From positions 744,001 to 808,000 of the forward strand of contig OZ005703.1 of NCBI GenBank assembly GCA_963930775.1: a stretch of 64,000 nt of DNA, written 5' to 3'. Origin of the DNA: Cliona cf. orientalis. Lineage: Eukaryota; Porifera; Demospongiae; Clionaida; Clionaidae. The notes under the pieces were generated by a model. That model ran no database searches, was not told the origin of the DNA, and saw nothing but the letters and a program-made list of their open reading frames with translations. Positions 1 through 64,000 of this stretch are shown piece by piece (position 1 is the stretch's first letter; each line of letters starts with the position of its first letter). Both the position numbers and the translations under genes were made by a program.

Positions 1-431
1 TGCTGTAATTTTATCAACTTGGGTTACCAAAAATTGCTAACATCGTTAATGGAAATTATGTGGGAAAATTTTATTAGCTCGTCGGAAATTTCTCTGAGTA
101 TGCACAACAAAGTAATAATATTACATAATATTTGTGGTCATTAGGAAATAGCATTAGTCGTAATATTATTATGTTTAATTTTCTAGCTTATGAAAGCCTA
201 AAATTAAAATCAAGCGTATAATATATTATATCTTTTTAAAATTATGGAGGGTTGATTAATTTTAATTACCAAGTATTCTGCATGTAGGTTAGCACTGGTC
301 TCTGAATTTGATTTTTATCATCACATACATACATACATACCCTCACACCCACACACCCACACATACTCACACCTGCACACACACCCTCACACCTGCACAC
401 CCTCACACCCTCACACCCTCACCCCTCACAG

Positions 432-3400
432 TGAAGAGCTTCGGTTGGAGTCTGAGCAGCTGATGCGAGAGCTGAGAGAGGCTCGGAGACAAAAGGACGA
501 GGATGAAAGAGACACTGCAAAGAAAGAAGCCGGTGAGCAAAAAAAAAAATGTCGGAAACTCGAGAGCTGGCTAGGCTGCCAGTGTCTGTCTGACTGTGTG
601 AAACCGCTTGTGAATTTTTCGCGATAGTGATAAAAAATATTATGTGTGGAATTTCAGGCCTTTAGAGGTAAAGGATTGGCTAAAAGAGTGTTACCAACTA
701 CTTGAGTCATGCAAATACATAGATTGCTTGACAATTTTTGCATTCGACTAATCGAGAGAATTACTTTTCTAATGAAAATTATGGTATGATGGCGATAAAA
801 ACATGCCAGCTCAGCTTTAGTTAGCTACGTATGTTATTAGCCTCGTTTTGTGAATGTCCCATGTCACCACAAGGCACTGCGCTGTGTACACAAGGCCAGA
901 CAGTGATACTCCTTGCCACTGAGAACTGTAGTGTGGGAGTGACTGCCAAAGCAGCTAGTACTATATATACCATACTATACCATACCTTTCTACATACGCA
1001 TGTATACATGTGTGTGTCTCTCTATCTGCTATTCTTTATAATACAGTGCATAGTATAGTATAGGGCATGGCATAACGGATCATCCCCGTACGTCAGTGTA
1101 CACAGTTTGTATAGCATAAAGTAGTCAGTGAGTACGACTGTTAACATAATCCACCACAGAGGGGACCACCATAGTAGCTCAGTGCATTCCTGAGGCGATC
1201 AATATACCATGAGGGAGATACGTAGATATATACATGTATGTATGTACGTATGTATGTAAGTATGATAGGCATAGCATGGGCATTAGTGGTAGGAGGTAAA
1301 GCAGCTGTTTCTTATAAAGGGTTAAGGGTCTAACAAGCATTCTTATGGAAATGGACGGATGCATATTATTATTATCGTGTGTGTGTGTGTGTGTGTGTGT
1401 GCAGCAGATGGGCACCTTGGCCGGAGCTGACAAAAGGTCAAAGGGTGACATAACCCAAAAAGGAGGGAAATAGGCAGCTGCTGATAGGAGGATGTGCTTG
1501 CTTGGTCTATAGGTTGCACCATAGTATCGCACAGCATAGTGTGGCATGCTTGCGAGACAAAGTGTAGTTACGGCCATAGAATAAGTTCCATAGCTAAACT
1601 GTTGGCACATGATCTATGGCATAGCACAGCAGATCTGCAGAAGTGGGTGTTACTACAATGTCACACTAATGACAAAGCTGGCATAGTAGTAATGGATGAG
1701 TGATGATATCATTCATTAATGGAAGGTTCCCTCTCTGTGTCTCTGCCTTTCTGTCTCTCACCTCTCACTCCAGCTAGGTGGAAAGTTTAATTTATTACCA
1801 GATTTTTCTCATACATGCTAGAACCCACCAGACACATAGTCTTGTGTAAGGATAGCAAAGGTCATTGCAGATATCCTTCAGCATCATTATTACTGCTAGG
1901 TTATGTAGATAGCTAATGAATAGATTGACCACAGAATGTTCGCTTGCAATTCTGAAGTGGTTAGTGATTGCATGAGGCATTCCTGTGGGCACCAGCCACC
2001 CACCTCAAGTGAACGGGAGAGAGAGAGAGAGAGAGAAAGAGAATTTTCACTAAAATTCAACTATCAAGAGAGAGAGAGAGCCACTCCACTCTAGTGATTT
2101 GGCGGGTGGGGGAGCTTCCCCCCAAGCTCCAATCTGGAGGAATTAGAAATTCTCCTATGCTCCCAGGAATTTTGGTGTGCTCCATACACCCACTCATTTA
2201 TTCATCGTGTTGCCCCCCCCCCCCCCCCCCCCCCCCAGCTTTTTGTCGCTGGATGGATCGGTGCACTCTATCATAATATCGTGCAAGTGAGTACTGATTA
2301 GCAATAGTTCTCTCTCTGCCACACCCAGAGTCATTACACTCACTTACTTATGTGTGTATCTTGTATCAATTTTTGATAACATTGGTATGTTGCAAGATTT
2401 GAAGCAAAATGTCTAAATATGGCATGGTTTGGCGGCCGTGGGGCAAGGAGGGGATTGCAGTAATTTATCATGTATGCAAATTTTCAAAATTACATTAACT
2501 AATCAGCAGCTACAAATCTCACCTAATTTGCATAAAAATGTCAATCACCATTTCTGCGACAAACAGTCTACTCATTACCACAATAATTATTGTTTATGAA
2601 AAATTCTGAGATTTAGTGTATCTATCGATCTATCGTGCTAGGTCTGTTTTCCCATTCCAGTGAGCATTTACATGTATGTGGTTGACTTGAAAATTTAGGT
2701 TAGTAGGAATTGTTTAGAAGTAGGAATTGGGGTGTCAGTTTATAACGACTAGACTAGACTGCAGTTTCCTCCGGCAACGGGAGTCAGACTGCTGTGGATG
2801 AGGTGTCTGTATCATTATACTCTTTCCATTCCAGTGAGCATTTCTGTGGTTAAGTTGAAACAAGGGAAGTAGGAATTGTTGAGAAGTGTAGGAATTAAGA
2901 TCCAGACGGTGGGGGCGAGCGGCACTTAGTGGTCTGACTTTTTCCTTGTTCTTGGAAATAGGGGATCACCTATGCCACTGACTCGACAGTGAATCGAAGT
3001 CATATTGGCAGTCATGCATGTGTACATGTATGTATTCATTGTACAACTCACTTAAGTCACGTACTGTGTACAATCTTGATGAGAGAGAGAGAGAATGAAA
3101 GAGGCGGATGCGTACCGGTAGCTAGCTCAACTATGGGATGGAAGTACAATAATAATATAATAGTATATTTCGTGGGCTACTAGTTGTAGTTCTTTCCTAC
3201 TGTTATATTATAATACGAATCAGCAGCTATTGATGGCATTGCAAGCAGGCCAATGGGTATGGGCTCCCCTCATCCTTCTCCTATTAGGGGAAGACTGCTT
3301 AGATTGCAAATAGAACCCTCTTCACAACCAAAACATTAGTTTCCTGACATGAAACTGTTGAATAACCATGAACAATGGGCATCTAATTTTATTTCTTCCC

Positions 3401-6400
3401 CTAAAATTAACCCAGAATTTCTTTTTATCAAATTAATCACAGGTTATAGAGTAATATTATCATGCGCCCCCTTTAGTCACTGGTTCTATCAAGATTTTTG
3501 TAATAATTATGAAAAATTTTCCTTGATTTTTTTTGTCATTGACAGAGCTGCCCGACGTGATAAGAGAGATGAGAAAAGAGCAGGCGCTCTACAAGAGCAA
3601 AAAGAACACAACCAAGGGAGGACAGAGAGAGAACCAGGTACGTGTAAGTACGATGCTAATCTACCCTGCTAGATTGATTAGCATGGTACGAGTTGAAAAT
3701 TTCTCTCAAACTCGCAAGTGTTCATTTTGCTAACCCATAATATTATGGTTTCAAATTTTTCGTTTGTAGTTCGTAACCGTGCGGGGAAATAGTATCTGGT
3801 TGATGTTGGAAAACAAATATTATGTTCTCCTGTCCTAGCTACGTGTACATGTAACTGAAGATAGTAGCCGAGATGACCCCAGCATTGACTGATAGCCTTG
3901 TAGTGAGTAGCCAAATCTCCCCCCCCCCCTCTCCTCCTTCTCCCTCTTGTGTGGTGCTGTTAGTCACTCCGTGTGTATGCATCTGTGCTACTAATTAAAT
4001 GAAATTTTAGACCAGCTTGGGACTTGTTTACACGAAATCAGCGAATTGGGACTTAATAAAACCAAAAAGTTTCACTAAGTACTCATTAACTTTATCAATC
4101 TTCAAGTTTCCGTGTCTTATAGTAAAACTTCAAAATTCCAGCATCATAATATTATACCAATACATGTATCTGTGCACTTCTTCATATAGGTAATAGTGAG
4201 GTTGTATGTTGAATTTGGGTAAAATAGCACTCTGAAATAGGTATTTGGTTCAAAAATTGTACGAGTGATAGCGAGTACAATTTGATGAACCAAATGCCTA
4301 TTTCAGGTGCTATTTATCCAAATTCAACATACAACCTCACTATCACAGGCTAATAGTATACATACACAAAGTCAGATAGGTATTTCAACTCAGAAGGGTA
4401 TTTCAAACTCAGGTGCCTATTTCACTTGTAATACTTGTAATTGGTATACAAGATTTATACACATCAAAGTACAAGTATACTATTAATAATATTATGGGCT
4501 CGTCCCCAATCGTCCCAATAATATTCGCTTAAGAAATCCTGGGGATAGGGCCTTGGGAATGACGCTATCTTGTGCTATATAGTACTAATATTATTTTTGT
4601 CTTCTTCTGTGAATGATTATTTGCAGACACTTGAGATGCTGAAAAAGTTCAAGTCTAAACTGTTTTCAGCTCGTGGGGCATTTGAAGGAGAAGGAGCTGG
4701 CGATGATGGTGGTGATGGTGATGAAGAGAAAGCTCCTCCCACCACTGCTGCCGCTGAGGATGAAGTGGGCGTGGCAGAGTCACATGACCTGCAAGGGGTC
4801 GCCAGCGTAGATGCCCTGAAATGGTACACAGATCACATGCGAACATTTACATTAGTGATGATTTAATTTTGCAGCTGTGCCCCTAGGGAATTTCCTAATT
4901 TTATTAGATCCGTTAATGAAAATTTGCAGACGCCCCTAGGGAATCCTAATTTTTTAATGTAATAATAATGAGTAATAAACACAGGAAGCATCCTCGGTTC
5001 TTCATGCACGATTCAGTCGTGGCTATAGGACCATTTTCGGGGGGAATCTTCTTATTTGGGTGATTGTCCCCTTGTTGTGTGCGTGCGTGCATGCGTGCTA
5101 TTTCATAACGTTTAATCATGAGCTAGTGCTAGTGCGTGTGTGTGTGTGTGTGTGTCTGCATGTACTCTGTGCATATGTGTGTCTGTGTATGAATCACCCG
5201 ATCTCCGTTATTACTCTATGTTTGGTAGTGTGGGAGGAGGAAGACAGTAATTAGTCAATCCTTAGCAGTCCTCTGAACTGAAAGGAGATACTCTGTCAGT
5301 GTGTGTGTGTGTGTGTGTGTGTGTATCTCCGGAAGCAGGCTCAAGTTGCCAGGTGGTGGTTAGTTGTTGACAATAATTCAGTCGTACTGAGGGATCAGCT
5401 AGCTTGCCTCGTGCCCAGTCCTATTCCCTATTCCCAGATTTTCTCAATCCCAGTCCTATTCCTCATTCCCAGGTTCTATCGATCATGCCTATATAGCTCA
5501 ATGTTGTTATGTACACATCCCACTTTTTAGCGTGCATTATGCAACATTGAAAATCGATTAAGTTAGAACTTGAAAAGCAATGATAAATCTCGCATTAAGC
5601 ATATTTGACAAGGAGACTTTTTATAGCAAAACTAGTAGATTGACCTCTGATCTTCATCACATCTGTTGTGTGCATGTCACATACTTGTACATGTTATGTG
5701 TATTTATTGCGAATTGAAAGTTGTTGGTGATAGTTCAACTGCTGTAAAACATGTAATTCCTGGGAGTATTTCTATCAGCAAGACCAGGCCTGTTTTTAGA
5801 CACGTGGGGTGCTGGTGATGTTTGGACACATGTATTGGACAAGTCTCCGATGTAGTGATAGACTGAATGCTGGAAGAAGGAAATAAAAGATGGCTTGTTT
5901 GACAACTATTGAACATATGTACATATACATAATATACCTTGTTCAGAAGTAGTACTGGCACGAATAGAGAAAACAATAATATTATTTTCTTGGGTTGGTT
6001 TGGGTGAAGGGGGGGGGGGACTTTGTGGTGGAAGATTTGGTTGATATACATACTGTTGTGTTTTGAAGTTAAGAAACTTTCTAAAATAATTGTTTGTTGA
6101 CTTTTATGTGTTTAAAAGGGTGGGAAGTGGGCTGGGATCTTCTCTGCTCGCACGGTAGTATAGTGGCGGCAGTAGCCTCATTGACGTTCCCAGACCATAT
6201 CCAGTACTATTCCCTATATTTTTTTTATTTTCATTGTTGCAAGCTGAAAAGCATAGTATGTACAGTTGAAAAGATTGGGTAGCCCGGGGACGAGGCTAAG
6301 TTAGTAAATAGGAGAAAAGTGTATAGTTGAAACTTACTCATCTGACCGCCCACCTGAAGTTGATTTTTGTGAGCATGAACAATCCACGGTAATGTTTAAT

Positions 6401-7262
6401 GTTTAGCTTTCATTGCTTCGTTGAGTATAACCCAACATTCGAGTCAGTTACCCACTCGAGGCTCAACAAGCCGTGAAATGGTTTAAACATCACATCAAGA
6501 TTTATAAACTCAACTGTCAGTAATAGCATAACTACCAATATGGTATTTGAGTATCGTATACAAGGTCTACAGTTATGTAATTCACATATAGTGATTTTTT
6601 TTACTTTTATTTTATTGGTTGGAATGTCGGGAGCTTGGGAACAATGCTACCTAATAATTACTTAACCTACTTAGCTAATAGCTACTGGTTATTTAAACAC
6701 GTTTCCCTTGCCCTCCCATCCACCCTTTTGCCAACTTGTAAGCAATAGGTTGCTACAGTGATGTAATTTATCTCTGTCCAAATTTAGTTAGTTTGGTAAA
6801 AAAAAAAAAATTGTTGTCACCCCACCACACAAGTGGCTGTCCTAGGGGCCAAATATTTCTTGGATGCGTCGATTAGGAGGTATATTGCTTAAAAATTGCA
6901 ATAGAAAAATAAGATAATTGCGCTCTGTGTGCAATAATTGCTCAGATGTATGATAATGACGTGTACAATAAGATTTGGTGCCTAGTGATTGACGAGCCGG
7001 TGGGGTATTCTCGAATAATTATCGCATCATTAGATTGCAATCAAAGAAACACTTACACACATGCAAAGACTGGACTTGAAAGGATTGTGCACCGCGCGTG
7101 CCCTTTATATGAATAATTGTCTGTAAAAGGTTTTTGTGATTGTGTATGTGCGCATTAGCTCTAGGTCTATGGGATGGTCTGAGTAGAAGAAAGTGATCTA
7201 TGTGTGTGTGTCTCTCTTTTATCTCTCTCTCTCTCTCTCTCTTTCTCTCTTTCTCTCTCTCT

Positions 7263-7315
<53 letters not shown>

Positions 7316-8959
7316 CCTCCCTTAGTCCCCACTAATTTAATTTCTACTTTACTTTCAGTAATTTGTACTAAAAATTCCTCTGACCATGAGTAATCATGAC
7401 ATACAAACATTTTTTTGCCTTTTAAACAAACACAGTACATGGCATTTATGCCCTTCTGCCTAGCAACGCAGGAATGCCCCCCACATTTAGAGATCTAAAG
7501 CCGTTTCGTTATAGATTCATAATGGCATCTCCTACTTTGTACAATTTGGCAGCTTTTCGTGTCAGCTTGTTCTAGCACAAAGAGTAGGTAATAGAGGAGC
7601 TGACCTGGTGGGTGGTAGATGGATAGATTCAATTTGACACCAAATATGAGGGAGGGTGTCACCAAACGACCGAGTCACACCGGCTACTGCTAATGCGCCT
7701 CATTGTTGGCTGCTTGTATTAGTTTTGCAGTGGATGGATCCAGATGCTCCTGTAATAATGTTATGGTAATCACCTAGTAGCGTCTATGAGGTACAGTAAA
7801 GCAGCGCCATGATTACTTTATTAACATGTCAATGTAATAATATTATAATGTTTAGTGTTTTGTGTGTAATATTGAAACACTGGGGACGAGAGACTCTTGT
7901 AGACTGGATCTAATTAGGTGAAAAAAATTAATAACTCTCCAACGATAGCACAGGCACTAGTCAGGGAGCTAGGAATGTGCTTCAACTAAGGAGCTGAAAC
8001 TCAGATTTCGTACGCTTGGAGGAATAACCCAGGGGATAAAAGTAAAAGCTAGGCTGTTCTTAAAACACTACACCGCGTATGTGAAGTCAATTTTTTGAGT
8101 AGTTTCATTTTCCCAAGTAGCTCTGTTTGTGGATCACCAAGCTGCAAGGTGGTAGTGGTAGCTGTTTGGTCCGTTGTGGCTATATACCCGACTGAGGTTG
8201 ACATTTGTTCTACAAATTAAAAGTACACCGAATCATGTACAAACATGCGTCATCCTTCATTCTTCAGCGTTACCTGTGCACGCATTTTAGCACCGAAGAC
8301 CGTCTGTCCGTCCGTCCATGCAAGCAGACCAGTTCAGCCTTATATAGAACTGACTGTCTTGTTGTAGTGGTCACAGTGCTATGTGATGAAGCATGCAATA
8401 ACGAGCTGGGAGTGCTTTCAGATCAGCACTGGCCGATGGAAGGGGGGTGGGGGGGGGGGGCATGTACTACTGAATCGAAGGGAAAAGTTTATTTTTTTTG
8501 CATGGGAATATTATTTTCATGCCAGGATTATGGAGTGAACATTAGTCTAAACATTTGCAGAATAAACTCACTGGATAGCCTCTAGTGCCAAATTTATGAG
8601 ATTTCTGCTATGATATACGTACAGTATGGTGTAGAATATTATAGTAAATTCCTAGTGTTATTCATGTAAAGTTTGGAATCATACATTTTGAAAGCACAAT
8701 ATATACTTACTAATAAAAAAAAACAATTATTAAAGTATACGGTCTATTATGCACCTGCTACAGGTTGAAGCATCGCCTGACGTTCGAGAGCGACGAAAAA
8801 CTGGTGCTAGCCAAGGACGCCAACATCCAAAACGAGGACACGTTTGACATCTACGATCCAAGGAACCCCCTCAACAAGAGGAGACGGGGGGAGGAGGGCG
8901 CAAAGGTCGAGAGACAGAGACACCAGCAGCAGAGCAAGCGAGGAAAACCAAGAACATGA
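432..8959 (+). CDS. CWC27: CWC27 spliceosome-associated cyclophilin, C-terminal four exons (5' partial)
   Basis: Exons 432-532, 3546-3637, 4627-4823 and 8764-8959 (stop TGA 8957-8959). They join in frame (phases 1, 0, 2) with GT-AG borders. The encoded C-terminus runs from an acidic/basic coiled coil (ESEQLMRELREARRQ) through LPDVIREMRKEQALYKSKK and TLEMLKKFKSKL to DTFDIYDPRNPLNKRRR. That last block matches the conserved tail of CWC27 (SDCCAG10), where the human protein has a near-identical DxFxIYDPRNPxNKRRR end. CWC27 is an inactive-type peptidyl-prolyl isomerase of the activated spliceosome. The cyclophilin domain itself lies upstream of the window. Exon 3 carries a low-complexity acidic stretch with Gly-Asp repeats. 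Introns here (3.0, 1.0 and 3.9 kb) are much longer than those of the genes further right. The splits at the W codon (4822-4823 plus 8764) and the E codon (532 plus 3546-3547) support the model. Confidence 0.85.
533..3545 (+). other. CWC27 intron
   Basis: Intron between the first two visible CWC27 exons. It contains a TG/CA microsatellite around 1378-1401, short GA runs near 2019-2042, and a homopolymer C run of more than 20 bases at about 2213-2236. The motif ttccattccagtgagcattt occurs twice, near 2650 and 2823, suggesting an internal duplication. No coding exon or RNA gene was recognised. Confidence 0.6.
4192..4344. repeat. Imperfect palindrome with ~70-bp arms (hairpin element)
   Basis: The left arm (about 4192-4262) and right arm (about 4275-4344) are reverse complements with a few mismatches, separated by a loop of about 12 bases. 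Both ends read as the same block when folded: atagtgaggttgtatgttga on the left, its complement on the right. It sits in a CWC27 intron. The following 80 bp repeat fragments of the arm (gcctatttca-like words near 4375-4430). It is probably a small non-autonomous inverted-repeat element; no target-site duplication could be defined. Confidence 0.75.
4824..8763 (+). other. Last CWC27 intron (3.9 kb)
   Basis: A long AT-rich intron. It contains TG microsatellites (5132-5156, 5298-5324), a (TC)n tract (7222-7311), a poly-G run near 6010 and another near 8443-8460. It also holds a stretch near 6284-6297 with a ggggacgaggcta word that recurs elsewhere in the window (see 27300). No exon consistent with the CWC27 frame and no other gene was found. 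Confidence 0.5.
7222..7311. repeat. (TC)n microsatellite
   Basis: About 90 bp of nearly uninterrupted CT dinucleotides with a few TTT interruptions in the CWC27 last intron. The open frames through it, reading as Ser-Leu or Arg-Glu repeats, are artefacts of the repeat. Confidence 0.95.
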
Positions 8960-9375
8960 ATTATTTCATCCATTTTCACTATAATTATTCACGTCTTTCT
9001 TTCTTCTGTGCTTATTGTAATTGATCAGTATGCAACTACATAATTATTAATTATAATAATTATTATTGTGGTTTTGTTCCATGCGAATTTGGTTATACGA
9101 GCCCCACCCCTACGCGCGCGCTATGAAAGGCACCGACTTGTTTCCGGATCGAGCCGTAGTATAATACCTTAGTATCCTCAACACTCTCCAGTACAGTGAT
9201 CTTCAATAGATCGATACGACCTACTTGGAACTGCATTGAAGCGGTGCTTAGCTGGTGTGATTGCTCAACGAGCCGTAGCTACGCCGCTGTGGATTTGTCA
9301 ACACGTACTTCGAGCTAACAATCTTATCGCGCTACTGGACCGTGACCGCACGAGCAGCTGTTTAACATCTCGATC

Positions 9376-12300
9376 ATGGCGCGATGGTGGAACTTGGAGA
9401 GACTGCTTCTACTCTCTGTATTGATCTGCGCACTAACTAGATATGCCTCAGGTAAGCGAGAGGTTGTACTATAGGTACTGCTATTTATGGGCTTATCAAT
9501 AGTACGTGCATGGTCTATGGGGCCTGGGGGCTGAGAAGTATTTGCGCGCCATTTGTGCTGCAAGTTTACAAGGCGTATAATACTGTTTGCGGAATATCAG
9601 AGTACTGCCTCGGGCAAAAATAATGGGCTATTGTATGTCTGTTTGTTGTAGCGGTATGTGCAGCCTAGCGTGCAAAAACAATGGTGAGTGGTGAGTCTGG
9701 CCACGCACGCATCAGTGGATATTCTCTACTCAAGTGGTGGAGACGGTTTGCTGCTGGACAATTAGAAAGCCATAAAAGCGCCCTCCACTACTTTTGGAAT
9801 TGTATTGCACTACAGAACATCACCCTAGGCCCTTTAGTTACCCTAACACACAGCGTGTGAAACAGAGAATTAGAGGGAAATTAGTAGCTTGGCAGCCTGC
9901 AAGTGCTCCTCCTAAGGAGGGATAAACTTGCCGATATAAACATTTAGCGTCAATTTATCACCCTTGGCAAAAGCACAGCCTAGTTAGTATATAATTTATT
10001 AAAAGACCAACAGTCAGTTGTCTTAACTAGCTATTAATGTATACCATTTTTGTCTGGATCGGCTGAAATTTTTCTCACTCTCGCCATAAATATCATGGGT
10101 GGGCCACAATGTTATTACTACTTGCGAGATTCTAGAACAGATTTGTCCCGCTGATTCAATTTGACCTTTTCCGTCCCCTGAGATGAGCATCGTGTCTCTT
10201 CACATATCCTTCTATAGTTCCTACGCTTGAAATTCCCATGACATCATCGTAATTATTATACTCGTATTATTATACCGCATACTCTCAATAATAATGTGAC
10301 ATTACATAGGGAGTGTCATGCACCTACCAGCCAATCAAATTTAAAGCAGTATTGACGTCCCTTGCACCAATTAGTAGGTTCAGGCGATGCCACTCCTAAA
10401 CTTGCATGCATCGAGTGCCAACCGAGCTTGAGCCAAGCCTGGTCACCAACTCACTCATGCAATCCTTCGCTGACACAATCAGAACATGAGTGCAAGATCT
10501 TGTAGCACTTTGTAATAAGATTTCACATTCCAAACATTTGTGACAAGAGTAGAACATGGCACTGAGTGATTCACTCTCTTAGTTTTTAATATAATAATAT
10601 TGTTATAGCTAGCTATCATGGTGTTGCAAAATGCCTACTGCGCCCCACCCCTCGTGGCTAATAATCCTATAGATATGTGGTGATCTGCATTGGTGTGACT
10701 ATCTCCCTGGGTGCATGCATGCAAGGTTGTTTACAAAATTTAATATCTCCATGGCGCAGAGTTGACGATGACTTGAGAATTTTGAGTGCTAGGTTCTTAA
10801 CAGTATGTAATGTGTCTGCCATTAGCCATGGTCCTGCCCATGTCTCACACAGGTTGTGATGAAGAAGGTGCATGTCTTGAAATGCATATACCCACTTGTT
10901 TAGGCTATGAGTGTAACTATTATAATTATTGCATACCGCTTAAGATACAAGACTATTATAACTGTTTGTACAAGCTAGTGAAGTCCTTTAGTCAGGATCT
11001 GATAGATGGTTTGGTCTTACACTTGACAGATTTCTGGTTTTTAAGTGCTGAGGTGGGCAGCAGCTTGCAAATGTATAGTCTGCACTCGGTCATATAATTC
11101 CTTGGATACCTTACTTAACTTTTTAGATCGTTTACTCCCGTCCAGCCAGCAAGGCGACGTGATGTGGTCATATTACTACAGAGCATTATTTATTGCGCCT
11201 TTTTTTTGTTTTCGTTGTTTTGTGTGTTAGTACCTATCACCGCTTACAATGCTATGCTCGTTGTCACTCCTCTGAGAGGGTCCCTCACTCAAAGGGTGTT
11301 AATCAGACTGCCCCTGTGCTACTAAACAATAATAAACACTTATGAATGACTAGTCTTGAGCAACTTTTATTGGGTGGGTGCTCGATCCTCGTGGTGATGC
11401 TAATACCAACAGGTTAGGTGCTAACAAGGTCACAGTTAGAAGTGGCTGATGCACGAAACACGAAGTGGGTGGAATATTATACAGGAATGGGGATAGATCG
11501 AGATCAATCTGATCAGCTTGTTTTATAGGACGACGCTCTGTAAAGTCTAGCTATTCCATCTGACCATAATCAGCTGTTGAGCATCCACCACAACATTTCA
11601 CCACCTCCCTTCTGATGGTGTCCAATCTATTCAGAGCTTTATACTCCATTTAGCAGCTACGTGCATGGGGGCTCTCCTAGCTGGCGAAAGCTGTTTTTAC
11701 CACATTTGCTCACAGGGGGAAAGATGCATCGTCTCAAGGAAGTAATACTGAGGTGTCTGTGGTGTACTGGAGGTTTTCAGTAGCAAGTCTCTGGTGCAAA
11801 CACAGCCCATGGACAACCACACTGGGCCAGGTCCAGTTTGTCAATTGGGTGATTCGACTGAGTCTGCGCTTATTTAATAATATTATTTATTGGCTAGCTT
11901 TTTATGGGCCTTTGTGTTTAGAGAATATAGTGCTAGAGCTTACTCACACACTCCATAATATCATAGCCTTCAAGTGAAGTCTCCAGCAATGTTGGTAAAA
12001 CACACACATACAATGTTATGCATGTAGAAACGGAAAAAAAAACTACAACTACCTGGTAGGACTGTTCCAATCTGTACTACTGGTAGTATTGATAATTAAA
12101 TCTTGCTTCACGGTCTAAACAAGTCAAGTAGTGCAGCTGGCATCGATTGAAGCATGTATAGCTACTGTACTTCATGCACCGTTAGCAAATACAATCATGT
12201 TGTTTCTCACGGACCCCAGTGACCTACCATAGTCACCCCCTTACAGTGTTTGCACTATTTTAAGTGCCGCGATAACAAATTACAATGTACATACTGCTGA

Positions 12301-14332
12301 CAAGGTGAGTACATAGAGTCTGGCATGCAATAACACAACTATTGGTTATAATAACGATTATACAGGGAGCCTTGTTGTGCTTATATAGCTAGCCTGTGGG
12401 CACGTTATGCTTTTGATGTGAAAACCTATAGGTACTTACTCTTACACTCTATCAAGTGAAGCTGTCAATGTAGCTATATTATGTGATCAAAGCTGAGTAT
12501 GGTATTTGCTTCCATTGACCAGCATGGGTGGCCGCTTGTACGGCACATTGTAGGTAAGCTATGGGACAGCCAACTCGCATCCTATATTATATCTGGCCAT
12601 GCGCTATGATCTCAAATCAGGACAATTTTAGTGATATGCATAATGTATACTATAATATTATCTGAACTATGTATGCTAATGTGCTGGGCTGCTCTTGGCT
12701 ATTATAGTATTGTGTGTCGCTAGGCAGAGAAAGTGAGAAAACCGTCAACTTCAATCGATTGAGTTGCTTTGGATAGGCCTCCCTAGTAGACATTCATTTT
12801 GATGCACGGCACGCACATACTAACACAGAGCCCATATATAGATCTATCACTACCGTGGTACTGCTGAACTACAGTATGGTACGGTACATTAAAGGATTTC
12901 TCCCTTTTGGTAAACAAAAATTACATAACAAAAGGTACAGTATATGCGGTCATTTTCGTGTATCTGTGAAATCTCACTATTTCATTATCATACGTGTTTT
13001 CCCACACGCTCCCTCCCTTTCCCTTCCAAAAAATGTCACTAACAATATTATCAGTCTCGGCGTTTATCAGTGGTACATGTCATTTCATACCTACATTCTA
13101 AGACTAGCTTGCCAAGCCCCATGTACAGTAATAATATAATTTTATTGCTCTTAAAATATGGTAGAACTGACCCTGCATGACTAGTTGTCTAGTAATGTAT
13201 GTAGCTTGCATTTACTTGCCTGTTTGAAGCCTAGCCACCTCAGAGATTGAGCCAATTTGAGAAATTTGTTCCTCGCTGCATACACCTGTGATGCCTTGGG
13301 GCACCATATATAGCAGGAAAGCTAAATATTTTATTATTGTCGGTGCAAAGTAGTATCATACCCAGTATACGGTTACTACAGTTCAATATCTTGTCGTGTT
13401 TCAGCATATTTCTCATAGTTACTCATGGAACTAAATCCGTTATAGACTTCCTGATGTCCGACTAGTTTCAAATTTAATTTTTATTGTGCAAGTTTGTGCA
13501 GAGACAGACAATACACAGCTGCTATAGCTACGTAGTTCGGGCATGCATTGAGCATGAGCCAGCTCAACAGATGGTGTTGTTTTGTAAGAAAGGGCTAGTC
13601 TAAGAGAAAGATATTGTTTTCAGGATAAAGTTTCAAACATCTTATCTTCAATATTCCCCAAGTCCCTTCACATCCCTTTATTCATGATCACCCACCAAAA
13701 CCTCAAAACCTCTCCTCTTTTGCTGTTGTTTTCTCTCAAAACGTTGAAAGAATAATTGTAAACTTTTGCTACATCCAATAACCACAACCCCAGCTATATA
13801 GTGCCTTACATACATGTACAATAGCTTAATGCCGTATTCATGCACAGTACAGACTGGCCACCAGCTGCCCTTTGGCTATGGTAGCTGCCAGTGGAAAAAA
13901 TCTCAGACAGCGGATCGTTTTACACTCACCCCCCCCCCCCTCCTGTACCGATCAATGCATGTATATGATTTGTATGCACAGTAAAGCCATTCATGGGGCA
14001 TTCTTACGGTATTGGATGACATGCCAGTTCAGTATCGATGGGGGACAGAATATTATACTGAATTTAGCTGCGGCACATCAGAAGCCAGCTCTATATAGGT
14101 AGATCATCTTGTGTGGTAAGCGTGGATTAGAGCAAAGGGATCAGATTAATAGATTGCTGCATCTGGCCAAATTAACTACATGATTTAGCTTAGTTGATTG
14201 TGCTCCACACAGACTGTACACAGCGCTACTAGTTACTAGTTGTCCACAATTCTGTTAGCTTAATTTTAAAGTATTTTAAGTGTCTGGTAGTAAGTAAATT
14301 TTGATTCTAACATCATTGTTCTCAGACTGCTT

Positions 14333-14369
<37 letters not shown>

Positions 14370-14387
14370 CCCACCCCACCCCTCTCA

Positions 14388-14479
<92 letters not shown>

Positions 14480-17400
14480 CCCTCTCCCCTTGTGTGCACT
14501 TTCTCTGCCCCCATCGTTGTACATGTGACACTACTCTGACTCTAAACCCTCCTACACATGGAGTACATGATAGTATTTTCTTAAAAGCATGTCGTAACAT
14601 GACTCCTACTGTGTAGGCTGGGGTCAATCCAGGCTATGATTCTCATGCATACACCTCATTTAGACCAGCTACGTATGAAAGCTATGAGCAAATTGATTCT
14701 AAACCATATTCATTGGCGGTCCGCAGTGCATGTCTCTTCTTGTGAAGACAGAATACTAAAGTTTTTTTTATTACTTGGTGTGCTCCATGGGGAATTTTTT
14801 TGTTATTATTTGAGGAGAAGGAGTGAATTTCTTGTTTGTTTATGTTGTCGCTGCCTAGCAACACTCAATGCTTGACTTCATGCACACTCCCTCTACCACG
14901 TAATGATATTCATAGCTCTCAGTGCTACAGACGTGGATATTTGTGTGCAATGTACCGTACACACCTGATTTTGAAAAAAAAAATTGGAAAGCTAAGCATT
15001 TTTTATAAAATTTATACTATTACTGGCTATAAGTCAGTAGCAAACTTAGTATATTATAGCATAGTCCCATCCAGCATGCATAACAATGACAAGTCATCCA
15101 TGTAACTTTAAATGCTGATACTGATAATCAACCCTCCCTACTATCATTTAATTTTTACCAAAATCAACCTACTGATAGATAGAATTTGATGCAAATCTGG
15201 CATATTATTGTCGCACATATCACTCAATCGCCACACTATTTGAGATCAAGAATTTTTGTTTGAGATGCATAATGCAAGAAGTGGTGAACAGAGCATGTTT
15301 GCATGGGAGCTCCTATGAATACTCCCTCGATAGTAGTTGACTGTGAATGTTGGAAAAACTGCCATGTGAGCCAACATAGGGTATTATTACATACAATTAT
15401 GGTGTTTAGGCATTTATGATTACGCTTGGACTTTGCCTATAAACATAGACAGTGTTCCGTGCAGTGCTGGGGAGTAGCTGTACTATACTGACCTTGAGCA
15501 TACATGCTTAGACTAACTGGCTGGGATTATCTAACTATTTAATCATCAATATTACCATTTGTTCCCACTTCCCTTCGATCCCTTCCCATCCTGGCCCCCT
15601 CCCCCCGTACCCACCCACCCACCTCTGCTGCTTTGATCTGCACACACACACACACATTCTTATTCAAGCTGCCAGTGTTGGTGCATACAAGAACAAAATT
15701 TAATAATATACACCAGTGGCGTCTGTAGGTAGTTGTTTAACTGGGTGCAAGTTATTGAAAGTAGCTGCACAGATGGATGCATAAAAAGCTAGCAGAAGTG
15801 TACTATAGTATACATGACATTGTAGTATTATTAATAGTGTAATAACCTAGCTAGGTAATATTCCATGTAGACAGTCTATGTACATATACAGTGATATACG
15901 TTACATTACAGTATAGCTGGCTATGGCAGTGTAGTGAAATATGCCTACTGTGACAGGCTATAGGTAAACATGCATAGGATGGGTGCACAGGTGCATGGAT
16001 TGGGTGCATATGAACCCACATGCACCCCCCTGGTGACGCCACTGATATACACACATGCAGGATCAATAATAACAACACTATATTATACACATGCATTCAC
16101 ACACACACACACACATATTTACAGCTGCACTGTCTATCCGGCAAGGCAGGATTGTCCCAGGGACTCCAGTAAACGTAGCTAATTTTTCGGTCGTCGGCAT
16201 AGCCACAGTGGAGCTTGGTGGCAATCCCGCCAGTAGACCGACCTACTTCTTCGACTGCATCACTACCAGGAACAACGGCTCTGGAATCATGTGGGAAAGA
16301 ATGAGCACTGAACATCGATTTCAAGTAGGGGATATTCCAGGTGACCAACTGGCTGGAAAGAGGCTCAATGCTGGAGGAATAGATTATCCTGATTTGGACA
16401 TCTACATTTGCTCTGATCGGTACAGTGATGATGTCATCTCAGTAAATATCACAGCGTGTAAGTTTGATACAAAAGTTGAAATACCCTGCGCATTAATTTT
16501 ATTAAACTTTATACTCATATAAAATGCCCAGATACACATGTAGCATGTACTGGAAGGATTAATTCCTCTTAGCATAAATGTGAGCCTTTTTTGAAATCTT
16601 TACGAAATTGCTGTCATGATGGCAAAATATTAATTCTCTTGCTGTTCTCTTCTACAGTCAACCCGGCCATAATGGCAGCGGAAGAGACTGTTGGTGTCTT
16701 ACAAGGTCTAACTGTGGAACTAGAGGTCTACGTGTCCGGCTATCCAATACCGTCCAGCTCACAGATCATGTGGTACAATCCCAGAGGGGGTGAAATCTTA
16801 GATGGAGACGCTGGAGTGCAGTTTCAGGATGGTCGCAGAAGACTGATACTGTCCAATGTGGAGACTCAGCAAGCTGGACTGTACGAATGTACCGTTATTT
16901 TATCACATGATCCCTACATGGGCGCCATGACTTATATACAGCTCGACGTCTATGGTAAGCAATATTATTGGAATTGTGCGGCCATCTGAGTTATAGTAGA
17001 ACTTATGTATAGCGTAAGTACTAGTGGTCACTGTGTAAGACAGTCAGCTATATTACCGTAAATCTGGAAATTTTCGTTGTAAAAATATTTTCGTAGTCGG
17101 TGGCGGCTACGAAAATTAATCTTACGAAAATTAGTATGCACTATTAACGCTAATGCGGTAAGGGGTCGTTCCTACGAAAATATTTTTACACGAAAATTTA
17201 TCATACGAAAGTTTCTGTACACGAAAATTTCTAGATCTACGGTATGTACTTATTACTGCCTCTAAGTTCAAGATCCAAGTGATAAAATTCCATACACTAA
17301 TGTGACACCTCTTCAAAGTGGTCATGTACCTAATCCCACTAATATGATGTGTGGCCCATGGGTGCATGGCCGTTTTAGCTCTGTTTTCTATTAGAGTGGT

Positions 17401-18154
17401 AGCTATTTTTGTAGTTTAGTATGAGTGTAGAGCTAGTGTAAGTAGGTGATCCAATCGTTCACACCTGCACAGAAAGTTTGTAGTGCGTTTGCAGAAGTGA
17501 AGTTTTCTCCCACACTCCCACGTGTATGCTCTTGTTCCCGTTGTGTTCTGAGACAAGCTAAGGCAGCAAAATTGCATCAGATCAGAAGTGCAGCTAGCAT
17601 GCACAGATGTCAACCGACAGTAAATGTATACACGTATACTCACACTCAAACACAAGTACATCATCACAACAAGTCTACAGACAATGGGCTAGTAATACTG
17701 AAATGCCAAACAGAAGCTATGCCAATGTCGTACAACATGCTAATATTATATAATAGGGTACTTATAGTGCTTATGATATGTAAGTTATAACCTTGTTAAT
17801 CCACCTTACTGTATGGCAATGGGCTTTTAATTATTTCGTAGTTGTTAGACACGCTAGGTCAGACTAAGTGTCTCGGTTGCTAACTAAGAATACTATTACA
17901 TTGAAACTGCGTAGGTATAGGACGATGTGTAGCCGTTCAAAGAGCTGCATAGGGATATCAGGTAGCACGGCCAAGTGAGGGCGATATTGTATGACAGTGA
18001 CTGACAGACAATGAGATGACTAGAGCACAATTAAACTTTGCAATTAAAGCCTCTCAAAGCCTGTGTCACTAGATATCCCATGTCATAAAAATTTAAAAAT
18101 TACGTAGCTGGTGTAATAAAAAAATTCCTGAATTGTGATATAATGCTCACAAAT

Positions 18155-18185
<31 letters not shown>

Positions 18186-21100
18186 TGCATGCACTCCCAC
18201 ACTCAACATAATATGGACGCTATAATATCCACACACCCACACACACACACCCACACACACACACACTGTCACACCACAGTGCCTTCAGCGATTGAGACGC
18301 AGCCTATAGTGTCAACCGAAGTCGAAGAGTGGACCGAAGTTATCCTAAACTGTTCCGTCAGTGGTTCTCCCATGCCTATGGTCACGTGGGAGAAAGAAGG
18401 ACAGGCGCAGCTACCTGCAGGGGCAGTCCCTTCCCAAAACTGCTCCTCAAGTGGCAATATTGTAAGAACAATCAGCACTTTATATACGATGTCATAATGT
18501 TATTGTGATTTATCCTTTGACTGTAGGTTACTAGCTGTCTGACATTCAAGAGGGTTCGCTATGAGCACAGAGGGAGGTACAGGTGTGTGGCCAACAATAA
18601 TATTATAGTAACTCCTCGAGCAGTCTCTAATTATTCAACTATCGGAGTCTCTCGTAAGCAAAGTAGAAGTTATTCTAAACACAAAATCAATTTCAAAACT
18701 TTTTGCTTTGATTGTGTGCAGCTGTTCTGAGACTAGAGGACGCAGCTATGCAGCCGGTAAACGATCTTTACTTTGTTGAAGATCAGTCGAGTGCTAGGCT
18801 GGAGTGCTTTGGCTCCGGAAATCTGCTATGGAACAGTTCGACTCGTTTGGAAATCCCACAGGGCTCCTCGGGCAATATTTATCAATCATACGATCCAATA
18901 AATGATGTTCTGAGTTTGGTGATTCGAAACTTCACTAGGGTCACTACCTCCACCTACACTTGTACAACGGATCTGACTGATATGCAGAATAAACCAATCA
19001 CTGAGTCTGTGCTCGTCACTAGCTGTAAGTGAAGAGAGGAGAGAGAGAGAGAAGAAGAGAGAGAGAGAGAGAAGGAGAGAGGGGGAGAGGGAGGGAGAGG
19101 GGGAGAGAGAGACGTTTGTGCACTGCTAAATTCAGCTTAATTCTCAATTCCCCTCCACAGTTAATCCTGCTGTCATCATACAGTCTCGAGTACAGTATGT
19201 GCTGGCCGGTACTTCCACCACGCTGGAGGCTAAGGTATTCGCCTCACCTCCTGAGTCAGCAGTAGTGCAGTGGTACCACAGGGGAAGACTCATAAACGAT
19301 ACTACTGAAGCTAAGTACACTGCCACCTCAAGTGGAGACATTCACATGCTAACAGTGGACAGTGTCACTGTTGATGAACTTGGAGAATATACAATTGCCG
19401 TGATTCTTAATAGCGTGAATGCAACTGATAGAATCGTGCTCGAATTTCCAGGTAATTATAACTATCAATGCAAATTGTTATTACTTCTAACTAATTTCTG
19501 AAGTATTAAAATAATAATTATCAATGGAATGGCTCATTGTGCCAACCAACTTGATTATGTAACAATATTCCATGAGTATACATATCATGTAATATATAAG
19601 AGTCTATATAATAGCTATACCTTCTTTTCTAATTTCTACTTACAGTACCTCCCACTGCTACCATATCGCCATCGACAATCTCAGTGACTGAGGGTAACTC
19701 CATTAGTATCACATGTGAAGTTGGGGGCAGCGGACCTCTTACGATCACATGGTCGATGTCCGACGATAGTTCTCTGCCCATGGGCGTGCAGGAGAACGGA
19801 AACACTCTCTTCATTGCTTCAGCTGCCACCACTCATTCTGGGACGTACGTCTGTTCCGTGAGTAATCTGGCTGGTTCAGTGCAAGCGGAAACTACTCTCA
19901 CAGTCTTCTGTAAGTGCTTATTGAACGCAATTTGCAGCAATTTAGGTACTTAATTCTTGTGTTAATTTTTGCTTCTTTTCTTTGTAGATGGTCCAACAGC
20001 TGTTATCACTTATAACAATCAGACTTATACACCTGATCGGCCGCTCTACCGCATTTTTGACGAGAAAACTCAAGGCCCCAACATCTTATGCTCAGGTAGT
20101 GGGAATCTTGCTCCTACGATTAGGTGGATTAGGGAAAATGGTAGGGGCCTACCCAGTGGAATTGCTCAGATAACTCAGCCGAACGGAGACGTTCTACTGA
20201 TATGGCAAAGACCGCTGGAGTTCACGGACTCAGGCTCGTATCACTGCCAAGCCTCGAACAATATCGGGAATATTTCAGCTTCTTTTGAGATTTTGGTTCA
20301 AAGTAAGTTTTGTAGCTAGCTATACTGTGTCAATTATGTCTAGGTTCTTCTCCAGCAATATGTATGCTTCTTGACATGCGGATTGGTGTATGTTACAATT
20401 TTTGACCCCCCTCCTCTCTCTCTCTCTCTCTCTCTCTCGACAGTTGAACCCACCATTAACAGCATCTATCCTTTCAACTCTGTCATCACCCAAGACTCGG
20501 AAGAAACTCATACATACACAGTTCCTGTCAACTACATCGGGAGGACTCTAGTCTGTACAGCTAAAGGTTGGCCTGCCCCAGAAGTTGAGTGGCGTAAAGA
20601 CAATCTCCATCTCCCCAGAGACTCTGGTGTAGTATCAGAGTCTAACGCAATGTCTGCTACGGTCTCTGCAAGACTGACATGGACAAGAGAGTTCAAGGAC
20701 TCTGACGCTGGAGACTACGAGTGTGTCATCCATAAACCGAATACGGAAGTTCCATTGACTTCTCAAATAGTGCGGCTGAATCCTGGTCCCCCTACACCGA
20801 CCCCACCTCCCATGCCTTGTAGCGTTGACCAGCAATCTATCTATTTTCAAATTCGTGTACTTGGGACAAGCTGTGACAGCTGGGAAGGAGTTCAAGGTGA
20901 AGATATTGCAAATGAGCTCCGCAGCGTTGTCAGGACAGAGTGTGGCTGTACAGTTGATGACAGTAGTTTGGAGGTGACCGGATCTGCTCAGTGCAGCAGC
21001 AAAGTTAACGGAGCGGCCGTGTTCCGTGGACGAATTGAAGCAAGGTCACAACAGGACACTGAGAGTATATTCTGCACTCTGTTTTCTTGGCAACAGAAGA

Positions 21101-22912
21101 CGCCTCTCATCCGAGTCAATGACCAGCTTAGAACAGTGGACACAAGCTGCTCTCTCAGAGCCAGCAATTCACCGAATAGCGAAGAATGTGCTGCACCTGA
21201 AGATTCATCAAGCTTTGGACCAGTGGAGGGAGCGATCACTGGAGCTTTTGTCGGCACTGCTGTCTTAGTTCTTGTGGTGGTTCTGATCATTGTATCGGTT
21301 TATTGCTACCGCCGGCGAACAGGGAGTAAGGACTACAGCATCGACGTTGAAGGCACTGACCACACTTACTCAAGGTTAGTTATCAATATTAACTATAATA
21401 ATAATACAGTATGTGAAATACTAGCTGTTCTGAGACTTATCATAAATTCATTATACTGTTACAGTAGCTTCATCCTTTTATTTTAATATATTTTTATGCA
21501 CATATATTATTATAATCTATAGGACGGAATCATATACGAGGTATGGTCCACATAGTATCAATACACAAGAGGAACCTGTCTACAGCACTCTAACTCGAGG
21601 AAACACGGATGTCCCACAACACATGGAGAACATCCCTCTCGGGAAATTTCCAAACGATTCGAGTGAAAATTTAATCCCCGATGGAGCAATACCGGAAGAA
21701 TCAGCACCCAGGATGAAATCGGCTGCAGCATACCAGATTCCCGTGAGCAGCCAAGAAAATCTAGCATCTCCTGCCCCTGGTAGTGTGAATAACTTCCAAG
21801 CGATGAAGCGACAAGCAAGTACCAGCACCACTACTGTTGGGTACCACTCCACCAGTCACATTAATAGATCGAGTCCAATACAGAAGGTGCCACTACCTCG
21901 GCCTTCAAATTCATCCAACGAAGAGGGAAACAATGTCATGATAAGTGCAACAAGTCCGTGGAACGATTACGAACACATCGACGGAGACGATGCTTTTTCG
22001 CCAAGTTCCTCATTCTGTGATAGTCCGATATCCATTCCTGGCAAAGGACGACAGCAGAGTTCAGCTGGAAGAATGCGTACCTCTCCTAGAAGTAGCCAAA
22101 GACAACATGGCAATGCGGGGATGTCTGCTTCCGTACCCGTAGGGATCAACCCACCACAACTTGGGCCGACGGTTTTTGCCGTTGTGGAAGAGGATGGTGA
22201 TGAATTTAACACCACAGCAACAAGAGTTGCGGCTTCTCATCAGATACTGAACAATGGAAGGCCAGAGAGAAATACGACTATGCAAACTCGTGGAGTTAAT
22301 GACAGGGGCAGCCACAGCCCTACAGGGAGTACTGGGTCATCCTCCCCACACATGATGAAACAGGCGCTGATGTCGCAATTTCAGTCGGTCGATCACATGA
22401 CCAGCCGTCCCACTAGAGTGCCGGGCCGGGAGTCTAACTGCTCCGAAGCCCCACCTCCCTACACCTCCAGACCCTCATCGGAAGCCGTTCCCAACTCCGA
22501 TTCCGCTGACTCATCGATGATGGATAATGCAGCATACGGAGAGAGCCACCATCGTCCGTGGTACCAGGCTAGCGATTTTTCGTTAGATTCGAGTCTCCCA
22601 TCGACCATGTCTCCTGCTTCTAACAACTCCACCGGTGAACACATACAGCCTTACGCCATGATACCCAACGAGCACATCCCCTACCCCACCCACCACAAGA
22701 CTAGCACCACGAAGCTGAACAGTAACGAATCGAGTGCCATCATCGTGAGACGATCTAGCAATAATAGCAATCAGCAGCAGAAGCAGCAAAAGCAGAAGTC
22801 TACCTTCCAAACTCAGCCACCAGTCCAACCTTACGCCGAACCAATAAGATCCAGCGTTGCTAGCTTAGGCCACGCTCAAGATAGTCCTACCTTCTTCGAG
22901 GTGGTTGTTTAA
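9376..22912 (+). CDS. IgA: type I membrane receptor, 8 Ig-like domains, 8-Cys module, long tyrosine-rich tail (1502 aa)
   Basis: Exons: 9376-9451, 16125-16457, 16658-16954, 18280-18461, 18527-18653, 18722-19024, 19161-19451, 19646-19909, 19988-20302, 20444-21374, 21523-22912. Exon 1 encodes a signal peptide (MARWWNLERLLLLSVLICAL) ending in phase 1. The 6.7-kb first intron is inferred from phase and from the same layout in IgB and IgC. Ig-like domains (paired Cys, Trp, then a Y-x-C strand) map one per exon, all with phase-1 borders: residues 26-136, 137-235, 236-338 (two exons split by a phase-0 intron), 339-439, 440-536, 537-624, 625-729, 730-~850. A membrane-proximal module with eight cysteines follows (~852-980), then a transmembrane helix (~992-1016) and a 460-residue Ser/Pro-rich tail. 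The tail has motifs DHTYSR, PVYSTL, AAYQIP, NDYEHI, PPPYTS and QPYAMI. No kinase, phosphatase or TIR domain is visible. The likely role is cell-surface recognition or adhesion signalling through phosphotyrosine docking; the function is inferred. Confidence 0.8.
9452..16124 (+). other. IgA first intron (6.7 kb)
   Basis: A long intron between the signal-peptide exon and the first Ig exon. It contains a TC microsatellite block (14337-14486), CA runs near 15642-15655 and 16096-16114, and scattered ATAATATTAT words. Short open frames exist but none has splice context or recognisable protein features. An alternative, closer first exon cannot be excluded without transcripts. Confidence 0.5.
14337..14486. 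repeat. (TC)n microsatellite
   Basis: Two CT-dinucleotide tracts (about 14337-14363 and 14384-14486) separated by a C-rich spacer, in the first intron of IgA. Long Ser-Leu and Arg-Glu frames across it are not genes. Confidence 0.95.
17054..17244. mobile_element. MITE-like element, ~191 bp, TA-bounded
   Basis: Starts TACCGTAAATCTGGAAATTT and ends with the near reverse complement (its other end read backwards is TACCGTAGATCTAGAAATTT). TA lies at both outer ends, as expected for a Tc1/mariner-type target. The interior contains repeated acgaaaat words in both orientations, so the element is largely self-complementary. It has no coding capacity. It lies in the IgA intron between the second and third Ig domains. 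Confidence 0.8.
18231..18270. repeat. (CA)n tract upstream of IgA exon 4
   Basis: A CA-dinucleotide run ending about 10 bp before the acceptor of the exon at 18280, with a second run near 18155-18186. IgB has a similar CA-rich stretch (about 28270-28318) in the same position, so the feature is shared between paralogous introns. Confidence 0.8.
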
Positions 22913-23161
22913 AATTTATGATAGTTTTTTTTTTTGGTTCATTTTTTTGTCTCTCTTTCCTCATTTTACATGACATTTTCAGTCACACCTCTAACTCAAT
23001 CATCATGCTTCCTAATAATAACTATTATTGAAAGATCTATACATGATTCATCTTTAGTATCTATGGTCATGCAGTATCGTTGTTGCACTGTCACTGATGC
23101 ATCGTAATTATATATTATTATGCAATCATCGGTTGAAAATCTAGTGGTTAATTGTGCATGC

Positions 23162-23830
23162 ATGCATAATATTATTATACACACATGCTCGGCTTGGACC
23201 AAAAGCTAAGATTTCCTTTATGTCGTGCTTAGCTTACCAAAACATGAGCTTTCTGACACGTTTGGCAGAGAGTAATATAACAATATTATTATAGGGCAGA
23301 GTTTGTAATAATTTTCCCTATCCTATATACACATTTCCCACATGCATAGTGTATTGTATTGGGCGTGATCATCACTCTGTGACATTGCTTGGATGGCACA
23401 TGCATGTACACCTGGCCATTAATTGATCCTATGCATATTATTATACACACATGCTCGGCTTGGACCAAAAGCTAAGATTTCCTTTGTGTCGTGCTTAGCT
23501 TACCAAAACATGAGCTTTCTGACAAGTTTAGATAGGGCAGTTTGTAATTATTTTTCCCTATATATCCTACACATTTCCCACATGCATGAAATCCAAGTTT
23601 TTGTCTAGTGTATTATAGTATTATTGGGCATGATCATTACTCTGTGACACTACTTGGATGGCACACCTCTTAGCCATTAAATTTTAGACTATGCATGGTG
23701 ATATTACTGTGATCCTGAGTTAATAATGATGGATGATTACACAAATCATTCTGTGACATTGCTTGGATGGCACATGTACACCTGGCCATTATCTCGAGTT
23801 AATTGATCCTATGCTGATTGCACAAATTGT
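23162..23830. repeat. Tandem repeat, ~269-bp unit, about 2.4 copies
   Basis: Copy 1 spans about 23162-23430, copy 2 about 23431-23700, and a partial third about 23740-23830. Shared blocks include acacatgctcggcttggacc, the word gtcgtgcttagcttaccaaa, a block ending in ctacacatttcccacatgca, and cacctggccattaattgatc. The copies differ by small indels. A fragment of the same sequence (atagggcag... cctacacatttcc... aaatccat...gtctagtg) also occurs in the IgC intron at about 34970-35072, so part of the unit is dispersed. Confidence 0.8.
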
Positions 23831-24931
23831 CTATTATTCAAATTGCAAACTACCTGATTGTGTATCATTAATTTGCAACGTTGGTTGCTGCAATTTGCAG
23901 CTTCAGACTTTCCCTAGCTCGTCACAAGGGAATAGCTGTAATCATGTACTATCATAGTTTAATACCAGAGTGAGCAGTTCCTCAAACCTGCGGGGGAGTG
24001 GGAGGGAAAGTTCCACCTTATGTCCACATGCAGGTCATATGCCATAATTGTTACAATTCCACTTGGCATTGACAGTAGTACAGGCATGAAAATTTAAAAT
24101 TAAAGTAGCTAGTTCAATTTAATCTGAGCTGTATTAGGCAATAACGATCGATAGATTTTCATAACATTGATTGTTACAGTGCTTAGCTTTCATCATGTCA
24201 TTATCCCTTCACTATAGCATGCAGTGGGTGCATCTATAGTAAAGTTTTAGAGTAGCTCAATGTGGCCAATTTTATGCATGCGTACCCCTCAATAGATTAT
24301 TATAATAGCATGCATGCATTAGCAATGCCATGTCGGGAAGATAACAATCTTCTGTCACATGTACAATGGTAATTAGTATTGATGAGGCTAATACCATTGT
24401 GTGGCTCAGACGGTCCAGCTGACACAGCAGAGACAGGTCACTTCTGTATACATGTGGGAGAGCCTGGCATAGCATGGCCTGCACTGCTACTGTGATCAAG
24501 ATAATTGAAATCACGATGTGATCATTAGTTATGCATAGTGTGTAGGATGAGGCACGGCCAACACTGCATGGAATGTGCAGTGGGTTTAACCCCCACAAGT
24601 ACACGTACACACATAAATGGATAGTTATATAATTGTGCCTTCTTGCAGGCCATTAAGGCACCTAATTATATAGATCAAGTTGCTAATTTTGATATAGTTA
24701 AGGCTTATTATTCAGTTCAGAGCAATTAGAGTGACAGGACCACAGTAATCAGTAATTTTTCATAGTTTAGCTAGGGACAGCTGCTCATTTCTGGTGTGCG
24801 GATGGTCTACTGATTGTCATGCTGCATAAATGGAAAGTTGAAGTGCTTTTCATTGACTAGGAAACGTTGTACCAAAAAGCTGCAGTTTCAATACGTGACG
24901 CAATCATTTCTATATACGCGCGCGAGGTATT

Positions 24932-24940
24932 TATAAATAA
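24932..24940 (+). promoter_or_regulatory. TATA-like box of IgB
   Basis: The sequence TATAAATAA lies 49-57 bp upstream of the IgB start codon at 24989. That leaves room for transcription to start about 25-30 bp downstream, near 24965. Position and sequence are the only evidence. Confidence 0.35.
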
Positions 24941-24988
24941 GGTCATTCACCGTGACATCGAGACTGAGAAGGAACCGCCGCGTCTACG

Positions 24989-27900
24989 ATGAAGAAGCGA
25001 GCTGTTTTGTGGCTGATCGTGGTGTGTATGGTGATCAATCAAGGCTCTGGTGAGTAATAGTATGTCTATTTGTACTATAGATGTCAGATCTATAGCGTTC
25101 AAATCTACGAAATTCGCGCGAACAAGTGCATGCATGCATGTATAAATTTATAGCTCGATCGAGCACAAGTTGGGCTCCTGGTATAAATCTCAGCTTGGCA
25201 TGCCCAGGGGCCATAAGTCGACACAAAGGCCTTATCCTGCAAATTTATCACGCATGAACTGCATGCATGTTAGGTGTATTCGGGCGTGCAGTAACAATAA
25301 TGCACCTATAGAGCTGTGTTCAACTTGGCATGACTGAAGTCACCTCATGATCTGGTTCAGTGGCAGTTCAGTGGTTTGAACTCTAAATATCACGACTAGC
25401 CTAGGTATTTGAGTGCAAAAATACGATATTAGCTATTGTAACAGCCTGTGCTCATTGATCGGTTGCACAGCATTAAAATTTTGCTGATGATCAGACTAGA
25501 CTGGCGCCTTACCTTTGCATGTCATGCATTTTGAACAGATGGTTCACGGTGGAGCATACACGCTTTAAATGAATTCATAGTAGCTAGCTAGCTAGCCACT
25601 TTTAATCGAGTCGGTAAAAATATTTTTCCTTTAAGTCTGGAATAGCCTAATAATATTATTATTGATGCTATAGGCACATGTCATGATAGATCTAACACCT
25701 GGTCCATTAGATAAAAATAATAATATTGTAGCTCGGTGAAGTATGAATGGAAAACCATTATCAGTGATTCTGTTGGAGGATGCTGTTATTGAAAAAGCGT
25801 ACACATGCATGCATGTATACGTATAAGCTATACCTCCTCAGAACGGATCAGTTTAATATTATAATATATACACACCCTGCGCCGGCCACGGTGAGCGGTT
25901 GCCAGATCCAGGATGTTAATCAGTCTGGCTGCATTGTCAAGAATGAAATTAATGCTTGTAGCACTTGTAGAGTGATCACAACAACATGACACTGTGCCTC
26001 CCTACTGTAGCTACATGTCTCTTCCGTCTGGTACAGCAGTTAAGCCTAAAATTGAAATTTTAAAACTGGCCCACTGGATCGTGCGAGACGCATGATTCAA
26101 CATTGACTTCCATTGAATCCTAGACAAGCGTCTCTTCTGTAACGACAGGTCACAAATTGATCATTTTTAATTTGGTGCAGATGTATCCATTTTTGGGCAC
26201 CAACTAGCTATAGCTACATGTACTGAATGTGTTTTTGCAAGTGAATCTCTCTCCCAACTTATTTGCATTGCTGTGTTAATACTCAACATAAGCCGTTAAC
26301 TAATAATTGACTGTGCATTAGCTAACAGTGCGTAGTCAGAGCTCATCCATTGAGCATCGATGGTTTAGATAATTTCTCCTTCAAAATGAGGCATATGGAT
26401 GAACAAAACTTGTGATATTATGCATGATACTATGTTTTTCTATGCATGGCTAATGATCATAACAGTTTGGAATTTGAGACCACGATTAGTTAACATAGCA
26501 GATGCATTCTCCGACTAGGCTGGTTTGGATAAGGGGAAGCCTCGAATGTATGTTGGAGTTGGTGACCAAATTCTCCAGTGGATTGCTGTACTAGTAGGGG
26601 TGTCTCTATAGCTCTATATTATAGCCTCCCAAAATGTGGCTGTTTCTGTATATATAATATTATTGTGATTTTTTTGTTTTGGCACTATTTCCAAGAAATG
26701 ATTCGATTGTGAATCAGTAGCTATATTTATATTTTGCAAGCTATATAATAGTACTTGTGCTCACTTTGAAAACAAACTATAACAAACACAATTAGTGAAA
26801 TGCAAACAGTTTATTATTATGCATCCTATTGATAATAATGCATTCATGTCAATGAAGTGTTTTTCGCTATAATAATAAAATTATTATACAGTTTTAAGTA
26901 CACTTGTGCTAGCTTATACACTATCAGTATGCATGACATTTTACTTCACTGTGCAGCAATACTGACCCTGAGACAAAGTCGAACTCCCCCAGGAGGGGCG
27001 ACCAGCATAACTACAGTCGTTGGCATAGCCACAGTGGAGCTAGGTGGTCTCTCTACCAGTCAGCCAACCTACTACTTCGATTGTATCACCAACTTGAACA
27101 ATGGTTCTGGTATCAGGTGGGATAGAACGAATGGCCTGAATCGGTTTCGGATTATAGACATCCCAGACGGCTCACCCGGGAAAAGATTGGATACTTCAGA
27201 TATTAATTATCCTGATCTTGATACCTATATATGCTCAGATCGATACAGCACTGATGTGGCTTCTGTGAATATCAATGCATGTGAGTCAATACAGTAGAGT
27301 AGCCTCATCCCCAGGCTTTCTCTTGATCTACCGGCTTTTAATGTTGCACGCAAAAAGCTGGGAGATCGAGAAAGGGCCTGGCATGGGGATGAGGCTAACA
27401 GTAGAGTGTATGCAGGCAGGCACTTTTGCTTGCACATATCATGCATGCAGGCTACGCTAGGGAAGTAGTTAAGGTGATTTGGGATTTTGGCTTCATATTG
27501 ATATGCTATGTTTATATAGTTGTAGTATGTAAACTATCGTTATGGGCGCAAACAATTGCTCGGACACATACAATTCAATACAAAATTTAATTAAAAATGC
27601 GCATTTTCCGAAAAAACGAATGTGCCTACCCGAGTGCATAAAAATGGTCATAACTCCACTTGTGATCAATATTTTTTCATGAAACTTGCACCATTGGATT
27701 CAGCACACACAGAGCTATCAATCCATGCTAAAAACTCAATTTTTATGAAATATCCCGAGTGGTCCCTTTTCTCAGAGCAGGTCACATTTAATCATTATGT
27801 ACACATGCAGCTAATCCGGCCATAATGCCAGCAGAAGGGACTGTTGGCGTCTTACAAGGTCTAACCGTGGAGCTCGAGGTCTACGTGTCCGGCTATCCCA

Positions 27901-30900
27901 CGCCAACCAGCTCACACATCACATGGTATCATCCGGATCGATCTGAAATCTCAGACGATGACTCAGGGGCAGTGTTTCAAGACGGTAGGCGAAGACTGAT
28001 ACTCTCCAACGTGCAGCCCCATCAGGCTGGCGTGTATGAGTGTGAGGTAGTTGTTTCACTTTCACCTTACATGGGCGCTGTGACATCAATTCTACTTGAA
28101 GTTTATGGTAAGTGAATTTAATCATACCCTAGGTAGATAGTTGAAGCAAAATATGATGTGTACATGGATTGGGCGAGGTGTTTCACAACTTAGGGCATGC
28201 ACAAAATTGAAGATTAAAACTGACTCAGTGTACCTATCCAAACAATACATACATACTTGTACTTAAAAATGCACGCACACACACGTACTCACATTTTGAC
28301 ATGCACATACACACACGTGCAGTCCCATCAGTGATCACAGCTCACCCTCAAGCAATAGTCAATGCTACGGAATGGAGCGAGGTTGTACTGACGTGCTCCG
28401 CCAGTGGAACCCCCACTCCTACGATCCGATGGGAGAGAGAGGGAGAAGCACAGCTGCCTGTTGGAGCAGTACCATCTCCCCCTGGATCCATGAGTGGAAA
28501 CACAGTAAGAAGAACTATGTAGCTATTATTATTATGTAAACCTGCTATGAGAAATTAAGGGACCGTTCGATATGGCACGCAGTATCAAATAAGATTAAAT
28601 TTTTATCGTGCATGACAATATCCAACTTACTTCCTATATACAAATGTATACTTGTATCAGCATAGACACTAATATGGAGTAGATACACCTACAGTACATT
28701 TGTATTATTACAATAAGCTACATAGCTACTACAAAGATAAAGGTCCCATTGTTATGGTTCCATTATAATCAATTATGTAGATGTATAGCTATGTATGAGA
28801 ATGATTGTCTTCTGATTGTAGGCCACTAGCCTGTTAACATTTGAGATGGTTCGCTACGAGCACAGAGGGAGGTACAGATGTGTAGCAGACAACCGTGAGA
28901 CCACTATAGTTGTATCCGAGTATGCAGATATCAGAATCACTCGTAAGAGTCTACTAGCTATATTGTTATAATAGCATCAAGCACCCAGTCACATTATTAC
29001 AATAATGCATATTTTTTGTGAATATGTTATAATATAGCTGCTCTGAGACTTGAGGACAATATGAAGCAACCCATTAGCGATCTTTATCCTGTTGAAAATG
29101 AAATTAGTGTCAGACTGGAGTGTCGAGGCACTGGAACTCTCCAGTGGAGCAGTTCAACTACAGGCTTACAAATTCCATCAGACTCCTCCAGCAATGTTCA
29201 TCAGGCATATGATCATACAAGGGATGCTCTCGCTCTAGTGATTCAGAACTTTACAAGTATCACTACAGCTACTTATACTTGTATGACAAATCTGACTGAT
29301 GCCCACAACAGCCCAATCACCACCTCTATACTCATCACTAGCTGTAAGTGAGAAGGGAAGGGAGAGAGAGAGAGAGATTGCATCAACTATATTATTCCCC
29401 CTCCGCAGCTAATCCTGATGTCATCATTCAGTCTGAAATCCAGTATGTACTCGCGGACAGCTCCACCACACTGGAGGCTAGGGTGTTTGCCTCACCTCCA
29501 GAGTCTGCAGTAGTGCAGTGGTACCACAAGGAAAGACTCATAGACAATGCTACTGAATCATCATACACAACAACTTCAGTAGGAGATTTATACAGACTAA
29601 CAGTGAATGGAGTCAGTGAGAATGAGGTTGGAGAATACACAATCGTTGTGACTCTCAATGGAAGGAATGCAACTGATAGAATTACACTAAGTCTTCCAGG
29701 TACATGGCTACACATCTCAGATTCAGCATTGTAAAAATTAATTCCCATATTCATTAGTACGCTAGGCAGAATTTTTGAAAAAATAGAACAAGTTGCATAT
29801 TTTTCCTTTCTTCTTGGTTCTCATGCTTTCTTGATCCTTGTTATACTATATTTAATACATGTTACATTGCAGACCGTCCTTTAGCCACTGTTACTCCATT
29901 ACAAGCCACAGTCAGTGAGGGAGAGAGGGTGAGATTTACGTGCAATGCTCAGGGCAGTGGACCGCTCGTGGTGACGTGGACCAAGTCTGATGGCAGTCCC
30001 CTACCAGTGGGAGTGCAAGAGAATGGGAACAGCATCTCTATAGCCTCAGCCACCAGCTCCCATCCTGGGACATACGTCTGCACAGTCAGCAATCTGGCAG
30101 GAAATATAAAAGCTAACGCCACTCTTACCGTCTACTGTGAGTATAGAAGTTATTACTGAAAGTTGTTTGTAAGAGAAAGTGGAAAGGCTTCATTTGAAAA
30201 CCCTTAGATTCCCCTACTTACTGCGTACTTCACTTGGATACTCCATGTACGTTATTGCATAATTATTACTCATAGACTATTATTTTCACTCTAGATTCAC
30301 CGACAGCTGTCATCTCTTACGACAGAACTATGTCCACTCCGGGGACTCAACCGCTCTACCTTATTTTTGATCACGGAGCCACACGCCCCACCATCACATG
30401 TTCAGCTAATGGTAATCCCCTTCCAAATGTCCAATGGGTTAGAGGTAATGGCGGGGGTTTACCCAGTGGAATTCTGCAACAGGATGCTCCATCAAGCAAT
30501 GGAGAAGTGGCTAAACAACTGTCATGGCAGAGAAATGTGGAATTCACAGATTCGGGCTCATACATCTGTCGAGCTTTCAATAGCAACGGAACTGACAATG
30601 CAACTCTAGAGCTTTTAGTACAAAGTAAGTAGACACGTTACAGTACACTGTTGTGAATCAATAACATCTTTTGATCATTTTCCCTACACAGTTCAGCCGA
30701 CCATCAATAGTATTTCTCCTTCCAATTCCATGATCCAACAAGACTCACAACAAATATTCACATTTGCAGTTCCCATTGACTACGTAGGAAGTGTTTTAAC
30801 CTGTACAGCTAATGGGTGGCCAGCCCCAGTGGTAGAATGGCATAAAAATAATGTGCCTGTGCCTAGTAACAATGGTATTGTATCCGAATCCATCATAACT

Positions 30901-33180
30901 TCTGCCACAGTATCCGCAAGACTCACATGGATGAGAGAGTTTGCAGAGACTGATGCTGACAGCTACCAGTGTGTCGTGTATAAGCAAAATACCGAAATTC
31001 CTGTGGTGTCTCAAACTGTGCAGCTCAATGCTCGATTGCCAATCACAATTTCGCCTACATCTCAATCTTGTAGCGTTCAACAAACATCCATTCACTTTCA
31101 AATACGAGCATTTGCAACGAACTGCGAAAGCTGGGGAGAGGCAGAGAGAGCAGAAATAGCCAGTGAATTCCGCAATGAACTATTGAGTGTTATCAGAGCT
31201 GAGTGCAGCTGTACATTTGAGGAGAGCAGCTTGCAAGAATTGGAATCAGCCCAGTGCAGCAGCAAAGTTAATAGAGCGGTTGTATTCCGTGGACAAATTG
31301 AAACACTTTCGCAACGAGAAACTGAACTGATATTTTGTTCACTACATTCGTGGCAACAAAAATCATCTCTAATCCGAATCGATGGCCAACTCAGAGCCAT
31401 TGATACCAACTGTTCACTAGAAGCTAGTGGGTCACTGAATAGTGAAGAGTGTGCTCCACCAACTGACTCAACCCCCATTTTAGGACTGATCGAGATAGTG
31501 GCCATCGCTGGAGGGGCAGCTGTCTTTATCCTGCTCTTGGTGATAATTTTGCTCATTTGCTGCCTAGCATATTGCCGGTACCGTAGGGGGAGAAAAGGGA
31601 AATTTGACACTAAAGATGACCATACTTACACAAGGTATATAGGCCAGCAACATATGCACATTAATATTGCTTATATTAATTTTGCTCTGTGTCATGTCTG
31701 TATTAGGCTATATGCCCGAACTATCATGGGTATAATAATAATGTTGGAGATTAATAATACAAATTATTTAACCATCGGATAATGATGTTATTGTCAATTT
31801 TCCTACAGGACCGACTCTTTCTCAAGATACAGCAGAGACGGAGTAGGAATGCTGACGAGAAACGGAGGGATGGTGAGGGGAGGAGTGGAGCCAACCTACA
31901 GTGCACTCTCTCCGGAAACGATGGACCACCAATCGTCGCAATCCTATCCAGAGCAGATCACCCTCCATCAAATTCTTAGCACCTCAAGCGAAAACTTGAT
32001 CAATTCGGACGGCATTGATGGTGGGATGAGAGTTCCATCGAGCTTGAGGACTAGGACACAACAGACTGAGCCAGCAGCCTATCAGATCCCCATAAACAGT
32101 CGAGAAAATCTAACCTTGGTCGGTAGAATGGACAACAGCGGAAGAGTTCAAGCGGGAAGCTCCAATAAGAGACATGTTAGCAGTACTTCGAGCTACGACT
32201 CGACCAGTCACTTGTTGAACCGAATGCAGAATCCACGACCCTCAATCGCGTCGATCGAAGATAATGTGAACGATTATGAAGATATTAGTGGCGATGATGG
32301 TTCAGTATGTGATAGTCCCACACCAGCTTCTGGTAGAGCACATGGGCGACCGAGTGTTGGCAGCAATGCACATATGTACCACCAGCTGACCGAAACTAGA
32401 AAGCAGTCAGATACCCCAGCTCCACCCGCATCGTTCTTCGTCAGTGAGAGCTCACGATCGTTGAGAGGTACGATGTCTGGGTCTGCTATTGGTAACAGTT
32501 TCACACACACGTCTGGTTCCCAAATAATGCCCAGTAGCAGCGGTGGTGCTGGCAGCAGACCTCAGCGATCCAGCGAAACAACAAGAATACCCCAGTTACA
32601 ACAAACTAGCAATCGAATTGGTGACGGTAATAATCACACTACTGCAGGGTCAACAGCCTCATGTCTCAACAACAGGAAACAAGAGCTCATGGCACAATTT
32701 CAGTCGGCAGACGACGACGTGGCCACCCATCCTAGAGTAGATCCAGAATCTTCCAACGATTACTCCAAGCTCCAAATTCCCCCCTACACCTCCTTCTCCG
32801 GTAGACCCTCTTCAGATGCTATTCTTCACACCACAGACTCCAGTGGTAGGGATTCGCCAATGATAGATAACGCAGCGTACGGAGGAGTTAATCGCGAGCA
32901 GCAACACCCCTGGTATTATGAGAGTGACGTGTCCCTGAATTCCAGTACACCTCAGACTGTACCTGCTAATGCTAAAAGTAACATTACGAAGCGAGATCAG
33001 ATAGAACCTTATGCTGTGATACATAGCGAACATGTGTCCCACCCAGGCCAGAAAGTTAACGGTACGAAATTTAACTTTAATAACAATTCGAGCGCACAGT
33101 TCAGATCCAACAGCCGACAAAGGTCAGAAGTTCAACCTTTCGCTGAGTCAGGGATGCCCAGTGCTGCTACTGAAGTTTAA
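24989..33180 (+). CDS. IgB: type I membrane receptor, 8 Ig-like domains, 8-Cys module, long tyrosine-rich tail (1496 aa)
   Basis: Exons: 24989-25049, 26957-27280, 27811-28107, 28323-28504, 28822-28942, 29038-29343, 29409-29699, 29873-30136, 30295-30624, 30692-31634, 31809-33180. The architecture is exon for exon that of IgA, and four exons have identical lengths (297, 182, 291 and 264 nt). Signal peptide MKKRAVLWLIVVCMVINQGS; Ig-like domains in exons 2-10; eight-cysteine module ~849-979; transmembrane helix ~991-1018 (AIAGGAAVFILLLVIILLIC). The tail of about 470 residues shares motifs with IgA: DHTYTR, PTYSAL, AAYQIP...ENL, NDYEDI, PPYTSF, DNAAYG and EPYAVI. Extra tyrosines in IgB (HMYHQL, NDYSKL) have no IgA counterpart, and the last IgA QPYAEP is QPFAES here. 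It is a tandem paralogue on the same strand, 2.1 kb downstream of IgA. Function is inferred as surface recognition; no ligand can be deduced. Confidence 0.85.
25050..26956 (+). other. IgB first intron (1.9 kb)
   Basis: Separates the signal-peptide exon from the first Ig exon, with phase-1 ends as in IgA and IgC. AT-rich, with several ATAATATTAT tracts. No other feature was recognised. Confidence 0.6.
27300..27397. repeat. Small palindromic element with TAGCCTCATCCCC ends
   Basis: Begins TAGCCTCATCCCCAGGC and ends with the inverse ggcatggggatgaggcta; inner words (ttctc..gatct) are also inverted. It is about 98 bp and non-coding, in the IgB intron between its first and second Ig exons. Related end words occur near 40343-40356 (cctggggatgaggcta) and 6284-6297 (cggggacgaggcta), suggesting a dispersed family. 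Confidence 0.6.
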
Positions 33181-33957
33181 CCAATGCCGAAGGTTTAGCC
33201 ATTTGTAATAATTAAATTTTTATATCCTTCAATATATATTTTTTAACTTAAGTCCACTATTTAGTGTGACATGCTATCATTGTGATTTTTGTAGATAGAA
33301 TCATAATTATTAAATTACGTATGCATTGAAATCAGATTTTATCAAATCATAAGGTATAATAATTTTTATTAATGAAATAATTCTAATTTATGGCAAGTAT
33401 GCAAATGAAGCTGAGAATTAATCAAGCATAATATGCATGCATGTACGTATGAGCCATGGAGTCCTCTGAGTTTGCATGAATGATCATTTAAGCTATTATT
33501 ACACACCTGCATGCACCCATGCTAGCTAGCCCACCCGAGCGTAAGTTTAACCAAGAGATTGCACATAGCTACACATGTCCAATTGTGTAAAGTTTATCCT
33601 GATCAAGCATGCGGCTTTAAGTCAACCTTATTATAATTCAAACTCTAGCTAGAGTATGCTTATCCACAACGCCTGACCAAGCAGTTCGTTGTTTTTAGTG
33701 ATCTATCTCTGTATACCATGCAGGCTAACTGTGTGTCACTGTACTATTGCAATCTTGGTGATGTGACCGGAAACAGGTATATCCACAGCAATGAGGAATT
33801 GTTTAATTCCCATACTGACTATATTATTACCTCTCTGGGGTATAATAATACATATGTTGATTGTTGGTCAGTATATTGGGAAAAAATTTAGTCGTAACTA
33901 CATTGAGTTCACGCTGCAGTAACTTGACTAGCAATAATTAATAAAAATTGCAAAGCT
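33181..33957. other. IgB-IgC intergenic region
   Basis: A 777-bp AT-rich gap between the IgB stop and the IgC start. No repeat or gene was recognised. Confidence 0.6.
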
Positions 33958-36617
33958 ATGAGGAGTTTTCTATTGCTTCTTTTGTGTGTAGTTGGCCTTC
34001 AAGGGATTGGCAAAGGTGAGCAGTGAGCTATTCCGCAGACCTCTCCTTTGTCCCTTATTCTTGGATAAAAAATTCGACAATGAATTTTAATTTTTCAGCT
34101 ACTCTGGTGATCAGGCAAGGCAGGATTACTGCTAGTGCCCCAGTGAAAGCAGAAATTTTTCCAGTTGTCGGCATAGCCACAGTGGAGCTAGGTGGCAATG
34201 ATTCTGCTCGACCAACCTACTTCTTCGATTGCATCACTAACGTGCCCATGAACAATGGCTCTGGTATCACATGGAGTCGAATGGCCGTGGATTCACATCG
34301 GTTTGACATAGGTGACATTCCTGGAGGTAATGTAACTGGGAGGAGAATGAATGCAGGTGGAATCATTTATGGTGATCTTGGTGTATACATTTGCTCCGAT
34401 TTTGCAAACGATGATTCAGTTTCAGTGAATATCACTGGCTGTAAGTTATGTCAAAGATAACTATGATATGGCCTGATAATCTTATTTGAAGACAATAGCT
34501 ACATGTGCGTGAATTTCAAAATGACATGCTCACATAATCATTATTATTAATAATATTAGCAAATCCAGCCATAGTGGCAGTGAGGAAGCAGGTGAAGGTG
34601 ATACAAGGCCAGTCAGTTGCACTAGAAGTCTACGCTTCTGGGTATCCTACCCTTTGGATCACGTGGCACTATCCCAACCATTCGGCCATCATGGGGCACA
34701 TTGATGAGGGAGTAAAGTTTGAAAAGGGTCGCAGGAAATTAGTACTCTCCGAGGTACATCCGGAGCAAGCTGGACTGTACTCTTGCCAAGTGAAAGTATC
34801 ACTAGATCCCTATATGGGAGCTGAAGCTGAGATTCAGTTGCAAGTTTTTGGTATAATATACATCAATGAAAGTTAATGAGTATCTGCTTGACATACACTA
34901 GACCAAAACTGTGATTTCCTTCTCAGACTTCAGTGTTTACATGACATTTCCTACACATATTTGTCGGAGGATAGGGCAGAATTTTTGCTAACTTGAATGA
35001 AATAAGCAGAAAATTTGCTCTATCCTACACATTTCCTACCCGCACAAAATCCATATTTTCGTCTAGTGATACATGAAGAGTAGATAAGCCATAATCTCTC
35101 TTGCTAACATAAACATAATATCTATCATAATGCACCTGCTTTGAGCTTGCTGCTTTGGGACAGCTAAACTTACAGTGATAATATCTATAAATAATTATTT
35201 AATTCTTTCTTGTTTTCGTATTGTTACCAACTTTCTTTCCAAACATGCAGCTAAGCCAACTATACACACATTCAGTGCTGACCCCATACACCAGGAAGCT
35301 GATAATGTGTACTCTGTTCCACTAAACTACATCGGTACCGTCCTAGTATGTGCGGCAGAGGGGTGGCCATCACCAGATTCAGTCGTCAAGTGGCGAAAAA
35401 ATGGCTTCACCTTACACAGAGAACGTGATATCATCTCGGAATACATCATTGACGTTAGGGGTACCTCAAATTCAGACGTATCTGTGCTGGCAGAGCTGAC
35501 GTGGACAAGAGAATTCGGGGATTCAGATGAAGGAGTGTATAAGTGTATTGTGCATCAAAGGAATACCAGCTTTTGGGGGATTTCTCAAAGTATTGAGCTC
35601 AAAGCGGTAACTGCGACCACGCATATGGAGACTGATCGTCCATGGACTATGTGTACATCTAGCATCAACAAACGAGTGGTATATTTTCAGATACGCATGG
35701 TTGGGGTGGACTGCCTAACTTGGATGGAGTTGCAGACTCTGAAAGAGCATATAGCAACAGAAGTTCATCAAGAACTCCTGCTTGCCATTGAATACGAGTG
35801 TGACTGTGCTGTTGATGAAAGAGAGTTGCAGTTGGTAGGTGCACCTCAGTGCAGTGTTCAGATGGATGACGCTGCCATGTTTCATGGGATAATTCAGACA
35901 AATTCTCTTGATAAAACCAGACTGATTTTCTGTGCCCTATCCTTCTGGTTGGAAGGATCAGCTCAGCTTCAAATCGATGGCGAATTTCTGGTCATTGATT
36001 CAAGCTGTCCCTTGGAGGCTTCAGAAACTTTAAGTGAAGAATGTAGTCCACCAGCGACACCCAGTAGTAATAAAAACGTTAAGGAGGTACTGGTGATAGC
36101 TGGTGGAATAGGGGCCTTTGTAGTGATAGTGATCTTGCTCATCAGCGTCGTATGCTGCATTGGGTGTTATTATCTATTGCGTACACGAAAGAACAGCAAG
36201 TGTAAAAATGGTACAAAAGAAGTGGCCGAAGGTGACCACACCTATGATCAGTGAGTTTTAATAATAATATTATACAGGAGTCTGCCTCATTTATCATTAT
36301 TACAAAATTTAATCTTGTGCAGCATTGACTTCCATTCAAGGTATAGCAGCAATATTAATGGACGACCAAACAATGTCATGCCTGCGCTGAAGGGTGGTGA
36401 GCGAGCTCAAGCTACTGTGAGTATTGAACTAGGGGCGGAGAGCCTGTACTCCTATGGTCAATTTCAACCATCAATGATCACCGATGCTGCTAGTACACAT
36501 GGTGATGATACGGAAGATCAAATATATGAACAAATTTCAAATCTTGATCTCCAACTTGAAAGTGAAGAAGCTCAGCCTTACTCTGTGCCAGTGAGAGCTA
36601 ACATAACAGCTGCTTAG
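33958..36617 (+). CDS. IgC: short paralogue with 3 Ig-like domains, 8-Cys module and a different short tail (661 aa)
   Basis: Exons: 33958-34015, 34099-34440, 34560-34850, 35251-36250, 36323-36617. Signal peptide MRSFLLLLLCVVGLQGIG with a phase-1 end. Domain 1 (residues 20-133) carries the same VVGIATVELGG and PTYFFDCIT core as IgA and IgB. Domain 2 spans 134-230. Exon 4 then encodes the membrane-proximal Ig domain (ending LTWTREF...VYKCIV), the eight-cysteine module (~361-495) and a transmembrane helix (~509-539). The exons for Ig domains 3-7 of IgA and IgB are absent; the 400-bp intron at the junction shows no recognisable remnant. The tail is about 120 residues, keeps DHTYD at the same place, then diverges. 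Its tyrosines lie in LYSYGQF, IYEQIS and QPYSVP contexts. The first intron is only 83 bp. The gene looks intact rather than a pseudogene. It could be a decoy or partner of the longer receptors, or the older short form. Confidence 0.85.
34851..35250 (+). other. IgC intron at the site of the missing Ig domains 3-7
   Basis: A 400-bp intron joining Ig domain 2 to the membrane-proximal Ig domain. It contains the dispersed fragment also found at 23530-23615 (gatagggcag... cctacacatttcc... gtctagtg). No residual Ig-coding sequence was seen. Confidence 0.7.
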
Positions 36618-37312
36618 CTAAACTAACGAAATAAAACCCTCAAACTCACAATAATAGCTACAAAATGAAACATAATATTATTATTGATATTGTGAACATT
36701 AATTTTAATATTATTGTAGATCTTAGTTAAGAGTTGGTACGTGTATAATATTATTATGCTTTGTTGGGTTAAATAATTATTATTTTTTGAAACTGAAAGA
36801 CTGGTGGAAGAGTGGCTATCAAAGCAAGAAAATTTCAAAACTAAGATGAAAAATCACAAAGCTAATAGTGAGAAAAGAAAGGAACACACGCTATAATGGT
36901 ATAATAGATATTCTGCTCAGGACAATTTGCTATGGGGGGAGGGATGAGTGGACTAAAATCACAGACATTGATTGGTTTGACAAAAATTAATGAAACATTG
37001 AAACAAAAACAATAAGGGACACGGACAATATTATAATATTATAGGTGTGCTGTTGCTAACTGAAAAGAATAAGGTTTGATGGATAAAATATAATAATAAT
37101 AATAATAATGAGGATAACCATCCACAAAAAAACCTGATCAAAAAAATTAATGAGGAAAAAAGCCTTCTAGATTCCAGGAATCATTAATTGAAAATCAAGA
37201 CGAACAGATGCACAAAACTACCACTCAGATGATGATGCTGACAATACACACGTATGTATTATATGACAGAGATCAGAATAGGAAGAAGAAAAACCTATAA
37301 GTTCATGAGATG
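36618..37312. other. Convergent intergenic region between IgC and FZR1
   Basis: About 700 bp of AT-rich DNA where both flanking genes end. It includes TAA/ATT trinucleotide runs near 37089-37108. It presumably holds the 3' UTRs and polyadenylation sites of both genes; nothing else was recognised. Confidence 0.5.
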
Positions 37313-40300
37313 TTAGCGGATGTAGGCGGCCATATCTAGAGGCGAGTGGGGCTCTTTGTGAGATTTAGATTTATGAAAAACGTTCCAGAATCTGAGCGTC
37401 TCATCTCCTGCCCCAGTGACTACCGTCTGACCATCAGGGGACATCGCCTAGAGGGATAAGAAAAGTTTATAAAACATACCATTTTGGCTTTCTCCCAACC
37501 CCCACAAATTATTTTTTCGCATAATAATAATATTCCACCCCCAAAAGTTTATATTCAGTAGCACAGAAAAGGTTTGCTTTAGGTATATACCAGATCCTGC
37601 ATTCCAGGATGAGTTAAGGCACGTCTCTAGCTGACAAAAATTCACCAAGCTAAAAGTTCCACTCATTATTTTTTATGCCCACACTGCTTACCAGGTATAG
37701 TACTCTAGTGGAGTGGCCTGTGAGCTTGGCCACTTGCGTCAGTGCAGGGTACCGCCAGATGATGATCTGATTCTGGGAGTAGCCATGAGTACTCACCAGC
37801 TCATTGGCACTCTTCGACCAGGCAAGATTGCACACCTATGTGTATGTACAGAAATCAAGCAATAGTAGGTAAGGGGTCGTCACATATGGCTAATAGGTAC
37901 GGGGTCGACTAAACAACAAATGTCACCTATATTGTTTACAATGTAACTATTATGAGTGCCCCAATTATAACGGTATTTTTTTTGTACTTTTATTCTTCTG
38001 ACCTGTGACCCTGTATCAATGGACTGCAAAGGGTGTCCCGTCAGTGTGTTCCAGAATCGTATTGTCCTATCGGCAGTCCCTCCGCCAGAGGCCAGTACCC
38101 CGTGCTGGTGGGGGGACCAGGCTATGGCCTTGATTGCTGCCTTGTGTTCATCGTGACGCTGGACTGGTGCCTGCGCTGACGGACTCCAAATCAACAGCTG
38201 CAGGTAAGAAACGGCACACATACACAATCTTCGAAAAATTCCATACGTATATCATAATAATTATTGTATACAGACTAGCATAATTAATAATCATACTGGC
38301 CCAGAAATGAACTGGTATTATATGAACCCTTGACCATCTCCCCAGTAGCTGCATTGTGTAATATGCATGTGGTAAAAGGTCGTCAATAGAATGCGTACAC
38401 ATCGATCGATGCTCGCCCCAGAAATCATGGAGATGGCGTCTAAGATCGACTCTCAGCCTTGACAGCAACAAGTTTCGATGCTTCAATCACAGAGACGAAC
38501 TCGACAGCACAGTATTCCTTCCGAATTTCAGGTTGGTCACGCTGCTGCAGTCGCGCGCGGGACAGCCCCTTGTGACAATGCGTGCTATATATACTAGCTT
38601 TATTTATCCACGGCATTACGTAAGCCAAGAAAATACGTGAAGTTCAACCAACAGTACTTCTCAGAGAAAGTAGCGCTCAGCTTGTAATGTATTCGCTGGA
38701 TACACGCGTAAGATACTCTACATATTTACTGATTTTCAAGTCCCAGAAAGGCTCCAGCGAGGCCCTGAATTTTCTCATAATTACCTCATAGATTACCTAA
38801 GAGATTACACCATTGGTTTCATCATAATTACACTATAATTACCTCATAACCACAGAAAAGTAAATTGTTACTGGGGAGATAATTATTATGGAGTAAACTA
38901 CCTTAGGGCTACAATTATTTGCAGGTACAGATTTCAGAAATAGGGCATTTAGCGGGTACTCATTTTAGCGCTTTTTCAAAATCAGCATTCTATTTATTTG
39001 AAAACGTTAAAAAATTAATATTCGCGGATACAATTTTTAGCGAAAATTGGGAAAATCGCTAATCTCGCTAAATTTAGTACCCGCAAACAAAAGTGTCCTT
39101 AAGGTATCATTTTTGCATTGCTGTCCCAATCTTTACACATGGCAGTCTACCACTAAATTCCTTCCTTGCATAATTCTATGTGACAGACAGACATACCTTG
39201 TTGTCGTTCCCTCCCGAGGCCAGCAGCTGGTGATCGGGAGACCACTTCAGCCCGCACACCTCGTGGGTGTGGCCAACGTACTTGCGTACGGGTAGGACGG
39301 GGGTCCGATGGTCCCACTGCAGAATGTTGAGGTCCCGGCTCCCCGAGCAAAGAGTGTCCCCGTTCCACGACAGGGAGCTCACTCGGCCCGTGTGACCGCC
39401 AAGGTTACATGTTCTCTTCTCCGCAGCTGCGTCCCAGATCTGGACGAGACCGGATTGGGTACCAACGGCAAGGTATTGGCCCTGAATGAGGTGATGAACG
39501 TGGGAGGAAAGGGGTTACATTTTCAAACAACTTCACTGATGTTGGATGCATTCAATAATGCGCTATAATTATTATAGCTACATAATATTGTTGTAATGGT
39601 CTAATTAAAGGGACTTACTCTTTCTGACCAGGAGACTGATGTGATTGAATCTCCCTCATCTATTAAGTCGCACAGTTTAGATACCTGCAAGAGAAAGCAG
39701 CCACATCAAAGCAAGAAACTAAACCACCACCAGGCTATATAGCTACCATAAACAATTTGACATTTTTGCACAGCATTGTAGAGTACTACATTGTTGGTAT
39801 ATTCATGTACTAGGATGTGGTTTGTTAAGTGGCACATTCCACAGTGTTTGTCACAAGCGTGGCACGCCAGGCCACTCTACTTAAGCTGGAGCTAGGAGCA
39901 GAGACAAGACAGCAGATGGGCGAAGCTGCCTCCATTCCAAAGTTGTACAACTACCAATTATTTTTGGAAGGCTTGAGCCACACTCAGGTCTGCAATAACC
40001 AATCTAAGGTACTCTCCCTCCCTCCCACTCTCTCTCTCACCTGGCATGTACAAGCACTCCACAGATATACAGCAGTTCCGAGGCCCACTGACAGTACATT
40101 CTGTGATGACCAGTCTAAGAGGTTTAAATAGAAGTCGTCCTGTAGCTCGGGAGCATCGAGAACCTTGAACGGGATCTTGGATATCTTTCTTGTCACTCGG
40201 CGAGGAGAGAGTAACAGCTTGTTGCTATGTACAAAAAAAAGAAAATCAACAATCAAAATCAAATAATCTAGGCCCATTCATAGCTTCTCAAATATCGCAC

Positions 40301-42664
40301 ACTCCAGCTTTTATTCGTGAAATATTAGAGAGAGACGGCCTGGGGATGAGGCTACCAATCGCCAAATTCAATTTCTGCCAATTAATATTTCTGGCTATAA
40401 TATTATGGCACTCTAGATTTAGTAATGGATGGGCTAAAAATAGACTGTGCAAGCACATGACTAGTTTGTGAATAGTAGAGGGGACAACAATTATCCTTTT
40501 GATAGTCTCGTACACAGTACAGTACACAGGTGTACCTGCTTTTGCTGACTGGGGAGATGGAGTAAGGTGCTGTGGCGTCGAGCTTCCTTGGAGATGACTG
40601 ATACTGCAACAGACGGAGTGATAATAATAATACTACTAATCAGCTTGTTTATCGCTTTGAACTATTGTGAGCTGTATACTAGTTCATAACTCACTATCTT
40701 TAAGTAAGTTAAATCTTGCCAAAAATTCCCCCCGGATCTTCGATGTTGCACACAGAATGGTAATTTTCTGTGCACAACACTGGAATGATGCTAACACCCC
40801 CCCCCCCTCCCCAAGGAGTGAAATTCACATCTCCAACTCCAGTACCTGTTTATTAATTAAGTTAACACTTACAGCCCCACTTCTAAAAATCTTCCTAATT
40901 ATTGATAGAGCTATTATAGCCATTTAGATGCCCTTGCCATAACTCAACTCAACGTATGAATAAGAGATGGTGGTTGTTGTGTGAAAAATCTAAAAGTATG
41001 GCAACTATGCATGTACACACATACCTTGAATATGTTGTCCTTGGAGGGCGATATGGCACGCAGTGGTTGATGACTGCGCTCCATGTTCTGAGGATCCTAT
41101 AAACAAGTACACGGTGATGTTACACAAACCACAACTCTTCACCAGAAGACATAACATTAAATAGTTAACACACCACAAAGAAATATTCATAATTATTATT
41201 AACACATGGGCAGTGTGGTTTTTCTCTCTCGATGATGTAACTGTTTTTTTTTTTTTAACGTACCGGTACTTCAGTGATGTTTTTGCCGAGGAGTTCGTTT
41301 TGTAGCACAGCCTGGTAGGTGAGGGTTTCCACTCTCGGAGGCTCCGCAGGGTCAGTGTGGTCTCTGGAAGAGAAACAGTGAGAAGAGAAGAAGATGGAAT
41401 AATAAACTTCTCGCTTTTCTCTCTCTGTGTCTTTCATCTCCTTCTCCCCCTGTCCCCCGTCTCTTCCCCTCCTCACTCACTCTCTCTCTCTCTCCTCCTC
41501 CTCCTCTCTCTCTCATTCACACACAAAATTTTAATACTTACTGTTCACAGTAATCATTTGCTCTCCGTGGTTTACCACAAAAATAAACAGAACAGTGATA
41601 CAATATTCAAACTCATCTTGTCAGCTACGAAATCTACCAAACTATCCAATGAATACCATTACCCTATGAAATCCCTTATGCCAACACTAGAATGCATCCA
41701 TCATTCAGACTTGACATGTACATGCATGCACATGCATGCACATGCAAGTCACATCACGTCAAAACCAGCAGGATGTGGCATGCTGACAGCTAGCATTAAC
41801 ACTTATTAAAATGCACAATGTTATAATTATTATTATAATGAACATACTTGTCCTTCTTGGTTGGTAGGGTTCTTGGCGATCCAAAAAGACACTTCCGAGC
41901 AAAGCATGGTGACACTCTACTGGGAATAAACCTGCACCAAAAAAAAAAAAATCACAGTAACGTATAATTGAGGGTAGCACTGGGTGGTGTGATCATTTAT
42001 TCTAGAGATTTAGACTTCATACTATAACCTAAGGACACTCTAAACATATAGAGAACTCTTTAATAAGGTAATTCCAACATGTCACACTAGATCATTCATT
42101 ATGCGTTCCTGACGGCCTAATTTGAATGCATATCAGCTTCTCCACCCCCTCCCCAGTAGACAGGAAATAAGAACACTATACATCGTAGCCACATGTGCTT
42201 CTCAGTCGAGAATATCGAAATTTCACTTCTCTCACACCTGTCATAGTAGTTTTCTCTTGAGCTTCCTCGAGACGTGGGGGATTTGTATGGACTACCGTAC
42301 GGAGATCTGAGAGGAGAGTGGGCATAGGGGGAGCCTAGCCCCCGCACCCCCGGCCCAGCTGTGGATGAGGGGGAACAGGGGGAGGAGGAACAAGAGGGGG
42401 ACGATGGGTGATTGGACATAGAAATGGCAGCAGCCAATGAGCTGGGTGAAGAGTTTGATAGTCCAGGGGAGATCTGAGTGAAAAAAATGTATGTACAGAC
42501 AAGAATAATTCTTGGATCATAGACTATTTCCCCTCTTGTTTAAATTCACGGTTTTTGATGAAAATCTGGGGTATCTGTGTTAAACCACTATCTTCAAAAT
42601 CATCGTTTCTTCTTACGTTAGGTTCAACGGTAGAGAGAAGTCGTTCTGAGTAGGCTGTATCCAT
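37313..42664 (-). CDS. FZR1: FZR1/Cdh1, WD40 activator of the anaphase-promoting complex (538 aa)
   Basis: Exons in transcript order: 42664-42617, 42473-42238, 41931-41848, 41363-41264, 41096-41025, 40603-40536, 40224-40041, 39684-39619, 39481-39197, 38197-38003, 37835-37692, 37447-37313. The product starts [10 protein letters not shown] and carries the C-box (YYDRFIPSR, split by the intron after exon 2) that binds the APC/C. Next come the conserved LQNELLG and [20 protein letters not shown] blocks. Seven WD40-type repeats follow ([78 protein letters not shown]). It ends with the C-terminal Ile-Arg dipeptide used to dock on the APC/C. Wording such as [18 protein letters not shown] and the N-terminus favour FZR1 over CDC20. 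It targets mitotic cyclins and other substrates for ubiquitination in late mitosis and G1. One intron contains a MITE-like element (38899-39106). Confidence 0.93.
38899..39106. mobile_element. MITE-like element, copy 1 of a two-copy family
   Basis: About 208 bp bounded by TA, starting TACCTTAGGGCTAC and ending in the inverse ttaaggta. A second inverted pair lies inside (agcgggtactcattttagcg against cgctaaatttagtacccgc). It is about 85% similar by eye to 53931-54151. It lies in an FZR1 intron and is non-coding. Confidence 0.85.
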
Positions 42665-42951
42665 GGTTGGCCGGTCTAGTGTTATCTCCTTGGTATAAAG
42701 ATAGGCTAAACCTCTTTCAGACAAAGATTTTGGAAGGAATCCACGAACGCGTCCATCAACACAGCTTTGACTTTATTCGCACTTGTACTTATACTGTGAG
42801 TTGAGCTTGCATGCTGTGAATATTCTAGGCCTTTGGGCGGAGTCTTATTAAAAATGCGTGTTCGGTCACGTGGTCGTTGCGCATGGCGACGGGTCACATT
42901 CCAATATTCGAGATTCACATTCCAAAACCGATCACTCTCTTTCGACAGCGG
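42665..42951. promoter_or_regulatory. Shared promoter region of FZR1 and EBNA1BP2
   Basis: 287 bp separate the divergent start codons of FZR1 (minus) and EBNA1BP2 (plus). The interval contains a palindromic E-box CACGTG near 42868 and a gggcgg word near 42833; no TATA box is evident. The head-to-head layout suggests bidirectional transcription. No direct evidence of start sites is available. Confidence 0.55.
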
Positions 42952-44670
42952 ATGGCGGCTGAGCGAGAAGACGACTATTCCTCCGACGAATTTAGCAGCG
43001 ATGAAGAAGTAGGTAGTATCAAAAACTGTTTGCTCTGTACTTGTGTTTCTAGGACACGTCTACAAAGAGTAATAGTATGGTGTGTATTAATTGGAATAAA
43101 CTCGCCCACGTGGCCTTTTCCTTCAGCTACAAGAAGAATTTGCCAGAGGGGAGCTGAAGCCTGGTCTTATAGCGAGAGCAGCACCACCTAAAACTTATAC
43201 CAATAATGTGGTATGTGAGCACGAATTTATCACACTAATAATGAGCTCAGCATAATTGACTCCATCCTCTCACTTTCAGGCTGGGCTGAGGGAGAAATTA
43301 GCCTTTTTGAAGAAGAGAGATTTGGAGTGGTTGGAAAGGATGGACGTCATGGCAGAGCCAGGTCCCTCCACTGCTGCCAGCTCAGCAGAAATACAGTCGG
43401 AGGGAGCGGCGTCCAATGAGATGGAGGGAGAGGGTGAGGAGGAGATCGATCCAGAGGACGACTTCAAGAGAGAGATGCATTTGTAAGGCGATAACTATGT
43501 GGTATATTATCAGTTATTGCTTTGAGAGATATGATTCTGACCCAGTATCTACAGTTGATGACTGTTATTGTTTTGTAGCTATCAGCAGGCCTGCTCTTCA
43601 GTCAAGATTGGTCTGAGAAAACTAGAAGAGCTAGGAGTGCCCATTCACAGACCAGAAGACTATTTTGCAGAAATGGTTAAAACAGACGATCACATGAGAA
43701 AGGTAAATTTATTATTATCGTTACAATAACATAAAATGTTTACTTTTATAAATTTTTGCACAGGTGAGAGAGAGTCTGTTGAGTCGGCAGAAAGTCTTGG
43801 AGCACAAGGAGAAATCCAGAAAGCTCAGAGAACTCAAAAAATATGGAAAGAAGGTATAATATTCCAAAATCTCAACTCTTGTTGGAACGTCACTGCTAAG
43901 TGGCATGATATTACGTTATAGGTGCAGCAAGAGATACTGCAGAAGAGAAGGGAGGAGAAAAGAGCTGCTCTCGATGCCGTGAAGAAATTCAGAAAAGGCA
44001 AAGGAGAGAAGCCATCGTTCTTGAAGCGTGGAGACAATGAAATGGAAGAGGAAGAGTTCTTTCCTGTTGGCGTTGCTGAGGGGGAGAGAGAGGAGGAGGG
44101 GAGTGGGGGAGGGGGAGGAAAGAAGAAGGGAGGATCCAGAGAGAAGTCAAAGAAACGTCAACAGAAGGTATATATGAATAGAGGGACACAATAACAATCT
44201 TATGTTTGGAGAATTGGGAAGCCTTATCAGGGGCCGCAACATAAAGAGTTATTGCCACTTGGAGTACAATTTGTAAGTAGCTATGATAAGGTGGTGACCA
44301 CTGTACATTGATTCCACTGTACAGTGTATTTCTTTATTTTCGCGACACTGCAATAATGGTTTTACCCTGCATGCTATAGTGTTCACAACATTGAGTTAAA
44401 TAATTTGATGTGGCATCGTTATTTTGTTGTGTTCAGGATGCCAAGTTTGGCTATGGTGGAAAAAAGAAGTGGCTGAAGAGTAACACAGCCGAGTCATCGG
44501 CAGACATGTCCCAGTTCCGTTCCAGCAAGCACAGCAAGGGGCCCAAGAGATTTGGAGGGCAGGGCGCAAAGGGCAGCGGCAAGAGATTTGGTGGTCTGGG
44601 GTCAAAGAGCAAACCTAAAGTGAAGCGCCTGGGGAAGAGTAGAAGACAAAAGATGAAACTGAAAAGATAG
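42952..44670 (+). CDS. EBNA1BP2: EBNA1BP2/Ebp2, rRNA-processing and 60S biogenesis factor (345 aa)
   Basis: Exons: 42952-43008, 43127-43210, 43280-43482, 43579-43702, 43764-43853, 43922-44167, 44437-44670. The order of blocks matches Ebp2: an acidic N-terminus (MAAEREDDYSSDEFSSDEE), LQEEFARGELKPGL, LREKLAFLKKRDLEWLERMDV, DDFKREMHFYQQA, VPIHRPEDYFAEMVKTDDHMRKVRESL, LRELKKYGKKVQQEILQKR, KFGYGGKKK, and a very basic Gly/Lys/Arg tail. The protein acts in the nucleolus in pre-60S ribosome assembly. I chose the ATG at 42952 because it gives the acidic start and lies just before conserved sequence; an in-frame ATG upstream at 42883 (MATGHIPIFEIH) would add unconserved sequence. It is convergent with CFAP144 (208-bp gap). 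Confidence 0.9.
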
Positions 44671-44877
44671 TTACTGTTGCTGCTCTATATAGATGAGCTA
44701 ATAATAATTAAATCGGTGTACAGTCAATCATAGTTTCTGCACTCTTTTCTTTTGCAGTGTACATTATGCACTGAAATTAAATTTTGTGATAAAAATAATT
44801 CTGCCAATTTGGATGATGGTCTGACTAATATTAAATTCCACAGAACTGTCACAGAAAATTGATAGCTATCTATAACT

Positions 44878-46414
44878 TTACTCCTGTAATTTTTCTTGTT
44901 CTTTCTGCCTCCAGGCTGCATCCATGTATTTGGTGATCTCAGAGTTTGCCCTTGGATGGTGTAACCGGGGATCGTCACGAGGGTGCTCAATCTGAAATTT
45001 TTAAATAAATTACAAGTATTGACTGACGACCTAAGTAATATTGATAATTATTTTCCTGACGTATTATCTTTGAATCTATGAAGAAGAGTCTAGCTATTAT
45101 TAATTTTTTATGTACACTATGGTATAGTCTAGATATAGAGCGGCATGTTCAGGACCATGATAGCTGCTTTAATCTGCTCAAGAGCTACATTTTGGTTTTT
45201 GTTCCAGCTCCATAGCTCTTTCCGTTGTCGAGATACACTTTGGCGCGCGCCGCGGTATAGAATTAATGATATTCATAGCTATTAATTAATTACGTCACGG
45301 TCTGTACAATCCAACGTGAAACCATAGATCATATAGACTTACAATCCTGTTTACGTAGTCTATAATATCTATGGTGAAACCCATACGCGTTTTGCTACCC
45401 CCTGTCCCAGCTCAATAAATAGCGTTTTCCGGTAGGGACTATCGGGGCTAGACGGTGTCAGAGGTATCCCCTCTGGCACCTGCAGCTGAAAACTGCACAT
45501 GGTCCTGGGCATATATGGCTTAGGGGTCGCCCAGGTTCCTCCCTCGAATACCCCCCATCCTGGACAAAGCCTGGTAATCCACCATAGGCTGACTTCGGTC
45601 CCCTGTGGCTGTGACACAGAAGCCTAACTGGCTGCAGTAGTCTGCAGTGTACCCTGACCAGCGTTCCAGCCTAGAGCTCGGAAGGTCGACGGGAGGATGG
45701 GGTTATAATTTTTTTTCATTTCACCAATGAAAATTAATGTTTCCCTTATTGTAGCCTGCTAGAATAATTATGCATTTCTTGAAATACTTTTCTGAGTATG
45801 TTTAATGTCACGATCATGGGATAATGAGCTCGGAAAGTGCTTAGAGGATGGGATTATATTTTTTTTCACAAGTATAAATGCTAGCTACCTTTTCCTATAT
45901 TATTTATGAGACTTGCCAGTGGTTTAGTGTCCCAGCCAATCTCCTGTGCCTCGGTCTGAGGGAAGTCATACTTCTTCTGTGGTGTCTCTTGAGCTTTTTT
46001 GTACACTCCTAGAAATTCATCTACCAGGAGGAGTACATGCAATGTGTACAAAAATCATTCAAACTGGCAAAAAATCATCACATATTATAATAATATTATT
46101 ATAGTAGTAGACTGGCCTATGAGTCTCTCTCTCTCTCTGTCTCTCTTACCATCCTCAGTGCCATCTGCAGAGTCATGTTTTGAATTTGGTTTCCCAGCAA
46201 GGACGTAATCTACAAGACCAAGCAACCTCATGTCAATCGGATATTTTTGAGACGGAGACAGGTTTTGCTTACATTTCTTGTATGGATTGAATCCAAAGCT
46301 GGTGTAGAGCTTCTGATGGCGCTGCTCTTTCATGATGGTTTCACAAAAGATGGCATTCTGATGGATGATGTTCACCGGCTCTTTCTCCTGTTGCTGTTTC
46401 CCGGCTGCTGCCAT
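44878..46414 (-). CDS. CFAP144: CFAP144 (FAM183) ciliary microtubule-associated protein (139 aa)
   Basis: Exons in transcript order: 46414-46273, 46209-46150, 46020-45917, 44991-44878. The product begins MAAAGKQQQEKEPVNIIHQN and contains ETIMKEQRHQKLYTSFGFNP, then KKYDFPQTEAQEIGWDTKPL, then IEHPRDDPRLHHPRANSEIT and an AAWRQKEQEK end. These match the conserved blocks of CFAP144 (NAIxxETIxKEQRxQKLYTxxxxNP, QEIGW, RLxHxR, ITxY). In vertebrates it is an axonemal protein, so ciliated or flagellated cells are the likely site of use. The third intron requires a GC donor (CTG|GCAAGT at 45917/45916); a GT donor in frame was not found. Length is close to the ~134 aa of the human protein. Confidence 0.85.
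44992..45916 (-). other. CFAP144 last intron with apparent GC-AG borders
   Basis: A 925-bp intron. On the minus strand it starts GCAAGT after CTG and ends tttcag before ATTGAGCAC. It contains a GC-rich patch (ggcgcgcgccgcgg near 45241) and a stretch at 45369-45617 with an open frame in the minus direction. I could not assign that frame; its C/T-rich text looks like a repeat fragment rather than a conserved exon. Confidence 0.6.
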
Positions 46415-46657
46415 GCTGCCTCAGTTCTTCGTTATTAATATAAATTTACGTAGCCATAGCAACTACCAACAAATTCGTGTATTTAGAGCGAAAGGAAATC
46501 GAGAACTATGAATATCATTAATTCCCGAGTACAGCTTGAGCTTGAGGGGGCATATACTAAGGACTCTCTTTTACAACAAAAGTCACAAATGAAGCTTACA
46601 ATCAATATCATGCAAAATACTTGAGATGAATTCAACAATGACTAATGTATGCATGAG

Positions 46658-47964
46658 CTAGCTATTCGTGCTGGAGACTGAGTGTCTCAGTTCTCGTGGA
46701 CTAGAAATGTGAGAGGGAGGGGGTGAAGTTGGTCTATGCTCATCTTCTGAACGTTTTCGAGACAATAGTGGTCCCTTGTCTTTGATACAGCAGGCTACCA
46801 GAATAGCCAAGAGAACAGGGAAGGCGCCAAAAAGAAACGGAACTCCTATAAAGTGCTGGTTCTGAGTGTAGAGGGAAAGGGAAGAGAAAGAGAGGGAGAG
46901 AGAGGGGGGGAGGGAGGGAGGAAGGGAGAGAGTGAAATAAGCTTAGCAACCAACCTACTGCACTCACCTCTAATGGTTGCACAGAAACAGTCATATTCCG
47001 CATACGAGCAGCAATGGCGTCAGCCGATAGTTCTCCAAGACTCTTCATAGTCTCGGTCTGTCCCACGGATAACGTATTATCACTCAAATTCACATTAAAC
47101 AACCAAAATAGGAGTCCAAATAGAGCAGGTCCGAGGCCGTTGCACAGCCCCCTCATGCCAGTCAAGATCCCTAGCACGACTCCTTGTTGCTCAGAGTCTG
47201 CGTTTCTGCTGACCAGTGCACTAATGGCAGGGTAGATTATGGTGGAGAGTCCAGCCAGGAACCCTGCTATCCACATCAACCTTAAAAACAGGAAAAAAGA
47301 TTACTGGCTACTGTCCAATAGCATGTACTACCGTAGGATGGGTTTTAATTGCGTAGTTTAATAATTGCGTTCTAGTCAATTCAGACCAAATTGCGAATCC
47401 AATAATTGCGATGGACGACCCCGTACCGTACTGTCGTATAATATGTGCATGTTTATGTTTGCGAATCTATTAATTGCGAAACGTAGAAAAACTCACAATT
47501 CGCAATTAATACATACTCGCAATTAAAACCCGACCTACGGTATACGCATACGTAATTTGTGAGTTATGAGTCAATATCATTACGCAGTAACTATGCCAAC
47601 ACTATCCTCAAAATTAAATTACTCACAAAAATTTTATAACACCTGAAATATCTCGCATACCATTTGCTGGTCCATATTCCATATATGGAGAGCTGTATAG
47701 CCTGTAGCACCAGGCCTATGATGATAGTCAGTTTGTGTCCGAAACAGCTCATCAGTGCAGAGAGGATCAGCGTCTGTGCAATCACCGAGGTAACGCACAG
47801 CGCAGCGATGAAGACGGCAACTTGGTTGAGAGAGAAATTGACCACTTGTCTGAGATAGAGAAAGAAGCAAGAATACTGGCCGGCCTCAGGGAGGTAGGAG
47901 AGAAAGACCATGATGGAGAGACGAAGGAGACGCGTGTCTGTGCTGGCCTTCCGAAGAGACTGTG

Positions 47965-48048
<84 letters not shown>

Positions 48049-50080
48049 TAAGAGAGAGATGTAGATGTATACCTTTATTCATGTGGTGTGTGTGTGTGTG
48101 TAGGTGTATACATAAATGTATCACAACTGGAGTAATAAGGAAACCTAGAGAAACCATCTAAAGAATCTGCTTAGGCACACACACTCACTCACATTCATAC
48201 TCAAACATACCATATTCACATGTACTAGCACTCGTACATTGTATATGTCACATACACACAATGTACGTTCAAATTTTCAAAGCAGAGTATAATACAAGAT
48301 TATGCTCTAAACTCACAGCGAATGGGTCAGCCTGCTCCCAAGTGATGGAGGTGCCCCAGGTAGCCCTTCTGTCCTGCAGTGACTCCGGCACCATGAAGAT
48401 GATGAAGAGAAGGTTGAAGAGGGTGATCATGGTGGCTAGGATGATGACCTGGGCCTCACCGTGGTCGTAGGTCTCGATGTACGTGCCAAGGGCGGGGCTA
48501 ATCACTAAACTGGCAGCGAAAGTTGCTGAGACCTGTCATGTGTAAACCCAAGGTGAGCATGAGAGAGAGAGAACACAGTAGCTTTACAAAGTTTAAAAAA
48601 ATCTATAATCATTGGGCTCAGGCTTATCAAAACTATATCCAATACATGTAGTGAAAAATGAGTCAACTGAGAGTGATATTATGATTGCATATACTTAGCA
48701 AATAAGGAGAATGGGGTACATGTTGTGCGTTTAGAGACACCCAATTTTTATCAAGTTTGGAGACTGGCCAATCATTGAAGATAAAAAAAAACACACCACT
48801 TTGAGTTTGGCAGGCAACCGAATGTGGCTATTAACCATCACTAAAATATTTATACTCAATGTTGACAGACTTACAAGTCCATAGGAGCAAGATCTTTCAC
48901 TCTCATTGGTACAGTCGGCCACATAGGCAAATACGATGGAGAAGGTGACGGCAAAGATGCCAGAGAAAGCAACAGCTATGAAATACGCTCTGCAGAAAAG
49001 GAAAATAAACAGTTATTTTTGATAGGACTATAAACTATACACACACAAAGGCAATACTATTATCATTCTGTAAGCTTCGAAGTGTTATAAATATAATATA
49101 GCATTTATATCGGTACAATATTAAAGTTTGATAGGTATATACACACATAGTACAATATTATTATAATGACTTACGTGGCGTTTAGAAGTAAGATCGGGAT
49201 GGGTGCACACGTAAAGAAAACAGCTAGAATGAGGAAAGACTTTCTGCCCCAGGCATCAGAGAGAGCGCCAATCAGTGGAGCTGACAGGAAGGAGAGGATA
49301 CCCTAAAGTTAGGTGAGGGAAAGTGAAAATCAAGTTTAATAGGGCTCTACTAACAGACTGAAGGAAGTTATGGTGCTAACCTTGATTCCTTGTACAATGC
49401 CGTTCTTCAAGAAGGTACCCGTTGGAAATGCTATTTTTAGTGCCTGAAATGGATGTATTTTTTATCAAAATTTTCAACATACATGTACTTTTACATAATT
49501 TGAATGTCAATGATTTTCGTAGGCACACGAGGTACAATACCGTATCCGATCTAATTAACGCGCCATGAAAAAATAATTACGAGTGCTGGGTGGCGCGCCA
49601 TTAGAGCCTGAAAATTATCCTTCGCGACCAGGTGGCGCGCAAAATTGTACACAAAAGCATAGGGACGCGTGGGTGGGCGCATCTAAATAGAGCGTGAAAA
49701 TTGCACTTCAGGCCGAGGTGGCGCATCTATTAGAGAGGCGCGTTAATTAGATCGGATACGGTACTAGTAGTAGTAAATTATTTAGCTATGCAAACCTACC
49801 TGTATTGTTGGTGATGTGAGAAGCCCCCAGGCAAAGAACTCGAGAAATATGACTATAGTGGCGTGAATCACGCTCGGCTTCCCATAACCCTGAGTGAAAA
49901 TGAAACGAGACGATGACACGACGGGGTGGAGAATTAATTTTTGAATCCAGGCAAAGAATAAATTTGCGACTATACCTCTACTAAATCACAGTCGGGAGAT
50001 TTTAATCTCTTTGTTCTTCTGGAAGTAGTGAACATCTGCTTTAATTTCTTCAGCGTTTTGAGTTTTCTCAGACCTTCCAT
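46658..50080 (-). CDS. MFSD14A: MFSD14 (HIAT1-type) major facilitator transporter (510 aa)
   Basis: Exons in transcript order: 50080-49976, 49889-49800, 49443-49381, 49302-49175, 48989-48875, 48532-48317, 47959-47661, 47280-46968, 46861-46658. The product matches MFSD14A/B through VIHATIVIFLEFFAWGLLTS, GILSFLSAPLIGALSDAWGR, FFTCAPIPILL, FAVTFSIVFAYVADCTNE, SCSYGLVSATFAASLV, ITWEQADPFASLRK, FLSYLPEAGQYSCFFLYLRQ, SALVSRNADSEQQGVVLGIL and RGLCNGLGPALFG. This gives about 12 transmembrane helices. GALSDAWGRKS is the family's loop 2-3 signature. It is a predicted solute carrier whose substrate is not settled. The family has A and B copies in vertebrates; this is probably the pre-duplication form. 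The last exon ends TAG at 46658-46660. Introns hold two MITE-like elements and a long (GA)n tract. Confidence 0.9.
47329..47542. mobile_element. MITE-like element, ~214 bp, TA-bounded
   Basis: Starts TACCGTAGGATGGGTTTTAA; the other end read on the opposite strand starts TACCGTAGGTCGGGTTTTAA. Both outer ends are TA. The interior repeats words such as aattgcga and taattgcg in both orientations. It is non-coding and lies in the MFSD14 intron between exons 7 and 8. Confidence 0.85.
47968..48057. repeat. (GA)n microsatellite beside MFSD14 exon 7
   Basis: About 90 bp of AG dinucleotides on the plus strand. Read in the MFSD14 direction it is a (TC)n tract ending about 8 bases before the exon 7 acceptor, so it forms the polypyrimidine tract of that splice site. 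Confidence 0.95.
49538..49763. mobile_element. MITE-like element, ~226 bp, with a perfect ~25-bp terminal inverted repeat
   Basis: Begins TACCGTATCCGATCTAATTA and ends with the exact reverse complement; identity continues for about 25 bases (through acgcg). TA lies at both ends. The interior has four ggtggcgcgc-like words and is GC-richer than its surroundings. It is non-coding and lies in MFSD14 intron 2. The intact termini suggest a fairly recent insertion. Confidence 0.9.
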
Positions 50081-50243
50081 CGCCTGAAGCTGTCTTGTCC
50101 AACAAGCCAACGAGTCAACGAGCCGTTGTTGCTAAATTGCATGTTTTCGGATAATTGGATCACATCCGGTAGGGCAGTAAACAAATTTTATGATTTTCGC
50201 ATAAATAGAGAAATTTCAAAAGCTGATGATTTGACAGTGAGAA
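50081..50243. promoter_or_regulatory. Shared promoter region of MFSD14 and LMBRD2
   Basis: 163 bp separate the two divergent start codons. The interval must contain both 5' UTRs and promoters. It has a CCGGT word near 50166 and an ATAAATA word near 50201; neither is decisive. Confidence 0.5.
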
Positions 50244-53200
50244 ATGGAAGGAAAGTCAAGAGTTAGTGCGCCTCTCATACTCCTCATAGAGTTCGCGTTG
50301 GCGCTGTTATTCAGCGTAGTCCTGCTGCACAAGTATGGTAATTTTAGAAAGCAGAATCCCCTGGCCCTCGGCTTCACGCTCATGGTGTGGTTCCTTAGCT
50401 TTGTCATCATCTCTCTCCTGCCAATTGACGTCTCCTCAGTAAGTCACGAGTCGTTCATGTTTTGTGTTCTAACCTCACCCTCTCTCTCTTTCTCCCCCCC
50501 CCCTCTCTTTCTCTCTCCCCTCCCTCCCTCTCTCTTTCTCTCTCTCTCTTCCCCCTTCCCTCTCTTTCTCTCTTTGTCTCTCTCTTTCCCTCCCTCTCTC
50601 TCTGTCTCTCCTCTTCTGTACAGGGATTCTACCACCTTTGTTTGGACACTACATCATGGAACAAATCAGCCACCATTGGCAGCTGTATTTCAGACAACAT
50701 TGGCATAGCTAATGACTCGAACCCCGACATTATTAGCTGTTCAAGCTACGTCTGTGCTGGTACCCTCCCTACGGCGAACCAATCCTACGCTGACTGCTGT
50801 ACGAGTCAGTGTTTCCAACCCTACACCTTTGTCTGTCAGCTCCCCCTGCAAATCCTCTGGTATATCATCTACTGGCTCTTCTTTGCCCTCTCGTGGTGAG
50901 TATATAGCAAATAATTTCATAAGGAGTTATATCTTTTATGAGTTTGGCCCAGTGATGGCTAGAGCATCAAGCTGAGTGCCACAGGTGACAGCATCATCAC
51001 CCAGGGGTGTTCCGTAAGAGAAGCTTATCTAACAAAAATTTTGATTTGCTTAGATAGATTTTTTGTCAACATCGTACATATGTCTGGTAACAGTGTGTAG
51101 GTGTATTTTATAGTATAATCTGGTGGTTGGTGGAAATGGGAGTGCCTAATGATGTATACAGATGATGTAATCCAGTGTAGTTGATTGCCAAAGAGTGAGT
51201 GGATTCATTGGTCAGATGACTCAGCGTAATAATTTCACACTATGGCCATGTAATGATAAGCTAGATCAGATGGAAATGAAGTTTTTGTAGTAACTTAAGC
51301 AAGTATGACTTAGTTACAGAAACTGAATATCAGTTGTAGAACTTTTTTGTTTACCCAGTAAAGGCTTCCACTGTTTCATGTTCCTGTGTCATTGTGTATA
51401 CACAAATTAATTTGTATTGCATTATGTGGTGGACCATTTCATTTGATGGCTTCCCTGGTAATGGAACCTTCTTTGTAAATGTACATGTGGTTACTAAATC
51501 TACACTACCTTGCCAATGTACATAATAATGTATAGGGTGAATATCACCAATAAAATACTTTAATACACTCATTTAATTTACATAGGGTTATACTCCCTCT
51601 TGCCCAGTCTTACGTACTGGCGAGCTATTTCAGCATTTGGAAGAAGATCCTAAGAGCTCTGATCGAGAACGCTCTCTTCTATGTGACGTTCTTCATCATT
51701 TTTGTCATCCTCTTCATCTATCTTGTGGTAGTGGAGCACATCATCACTTCACTGTAAGTACATGTATCCTATGCTATCTATTTTTACAAAAATTAATATA
51801 TAAAATTAATCTCAAACGTCATAAACCATGGGATATCTATTGGGATTTTTCATAGGATATGCAATCTGAGTTAAGTATACCCTTCTATTTCCAGATTAAG
51901 TACACAAATTGAAAACCTATAATGTTGATGATTTAATTTAAAAACTTGCGCCATTTGTCATTTTCTCTCAGGAGCCAGCTTCCCTACCTGGTAGCCACCG
52001 CCTCCAACACTTGGGGTCTGCTGATTCTGACCCTGCTGCTGGGGTACGGGCTCGTGGAGGTCCCACTCACACTCTGGAACGCCTCAAGGAGGAAGTACAG
52101 CCTCAACCACTGCTACTTCAAGGCGGCTAAGCTCTACACTGACATGGCAGAGGCTGATGAGAAACTGAAAGAAGTCACTGAGGTGAGTGCTTTTTTTTAG
52201 TGATTGTGTCTAAGATTTAATGATATAAATCGTTCTCAGTTGCCATCTGCATAGAAGCAATGAGATTCTCTCGAGTATTTGGTAAACTTGCCGATATTTC
52301 GATTAGGTGCTTTAGTCATCCTTAGGCCAATAGTTTATCAAACAGTTACGAAGTTGTCCACAGGGAATCTTGAAGCTAAGATAATGGCTGACTATCTACC
52401 ATTTTGAATTTTCAGCGAGTTGGCCAGGTAGCTCAGAGTCTCAAGTACAACGACCCCCTTCGTAAATATGCCAACATCATCATCAAGAAGTTCCCCGATG
52501 ACATTCAGAAAGAGTTCAGCAAAGGTCACGATGATTACGAAGACTTCCGGTCGACGGAGGATGCTCTCAGCAAGAGCTCCCTCGAGTCACTGCTCAAGAA
52601 AACAATGAAGGCCGTCAGGAAATTCAGCAGCTCTAGAATGTGAGCACATAAAAAATGGATGAACATACATAGTATAGCTGCTAGGATGACAACAGAGAGA
52701 CAGAGACTCAGAATCACTGCTGTAATACCCCTATGGAGTGACTGAAAGAAAGTTTTTGATTTATTGAATTATAGATTGCCCCCAGGCCACTCACACTGTT
52801 GCAATTTTTTGTCCTTCCTTCCTTTTAGACAGTTGCCATTTCTTTCGCTTTCCTTCCTTTGCAGACATTGGTTGGCCCTGACAGACCAGACACTGGACTT
52901 GGAGGATGTCGAACAGAATGCAGGATCAAGGTCAAGGTACACCATAAAGATAATAATATTTTTTAAAAAGTCATACATTGAGAAATTCCATACTTTATGT
53001 TGATTGCTATAATTATAATAGGCGGTTCAAGTCCTCTATCAGGAAAACGAGAGATGATACTTGGTACTTCTCCCTCCTCGAAAAGTTAGGTAGGATGAGC
53101 TCTTCCTTCTGAATACACTTTAGTTATCCTATCTACCTTCAATTTCATTTTCAACATGACATTTTTTGTTCTCACTTTGTTGCAGAGTGGCATTGGAAGC

Positions 53201-55152
53201 TTTGGTTGCGTCCGTGGAGCTACAAGGTGGCAGCTGTCCTCCTGGGCGTTCTCTCTTTTGTCATTGTGTGGTGCGAGGCCACCTTCAGTATTCAGCAGTA
53301 CCGTCTGTCAGTCTTTGCACAGATCATCTATGCCCTACATGAGCTTCACGACTACTATAACTACTTCTTAGTCGAGGTGTGTAAGAGAAGCAGCTGATGG
53401 AGGTTTGATTTTCAGTTCTAAATCATCTCTCATATCTTCTCTCTCTCCCGTTCCCTCTAAAGGTGATATCTGTAGGTATAGTTGCATACATGAGCATCTG
53501 TACGTACTTCACTGTGTTTCGTATCAAGATATTCAATCTCTACTACCTTGCCCCACGCCATTCTACTGATGAGTACAGCCTGCTCTTCAGCGCTGTGTGA
53601 GTTGAACGAACAACAGCCCTACTGTATATCTCAATAAATTTTGCTGATATTTTGGTGATATTTTCAAGAAATTTGTTGATATAAAATTTTTTTTTGTATT
53701 CTCAAGAAATTTGCTGTCAATTAAATTTGTTGATATTTTCAAGAAATTTTACTACTATTTCCATTGTTCAGTTTGCTGAGTCGTTTGGCACTGCCCATCT
53801 GTCTCAACTATCTCTACATCATCGATGTGGTCAGACTGAATCAGGAGGATATCGTTGACACACCACAGACTGCCTTTGCCAAGGTAAATACCTTATCAAC
53901 AGTGATATGGACTTTTCTTTGAATTGTATATACCTTAGGGCTACGATTATTTGCAGGTATAAATTTTAGCGGATTTCGGAAATAGTGCGTTTAGTGGGTA
54001 CTCATTTTAGCGATTCTTCAAAAGTAGCATTCTATTTATTCAAAAAGGTTGAAAAAAATTAATATTCGCGGGTACAATTTTTAGCGAAAATTGGGCAAAT
54101 CGCTAATTTTTGCTAAATTTAGTACCCGCAAACAAAGGTGTCCTTAAGGTATCATATGCATGGAAATTTTTGCCAGGAGAAAATTTTCGCCAATTATGAC
54201 AGATTTCCATATCATGTATCTATATTATCACTAAATTTTATTTATTGATAAGTTGTTTCACTGTTGACGCAGGCTACAGGAGACACGTCCCTGATTCCCT
54301 GGCTCACTGGCTACTTCTACATCTACTATCCCATCATCATAGTCCTGGTGTGTCTGGCCACGCTGCTCAGCCTCGGCACCAGGCTGGCCTCCCTCGTCGG
54401 CTACGAGAAGTTCATCGGAGAGGACGACTTTTCGGCAGACTACATCGACGAGGGGAAGGCACTGATGAAGAGAGGTGTGTGTGTGGGGGGGGGGGGGGGG
54501 GGGTTAGTAGTCCCGTGATCCACTCCCCTACTTCAAAAATGGCATTTTGACTGGAAGGGCTGGTTAGTGAATGTATGAATATTATTGTTTTATCACCACT
54601 GTTTTCAGAGAGACGAATAAGAGAGAGAAACCTAAGAGAACATGGAGTTCCCAAGGTGAGCAAAATTTTTTACGTATTATAAGATTTGTAGAACTGAGCT
54701 CTTCAACTGATCTTAATTGTAATATCTTTCTCTCATAGTCTCGAGATCAGTTGCCATTTGAGCTACTCCGCGAGTCTCGCAGTAACAGTGGTGGCATAGA
54801 CTTCTACACATCGAGGGGGAATCGCACCTCGACCGTCGCTCCCAGACAAACCCCCCTGGTCGAGGATGACTCCAGGTTCTCTCGATTCATTGGCAAGGCC
54901 AAGAACCTTGCCACGAGAGGGAAAGACTCTGTCGTATCCAAGTACCACTCGGTTAGAGGTGGCGGGAAGAAAGAAGATGTGGTTGAATTGTTGCCGGCAA
55001 ATTCTAGCTCCGAGGAATTGGTTCAGTCGAGTGGTGGGGCTAACTCCAGGGGGATTGGTCAGCCCCCTAGCCTGGGTCTGGGTCTCAGTGTGACATCAAG
55101 GAATTCCCATTCTCACGGTGAGCCTCCGAAAGATCTATTTGACGATATCTAG
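50244..55152 (+). CDS. LMBRD2: LMBRD2, LMBR1-family multi-pass membrane protein (769 aa)
   Basis: Exons: 50244-50438, 50624-50895, 51586-51753, 51972-52182, 52416-52639, 52865-52936, 53022-53089, 53186-53376, 53463-53596, 53772-53883, 54273-54474, 54609-54655, 54739-55152. The product matches human LMBRD2 along its length: [14 protein letters not shown] near the N-terminus, [10 protein letters not shown]-type region ([17 protein letters not shown]), [56 protein letters not shown], the DDYEDF motif, [59 protein letters not shown] and [20 protein letters not shown]. It predicts about nine transmembrane helices and a disordered C-terminal tail with a conserved DLFDDI-like end. LMBRD2 has been linked to beta2-adrenergic receptor signalling in vertebrates. 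Intron 10 holds a MITE-like element. Confidence 0.92.
50475..50613. repeat. TC-rich polypyrimidine tract in LMBRD2 intron 1
   Basis: About 140 bp made of CT repeats with C runs, ending about 10 bases before the acceptor of exon 2 (50624). Open reading frames across it (Ser-Leu-Pro repeats) are artefacts. Confidence 0.9.
53931..54151. mobile_element. MITE-like element, copy 2 of a two-copy family
   Basis: About 221 bp, starting TACCTTAGGGCTACGATTAT and ending gtccttaaggta. It aligns along its length with 38899-39106, including the internal inverted pair gtgggtactcattttagcg / gctaaatttagtacccgc. TA lies at both ends. It is in LMBRD2 intron 10 and non-coding. Confidence 0.85.
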
Positions 55153-55557
55153 ACAAGCAGCAGTGGAATATTGTTATGTGCAGTGGTGTACTGTTGATTT
55201 TTATACCTTGTGGAATTATTATGCGCAATCATGATACTTTATCACAATCTTTAAAGTTTAATGACAGAACTGCACAGTGCTGTAATGCGACCTTGGTATG
55301 CACGTGAAAAATAATGCAAATCGGTCCCCTTGAAAAATTTATGCAACTGCCGCTAGATACGCGCAATTCACGTAAATAAACTCACACATAAAAGCTTTTG
55401 TTTGTCAAAGGACAATAATAATATTATATAAACACACTTACATTGTCTTTTATGCTAAAGTCACAGAATACACTATAATATTATAGTTTGCTAAGTTCTG
55501 ATTTTGACTATCTATGGGTATGTAAAATAAATACTAGTTTTTGTGTGTGATCTTGAC
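55153..55557. other. Convergent 3' region between LMBRD2 and secreted copy 1
   Basis: 405 bp of AT-rich DNA. An AATAAA hexamer at about 55375-55380 is a candidate polyadenylation signal for LMBRD2. No coding sequence was seen. Confidence 0.5.
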
Positions 55558-56475
55558 TCACTGAACATACAGTTCAAGTAGGTGGATGCCAACATCATCA
55601 ACAAATCCTTCAGGTATGCATATGCGGACCTCAATATCGTCAGTTGTCAGGTTTGGTAGCTCCACAGTGAACCATGGGGGAGACTGTCCATCAGTGGTGC
55701 TGCAACACTGACCTTTACACTGCTGCCCATCCCAGATGGGATTAGCAGTATAGAGTATGTCACCAGCCCCCGAGTCCGTCGGATTGCCGGACTCACAGTA
55801 GTAGTTATTTCCCACGAATGAAGGAGGAAATGCGTTACTAGGGTGATTAGGGTCGACGCAAGGGCATTCCCACCCTAACCCGATAAAGTGTGCTCTGTCC
55901 GTAATACCAGCAGCTAATGTCCAGATGTGATTCCGAGCTCTAGGTGCACCGTGTGTCACACTGACCCCATACACGTAGTAAGAATCAATCGTATGATGAT
56001 CGATTGCGAGATGTCCAAATGCATCAGTTCCTCCAATTTGGTGGCCGATTATTCTCCCACACACTCTGCTGTACTGACGATTGGTAGCATGGAAGGTGCC
56101 TGAGCAGGTGGGGGAATAGACCCTTGGTCTTCTACACCCCCTCTTTCCATCAGTGTTCCTGTACTCCCTCCAGACGGATGGACAGTGCTGCGAAGAGTTG
56201 CTCATGTTGAGGTGAGCTACTTGATACCACACTCCAGATCCACAGTTAGGATTCACGAGGCCATGCAGTAAGAAGTCCTGTGTGATTGCTTCAACAGAAT
56301 CCCTGATATTTTTGATGGCTGCATCTCTACTCTCTTGTGCTGGGCAAATCCCAGCAGATGCAGTTTCTCCATTTCCAGGACCTGGTATGTTGACAAGATC
56401 CACAGCAGTGGTTGTAATTACTGAATGGCCCACTATGGCCAGCAGCAATACAGTGCACCAAATAAGCTGTGACAT
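55558..56475 (-). CDS. Secreted cysteine-rich protein, intronless, copy 1 (305 aa)
   Basis: A single open frame with a signal peptide (MSQLIWCTVLLLAIVGHS). I chose the Met at 56475 over an upstream Met at 56511 because it gives a standard signal peptide and aligns with copy 2. The mature protein has conserved blocks GVWYQVAHLNMSNSSQHCPS, GCRRPRVYSP, RQYSRVCGRIIGHQIG, YYVYGVSVTHGAPR, HIWTLAAG, CPC, PSFVGNNYYCESGNPTD, WDGQQCKGQCC, PPWFTVELP and TDDIEVRICIPE, ending LLELYVQ. About 14 cysteines suggest an extracellular disulphide-bonded fold. I recall uncharacterised cnidarian and sponge proteins with the same blocks, but no named domain. It lies convergent with LMBRD2 (405-bp gap), and an exact large palindrome begins 126 bp upstream of its start. 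Function unknown. Confidence 0.8.
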   Translation of the reverse strand: MSQLIWCTVLLLAIVGHSVITTTAVDLVNIPGPGNGETASAGICPAQESRDAAIKNIRDSVEAITQDFLLHGLVNPNCGSGVWYQVAHLNMSNSSQHCPSVWREYRNTDGKRGCRRPRVYSPTCSGTFHATNRQYSRVCGRIIGHQIGGTDAFGHLAIDHHTIDSYYVYGVSVTHGAPRARNHIWTLAAGITDRAHFIGLGWECPCVDPNHPSNAFPPSFVGNNYYCESGNPTDSGAGDILYTANPIWDGQQCKGQCCSTTDGQSPPWFTVELPNLTTDDIEVRICIPEGFVDDVGIHLLELYVQ

Positions 56476-56600
56476 AATTAAATTTGATTTAATTTGCTGT
56501 GAGTCTCTCAATTCTACTGTAACTGGACTTGCTAGGCTAAGTGTGCATGCTTTTATTGAAATTTTTCCTGCAGCTATTGATAGAAGTCAGTGTGTGCATA

Positions 56601-56913
56601 GTGAGTGCGTGCAGCCTTGTGCACACGAGATTCAAAACACGTGAGTTACCGTAAGTCAGTTTCAACTGGTATTGTTAAAAACGGATGCTACTACTAATCG
56701 CTTCAACTCAAAGAACTCAAAGAGAATAAAAGTGAGATATATATACATTATAGAGTTCTTTAATATATATTATATATCTCACTTTTATTCTCTTTGAGTT
56801 CTTTGAGTTGAAGCGATTAGTAGTAGCATCCGTTTTTAACAATACCAGTTGAAACTGACTTACGGTAACTCACGTGTTTTGAATCTCGTGTGCACAAGGC
56901 TGCACGCACTCAC
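56601..56913. repeat. Exact palindrome, two arms of ~143 bp around a ~26-bp loop
   Basis: Arm 1 (about 56601-56743) and arm 2 (about 56771-56913) are reverse complements with no mismatch that I can find; the arms begin gtgagtgcgtgcagccttgt. The loop is AT-rich. Inside it, symmetrically at 56647 and 56867, lie TACCGTA ends like those of the MITE-like elements. The inner 221 bp may therefore be one such element, with the outer 46 bp on each side also inverted. It lies between the two secreted-protein genes. It is either a recent inverted duplication or element, or an assembly or fold-back artefact. Confidence 0.85.
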
Positions 56914-57179
56914 ATGTTTTTCTGAGTATATTATAGTTCAGACTGCATTTGGTGGAACCTTCAATTTCATTACCTCAATTCTGCCAGATCAATTGGAGGC
57001 AGCTGCTCTCTAATAATTAACAGGCTACGTGGTTATGGGAAGAATGTGTGACAAACTTAATTATTGTGCTTACTACTAGTACTACTACATGTTATAAATT
57101 ATAGTACAATGAAATTTAGAATGGTCTTTTCTGAATTAGTGCACGTAGCAATTCCCACTCGATTTCCTATCACCATAGA

Positions 57180-58082
57180 TCACTGAACGTACAATTCCAA
57201 CAGCTGGATGACAATGTCATCCTTACTCTCTTCAGGTATGCATATGCGGACCTCAATATCGTCAGTTGTTGGGTTTGGTAGCTCCACAGTGAACCATGGG
57301 GGAGACTGTCCATCAGTGCTAGGGCTGCAACACTGACCTTCACACTGCTGCCCATCCCAGAGAGGGTCATTGGGGTAAAACAGATTAAATTGGTATGTAT
57401 TTGTTGGATTTCCTGATTCACAGTAGGAGTTATTTCCAACAAATGAAGGTGAAGGTACATTGTTGTTGTCGCGGCTGCTAAGATTGCTGCAAGGGCAATC
57501 CCATCCTTCTGTGGTATGTGCTCCTTCGGATAAACCACCTGCTAGCGTCCAGATATGATTTCGAGGCGAACCATGCGTTATGCTAACTCCATACACATAG
57601 AAAGTGTCTATATCATCTTGGCCAACTGCACTAAATCCGAATGCATTCACCGTTCCATATTGATAGCCAATAGCTCTCCCACACACCTGGCTATACTGAC
57701 GACCGGTTGGGTAGAAAGTAGCAGGACAGCTACCAAATGATGTCTGTGGTCTTCTGCACCCCCTCACTCCACTGTCGCTGTACTCACTCCAGGAAAGTGG
57801 ACAGTGCTGTGAGGAATTGCTCATATTGAGGTGTGCTATTTGATGCCAAAGCCCAGGTCCACAGTTGAAACTGAACAGGTCTTGAGCTGCAGACAGTGTG
57901 CTCAATACAGAAGTGCTGATGCTCTCGATGACTGCATCTCTAGCCTCTTGAAGAGGGCAGGTCCTAAGTAGTTCTCCATTCCCTGGTAGACTCACTGGAT
58001 TTGAGGTAGCTGCCAAGGTAGTTAAATGGACCACCAGGATCTGGAGCAACACTGTGCACCAAAACATAATAGGTTGCGGCAT
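57180..58082 (-). CDS. Secreted cysteine-rich protein, intronless, copy 2 (300 aa)
   Basis: A tandem paralogue of the gene at 55558-56475, in the same orientation 705 bp upstream of it. Signal peptide MPQPIMFWCTVLLQILVVHL. The same block order is present: GLWHQIAHLNMSNSSQHCPL, SGVRGCRRPQTS, RQYSQVCGRAIGYQYG, TFYVYGVSITHGSPRNHIWT, CPC, PSFVGNNSYCESGNPTN, DPLWDGQQCEGQCC, PPWFTVELPNPTTDDIEVRI, ending LLELYVQ. The two proteins are clearly homologous along their length but differ in many places, so the duplication is not very recent, in contrast to the exact palindrome between them. The absence of introns is unusual for this window and could mean an origin by retroposition before the tandem duplication. 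Function unknown. Confidence 0.8.
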   Translation of the reverse strand: MPQPIMFWCTVLLQILVVHLTTLAATSNPVSLPGNGELLRTCPLQEARDAVIESISTSVLSTLSAAQDLFSFNCGPGLWHQIAHLNMSNSSQHCPLSWSEYSDSGVRGCRRPQTSFGSCPATFYPTGRQYSQVCGRAIGYQYGTVNAFGFSAVGQDDIDTFYVYGVSITHGSPRNHIWTLAGGLSEGAHTTEGWDCPCSNLSSRDNNNVPSPSFVGNNSYCESGNPTNTYQFNLFYPNDPLWDGQQCEGQCCSPSTDGQSPPWFTVELPNPTTDDIEVRICIPEESKDDIVIQLLELYVQ

Positions 58083-58786
58083 AGGACAAGACTTGTCAGA
58101 AACACTACTAAAAGAGTTGATATGCTTTATTCTATAACTGCGGCTAGCGTGTGCAGGTACAATTAAATTACTGAGTTAGTTTATAATTAACCAAGGGATT
58201 AACAAAAATGCATACAATGCGAGCAATGATGTACATGACATTGTAATTCGATATTCCATTATTGCAATATATCGTCTCACTTTTCAGGGAAAGATCAGCT
58301 AGCCCACAGTGGTGATGCAATACCGGTGCATCCAGGGCTGGGAAGGGAGTGATCTGGTACACGTCATGTAGGTAGATACATAACATGTTAAACTAAGAAA
58401 ATTATCATAGTTTATAGAATTCAAAACTAGCTTGATAGTACTTTCTCAGAATCTCAGTGCATGGTCAGACCTGGACAATACATGTACAAACTACAATGAC
58501 CGTACAAGTTGTTTTGCTGTGCTTCCTAATTAAAATTAATGCCTGTGCATGTAGACACCATGCATAATGATTAACGACATGTAATCAATTGTAATCTTAT
58601 AATTGTTGCAGAAAGGCATAGATCAGAGTATACACACACACACACACTACACACATCATATTATGCAAAAGGTCAAAGGGTAAGAGTGAAGTACTCAAAA
58701 TGAAAATGAAAACACAACGAATAACATTATGATAAGAACATTAATAATATTATAGCCACAGGAATTTATAATTTTTCAGTTAATTG
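58083..58786. other. Intergenic region
   Basis: About 700 bp between secreted-protein copy 2 and the 3' end of the large minus-strand gene. It contains a short CA run near 58633-58648. No gene was recognised. Confidence 0.5.
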
Positions 58787-61700
58787 CTAACGCTTGTGAT
58801 GATGATGATGACTATGCTTGTGTTTAGTATTACCACTGCTGCTGTTGCTACTGTTAGTACTGCTCTCTTTACTGTGTTCTGGTTTTCTCCACACTTCTTT
58901 ATGCTCCTTACTGTATTTATGTTTTTTGTGCTTGGGTCGGGTGCTACTGAGTGAGCTACCCCCGCCCATGGGAGGAGGCGGCAGTCTGCTGGAATCGCCG
59001 CTACTTATTGGAACGTGGTGCTCCTCTTCCGAACTATCTGTATATTCAGTTAATCGTCTCTTTCTGTCTTTCTTAGGCAGCCTTTCGGATTCGTACAGCG
59101 ACTTTCTCTCTTGACTACCCTCCCTGGAGGGCTCATACAGCATGTCTTCGTCGGAAATACTCTCATAAGAGCGTCGCCTTAGATCCCCCTTACCATTAAA
59201 AGTAGGCCCCCCGTCTCTCCCATAAGATCCCCCCGAATCGTGTAGCAGGGAATCTGACGAAGGTGGCAGACGATGATACTGGTGGGCTCGCTTCTCCTTT
59301 CTCTCCGGCGTCCCTCCACGACTACTTCCACCACCCCCTCCGCGATGTCCACTCGCACTCCTCTCGTCTCTGTGATGTTTCTTGGAGTAGGAAGAAGGTA
59401 AGGGTGACTCTAGACCGGGCCTCTTCTTGCTGTGTGGGCGTTTGTGTTTAGAGTAAGAGGTGGGATCATCTGAATGCGACCACTTTTTGGAAGACTCGTG
59501 CCGTGATCTAATTAGATCCTCGTCAGGGAGGGGCGATCCCTCTTTATCTGCCTTATCCTTACGAATCGGACTGTATGAAGAATGAGTCGAATTGGCGGGA
59601 GAAGCTTTTGAGCTTTGCTGACTAGGCGGTCGACTCCTTGCTTCCTTCAAAGGCTCTCGCGAGTGGCTTCGACCTTCGGAATGGTGAGAGCGATGTTCAG
59701 AACTAGTTCTATGCTCAGAGGAGGCAGTTCTGTGGTCTGTGCTGGAGGGATTTGACCCTGAACGGTGTTGGTGATCGGCCACGTGGGAGTGCTGGTTCTC
59801 ACTTGCATGAAAACTGCCAGAAGTCACTGTGTTAGGGAGAAAAGCATGGTAAAAGGCTAAAAGCTTACATGCATTCAAAAACAATTGCAAAAAAAGTTAT
59901 AAATGCTTACCAGCTGTACTATGTTTGCTCTGCTTTTGTCCACTGAGGCTTGATTTTGATGACGAATGACCCAATTTCTTCAGCTTTCTAACTGAAGATG
60001 AGTGGCGATCATCTTGTTGGTGGGAATCTTCTCTCGATGCTTTTTCACTATTCACCTTCTTCTCTTTTGTTGAAGAGTGCGACACATGAGTGTGGGCATG
60101 CGCTAGGGGTGTGGTAGCACTTGTAGTACTAGTAGTAGAGGTCGTTGTCATGGAAACAGTGTCTACTTCAAACAGCCTCATCTGCGAATCTGGCGGCGGT
60201 CTTGCTCTCTTTCTGCTCTCCGTTTTTCCATCCTTTCCCAGCTTAGAAGAGTGGCTTACGTGCTTTCTGTGCTGAAGTCTGTTAGGGCTAGGCCTATTCA
60301 CTACAAGCCTGTTCTGGGGGCCTCCTGAAACGCTGATCGAGTTGACACTGCTCGAATCACTACTGGTAGAAATAGTAACACCACTTGATTGCTGTACTTG
60401 TTCCTTATCTTTATCTTTATCTGGGACCGAGGATGAGAAATCACTATGGTTGGTAGTGTGACTTTCTTTTGGAATTTCCTCACTTTCTAGTGCTTTACTA
60501 GCCAGTTTTGGGGTAGGTGGCAGATTCTCGAACACATCCACCTCGATTGGTGGATCTGGTGTGAAAGGTGGAGACGATACGGAAGACCCGTTCGATGGTT
60601 TTGCGCCGACGTCAACTTTAAGCTTCTCCACGTTCTTATTACTCATTGGAGGAGGAGGAGAAGAGGGAGGGCTAGAAGCCGTCTCTTCACTCGTCTTGAC
60701 ATCAGATTCGCATGCTTTCTCTGCCACGACACTTTCCTGCTGCTGCTGCTCTCTCTCCTCATAGCTAGCCTGTGCAACATCAGCAAAAGCACTCCAAGAT
60801 GTCACCTTTCCATCAGTAGAAGGTGGAGAAGGCTTTGCTGGTTCAGTTAAGATATCATCATCCTCTCTGCTGCCTTCATCAATTGCAGCTTCTACTTTGT
60901 CACTAGGCTGCTGCTCTGGGGACCCAGCTTCTGTGTTCATAGCCTCTTCTTGAACCAATGATGGAGGAGATCTAGCACTATCAGCAACTTTATCATCTTC
61001 CTGTACTTTCATAGTGAGCTGATTGTCATCTAAACTGCTGGGGTCCTGCACCACTGGAAAAGCTTCACTAGCATGGGTCTCCTCTACTTCAGTATTTTGC
61101 TTCAAGCTAGACTCAAATTCATCGTGTCTTTCGATTGCATCGGGTTGAGAGACAGGAGAAGCTTCGTTGAAGACAGGCTCAGGTTCATGTTCGGGTTTAG
61201 GCTGTACTTCCCTCTCCTCCTCCTCCTTTTTATCCTCCGTAGCAAGCTTCAATCGTTTACTAGGAGGCAAGTCATCATCAATATCATGATCACTACTGAC
61301 GTCGTGTGAAGAGTCACTGACAGTGTTAGAAGCAGCACTGAGATCTGGTGCTGGTGCTGATACAGCGCTAGTAGGTGGGGCCTCTTCTTTTGATGCAAAC
61401 GTTGACTGAGGCTCTAAACTGATATTTAATGTTGAAGGCTGGTGGTGGCTACTAGGGAGGCTAGCTTCAACAGTTGAGCTCTTCTCTTCAATCTGGGCCA
61501 TAGAAGCACTAGATTCAGGGACCACATTTGGTGTAGATTCTTCACACGTTCTCTCAAGAGCATCAGGAATGGTAGCAGATGGTGGACTAGGTTCTCCTAC
61601 TGACTGTTTCAATTCCGTTCCAGAGCCAGAATCTGCACCAGAGGTTGTCTCCTGTTCCATTCCGACATCCACAGATGAAGTAGACAAGCTTGGAAGCCTC

Positions 61701-64000
61701 TTGGCTGGAGTTGGTGGCGTAAGAGTAGCTTCACTGTCGGAATCATTAGCTTCAGCACTGATGGTCAAGCTACGTGGTGGTATCTTTGACAAATTAGAAG
61801 GCTTCTGGGGCACGGTGTTCTCTCCTTTCTCTCTCCCACTTGGCTGTTTCTCTTGCCCAGAACCATTACCATTACTGTTACTAAACACCTCCTGTGGAGG
61901 TGACTGTCTGTTGTTGCCTTCAGCTACACTCGATGGCTCTTTTGATGAGGTAGTCCCCATCATTAGCATGGCTTCTGCGGCAGAGTAGCTAGCCGATCGT
62001 CTCTGAGAGTCATCCTCTCTGGAACTATCCACTTCACTAGATTCGTTCCGATTGCCTGAGCTTGCTGCTGAAGGCTTGGTGATGTTTCGTTTTAGCATAG
62101 CTCCAGATAGCTGTAAGAGCGAGTCAACCGCTGTACTCTCAACATTCGTCACTTCTTCAGTCATTCTCTCACTGCCTACCGCATCAGATTTTGCACCCTC
62201 CTCCTTCAGGTGTGCATCCCCCTTACCGAGCATCAACAGTGACTTAGCTCCAGCTAGACTCACGGGCGAGTGCATTAGAGGATTCTTCGAAGGTTCACTG
62301 CTCGGTACACTCGTGGATATCGTGAGAGGTGACGCAGATATGGTCTTTGCAGCGCTGGTTGTGGTATCGCTTAGCGGATTCTGTTCTCTACTCTGCATTG
62401 AGCTCATCGTGGCCAGCATATTCAAAGCGTAGTTGTTGTCGCTCGAGTCTCCAACATCGACCACCTCGTCTTTATCGTCAGGGGTAGGAACGGACGGTGG
62501 AGTGGATGATGTTTTTCGAGCTGTATCACTCCTCACTCGTCGCAGCTGTGAGGCTGTCTGCTTGCCGGAAGGGGGAGGCGATGGTACGACCGGTTCAGGA
62601 CCTATATTGATGATCTCTTGACTTTTGTTCTTCCATCTCCTCCTGCGGCGATCCGGTTTACTCTGCATCTTAAAGTCGTCGTTTTTGACTTGATGAATCC
62701 GAAGCTTCATCTTGTCCGGTGTACCTCGTGGGCTGCCACGCCCGGCAGGTCCCTCGATCCCCACGGCCGTCCCCTTTCCCCCTCCCCCTCCTCCCCCTGG
62801 CCCCCGCATCTGTTGATGTGTGGGGGGTGTGCCGAAGCTAAGGGGGAGCATTTGGCCGAGAGAAGATGTCATCAAGTGGCTCGAATTTGGCAGTGTTCTT
62901 GCATCCATCATACCACCAGGTGCAAAAGGACTAGAAGATGGCGAAGCGGACATGTTGAATAGCATTTGCGAAACGGGAGGCGAGGAGTGTTCAGTAACTG
63001 GCTTCCATTTATTACCACCTCCACCAGGGGCTGCTGGTGTGTCGCTTCGATTAAGGGGAAATCCCTTTTTCGCCTGATTTGGTGGGCTCTCATTGTGGCT
63101 TGAAAGACCAGTGACGTCTATGGAAGCTGCAGAGCCCCTACGTTGGTGAGCTCTGTGTGCTTCCTTCGAGGATCCTCCAAGAGCCGTCAAGTTTCCTTCG
63201 CTCCCCGTGTGCACCCCGGCCGCAGCTAGCGTAGAGAGGCGGGGATTAAAGAGATTGACTCCTCCCCCTGGTGTCTGTTGGCCTATCGTGGCTGGAGGTG
63301 GTGGAATACCACCGATACTGAAGGGCATCTGGTGCAAGTACGGCATCAAATTGATGTTTGTTCCGGCAGCCATTAGTGCTGCGGCGGTGGCGGCCGAGCC
63401 TGCTGTTGGAGGCTGCATCATGCCCAAGCCTGGAAGCTTATCCATCGAGACAGGCTGTGATGGTAATTCACCACTTGCAGTGCCAGCACTGAGCGGTTGA
63501 GACTGTTTGTTATCGTCCTTACCCTGGAGTAGCTGTTGAGCTTGGATGATGGGTGGGCTCAAGCGATTCGAAACACTTGGATCGTTCAAACTCTTGAACG
63601 CCGAGAGAGCTGAACCAGACGGTATTCCCGGATAAGAAAAGGGCATAGCAATGGTAGCAGTGGGAGTGCCGGGATGGGAGGAGGTGCCAGGACTACTACC
63701 AGCGCTGACGCCAGCCAATCCTGGAAAACCTTTCAGACCTTGAGCAGGGGGTAGGGAGTAGCGATACTGCGCCAGAAACGGAGCACTTAGAAACGGAGCT
63801 TTGTAGGGCGAGTTGGGATCAAACAATGGCATGGTCGGTCTCACAGGGGGCAGACCAGGGGCTGCAGCAGCAGCAGCAGCGATCATTCCGCCAGGTGCCG
63901 AAATCCAGTTTGCTCCGGGCAGAAATGGTGCCGCGGCGGCGGCAGCAGGTCCGAATGGAAAGCGAGGTACTGCAGTACTAGACACTGATGCTGGATCTAT
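58787..64000 (-). CDS. Very large low-complexity, probably nuclear protein (5' partial; at least 1709 aa)
   Basis: Two exons are visible: 64000-59911 (open to the window edge, frame starting I-D-P-A-S-V at 64000) and 59826-58787 (stop TAG 58787-58789). They join in phase 1 (g|tg). The N-terminal part is rich in Ala, Pro, Gly and Met. At about residues 420-450 of the visible part there is a basic block KMKLRIHQVKNDDF...DRRRRRWKNK that looks like the most conserved, possibly nucleic-acid-binding or nuclear-localising, element. The middle is acidic Ser/Thr/Glu/Pro-rich. A segment PPSKRLKLATEDKK near residue 930 resembles a bipartite nuclear localisation signal. The C-terminus is rich in Ser, Arg, Lys and His (SHKRPHSKKRPG, KHKKHKYSKEHK, a HHHHH run near the end). 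No catalytic domain was found. I do not recognise the orthologue; a transcriptional or RNA-processing cofactor is plausible. The 4.1-kb uninterrupted exon is exceptional here. Confidence 0.75.

What the first reader, a model, noticed from the sequence alone, without database searches (positions are those of the whole stretch)
9376..36617. Tandem cluster of three Ig-domain receptors with tyrosine-motif tails: candidate recognition system of an early animal
Seen: three adjacent same-strand genes with the same signal peptide exon, phase-1 Ig exons, eight-cysteine module, transmembrane helix and tyrosine-rich tail, and no kinase. Known: tandem families of type I Ig-superfamily proteins with tyrosine-based tails act in allorecognition (Hydractinia Alr) and in immunity (vertebrate ITIM/ITAM receptors). 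Inference: this cluster could act in self/non-self recognition or cell sorting. No sequence similarity to Alr is claimed beyond the plan.
Basis: partly seen in the sequence, partly recalled or inferred. Interest (0 to 1): 0.8.

Follow-up and report, generated by a model that had tools for sequence, protein, structure and literature searches.

The report
Sponge cluster of tyrosine-tailed Ig receptors
Three neighbouring genes of a reef sponge appear to make surface receptors built of antibody-like domains on an unusual cysteine-rich stalk, with a tyrosine-bearing tail and no enzyme of their own; they belong to a large receptor set of this animal, but nothing found here shows that they tell self from non-self.

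Summary
The three genes are real by sequence: g1 (9376-22912, 1502 aa), g2 (24989-33180, 1496 aa), g3 (33958-36617, 661 aa). All are open, GT-AG spliced, same-strand type I receptors. g1 and g2 have 8 Ig domains, g3 has 3. Each then has an eight-cysteine module, one membrane helix and a kinase-less tail. The module has no Pfam family; its predicted fold is SEA-like; about 100 further places in this genome match it. The N-terminal Ig pair recurs at five other loci, two of them decayed. The tails hold no canonical ITIM or ITAM, yet 11 of 15 tail tyrosines are kept between g1 and g2, and each tail has a Y[DE]x[ILV] site. dN/dS between paralogues is below 1 wherever it can be estimated. I read them as adhesion or recognition receptors that signal by phosphotyrosine docking. 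Allorecognition is neither shown nor excluded: alleles could not be examined. The most surprising result lies outside the window: other receptors with the same module carry two ITIM matches, or a conserved tandem YxxI/V tail resembling an ITAM.

The parts
9376..9451 (+). g1 exon 1, candidate signal peptide; 6.7 kb intron follows
   Evidence: the better of two candidates found between 8700 and 16120
16125..16457 (+). g1 Ig domain 1 (D1)
   Evidence: Ig by its family
16658..16954 (+). g1 D2 (no B-strand cysteine, lone F-strand cysteine)
18280..18653 (+). g1 D3, two exons 18280-18461 and 18527-18653 (phase-0 intron inside)
18722..20302 (+). g1 D4-D7, exons 18722-19024, 19161-19451, 19646-19909, 19988-20302
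20444..21374 (+). g1 D8, eight-cysteine SEA-like module (20809-21201), membrane helix, start of tail
21523..22912 (+). g1 cytoplasmic tail exon
24989..25049 (+). g2 exon 1, candidate signal peptide
   Evidence: a similar exon lies before a decayed copy on C4
26957..30624 (+). g2 D1-D7 exons
30692..31634 (+). g2 D8, SEA-like module (31060-31464), membrane helix, start of tail
31809..33180 (+). g2 cytoplasmic tail exon; a genome search with it found only itself
33958..34015 (+). g3 exon 1, candidate signal peptide
   Evidence: chosen among three candidates, two sharing a start at 33791
34099..34850 (+). g3 D1 (34099-34440) and D2 (34560-34850)
35251..36250 (+). g3 D8, SEA-like module (35640-36056), membrane helix, start of tail
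36323..36617 (+). g3 short cytoplasmic tail exon

Best explanation
g1, g2 and g3 are paralogous, kinase-less type I Ig receptors of a demosponge. The Ig stack is held off the membrane by a disulphide-rich SEA-like module. Binding of a ligand on a neighbouring cell or particle would cluster the receptors; Src-type cytoplasmic kinases would phosphorylate tail tyrosines, and SH2 proteins would dock there, above all at Y[DE]x[ILV] sites. g1 and g2 give a long multi-site scaffold, g3 a short receptor with the same outer two domains. The likeliest role is cell adhesion or recognition with downstream signalling in normal tissue, under purifying selection. Shown by sequence: gene structure, domains, kinase absence, tyrosine conservation, dN/dS below 1 where estimable, SH2 and tyrosine kinase genes in this genome. 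Inferred: disulphides, ligand, clustering, phosphorylation, role.
For: Open spliced models with one signal-like start and one membrane helix. Ig domains by Pfam (D1 by its family 82, 89). 11 of 15 aligned tail tyrosines kept between g1 and g2 against 170 of 426 residues overall, Fisher p 0.013. Y[DE]x[ILV] in all three tails, aligned YEHI/YEDI in g1/g2, two in g3; joint shuffle P 0.0018, motif chosen after looking. dN/dS g1-g2 0.12-0.45 in the ten regions with unsaturated dS. 80 SH2 matches at E up to 1e-6, several in one open frame with a tyrosine kinase, e.g. C12:708361 with C12:707497. The module recurs before a membrane helix and, by eye, tyrosine-bearing tails in other receptors: of 16 loci read, 11 have a helix in the same frame.
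Against: No ligand, expression or phosphorylation data. The tyrosine test is modest (p 0.013), and for g1 and g2 taken singly the Y[DE]x[ILV] count is not above shuffles (P 0.15 and 0.17; g3 P 0.009). Core YxxI/L/V counts exceed shuffles only in g2 (P 0.004; g1 0.24, g3 0.31). The rest of the tails is poorly conserved (40% identity), which could also mean relaxed constraint. D1 could not be modelled with confidence (pLDDT 47). Gene models lack transcript support.
Confidence: 0.55

Rival explanations
1. Allorecognition receptors: the cluster is polymorphic between individuals and decides fusion or rejection, like Hydractinia Alr or the Botryllus fester co-receptors.
For: Tandem kinase-less Ig receptors with tyrosine tails; decayed copies on another chromosome show gene turnover; a short-tailed paralogue with D1-D5 and a helix at C15:304k; core YxxI/L/V sites in all three tails, a motif also named for fester co-receptors (PMC12065747 passages).
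Against: No ITIM, ITAM or ITSM in the three tails. dN/dS below 1 in every outer domain that can be estimated, also between younger duplicates. D1 and D2 are among the best conserved Ig domains, where a polymorphic receptor would be expected to vary most. Only three genes in the cluster; the next D1-D2 locus found lies about 450 kb away. Ig exons of individuals could not be compared.
Confidence: 0.12
2. Immune or symbiont receptors: they bind microbes or the intracellular dinoflagellates that this species houses and control uptake or tolerance.
For: C. orientalis is host to intracellular Symbiodiniaceae (PMC12639293 passages). Receptors with the same stalk module elsewhere in the genome carry ITIM-like pairs or tandem YxxI/V tails, and module places lie in clusters, as immune receptor families often do.
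Against: No lectin, SRCR or other pattern-binding domain in the three proteins. No expression data. The window genes themselves lack ITIM and ITAM.
Confidence: 0.2
3. Plain adhesion or spacer molecules with no signalling: the tails are disordered linkers and the tyrosines are incidental.
For: Tyrosine content of the g1/g2 tails is about 3%; canonical immune motifs absent; tail identity between g1 and g2 only 40%; Y[DE]x[ILV] in g1 and g2 singly no more than chance.
Against: 11 of 15 tyrosines conserved in an otherwise diverged tail; aligned YE[HD]I in g1/g2 and two such sites in g3.
Confidence: 0.13

Closest known systems
Hydractinia Alr family (allorecognition complex)
   Same: Clustered single-pass Ig-superfamily receptors without a kinase; probable pseudogene relatives exist (PMC11067881 passages); Ig domains that depart from the usual residue pattern (for Alr recalled; here D2 and D5).
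   Different: [quoted passage not shown] ITAM/ITIM motifs are reported there (PMC12065747 passages). Here 3 genes, 8 or 3 Ig domains, a SEA-like module, no ITIM/ITAM, purifying selection between paralogues. No Alr sequence was compared.
Botryllus fester co-receptors (FcoR)
   Same: Type I, Ig domains, long tail that can hold core YxxI/L/V sites (PMC12065747 passages).
   Different: FcoR have a V-type Ig, a sushi and two C2 Ig domains, and can hold ITIM or hemITAM; no SEA-like module is mentioned in the passages seen.
SEA domains (MUC16, TROP2, Gpr126)
Sponge Ig receptor tyrosine kinase and cell recognition molecules (Geodia, recalled)
   Same: Sponge type I Ig proteins. The D1 profile reaches chains named 'Cell recognition molecule, long form' (8ovq, E 0.011) and 'Receptor tyrosine kinase (Fragment)' (8qpx, E 0.022) among many Ig chains; that these are Geodia proteins is recalled.
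   Different: No kinase here, a SEA-like module, 3 or 8 Ig domains. Many other Ig chains, such as VEGFR2 and Robo, match the D1 profile better.

Membership tests
Immunoglobulin superfamily | Ig domains by curated profile | tested here: met
   I-set E 1.5e-59 (g1) and 1.8e-63 (g2), Ig_3 4.9e-15 (g3), all over cut-off; D1 family: Ig_3 in 4 of 7 members, best E 1.6e-6
ITIM/ITAM immunoreceptors | canonical ITIM, ITSM or ITAM in the tail | tested here: not met
   0 matches in each of the three window tails
Receptor tyrosine kinases | intracellular kinase domain | tested here: not met
   no kinase among Pfam matches of the three full proteins
Hydractinia Alr | highly polymorphic extracellular domain | not testable with these tools
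   alternate haplotype and other individuals not held here
Hydractinia Alr | many related genes in one genomic interval | tested here: inconclusive
   three genes in the cluster; other D1-D2 loci dispersed on C15 and C4
Hydractinia Alr | sequence or fold similarity to Alr domains | not tested
   no Alr sequence or model was at hand
SEA domain | match to the Pfam SEA profile | tested here: not met
   no SEA match in 9 scanned module sequences at E up to 10 (HMMER filters drop most weak matches)
SEA domain | SEA fold | tested here: inconclusive
   [not shown]
SEA domain | GSVVV-type self-cleavage site between strands 2 and 3 (motif recalled) | tested here: not met
   by eye in the three window modules; several known SEA domains lack it too (recalled)

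The most novel reading that the evidence does not exclude
This sponge has a large lineage of kinase-less receptors defined by a cysteine-rich SEA-like stalk, with Ig, FN3 and other ectodomains and with ITIM-like pairs, tandem YxxI/V (ITAM-like) tails and Src-SH2-like sites: an immunoreceptor-style system as old as sponges or invented there, with the window cluster as its long-tailed Ig branch in cell recognition.
Probability: 0.2. Interest if true: 0.85.

Novelty: new variant of a known kind. Interest (0 to 1): 0.5.

Why it matters
The three genes give named candidates for contact signalling in an animal without nerves or immune organs. More broadly, a stalk module matched at about 100 further places in one sponge genome, in some cases before tails with immunoreceptor-like motifs, bears on whether tyrosine-motif immune receptors arose before cnidarians and bilaterians. 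Both haplotypes of this animal are deposited (PMC12639293 passages), so polymorphism can be tested directly.

Tried and rejected
ITIM/ITAM reading of the three tails: no match. Positive selection on D1/D2: not seen in paralogues or in younger duplicates. Hidden alternative Ig exons in the window: none outside the modelled exons at E 0.01. Allelic extra copies on small contigs: the D1-D2 searches hit only C15 and C4 at E below 1e-3; one of these, C15:1527571 (E 3.5e-6, two stops), was not followed. A kinase joined to the C15:2.72M relative: as read, its tail runs to a stop after about 85 residues and the kinase and Kelch-like frames lie beyond it. D1 model: pLDDT 47, not used. Profile comparison of D1 with the other Ig domains gave only partial alignments. 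Module profile against PDB sequences: no match at E up to 10. The search with the g2 tail found only itself, so it misses even the diverged g1 tail.

Literature: searches. None of their listings showed, by title and start of abstract, a paper on this cluster or on a sponge SEA-like receptor family; one search (SEA domain, sponge, transmembrane receptor, Amphimedon) returned none. Most subscription papers are not held, so this is weak evidence of absence. Read as passages only: PMC11999971, PMC11067881, PMC12065747, PMC12639293. Huene et al. 2022 is not held. Other papers were seen only as listings.
Full report
WHERE IT IS. The window is G000:C15:744001-808000 of a 216.8 Mb assembly in 149 contigs. 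Ten contig lengths seen (C1 37.50, C2 14.80, C4 11.51, C6 11.33, C8 9.97, C10 9.79, C11 9.46, C13 8.93, C15 8.35, C19 7.22 Mb) match the chromosome table of Cliona cf. orientalis odCliOrie1.1 (PMC12639293, passages). That paper gives 217.17 Mb in 307 scaffolds, so the held copy lacks small pieces. I take the organism to be that demosponge; this rests on lengths, not on a name given by the tool.

THE GENES. Exons were placed by open frame and splice site and joined. g1 has 11 exons and 1502 aa, g2 11 exons and 1496 aa, g3 5 exons and 661 aa; all are open with GT-AG introns. Introns are phase 1 between domains, phase 0 inside D3 (g1, g2) and phase 2 before the tail. Hydropathy gives a signal-peptide-like start and one membrane helix in each, plus one marginal stretch (1.62) inside D2 of g2. 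Pfam finds Ig families over cut-off and nothing enzymatic. g1 and g2 carry eight Ig domains; g3 keeps D1, D2 and D8. By eye, D2 lacks the B-strand cysteine in all six family members aligned, and D5 of g1 and g2 lacks both. D1 of g1 alone has no Pfam match, but 4 of 7 family members match Ig_3 (best E 1.6e-6), and the seven keep the cysteine pair and the D-L-x-x-Y-x-C end.

RELATIVES OF THE OUTER DOMAINS. Besides the three window genes, D1-D2 pairs occur at C15:304k, C15:2.72M (two pairs), C4:3.668M, C4:7.297M and C4:7.341M. C15:304k has D1-D5, then, as read, a membrane helix and about 16 more residues. C15:2.72M ends in a helix and a tail of about 85 residues. The C4:7.3M copies are 78-90% identical to g2 in most matched exons and broken by a stop or frame breaks. 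A tree groups them with g2 (100/99); the fork holding g1, g2, g3 and these copies has 86/89, with g3 on a long branch. D7 has no other close copy (best other match 42% identical); D5 has six places in all, three of them on C4.

TAILS. No ITIM, ITSM or ITAM in any of the three. Core YxxI/L/V: 3 in g1 (shuffle P 0.24), 6 in g2 (P 0.004), 2 in g3 (P 0.31). Of 15 aligned tail tyrosines 11 are kept between g1 and g2 against 170 of 426 residues overall (p 0.013). A post hoc motif, Y[DE]x[ILV], which resembles the Src SH2 ligand pYEEI (recalled), occurs in all three (4 in total, joint shuffle P 0.0018; g1, g2 and g3 singly P 0.15, 0.17, 0.009). The genome has 80 SH2 matches at E up to 1e-6, several sharing an open frame with a tyrosine kinase.

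SELECTION. Nei-Gojobori estimates between g1 and g2 are dN/dS 0.15 (D1), 0.20 (D2), 0.22 (D3), 0.31 (D4), 0.35 (D5), 0.17 (D6), 0.24 (D7), 0.20 (D8), 0.12 (module), 0.45 (helix region); signal peptide and tail are saturated in dS. Against g3 the unsaturated values are 0.18-0.59. Younger pairs: D1 0.45 and D2 0.29 between C15:2.72M and C4:3.67M; 0.13-0.55 among g2 and the C4:7.3M copies. Averages can hide a few selected sites, and paralogues say nothing of alleles.

OUTSIDE THE WINDOW. Two neighbouring receptors with the module (C15:5.830M, 4 Ig-like frames by eye, and C15:5.850M) each have two ITIM matches (shuffle P 0.008 and 0.014); they are recent duplicates and so count nearly as one. C15:7.336M has two overlapping ITAM matches (P 0.0002) (7 tails tested, cut from the 16 loci read; the other 4 of the 7 had neither motif). 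Reading 8 more places of the C15:7.29-7.43M cluster, four of the 8 (L047, L051, L052, L053) share with L040 the tail [DE]YE.[IL]DKY.KEY.D[IV]; L047 and L040 meet the strict ITAM rule, the other three have V in the second half. L054 has YERLDIY. L048-L050 show no helix in the module's frame. With V allowed, the tandem motif is in 5 of 14 tails tested and in none of the window's three. Against over-reading: tail frames were chosen by eye, and the same patterns also strike frames that I judged non-coding (one ITAM match in L048 and several ITIM matches), so single matches are weak; the shared tail of five genes is the stronger evidence, though those genes are related.

READING. The plan, kinase-less Ig receptor with conserved docking tyrosines, fits contact or ligand signalling through cytoplasmic kinases (inference). 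Purifying selection between paralogues, well-kept outer domains and the lack of ITIM/ITAM lower the case for allorecognition but do not close it, since alleles were not seen. A role towards the intracellular dinoflagellates of this species is a fair rival.

Noticed in passing
C15:7.29-7.43 Mb of the same genome; L040, L047, L051-L053: Receptors with the same SEA-like module share a tail [DE]YE.[IL]DKY.KEY.D[IV]; two of these five (L040, L047) meet the strict ITAM rule, the others have V in the second half.
   Followed up: partly
C15:5.830 Mb and 5.850 Mb; L036, L046: Two recent duplicates with the module, a helix and a tail with two ITIM matches each; L036 shows 4 Ig-like frames upstream. A third, broken match of the module lies near 5.880 Mb.
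   Followed up: partly
C4:7.28-7.30 Mb and 7.335-7.343 Mb; L026-L028: Decayed copies of a g2-like D1-D5 block, one with a signal-peptide exon 75% identical to that of g2.
   Followed up: partly
L021, C15:about 302-305 kb, minus strand: D1-D5 relative with, as read, a membrane helix that holds a glutamate and a tail of about 16 residues: a short-tailed counterpart.
   Followed up: partly
window 55558-58175, minus strand: Two tandem open frames of 342 and 331 aa (stop to stop), much alike, with no Pfam match at E 0.01.
   Followed up: no
window 23169-23263 and 23435-23529: A 95-base direct repeat, 98% identical, between g1 and g2; another unit nearby, 23563-23610, recurs at 35021-35068 (83%).
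   Followed up: no
window 37880-55152: Neighbours by Pfam: a CDC20/Fizzy-type WD40 frame, an EBP2-like frame, a weak MFS match and an LMBR1-like frame, none related to the cluster.
   Followed up: no
L023, C15:2.726-2.728 Mb: A kinase-like frame overlapping a Kelch-like frame (both by eye) just downstream of the C15:2.72M receptor; seems a separate gene.
   Followed up: no
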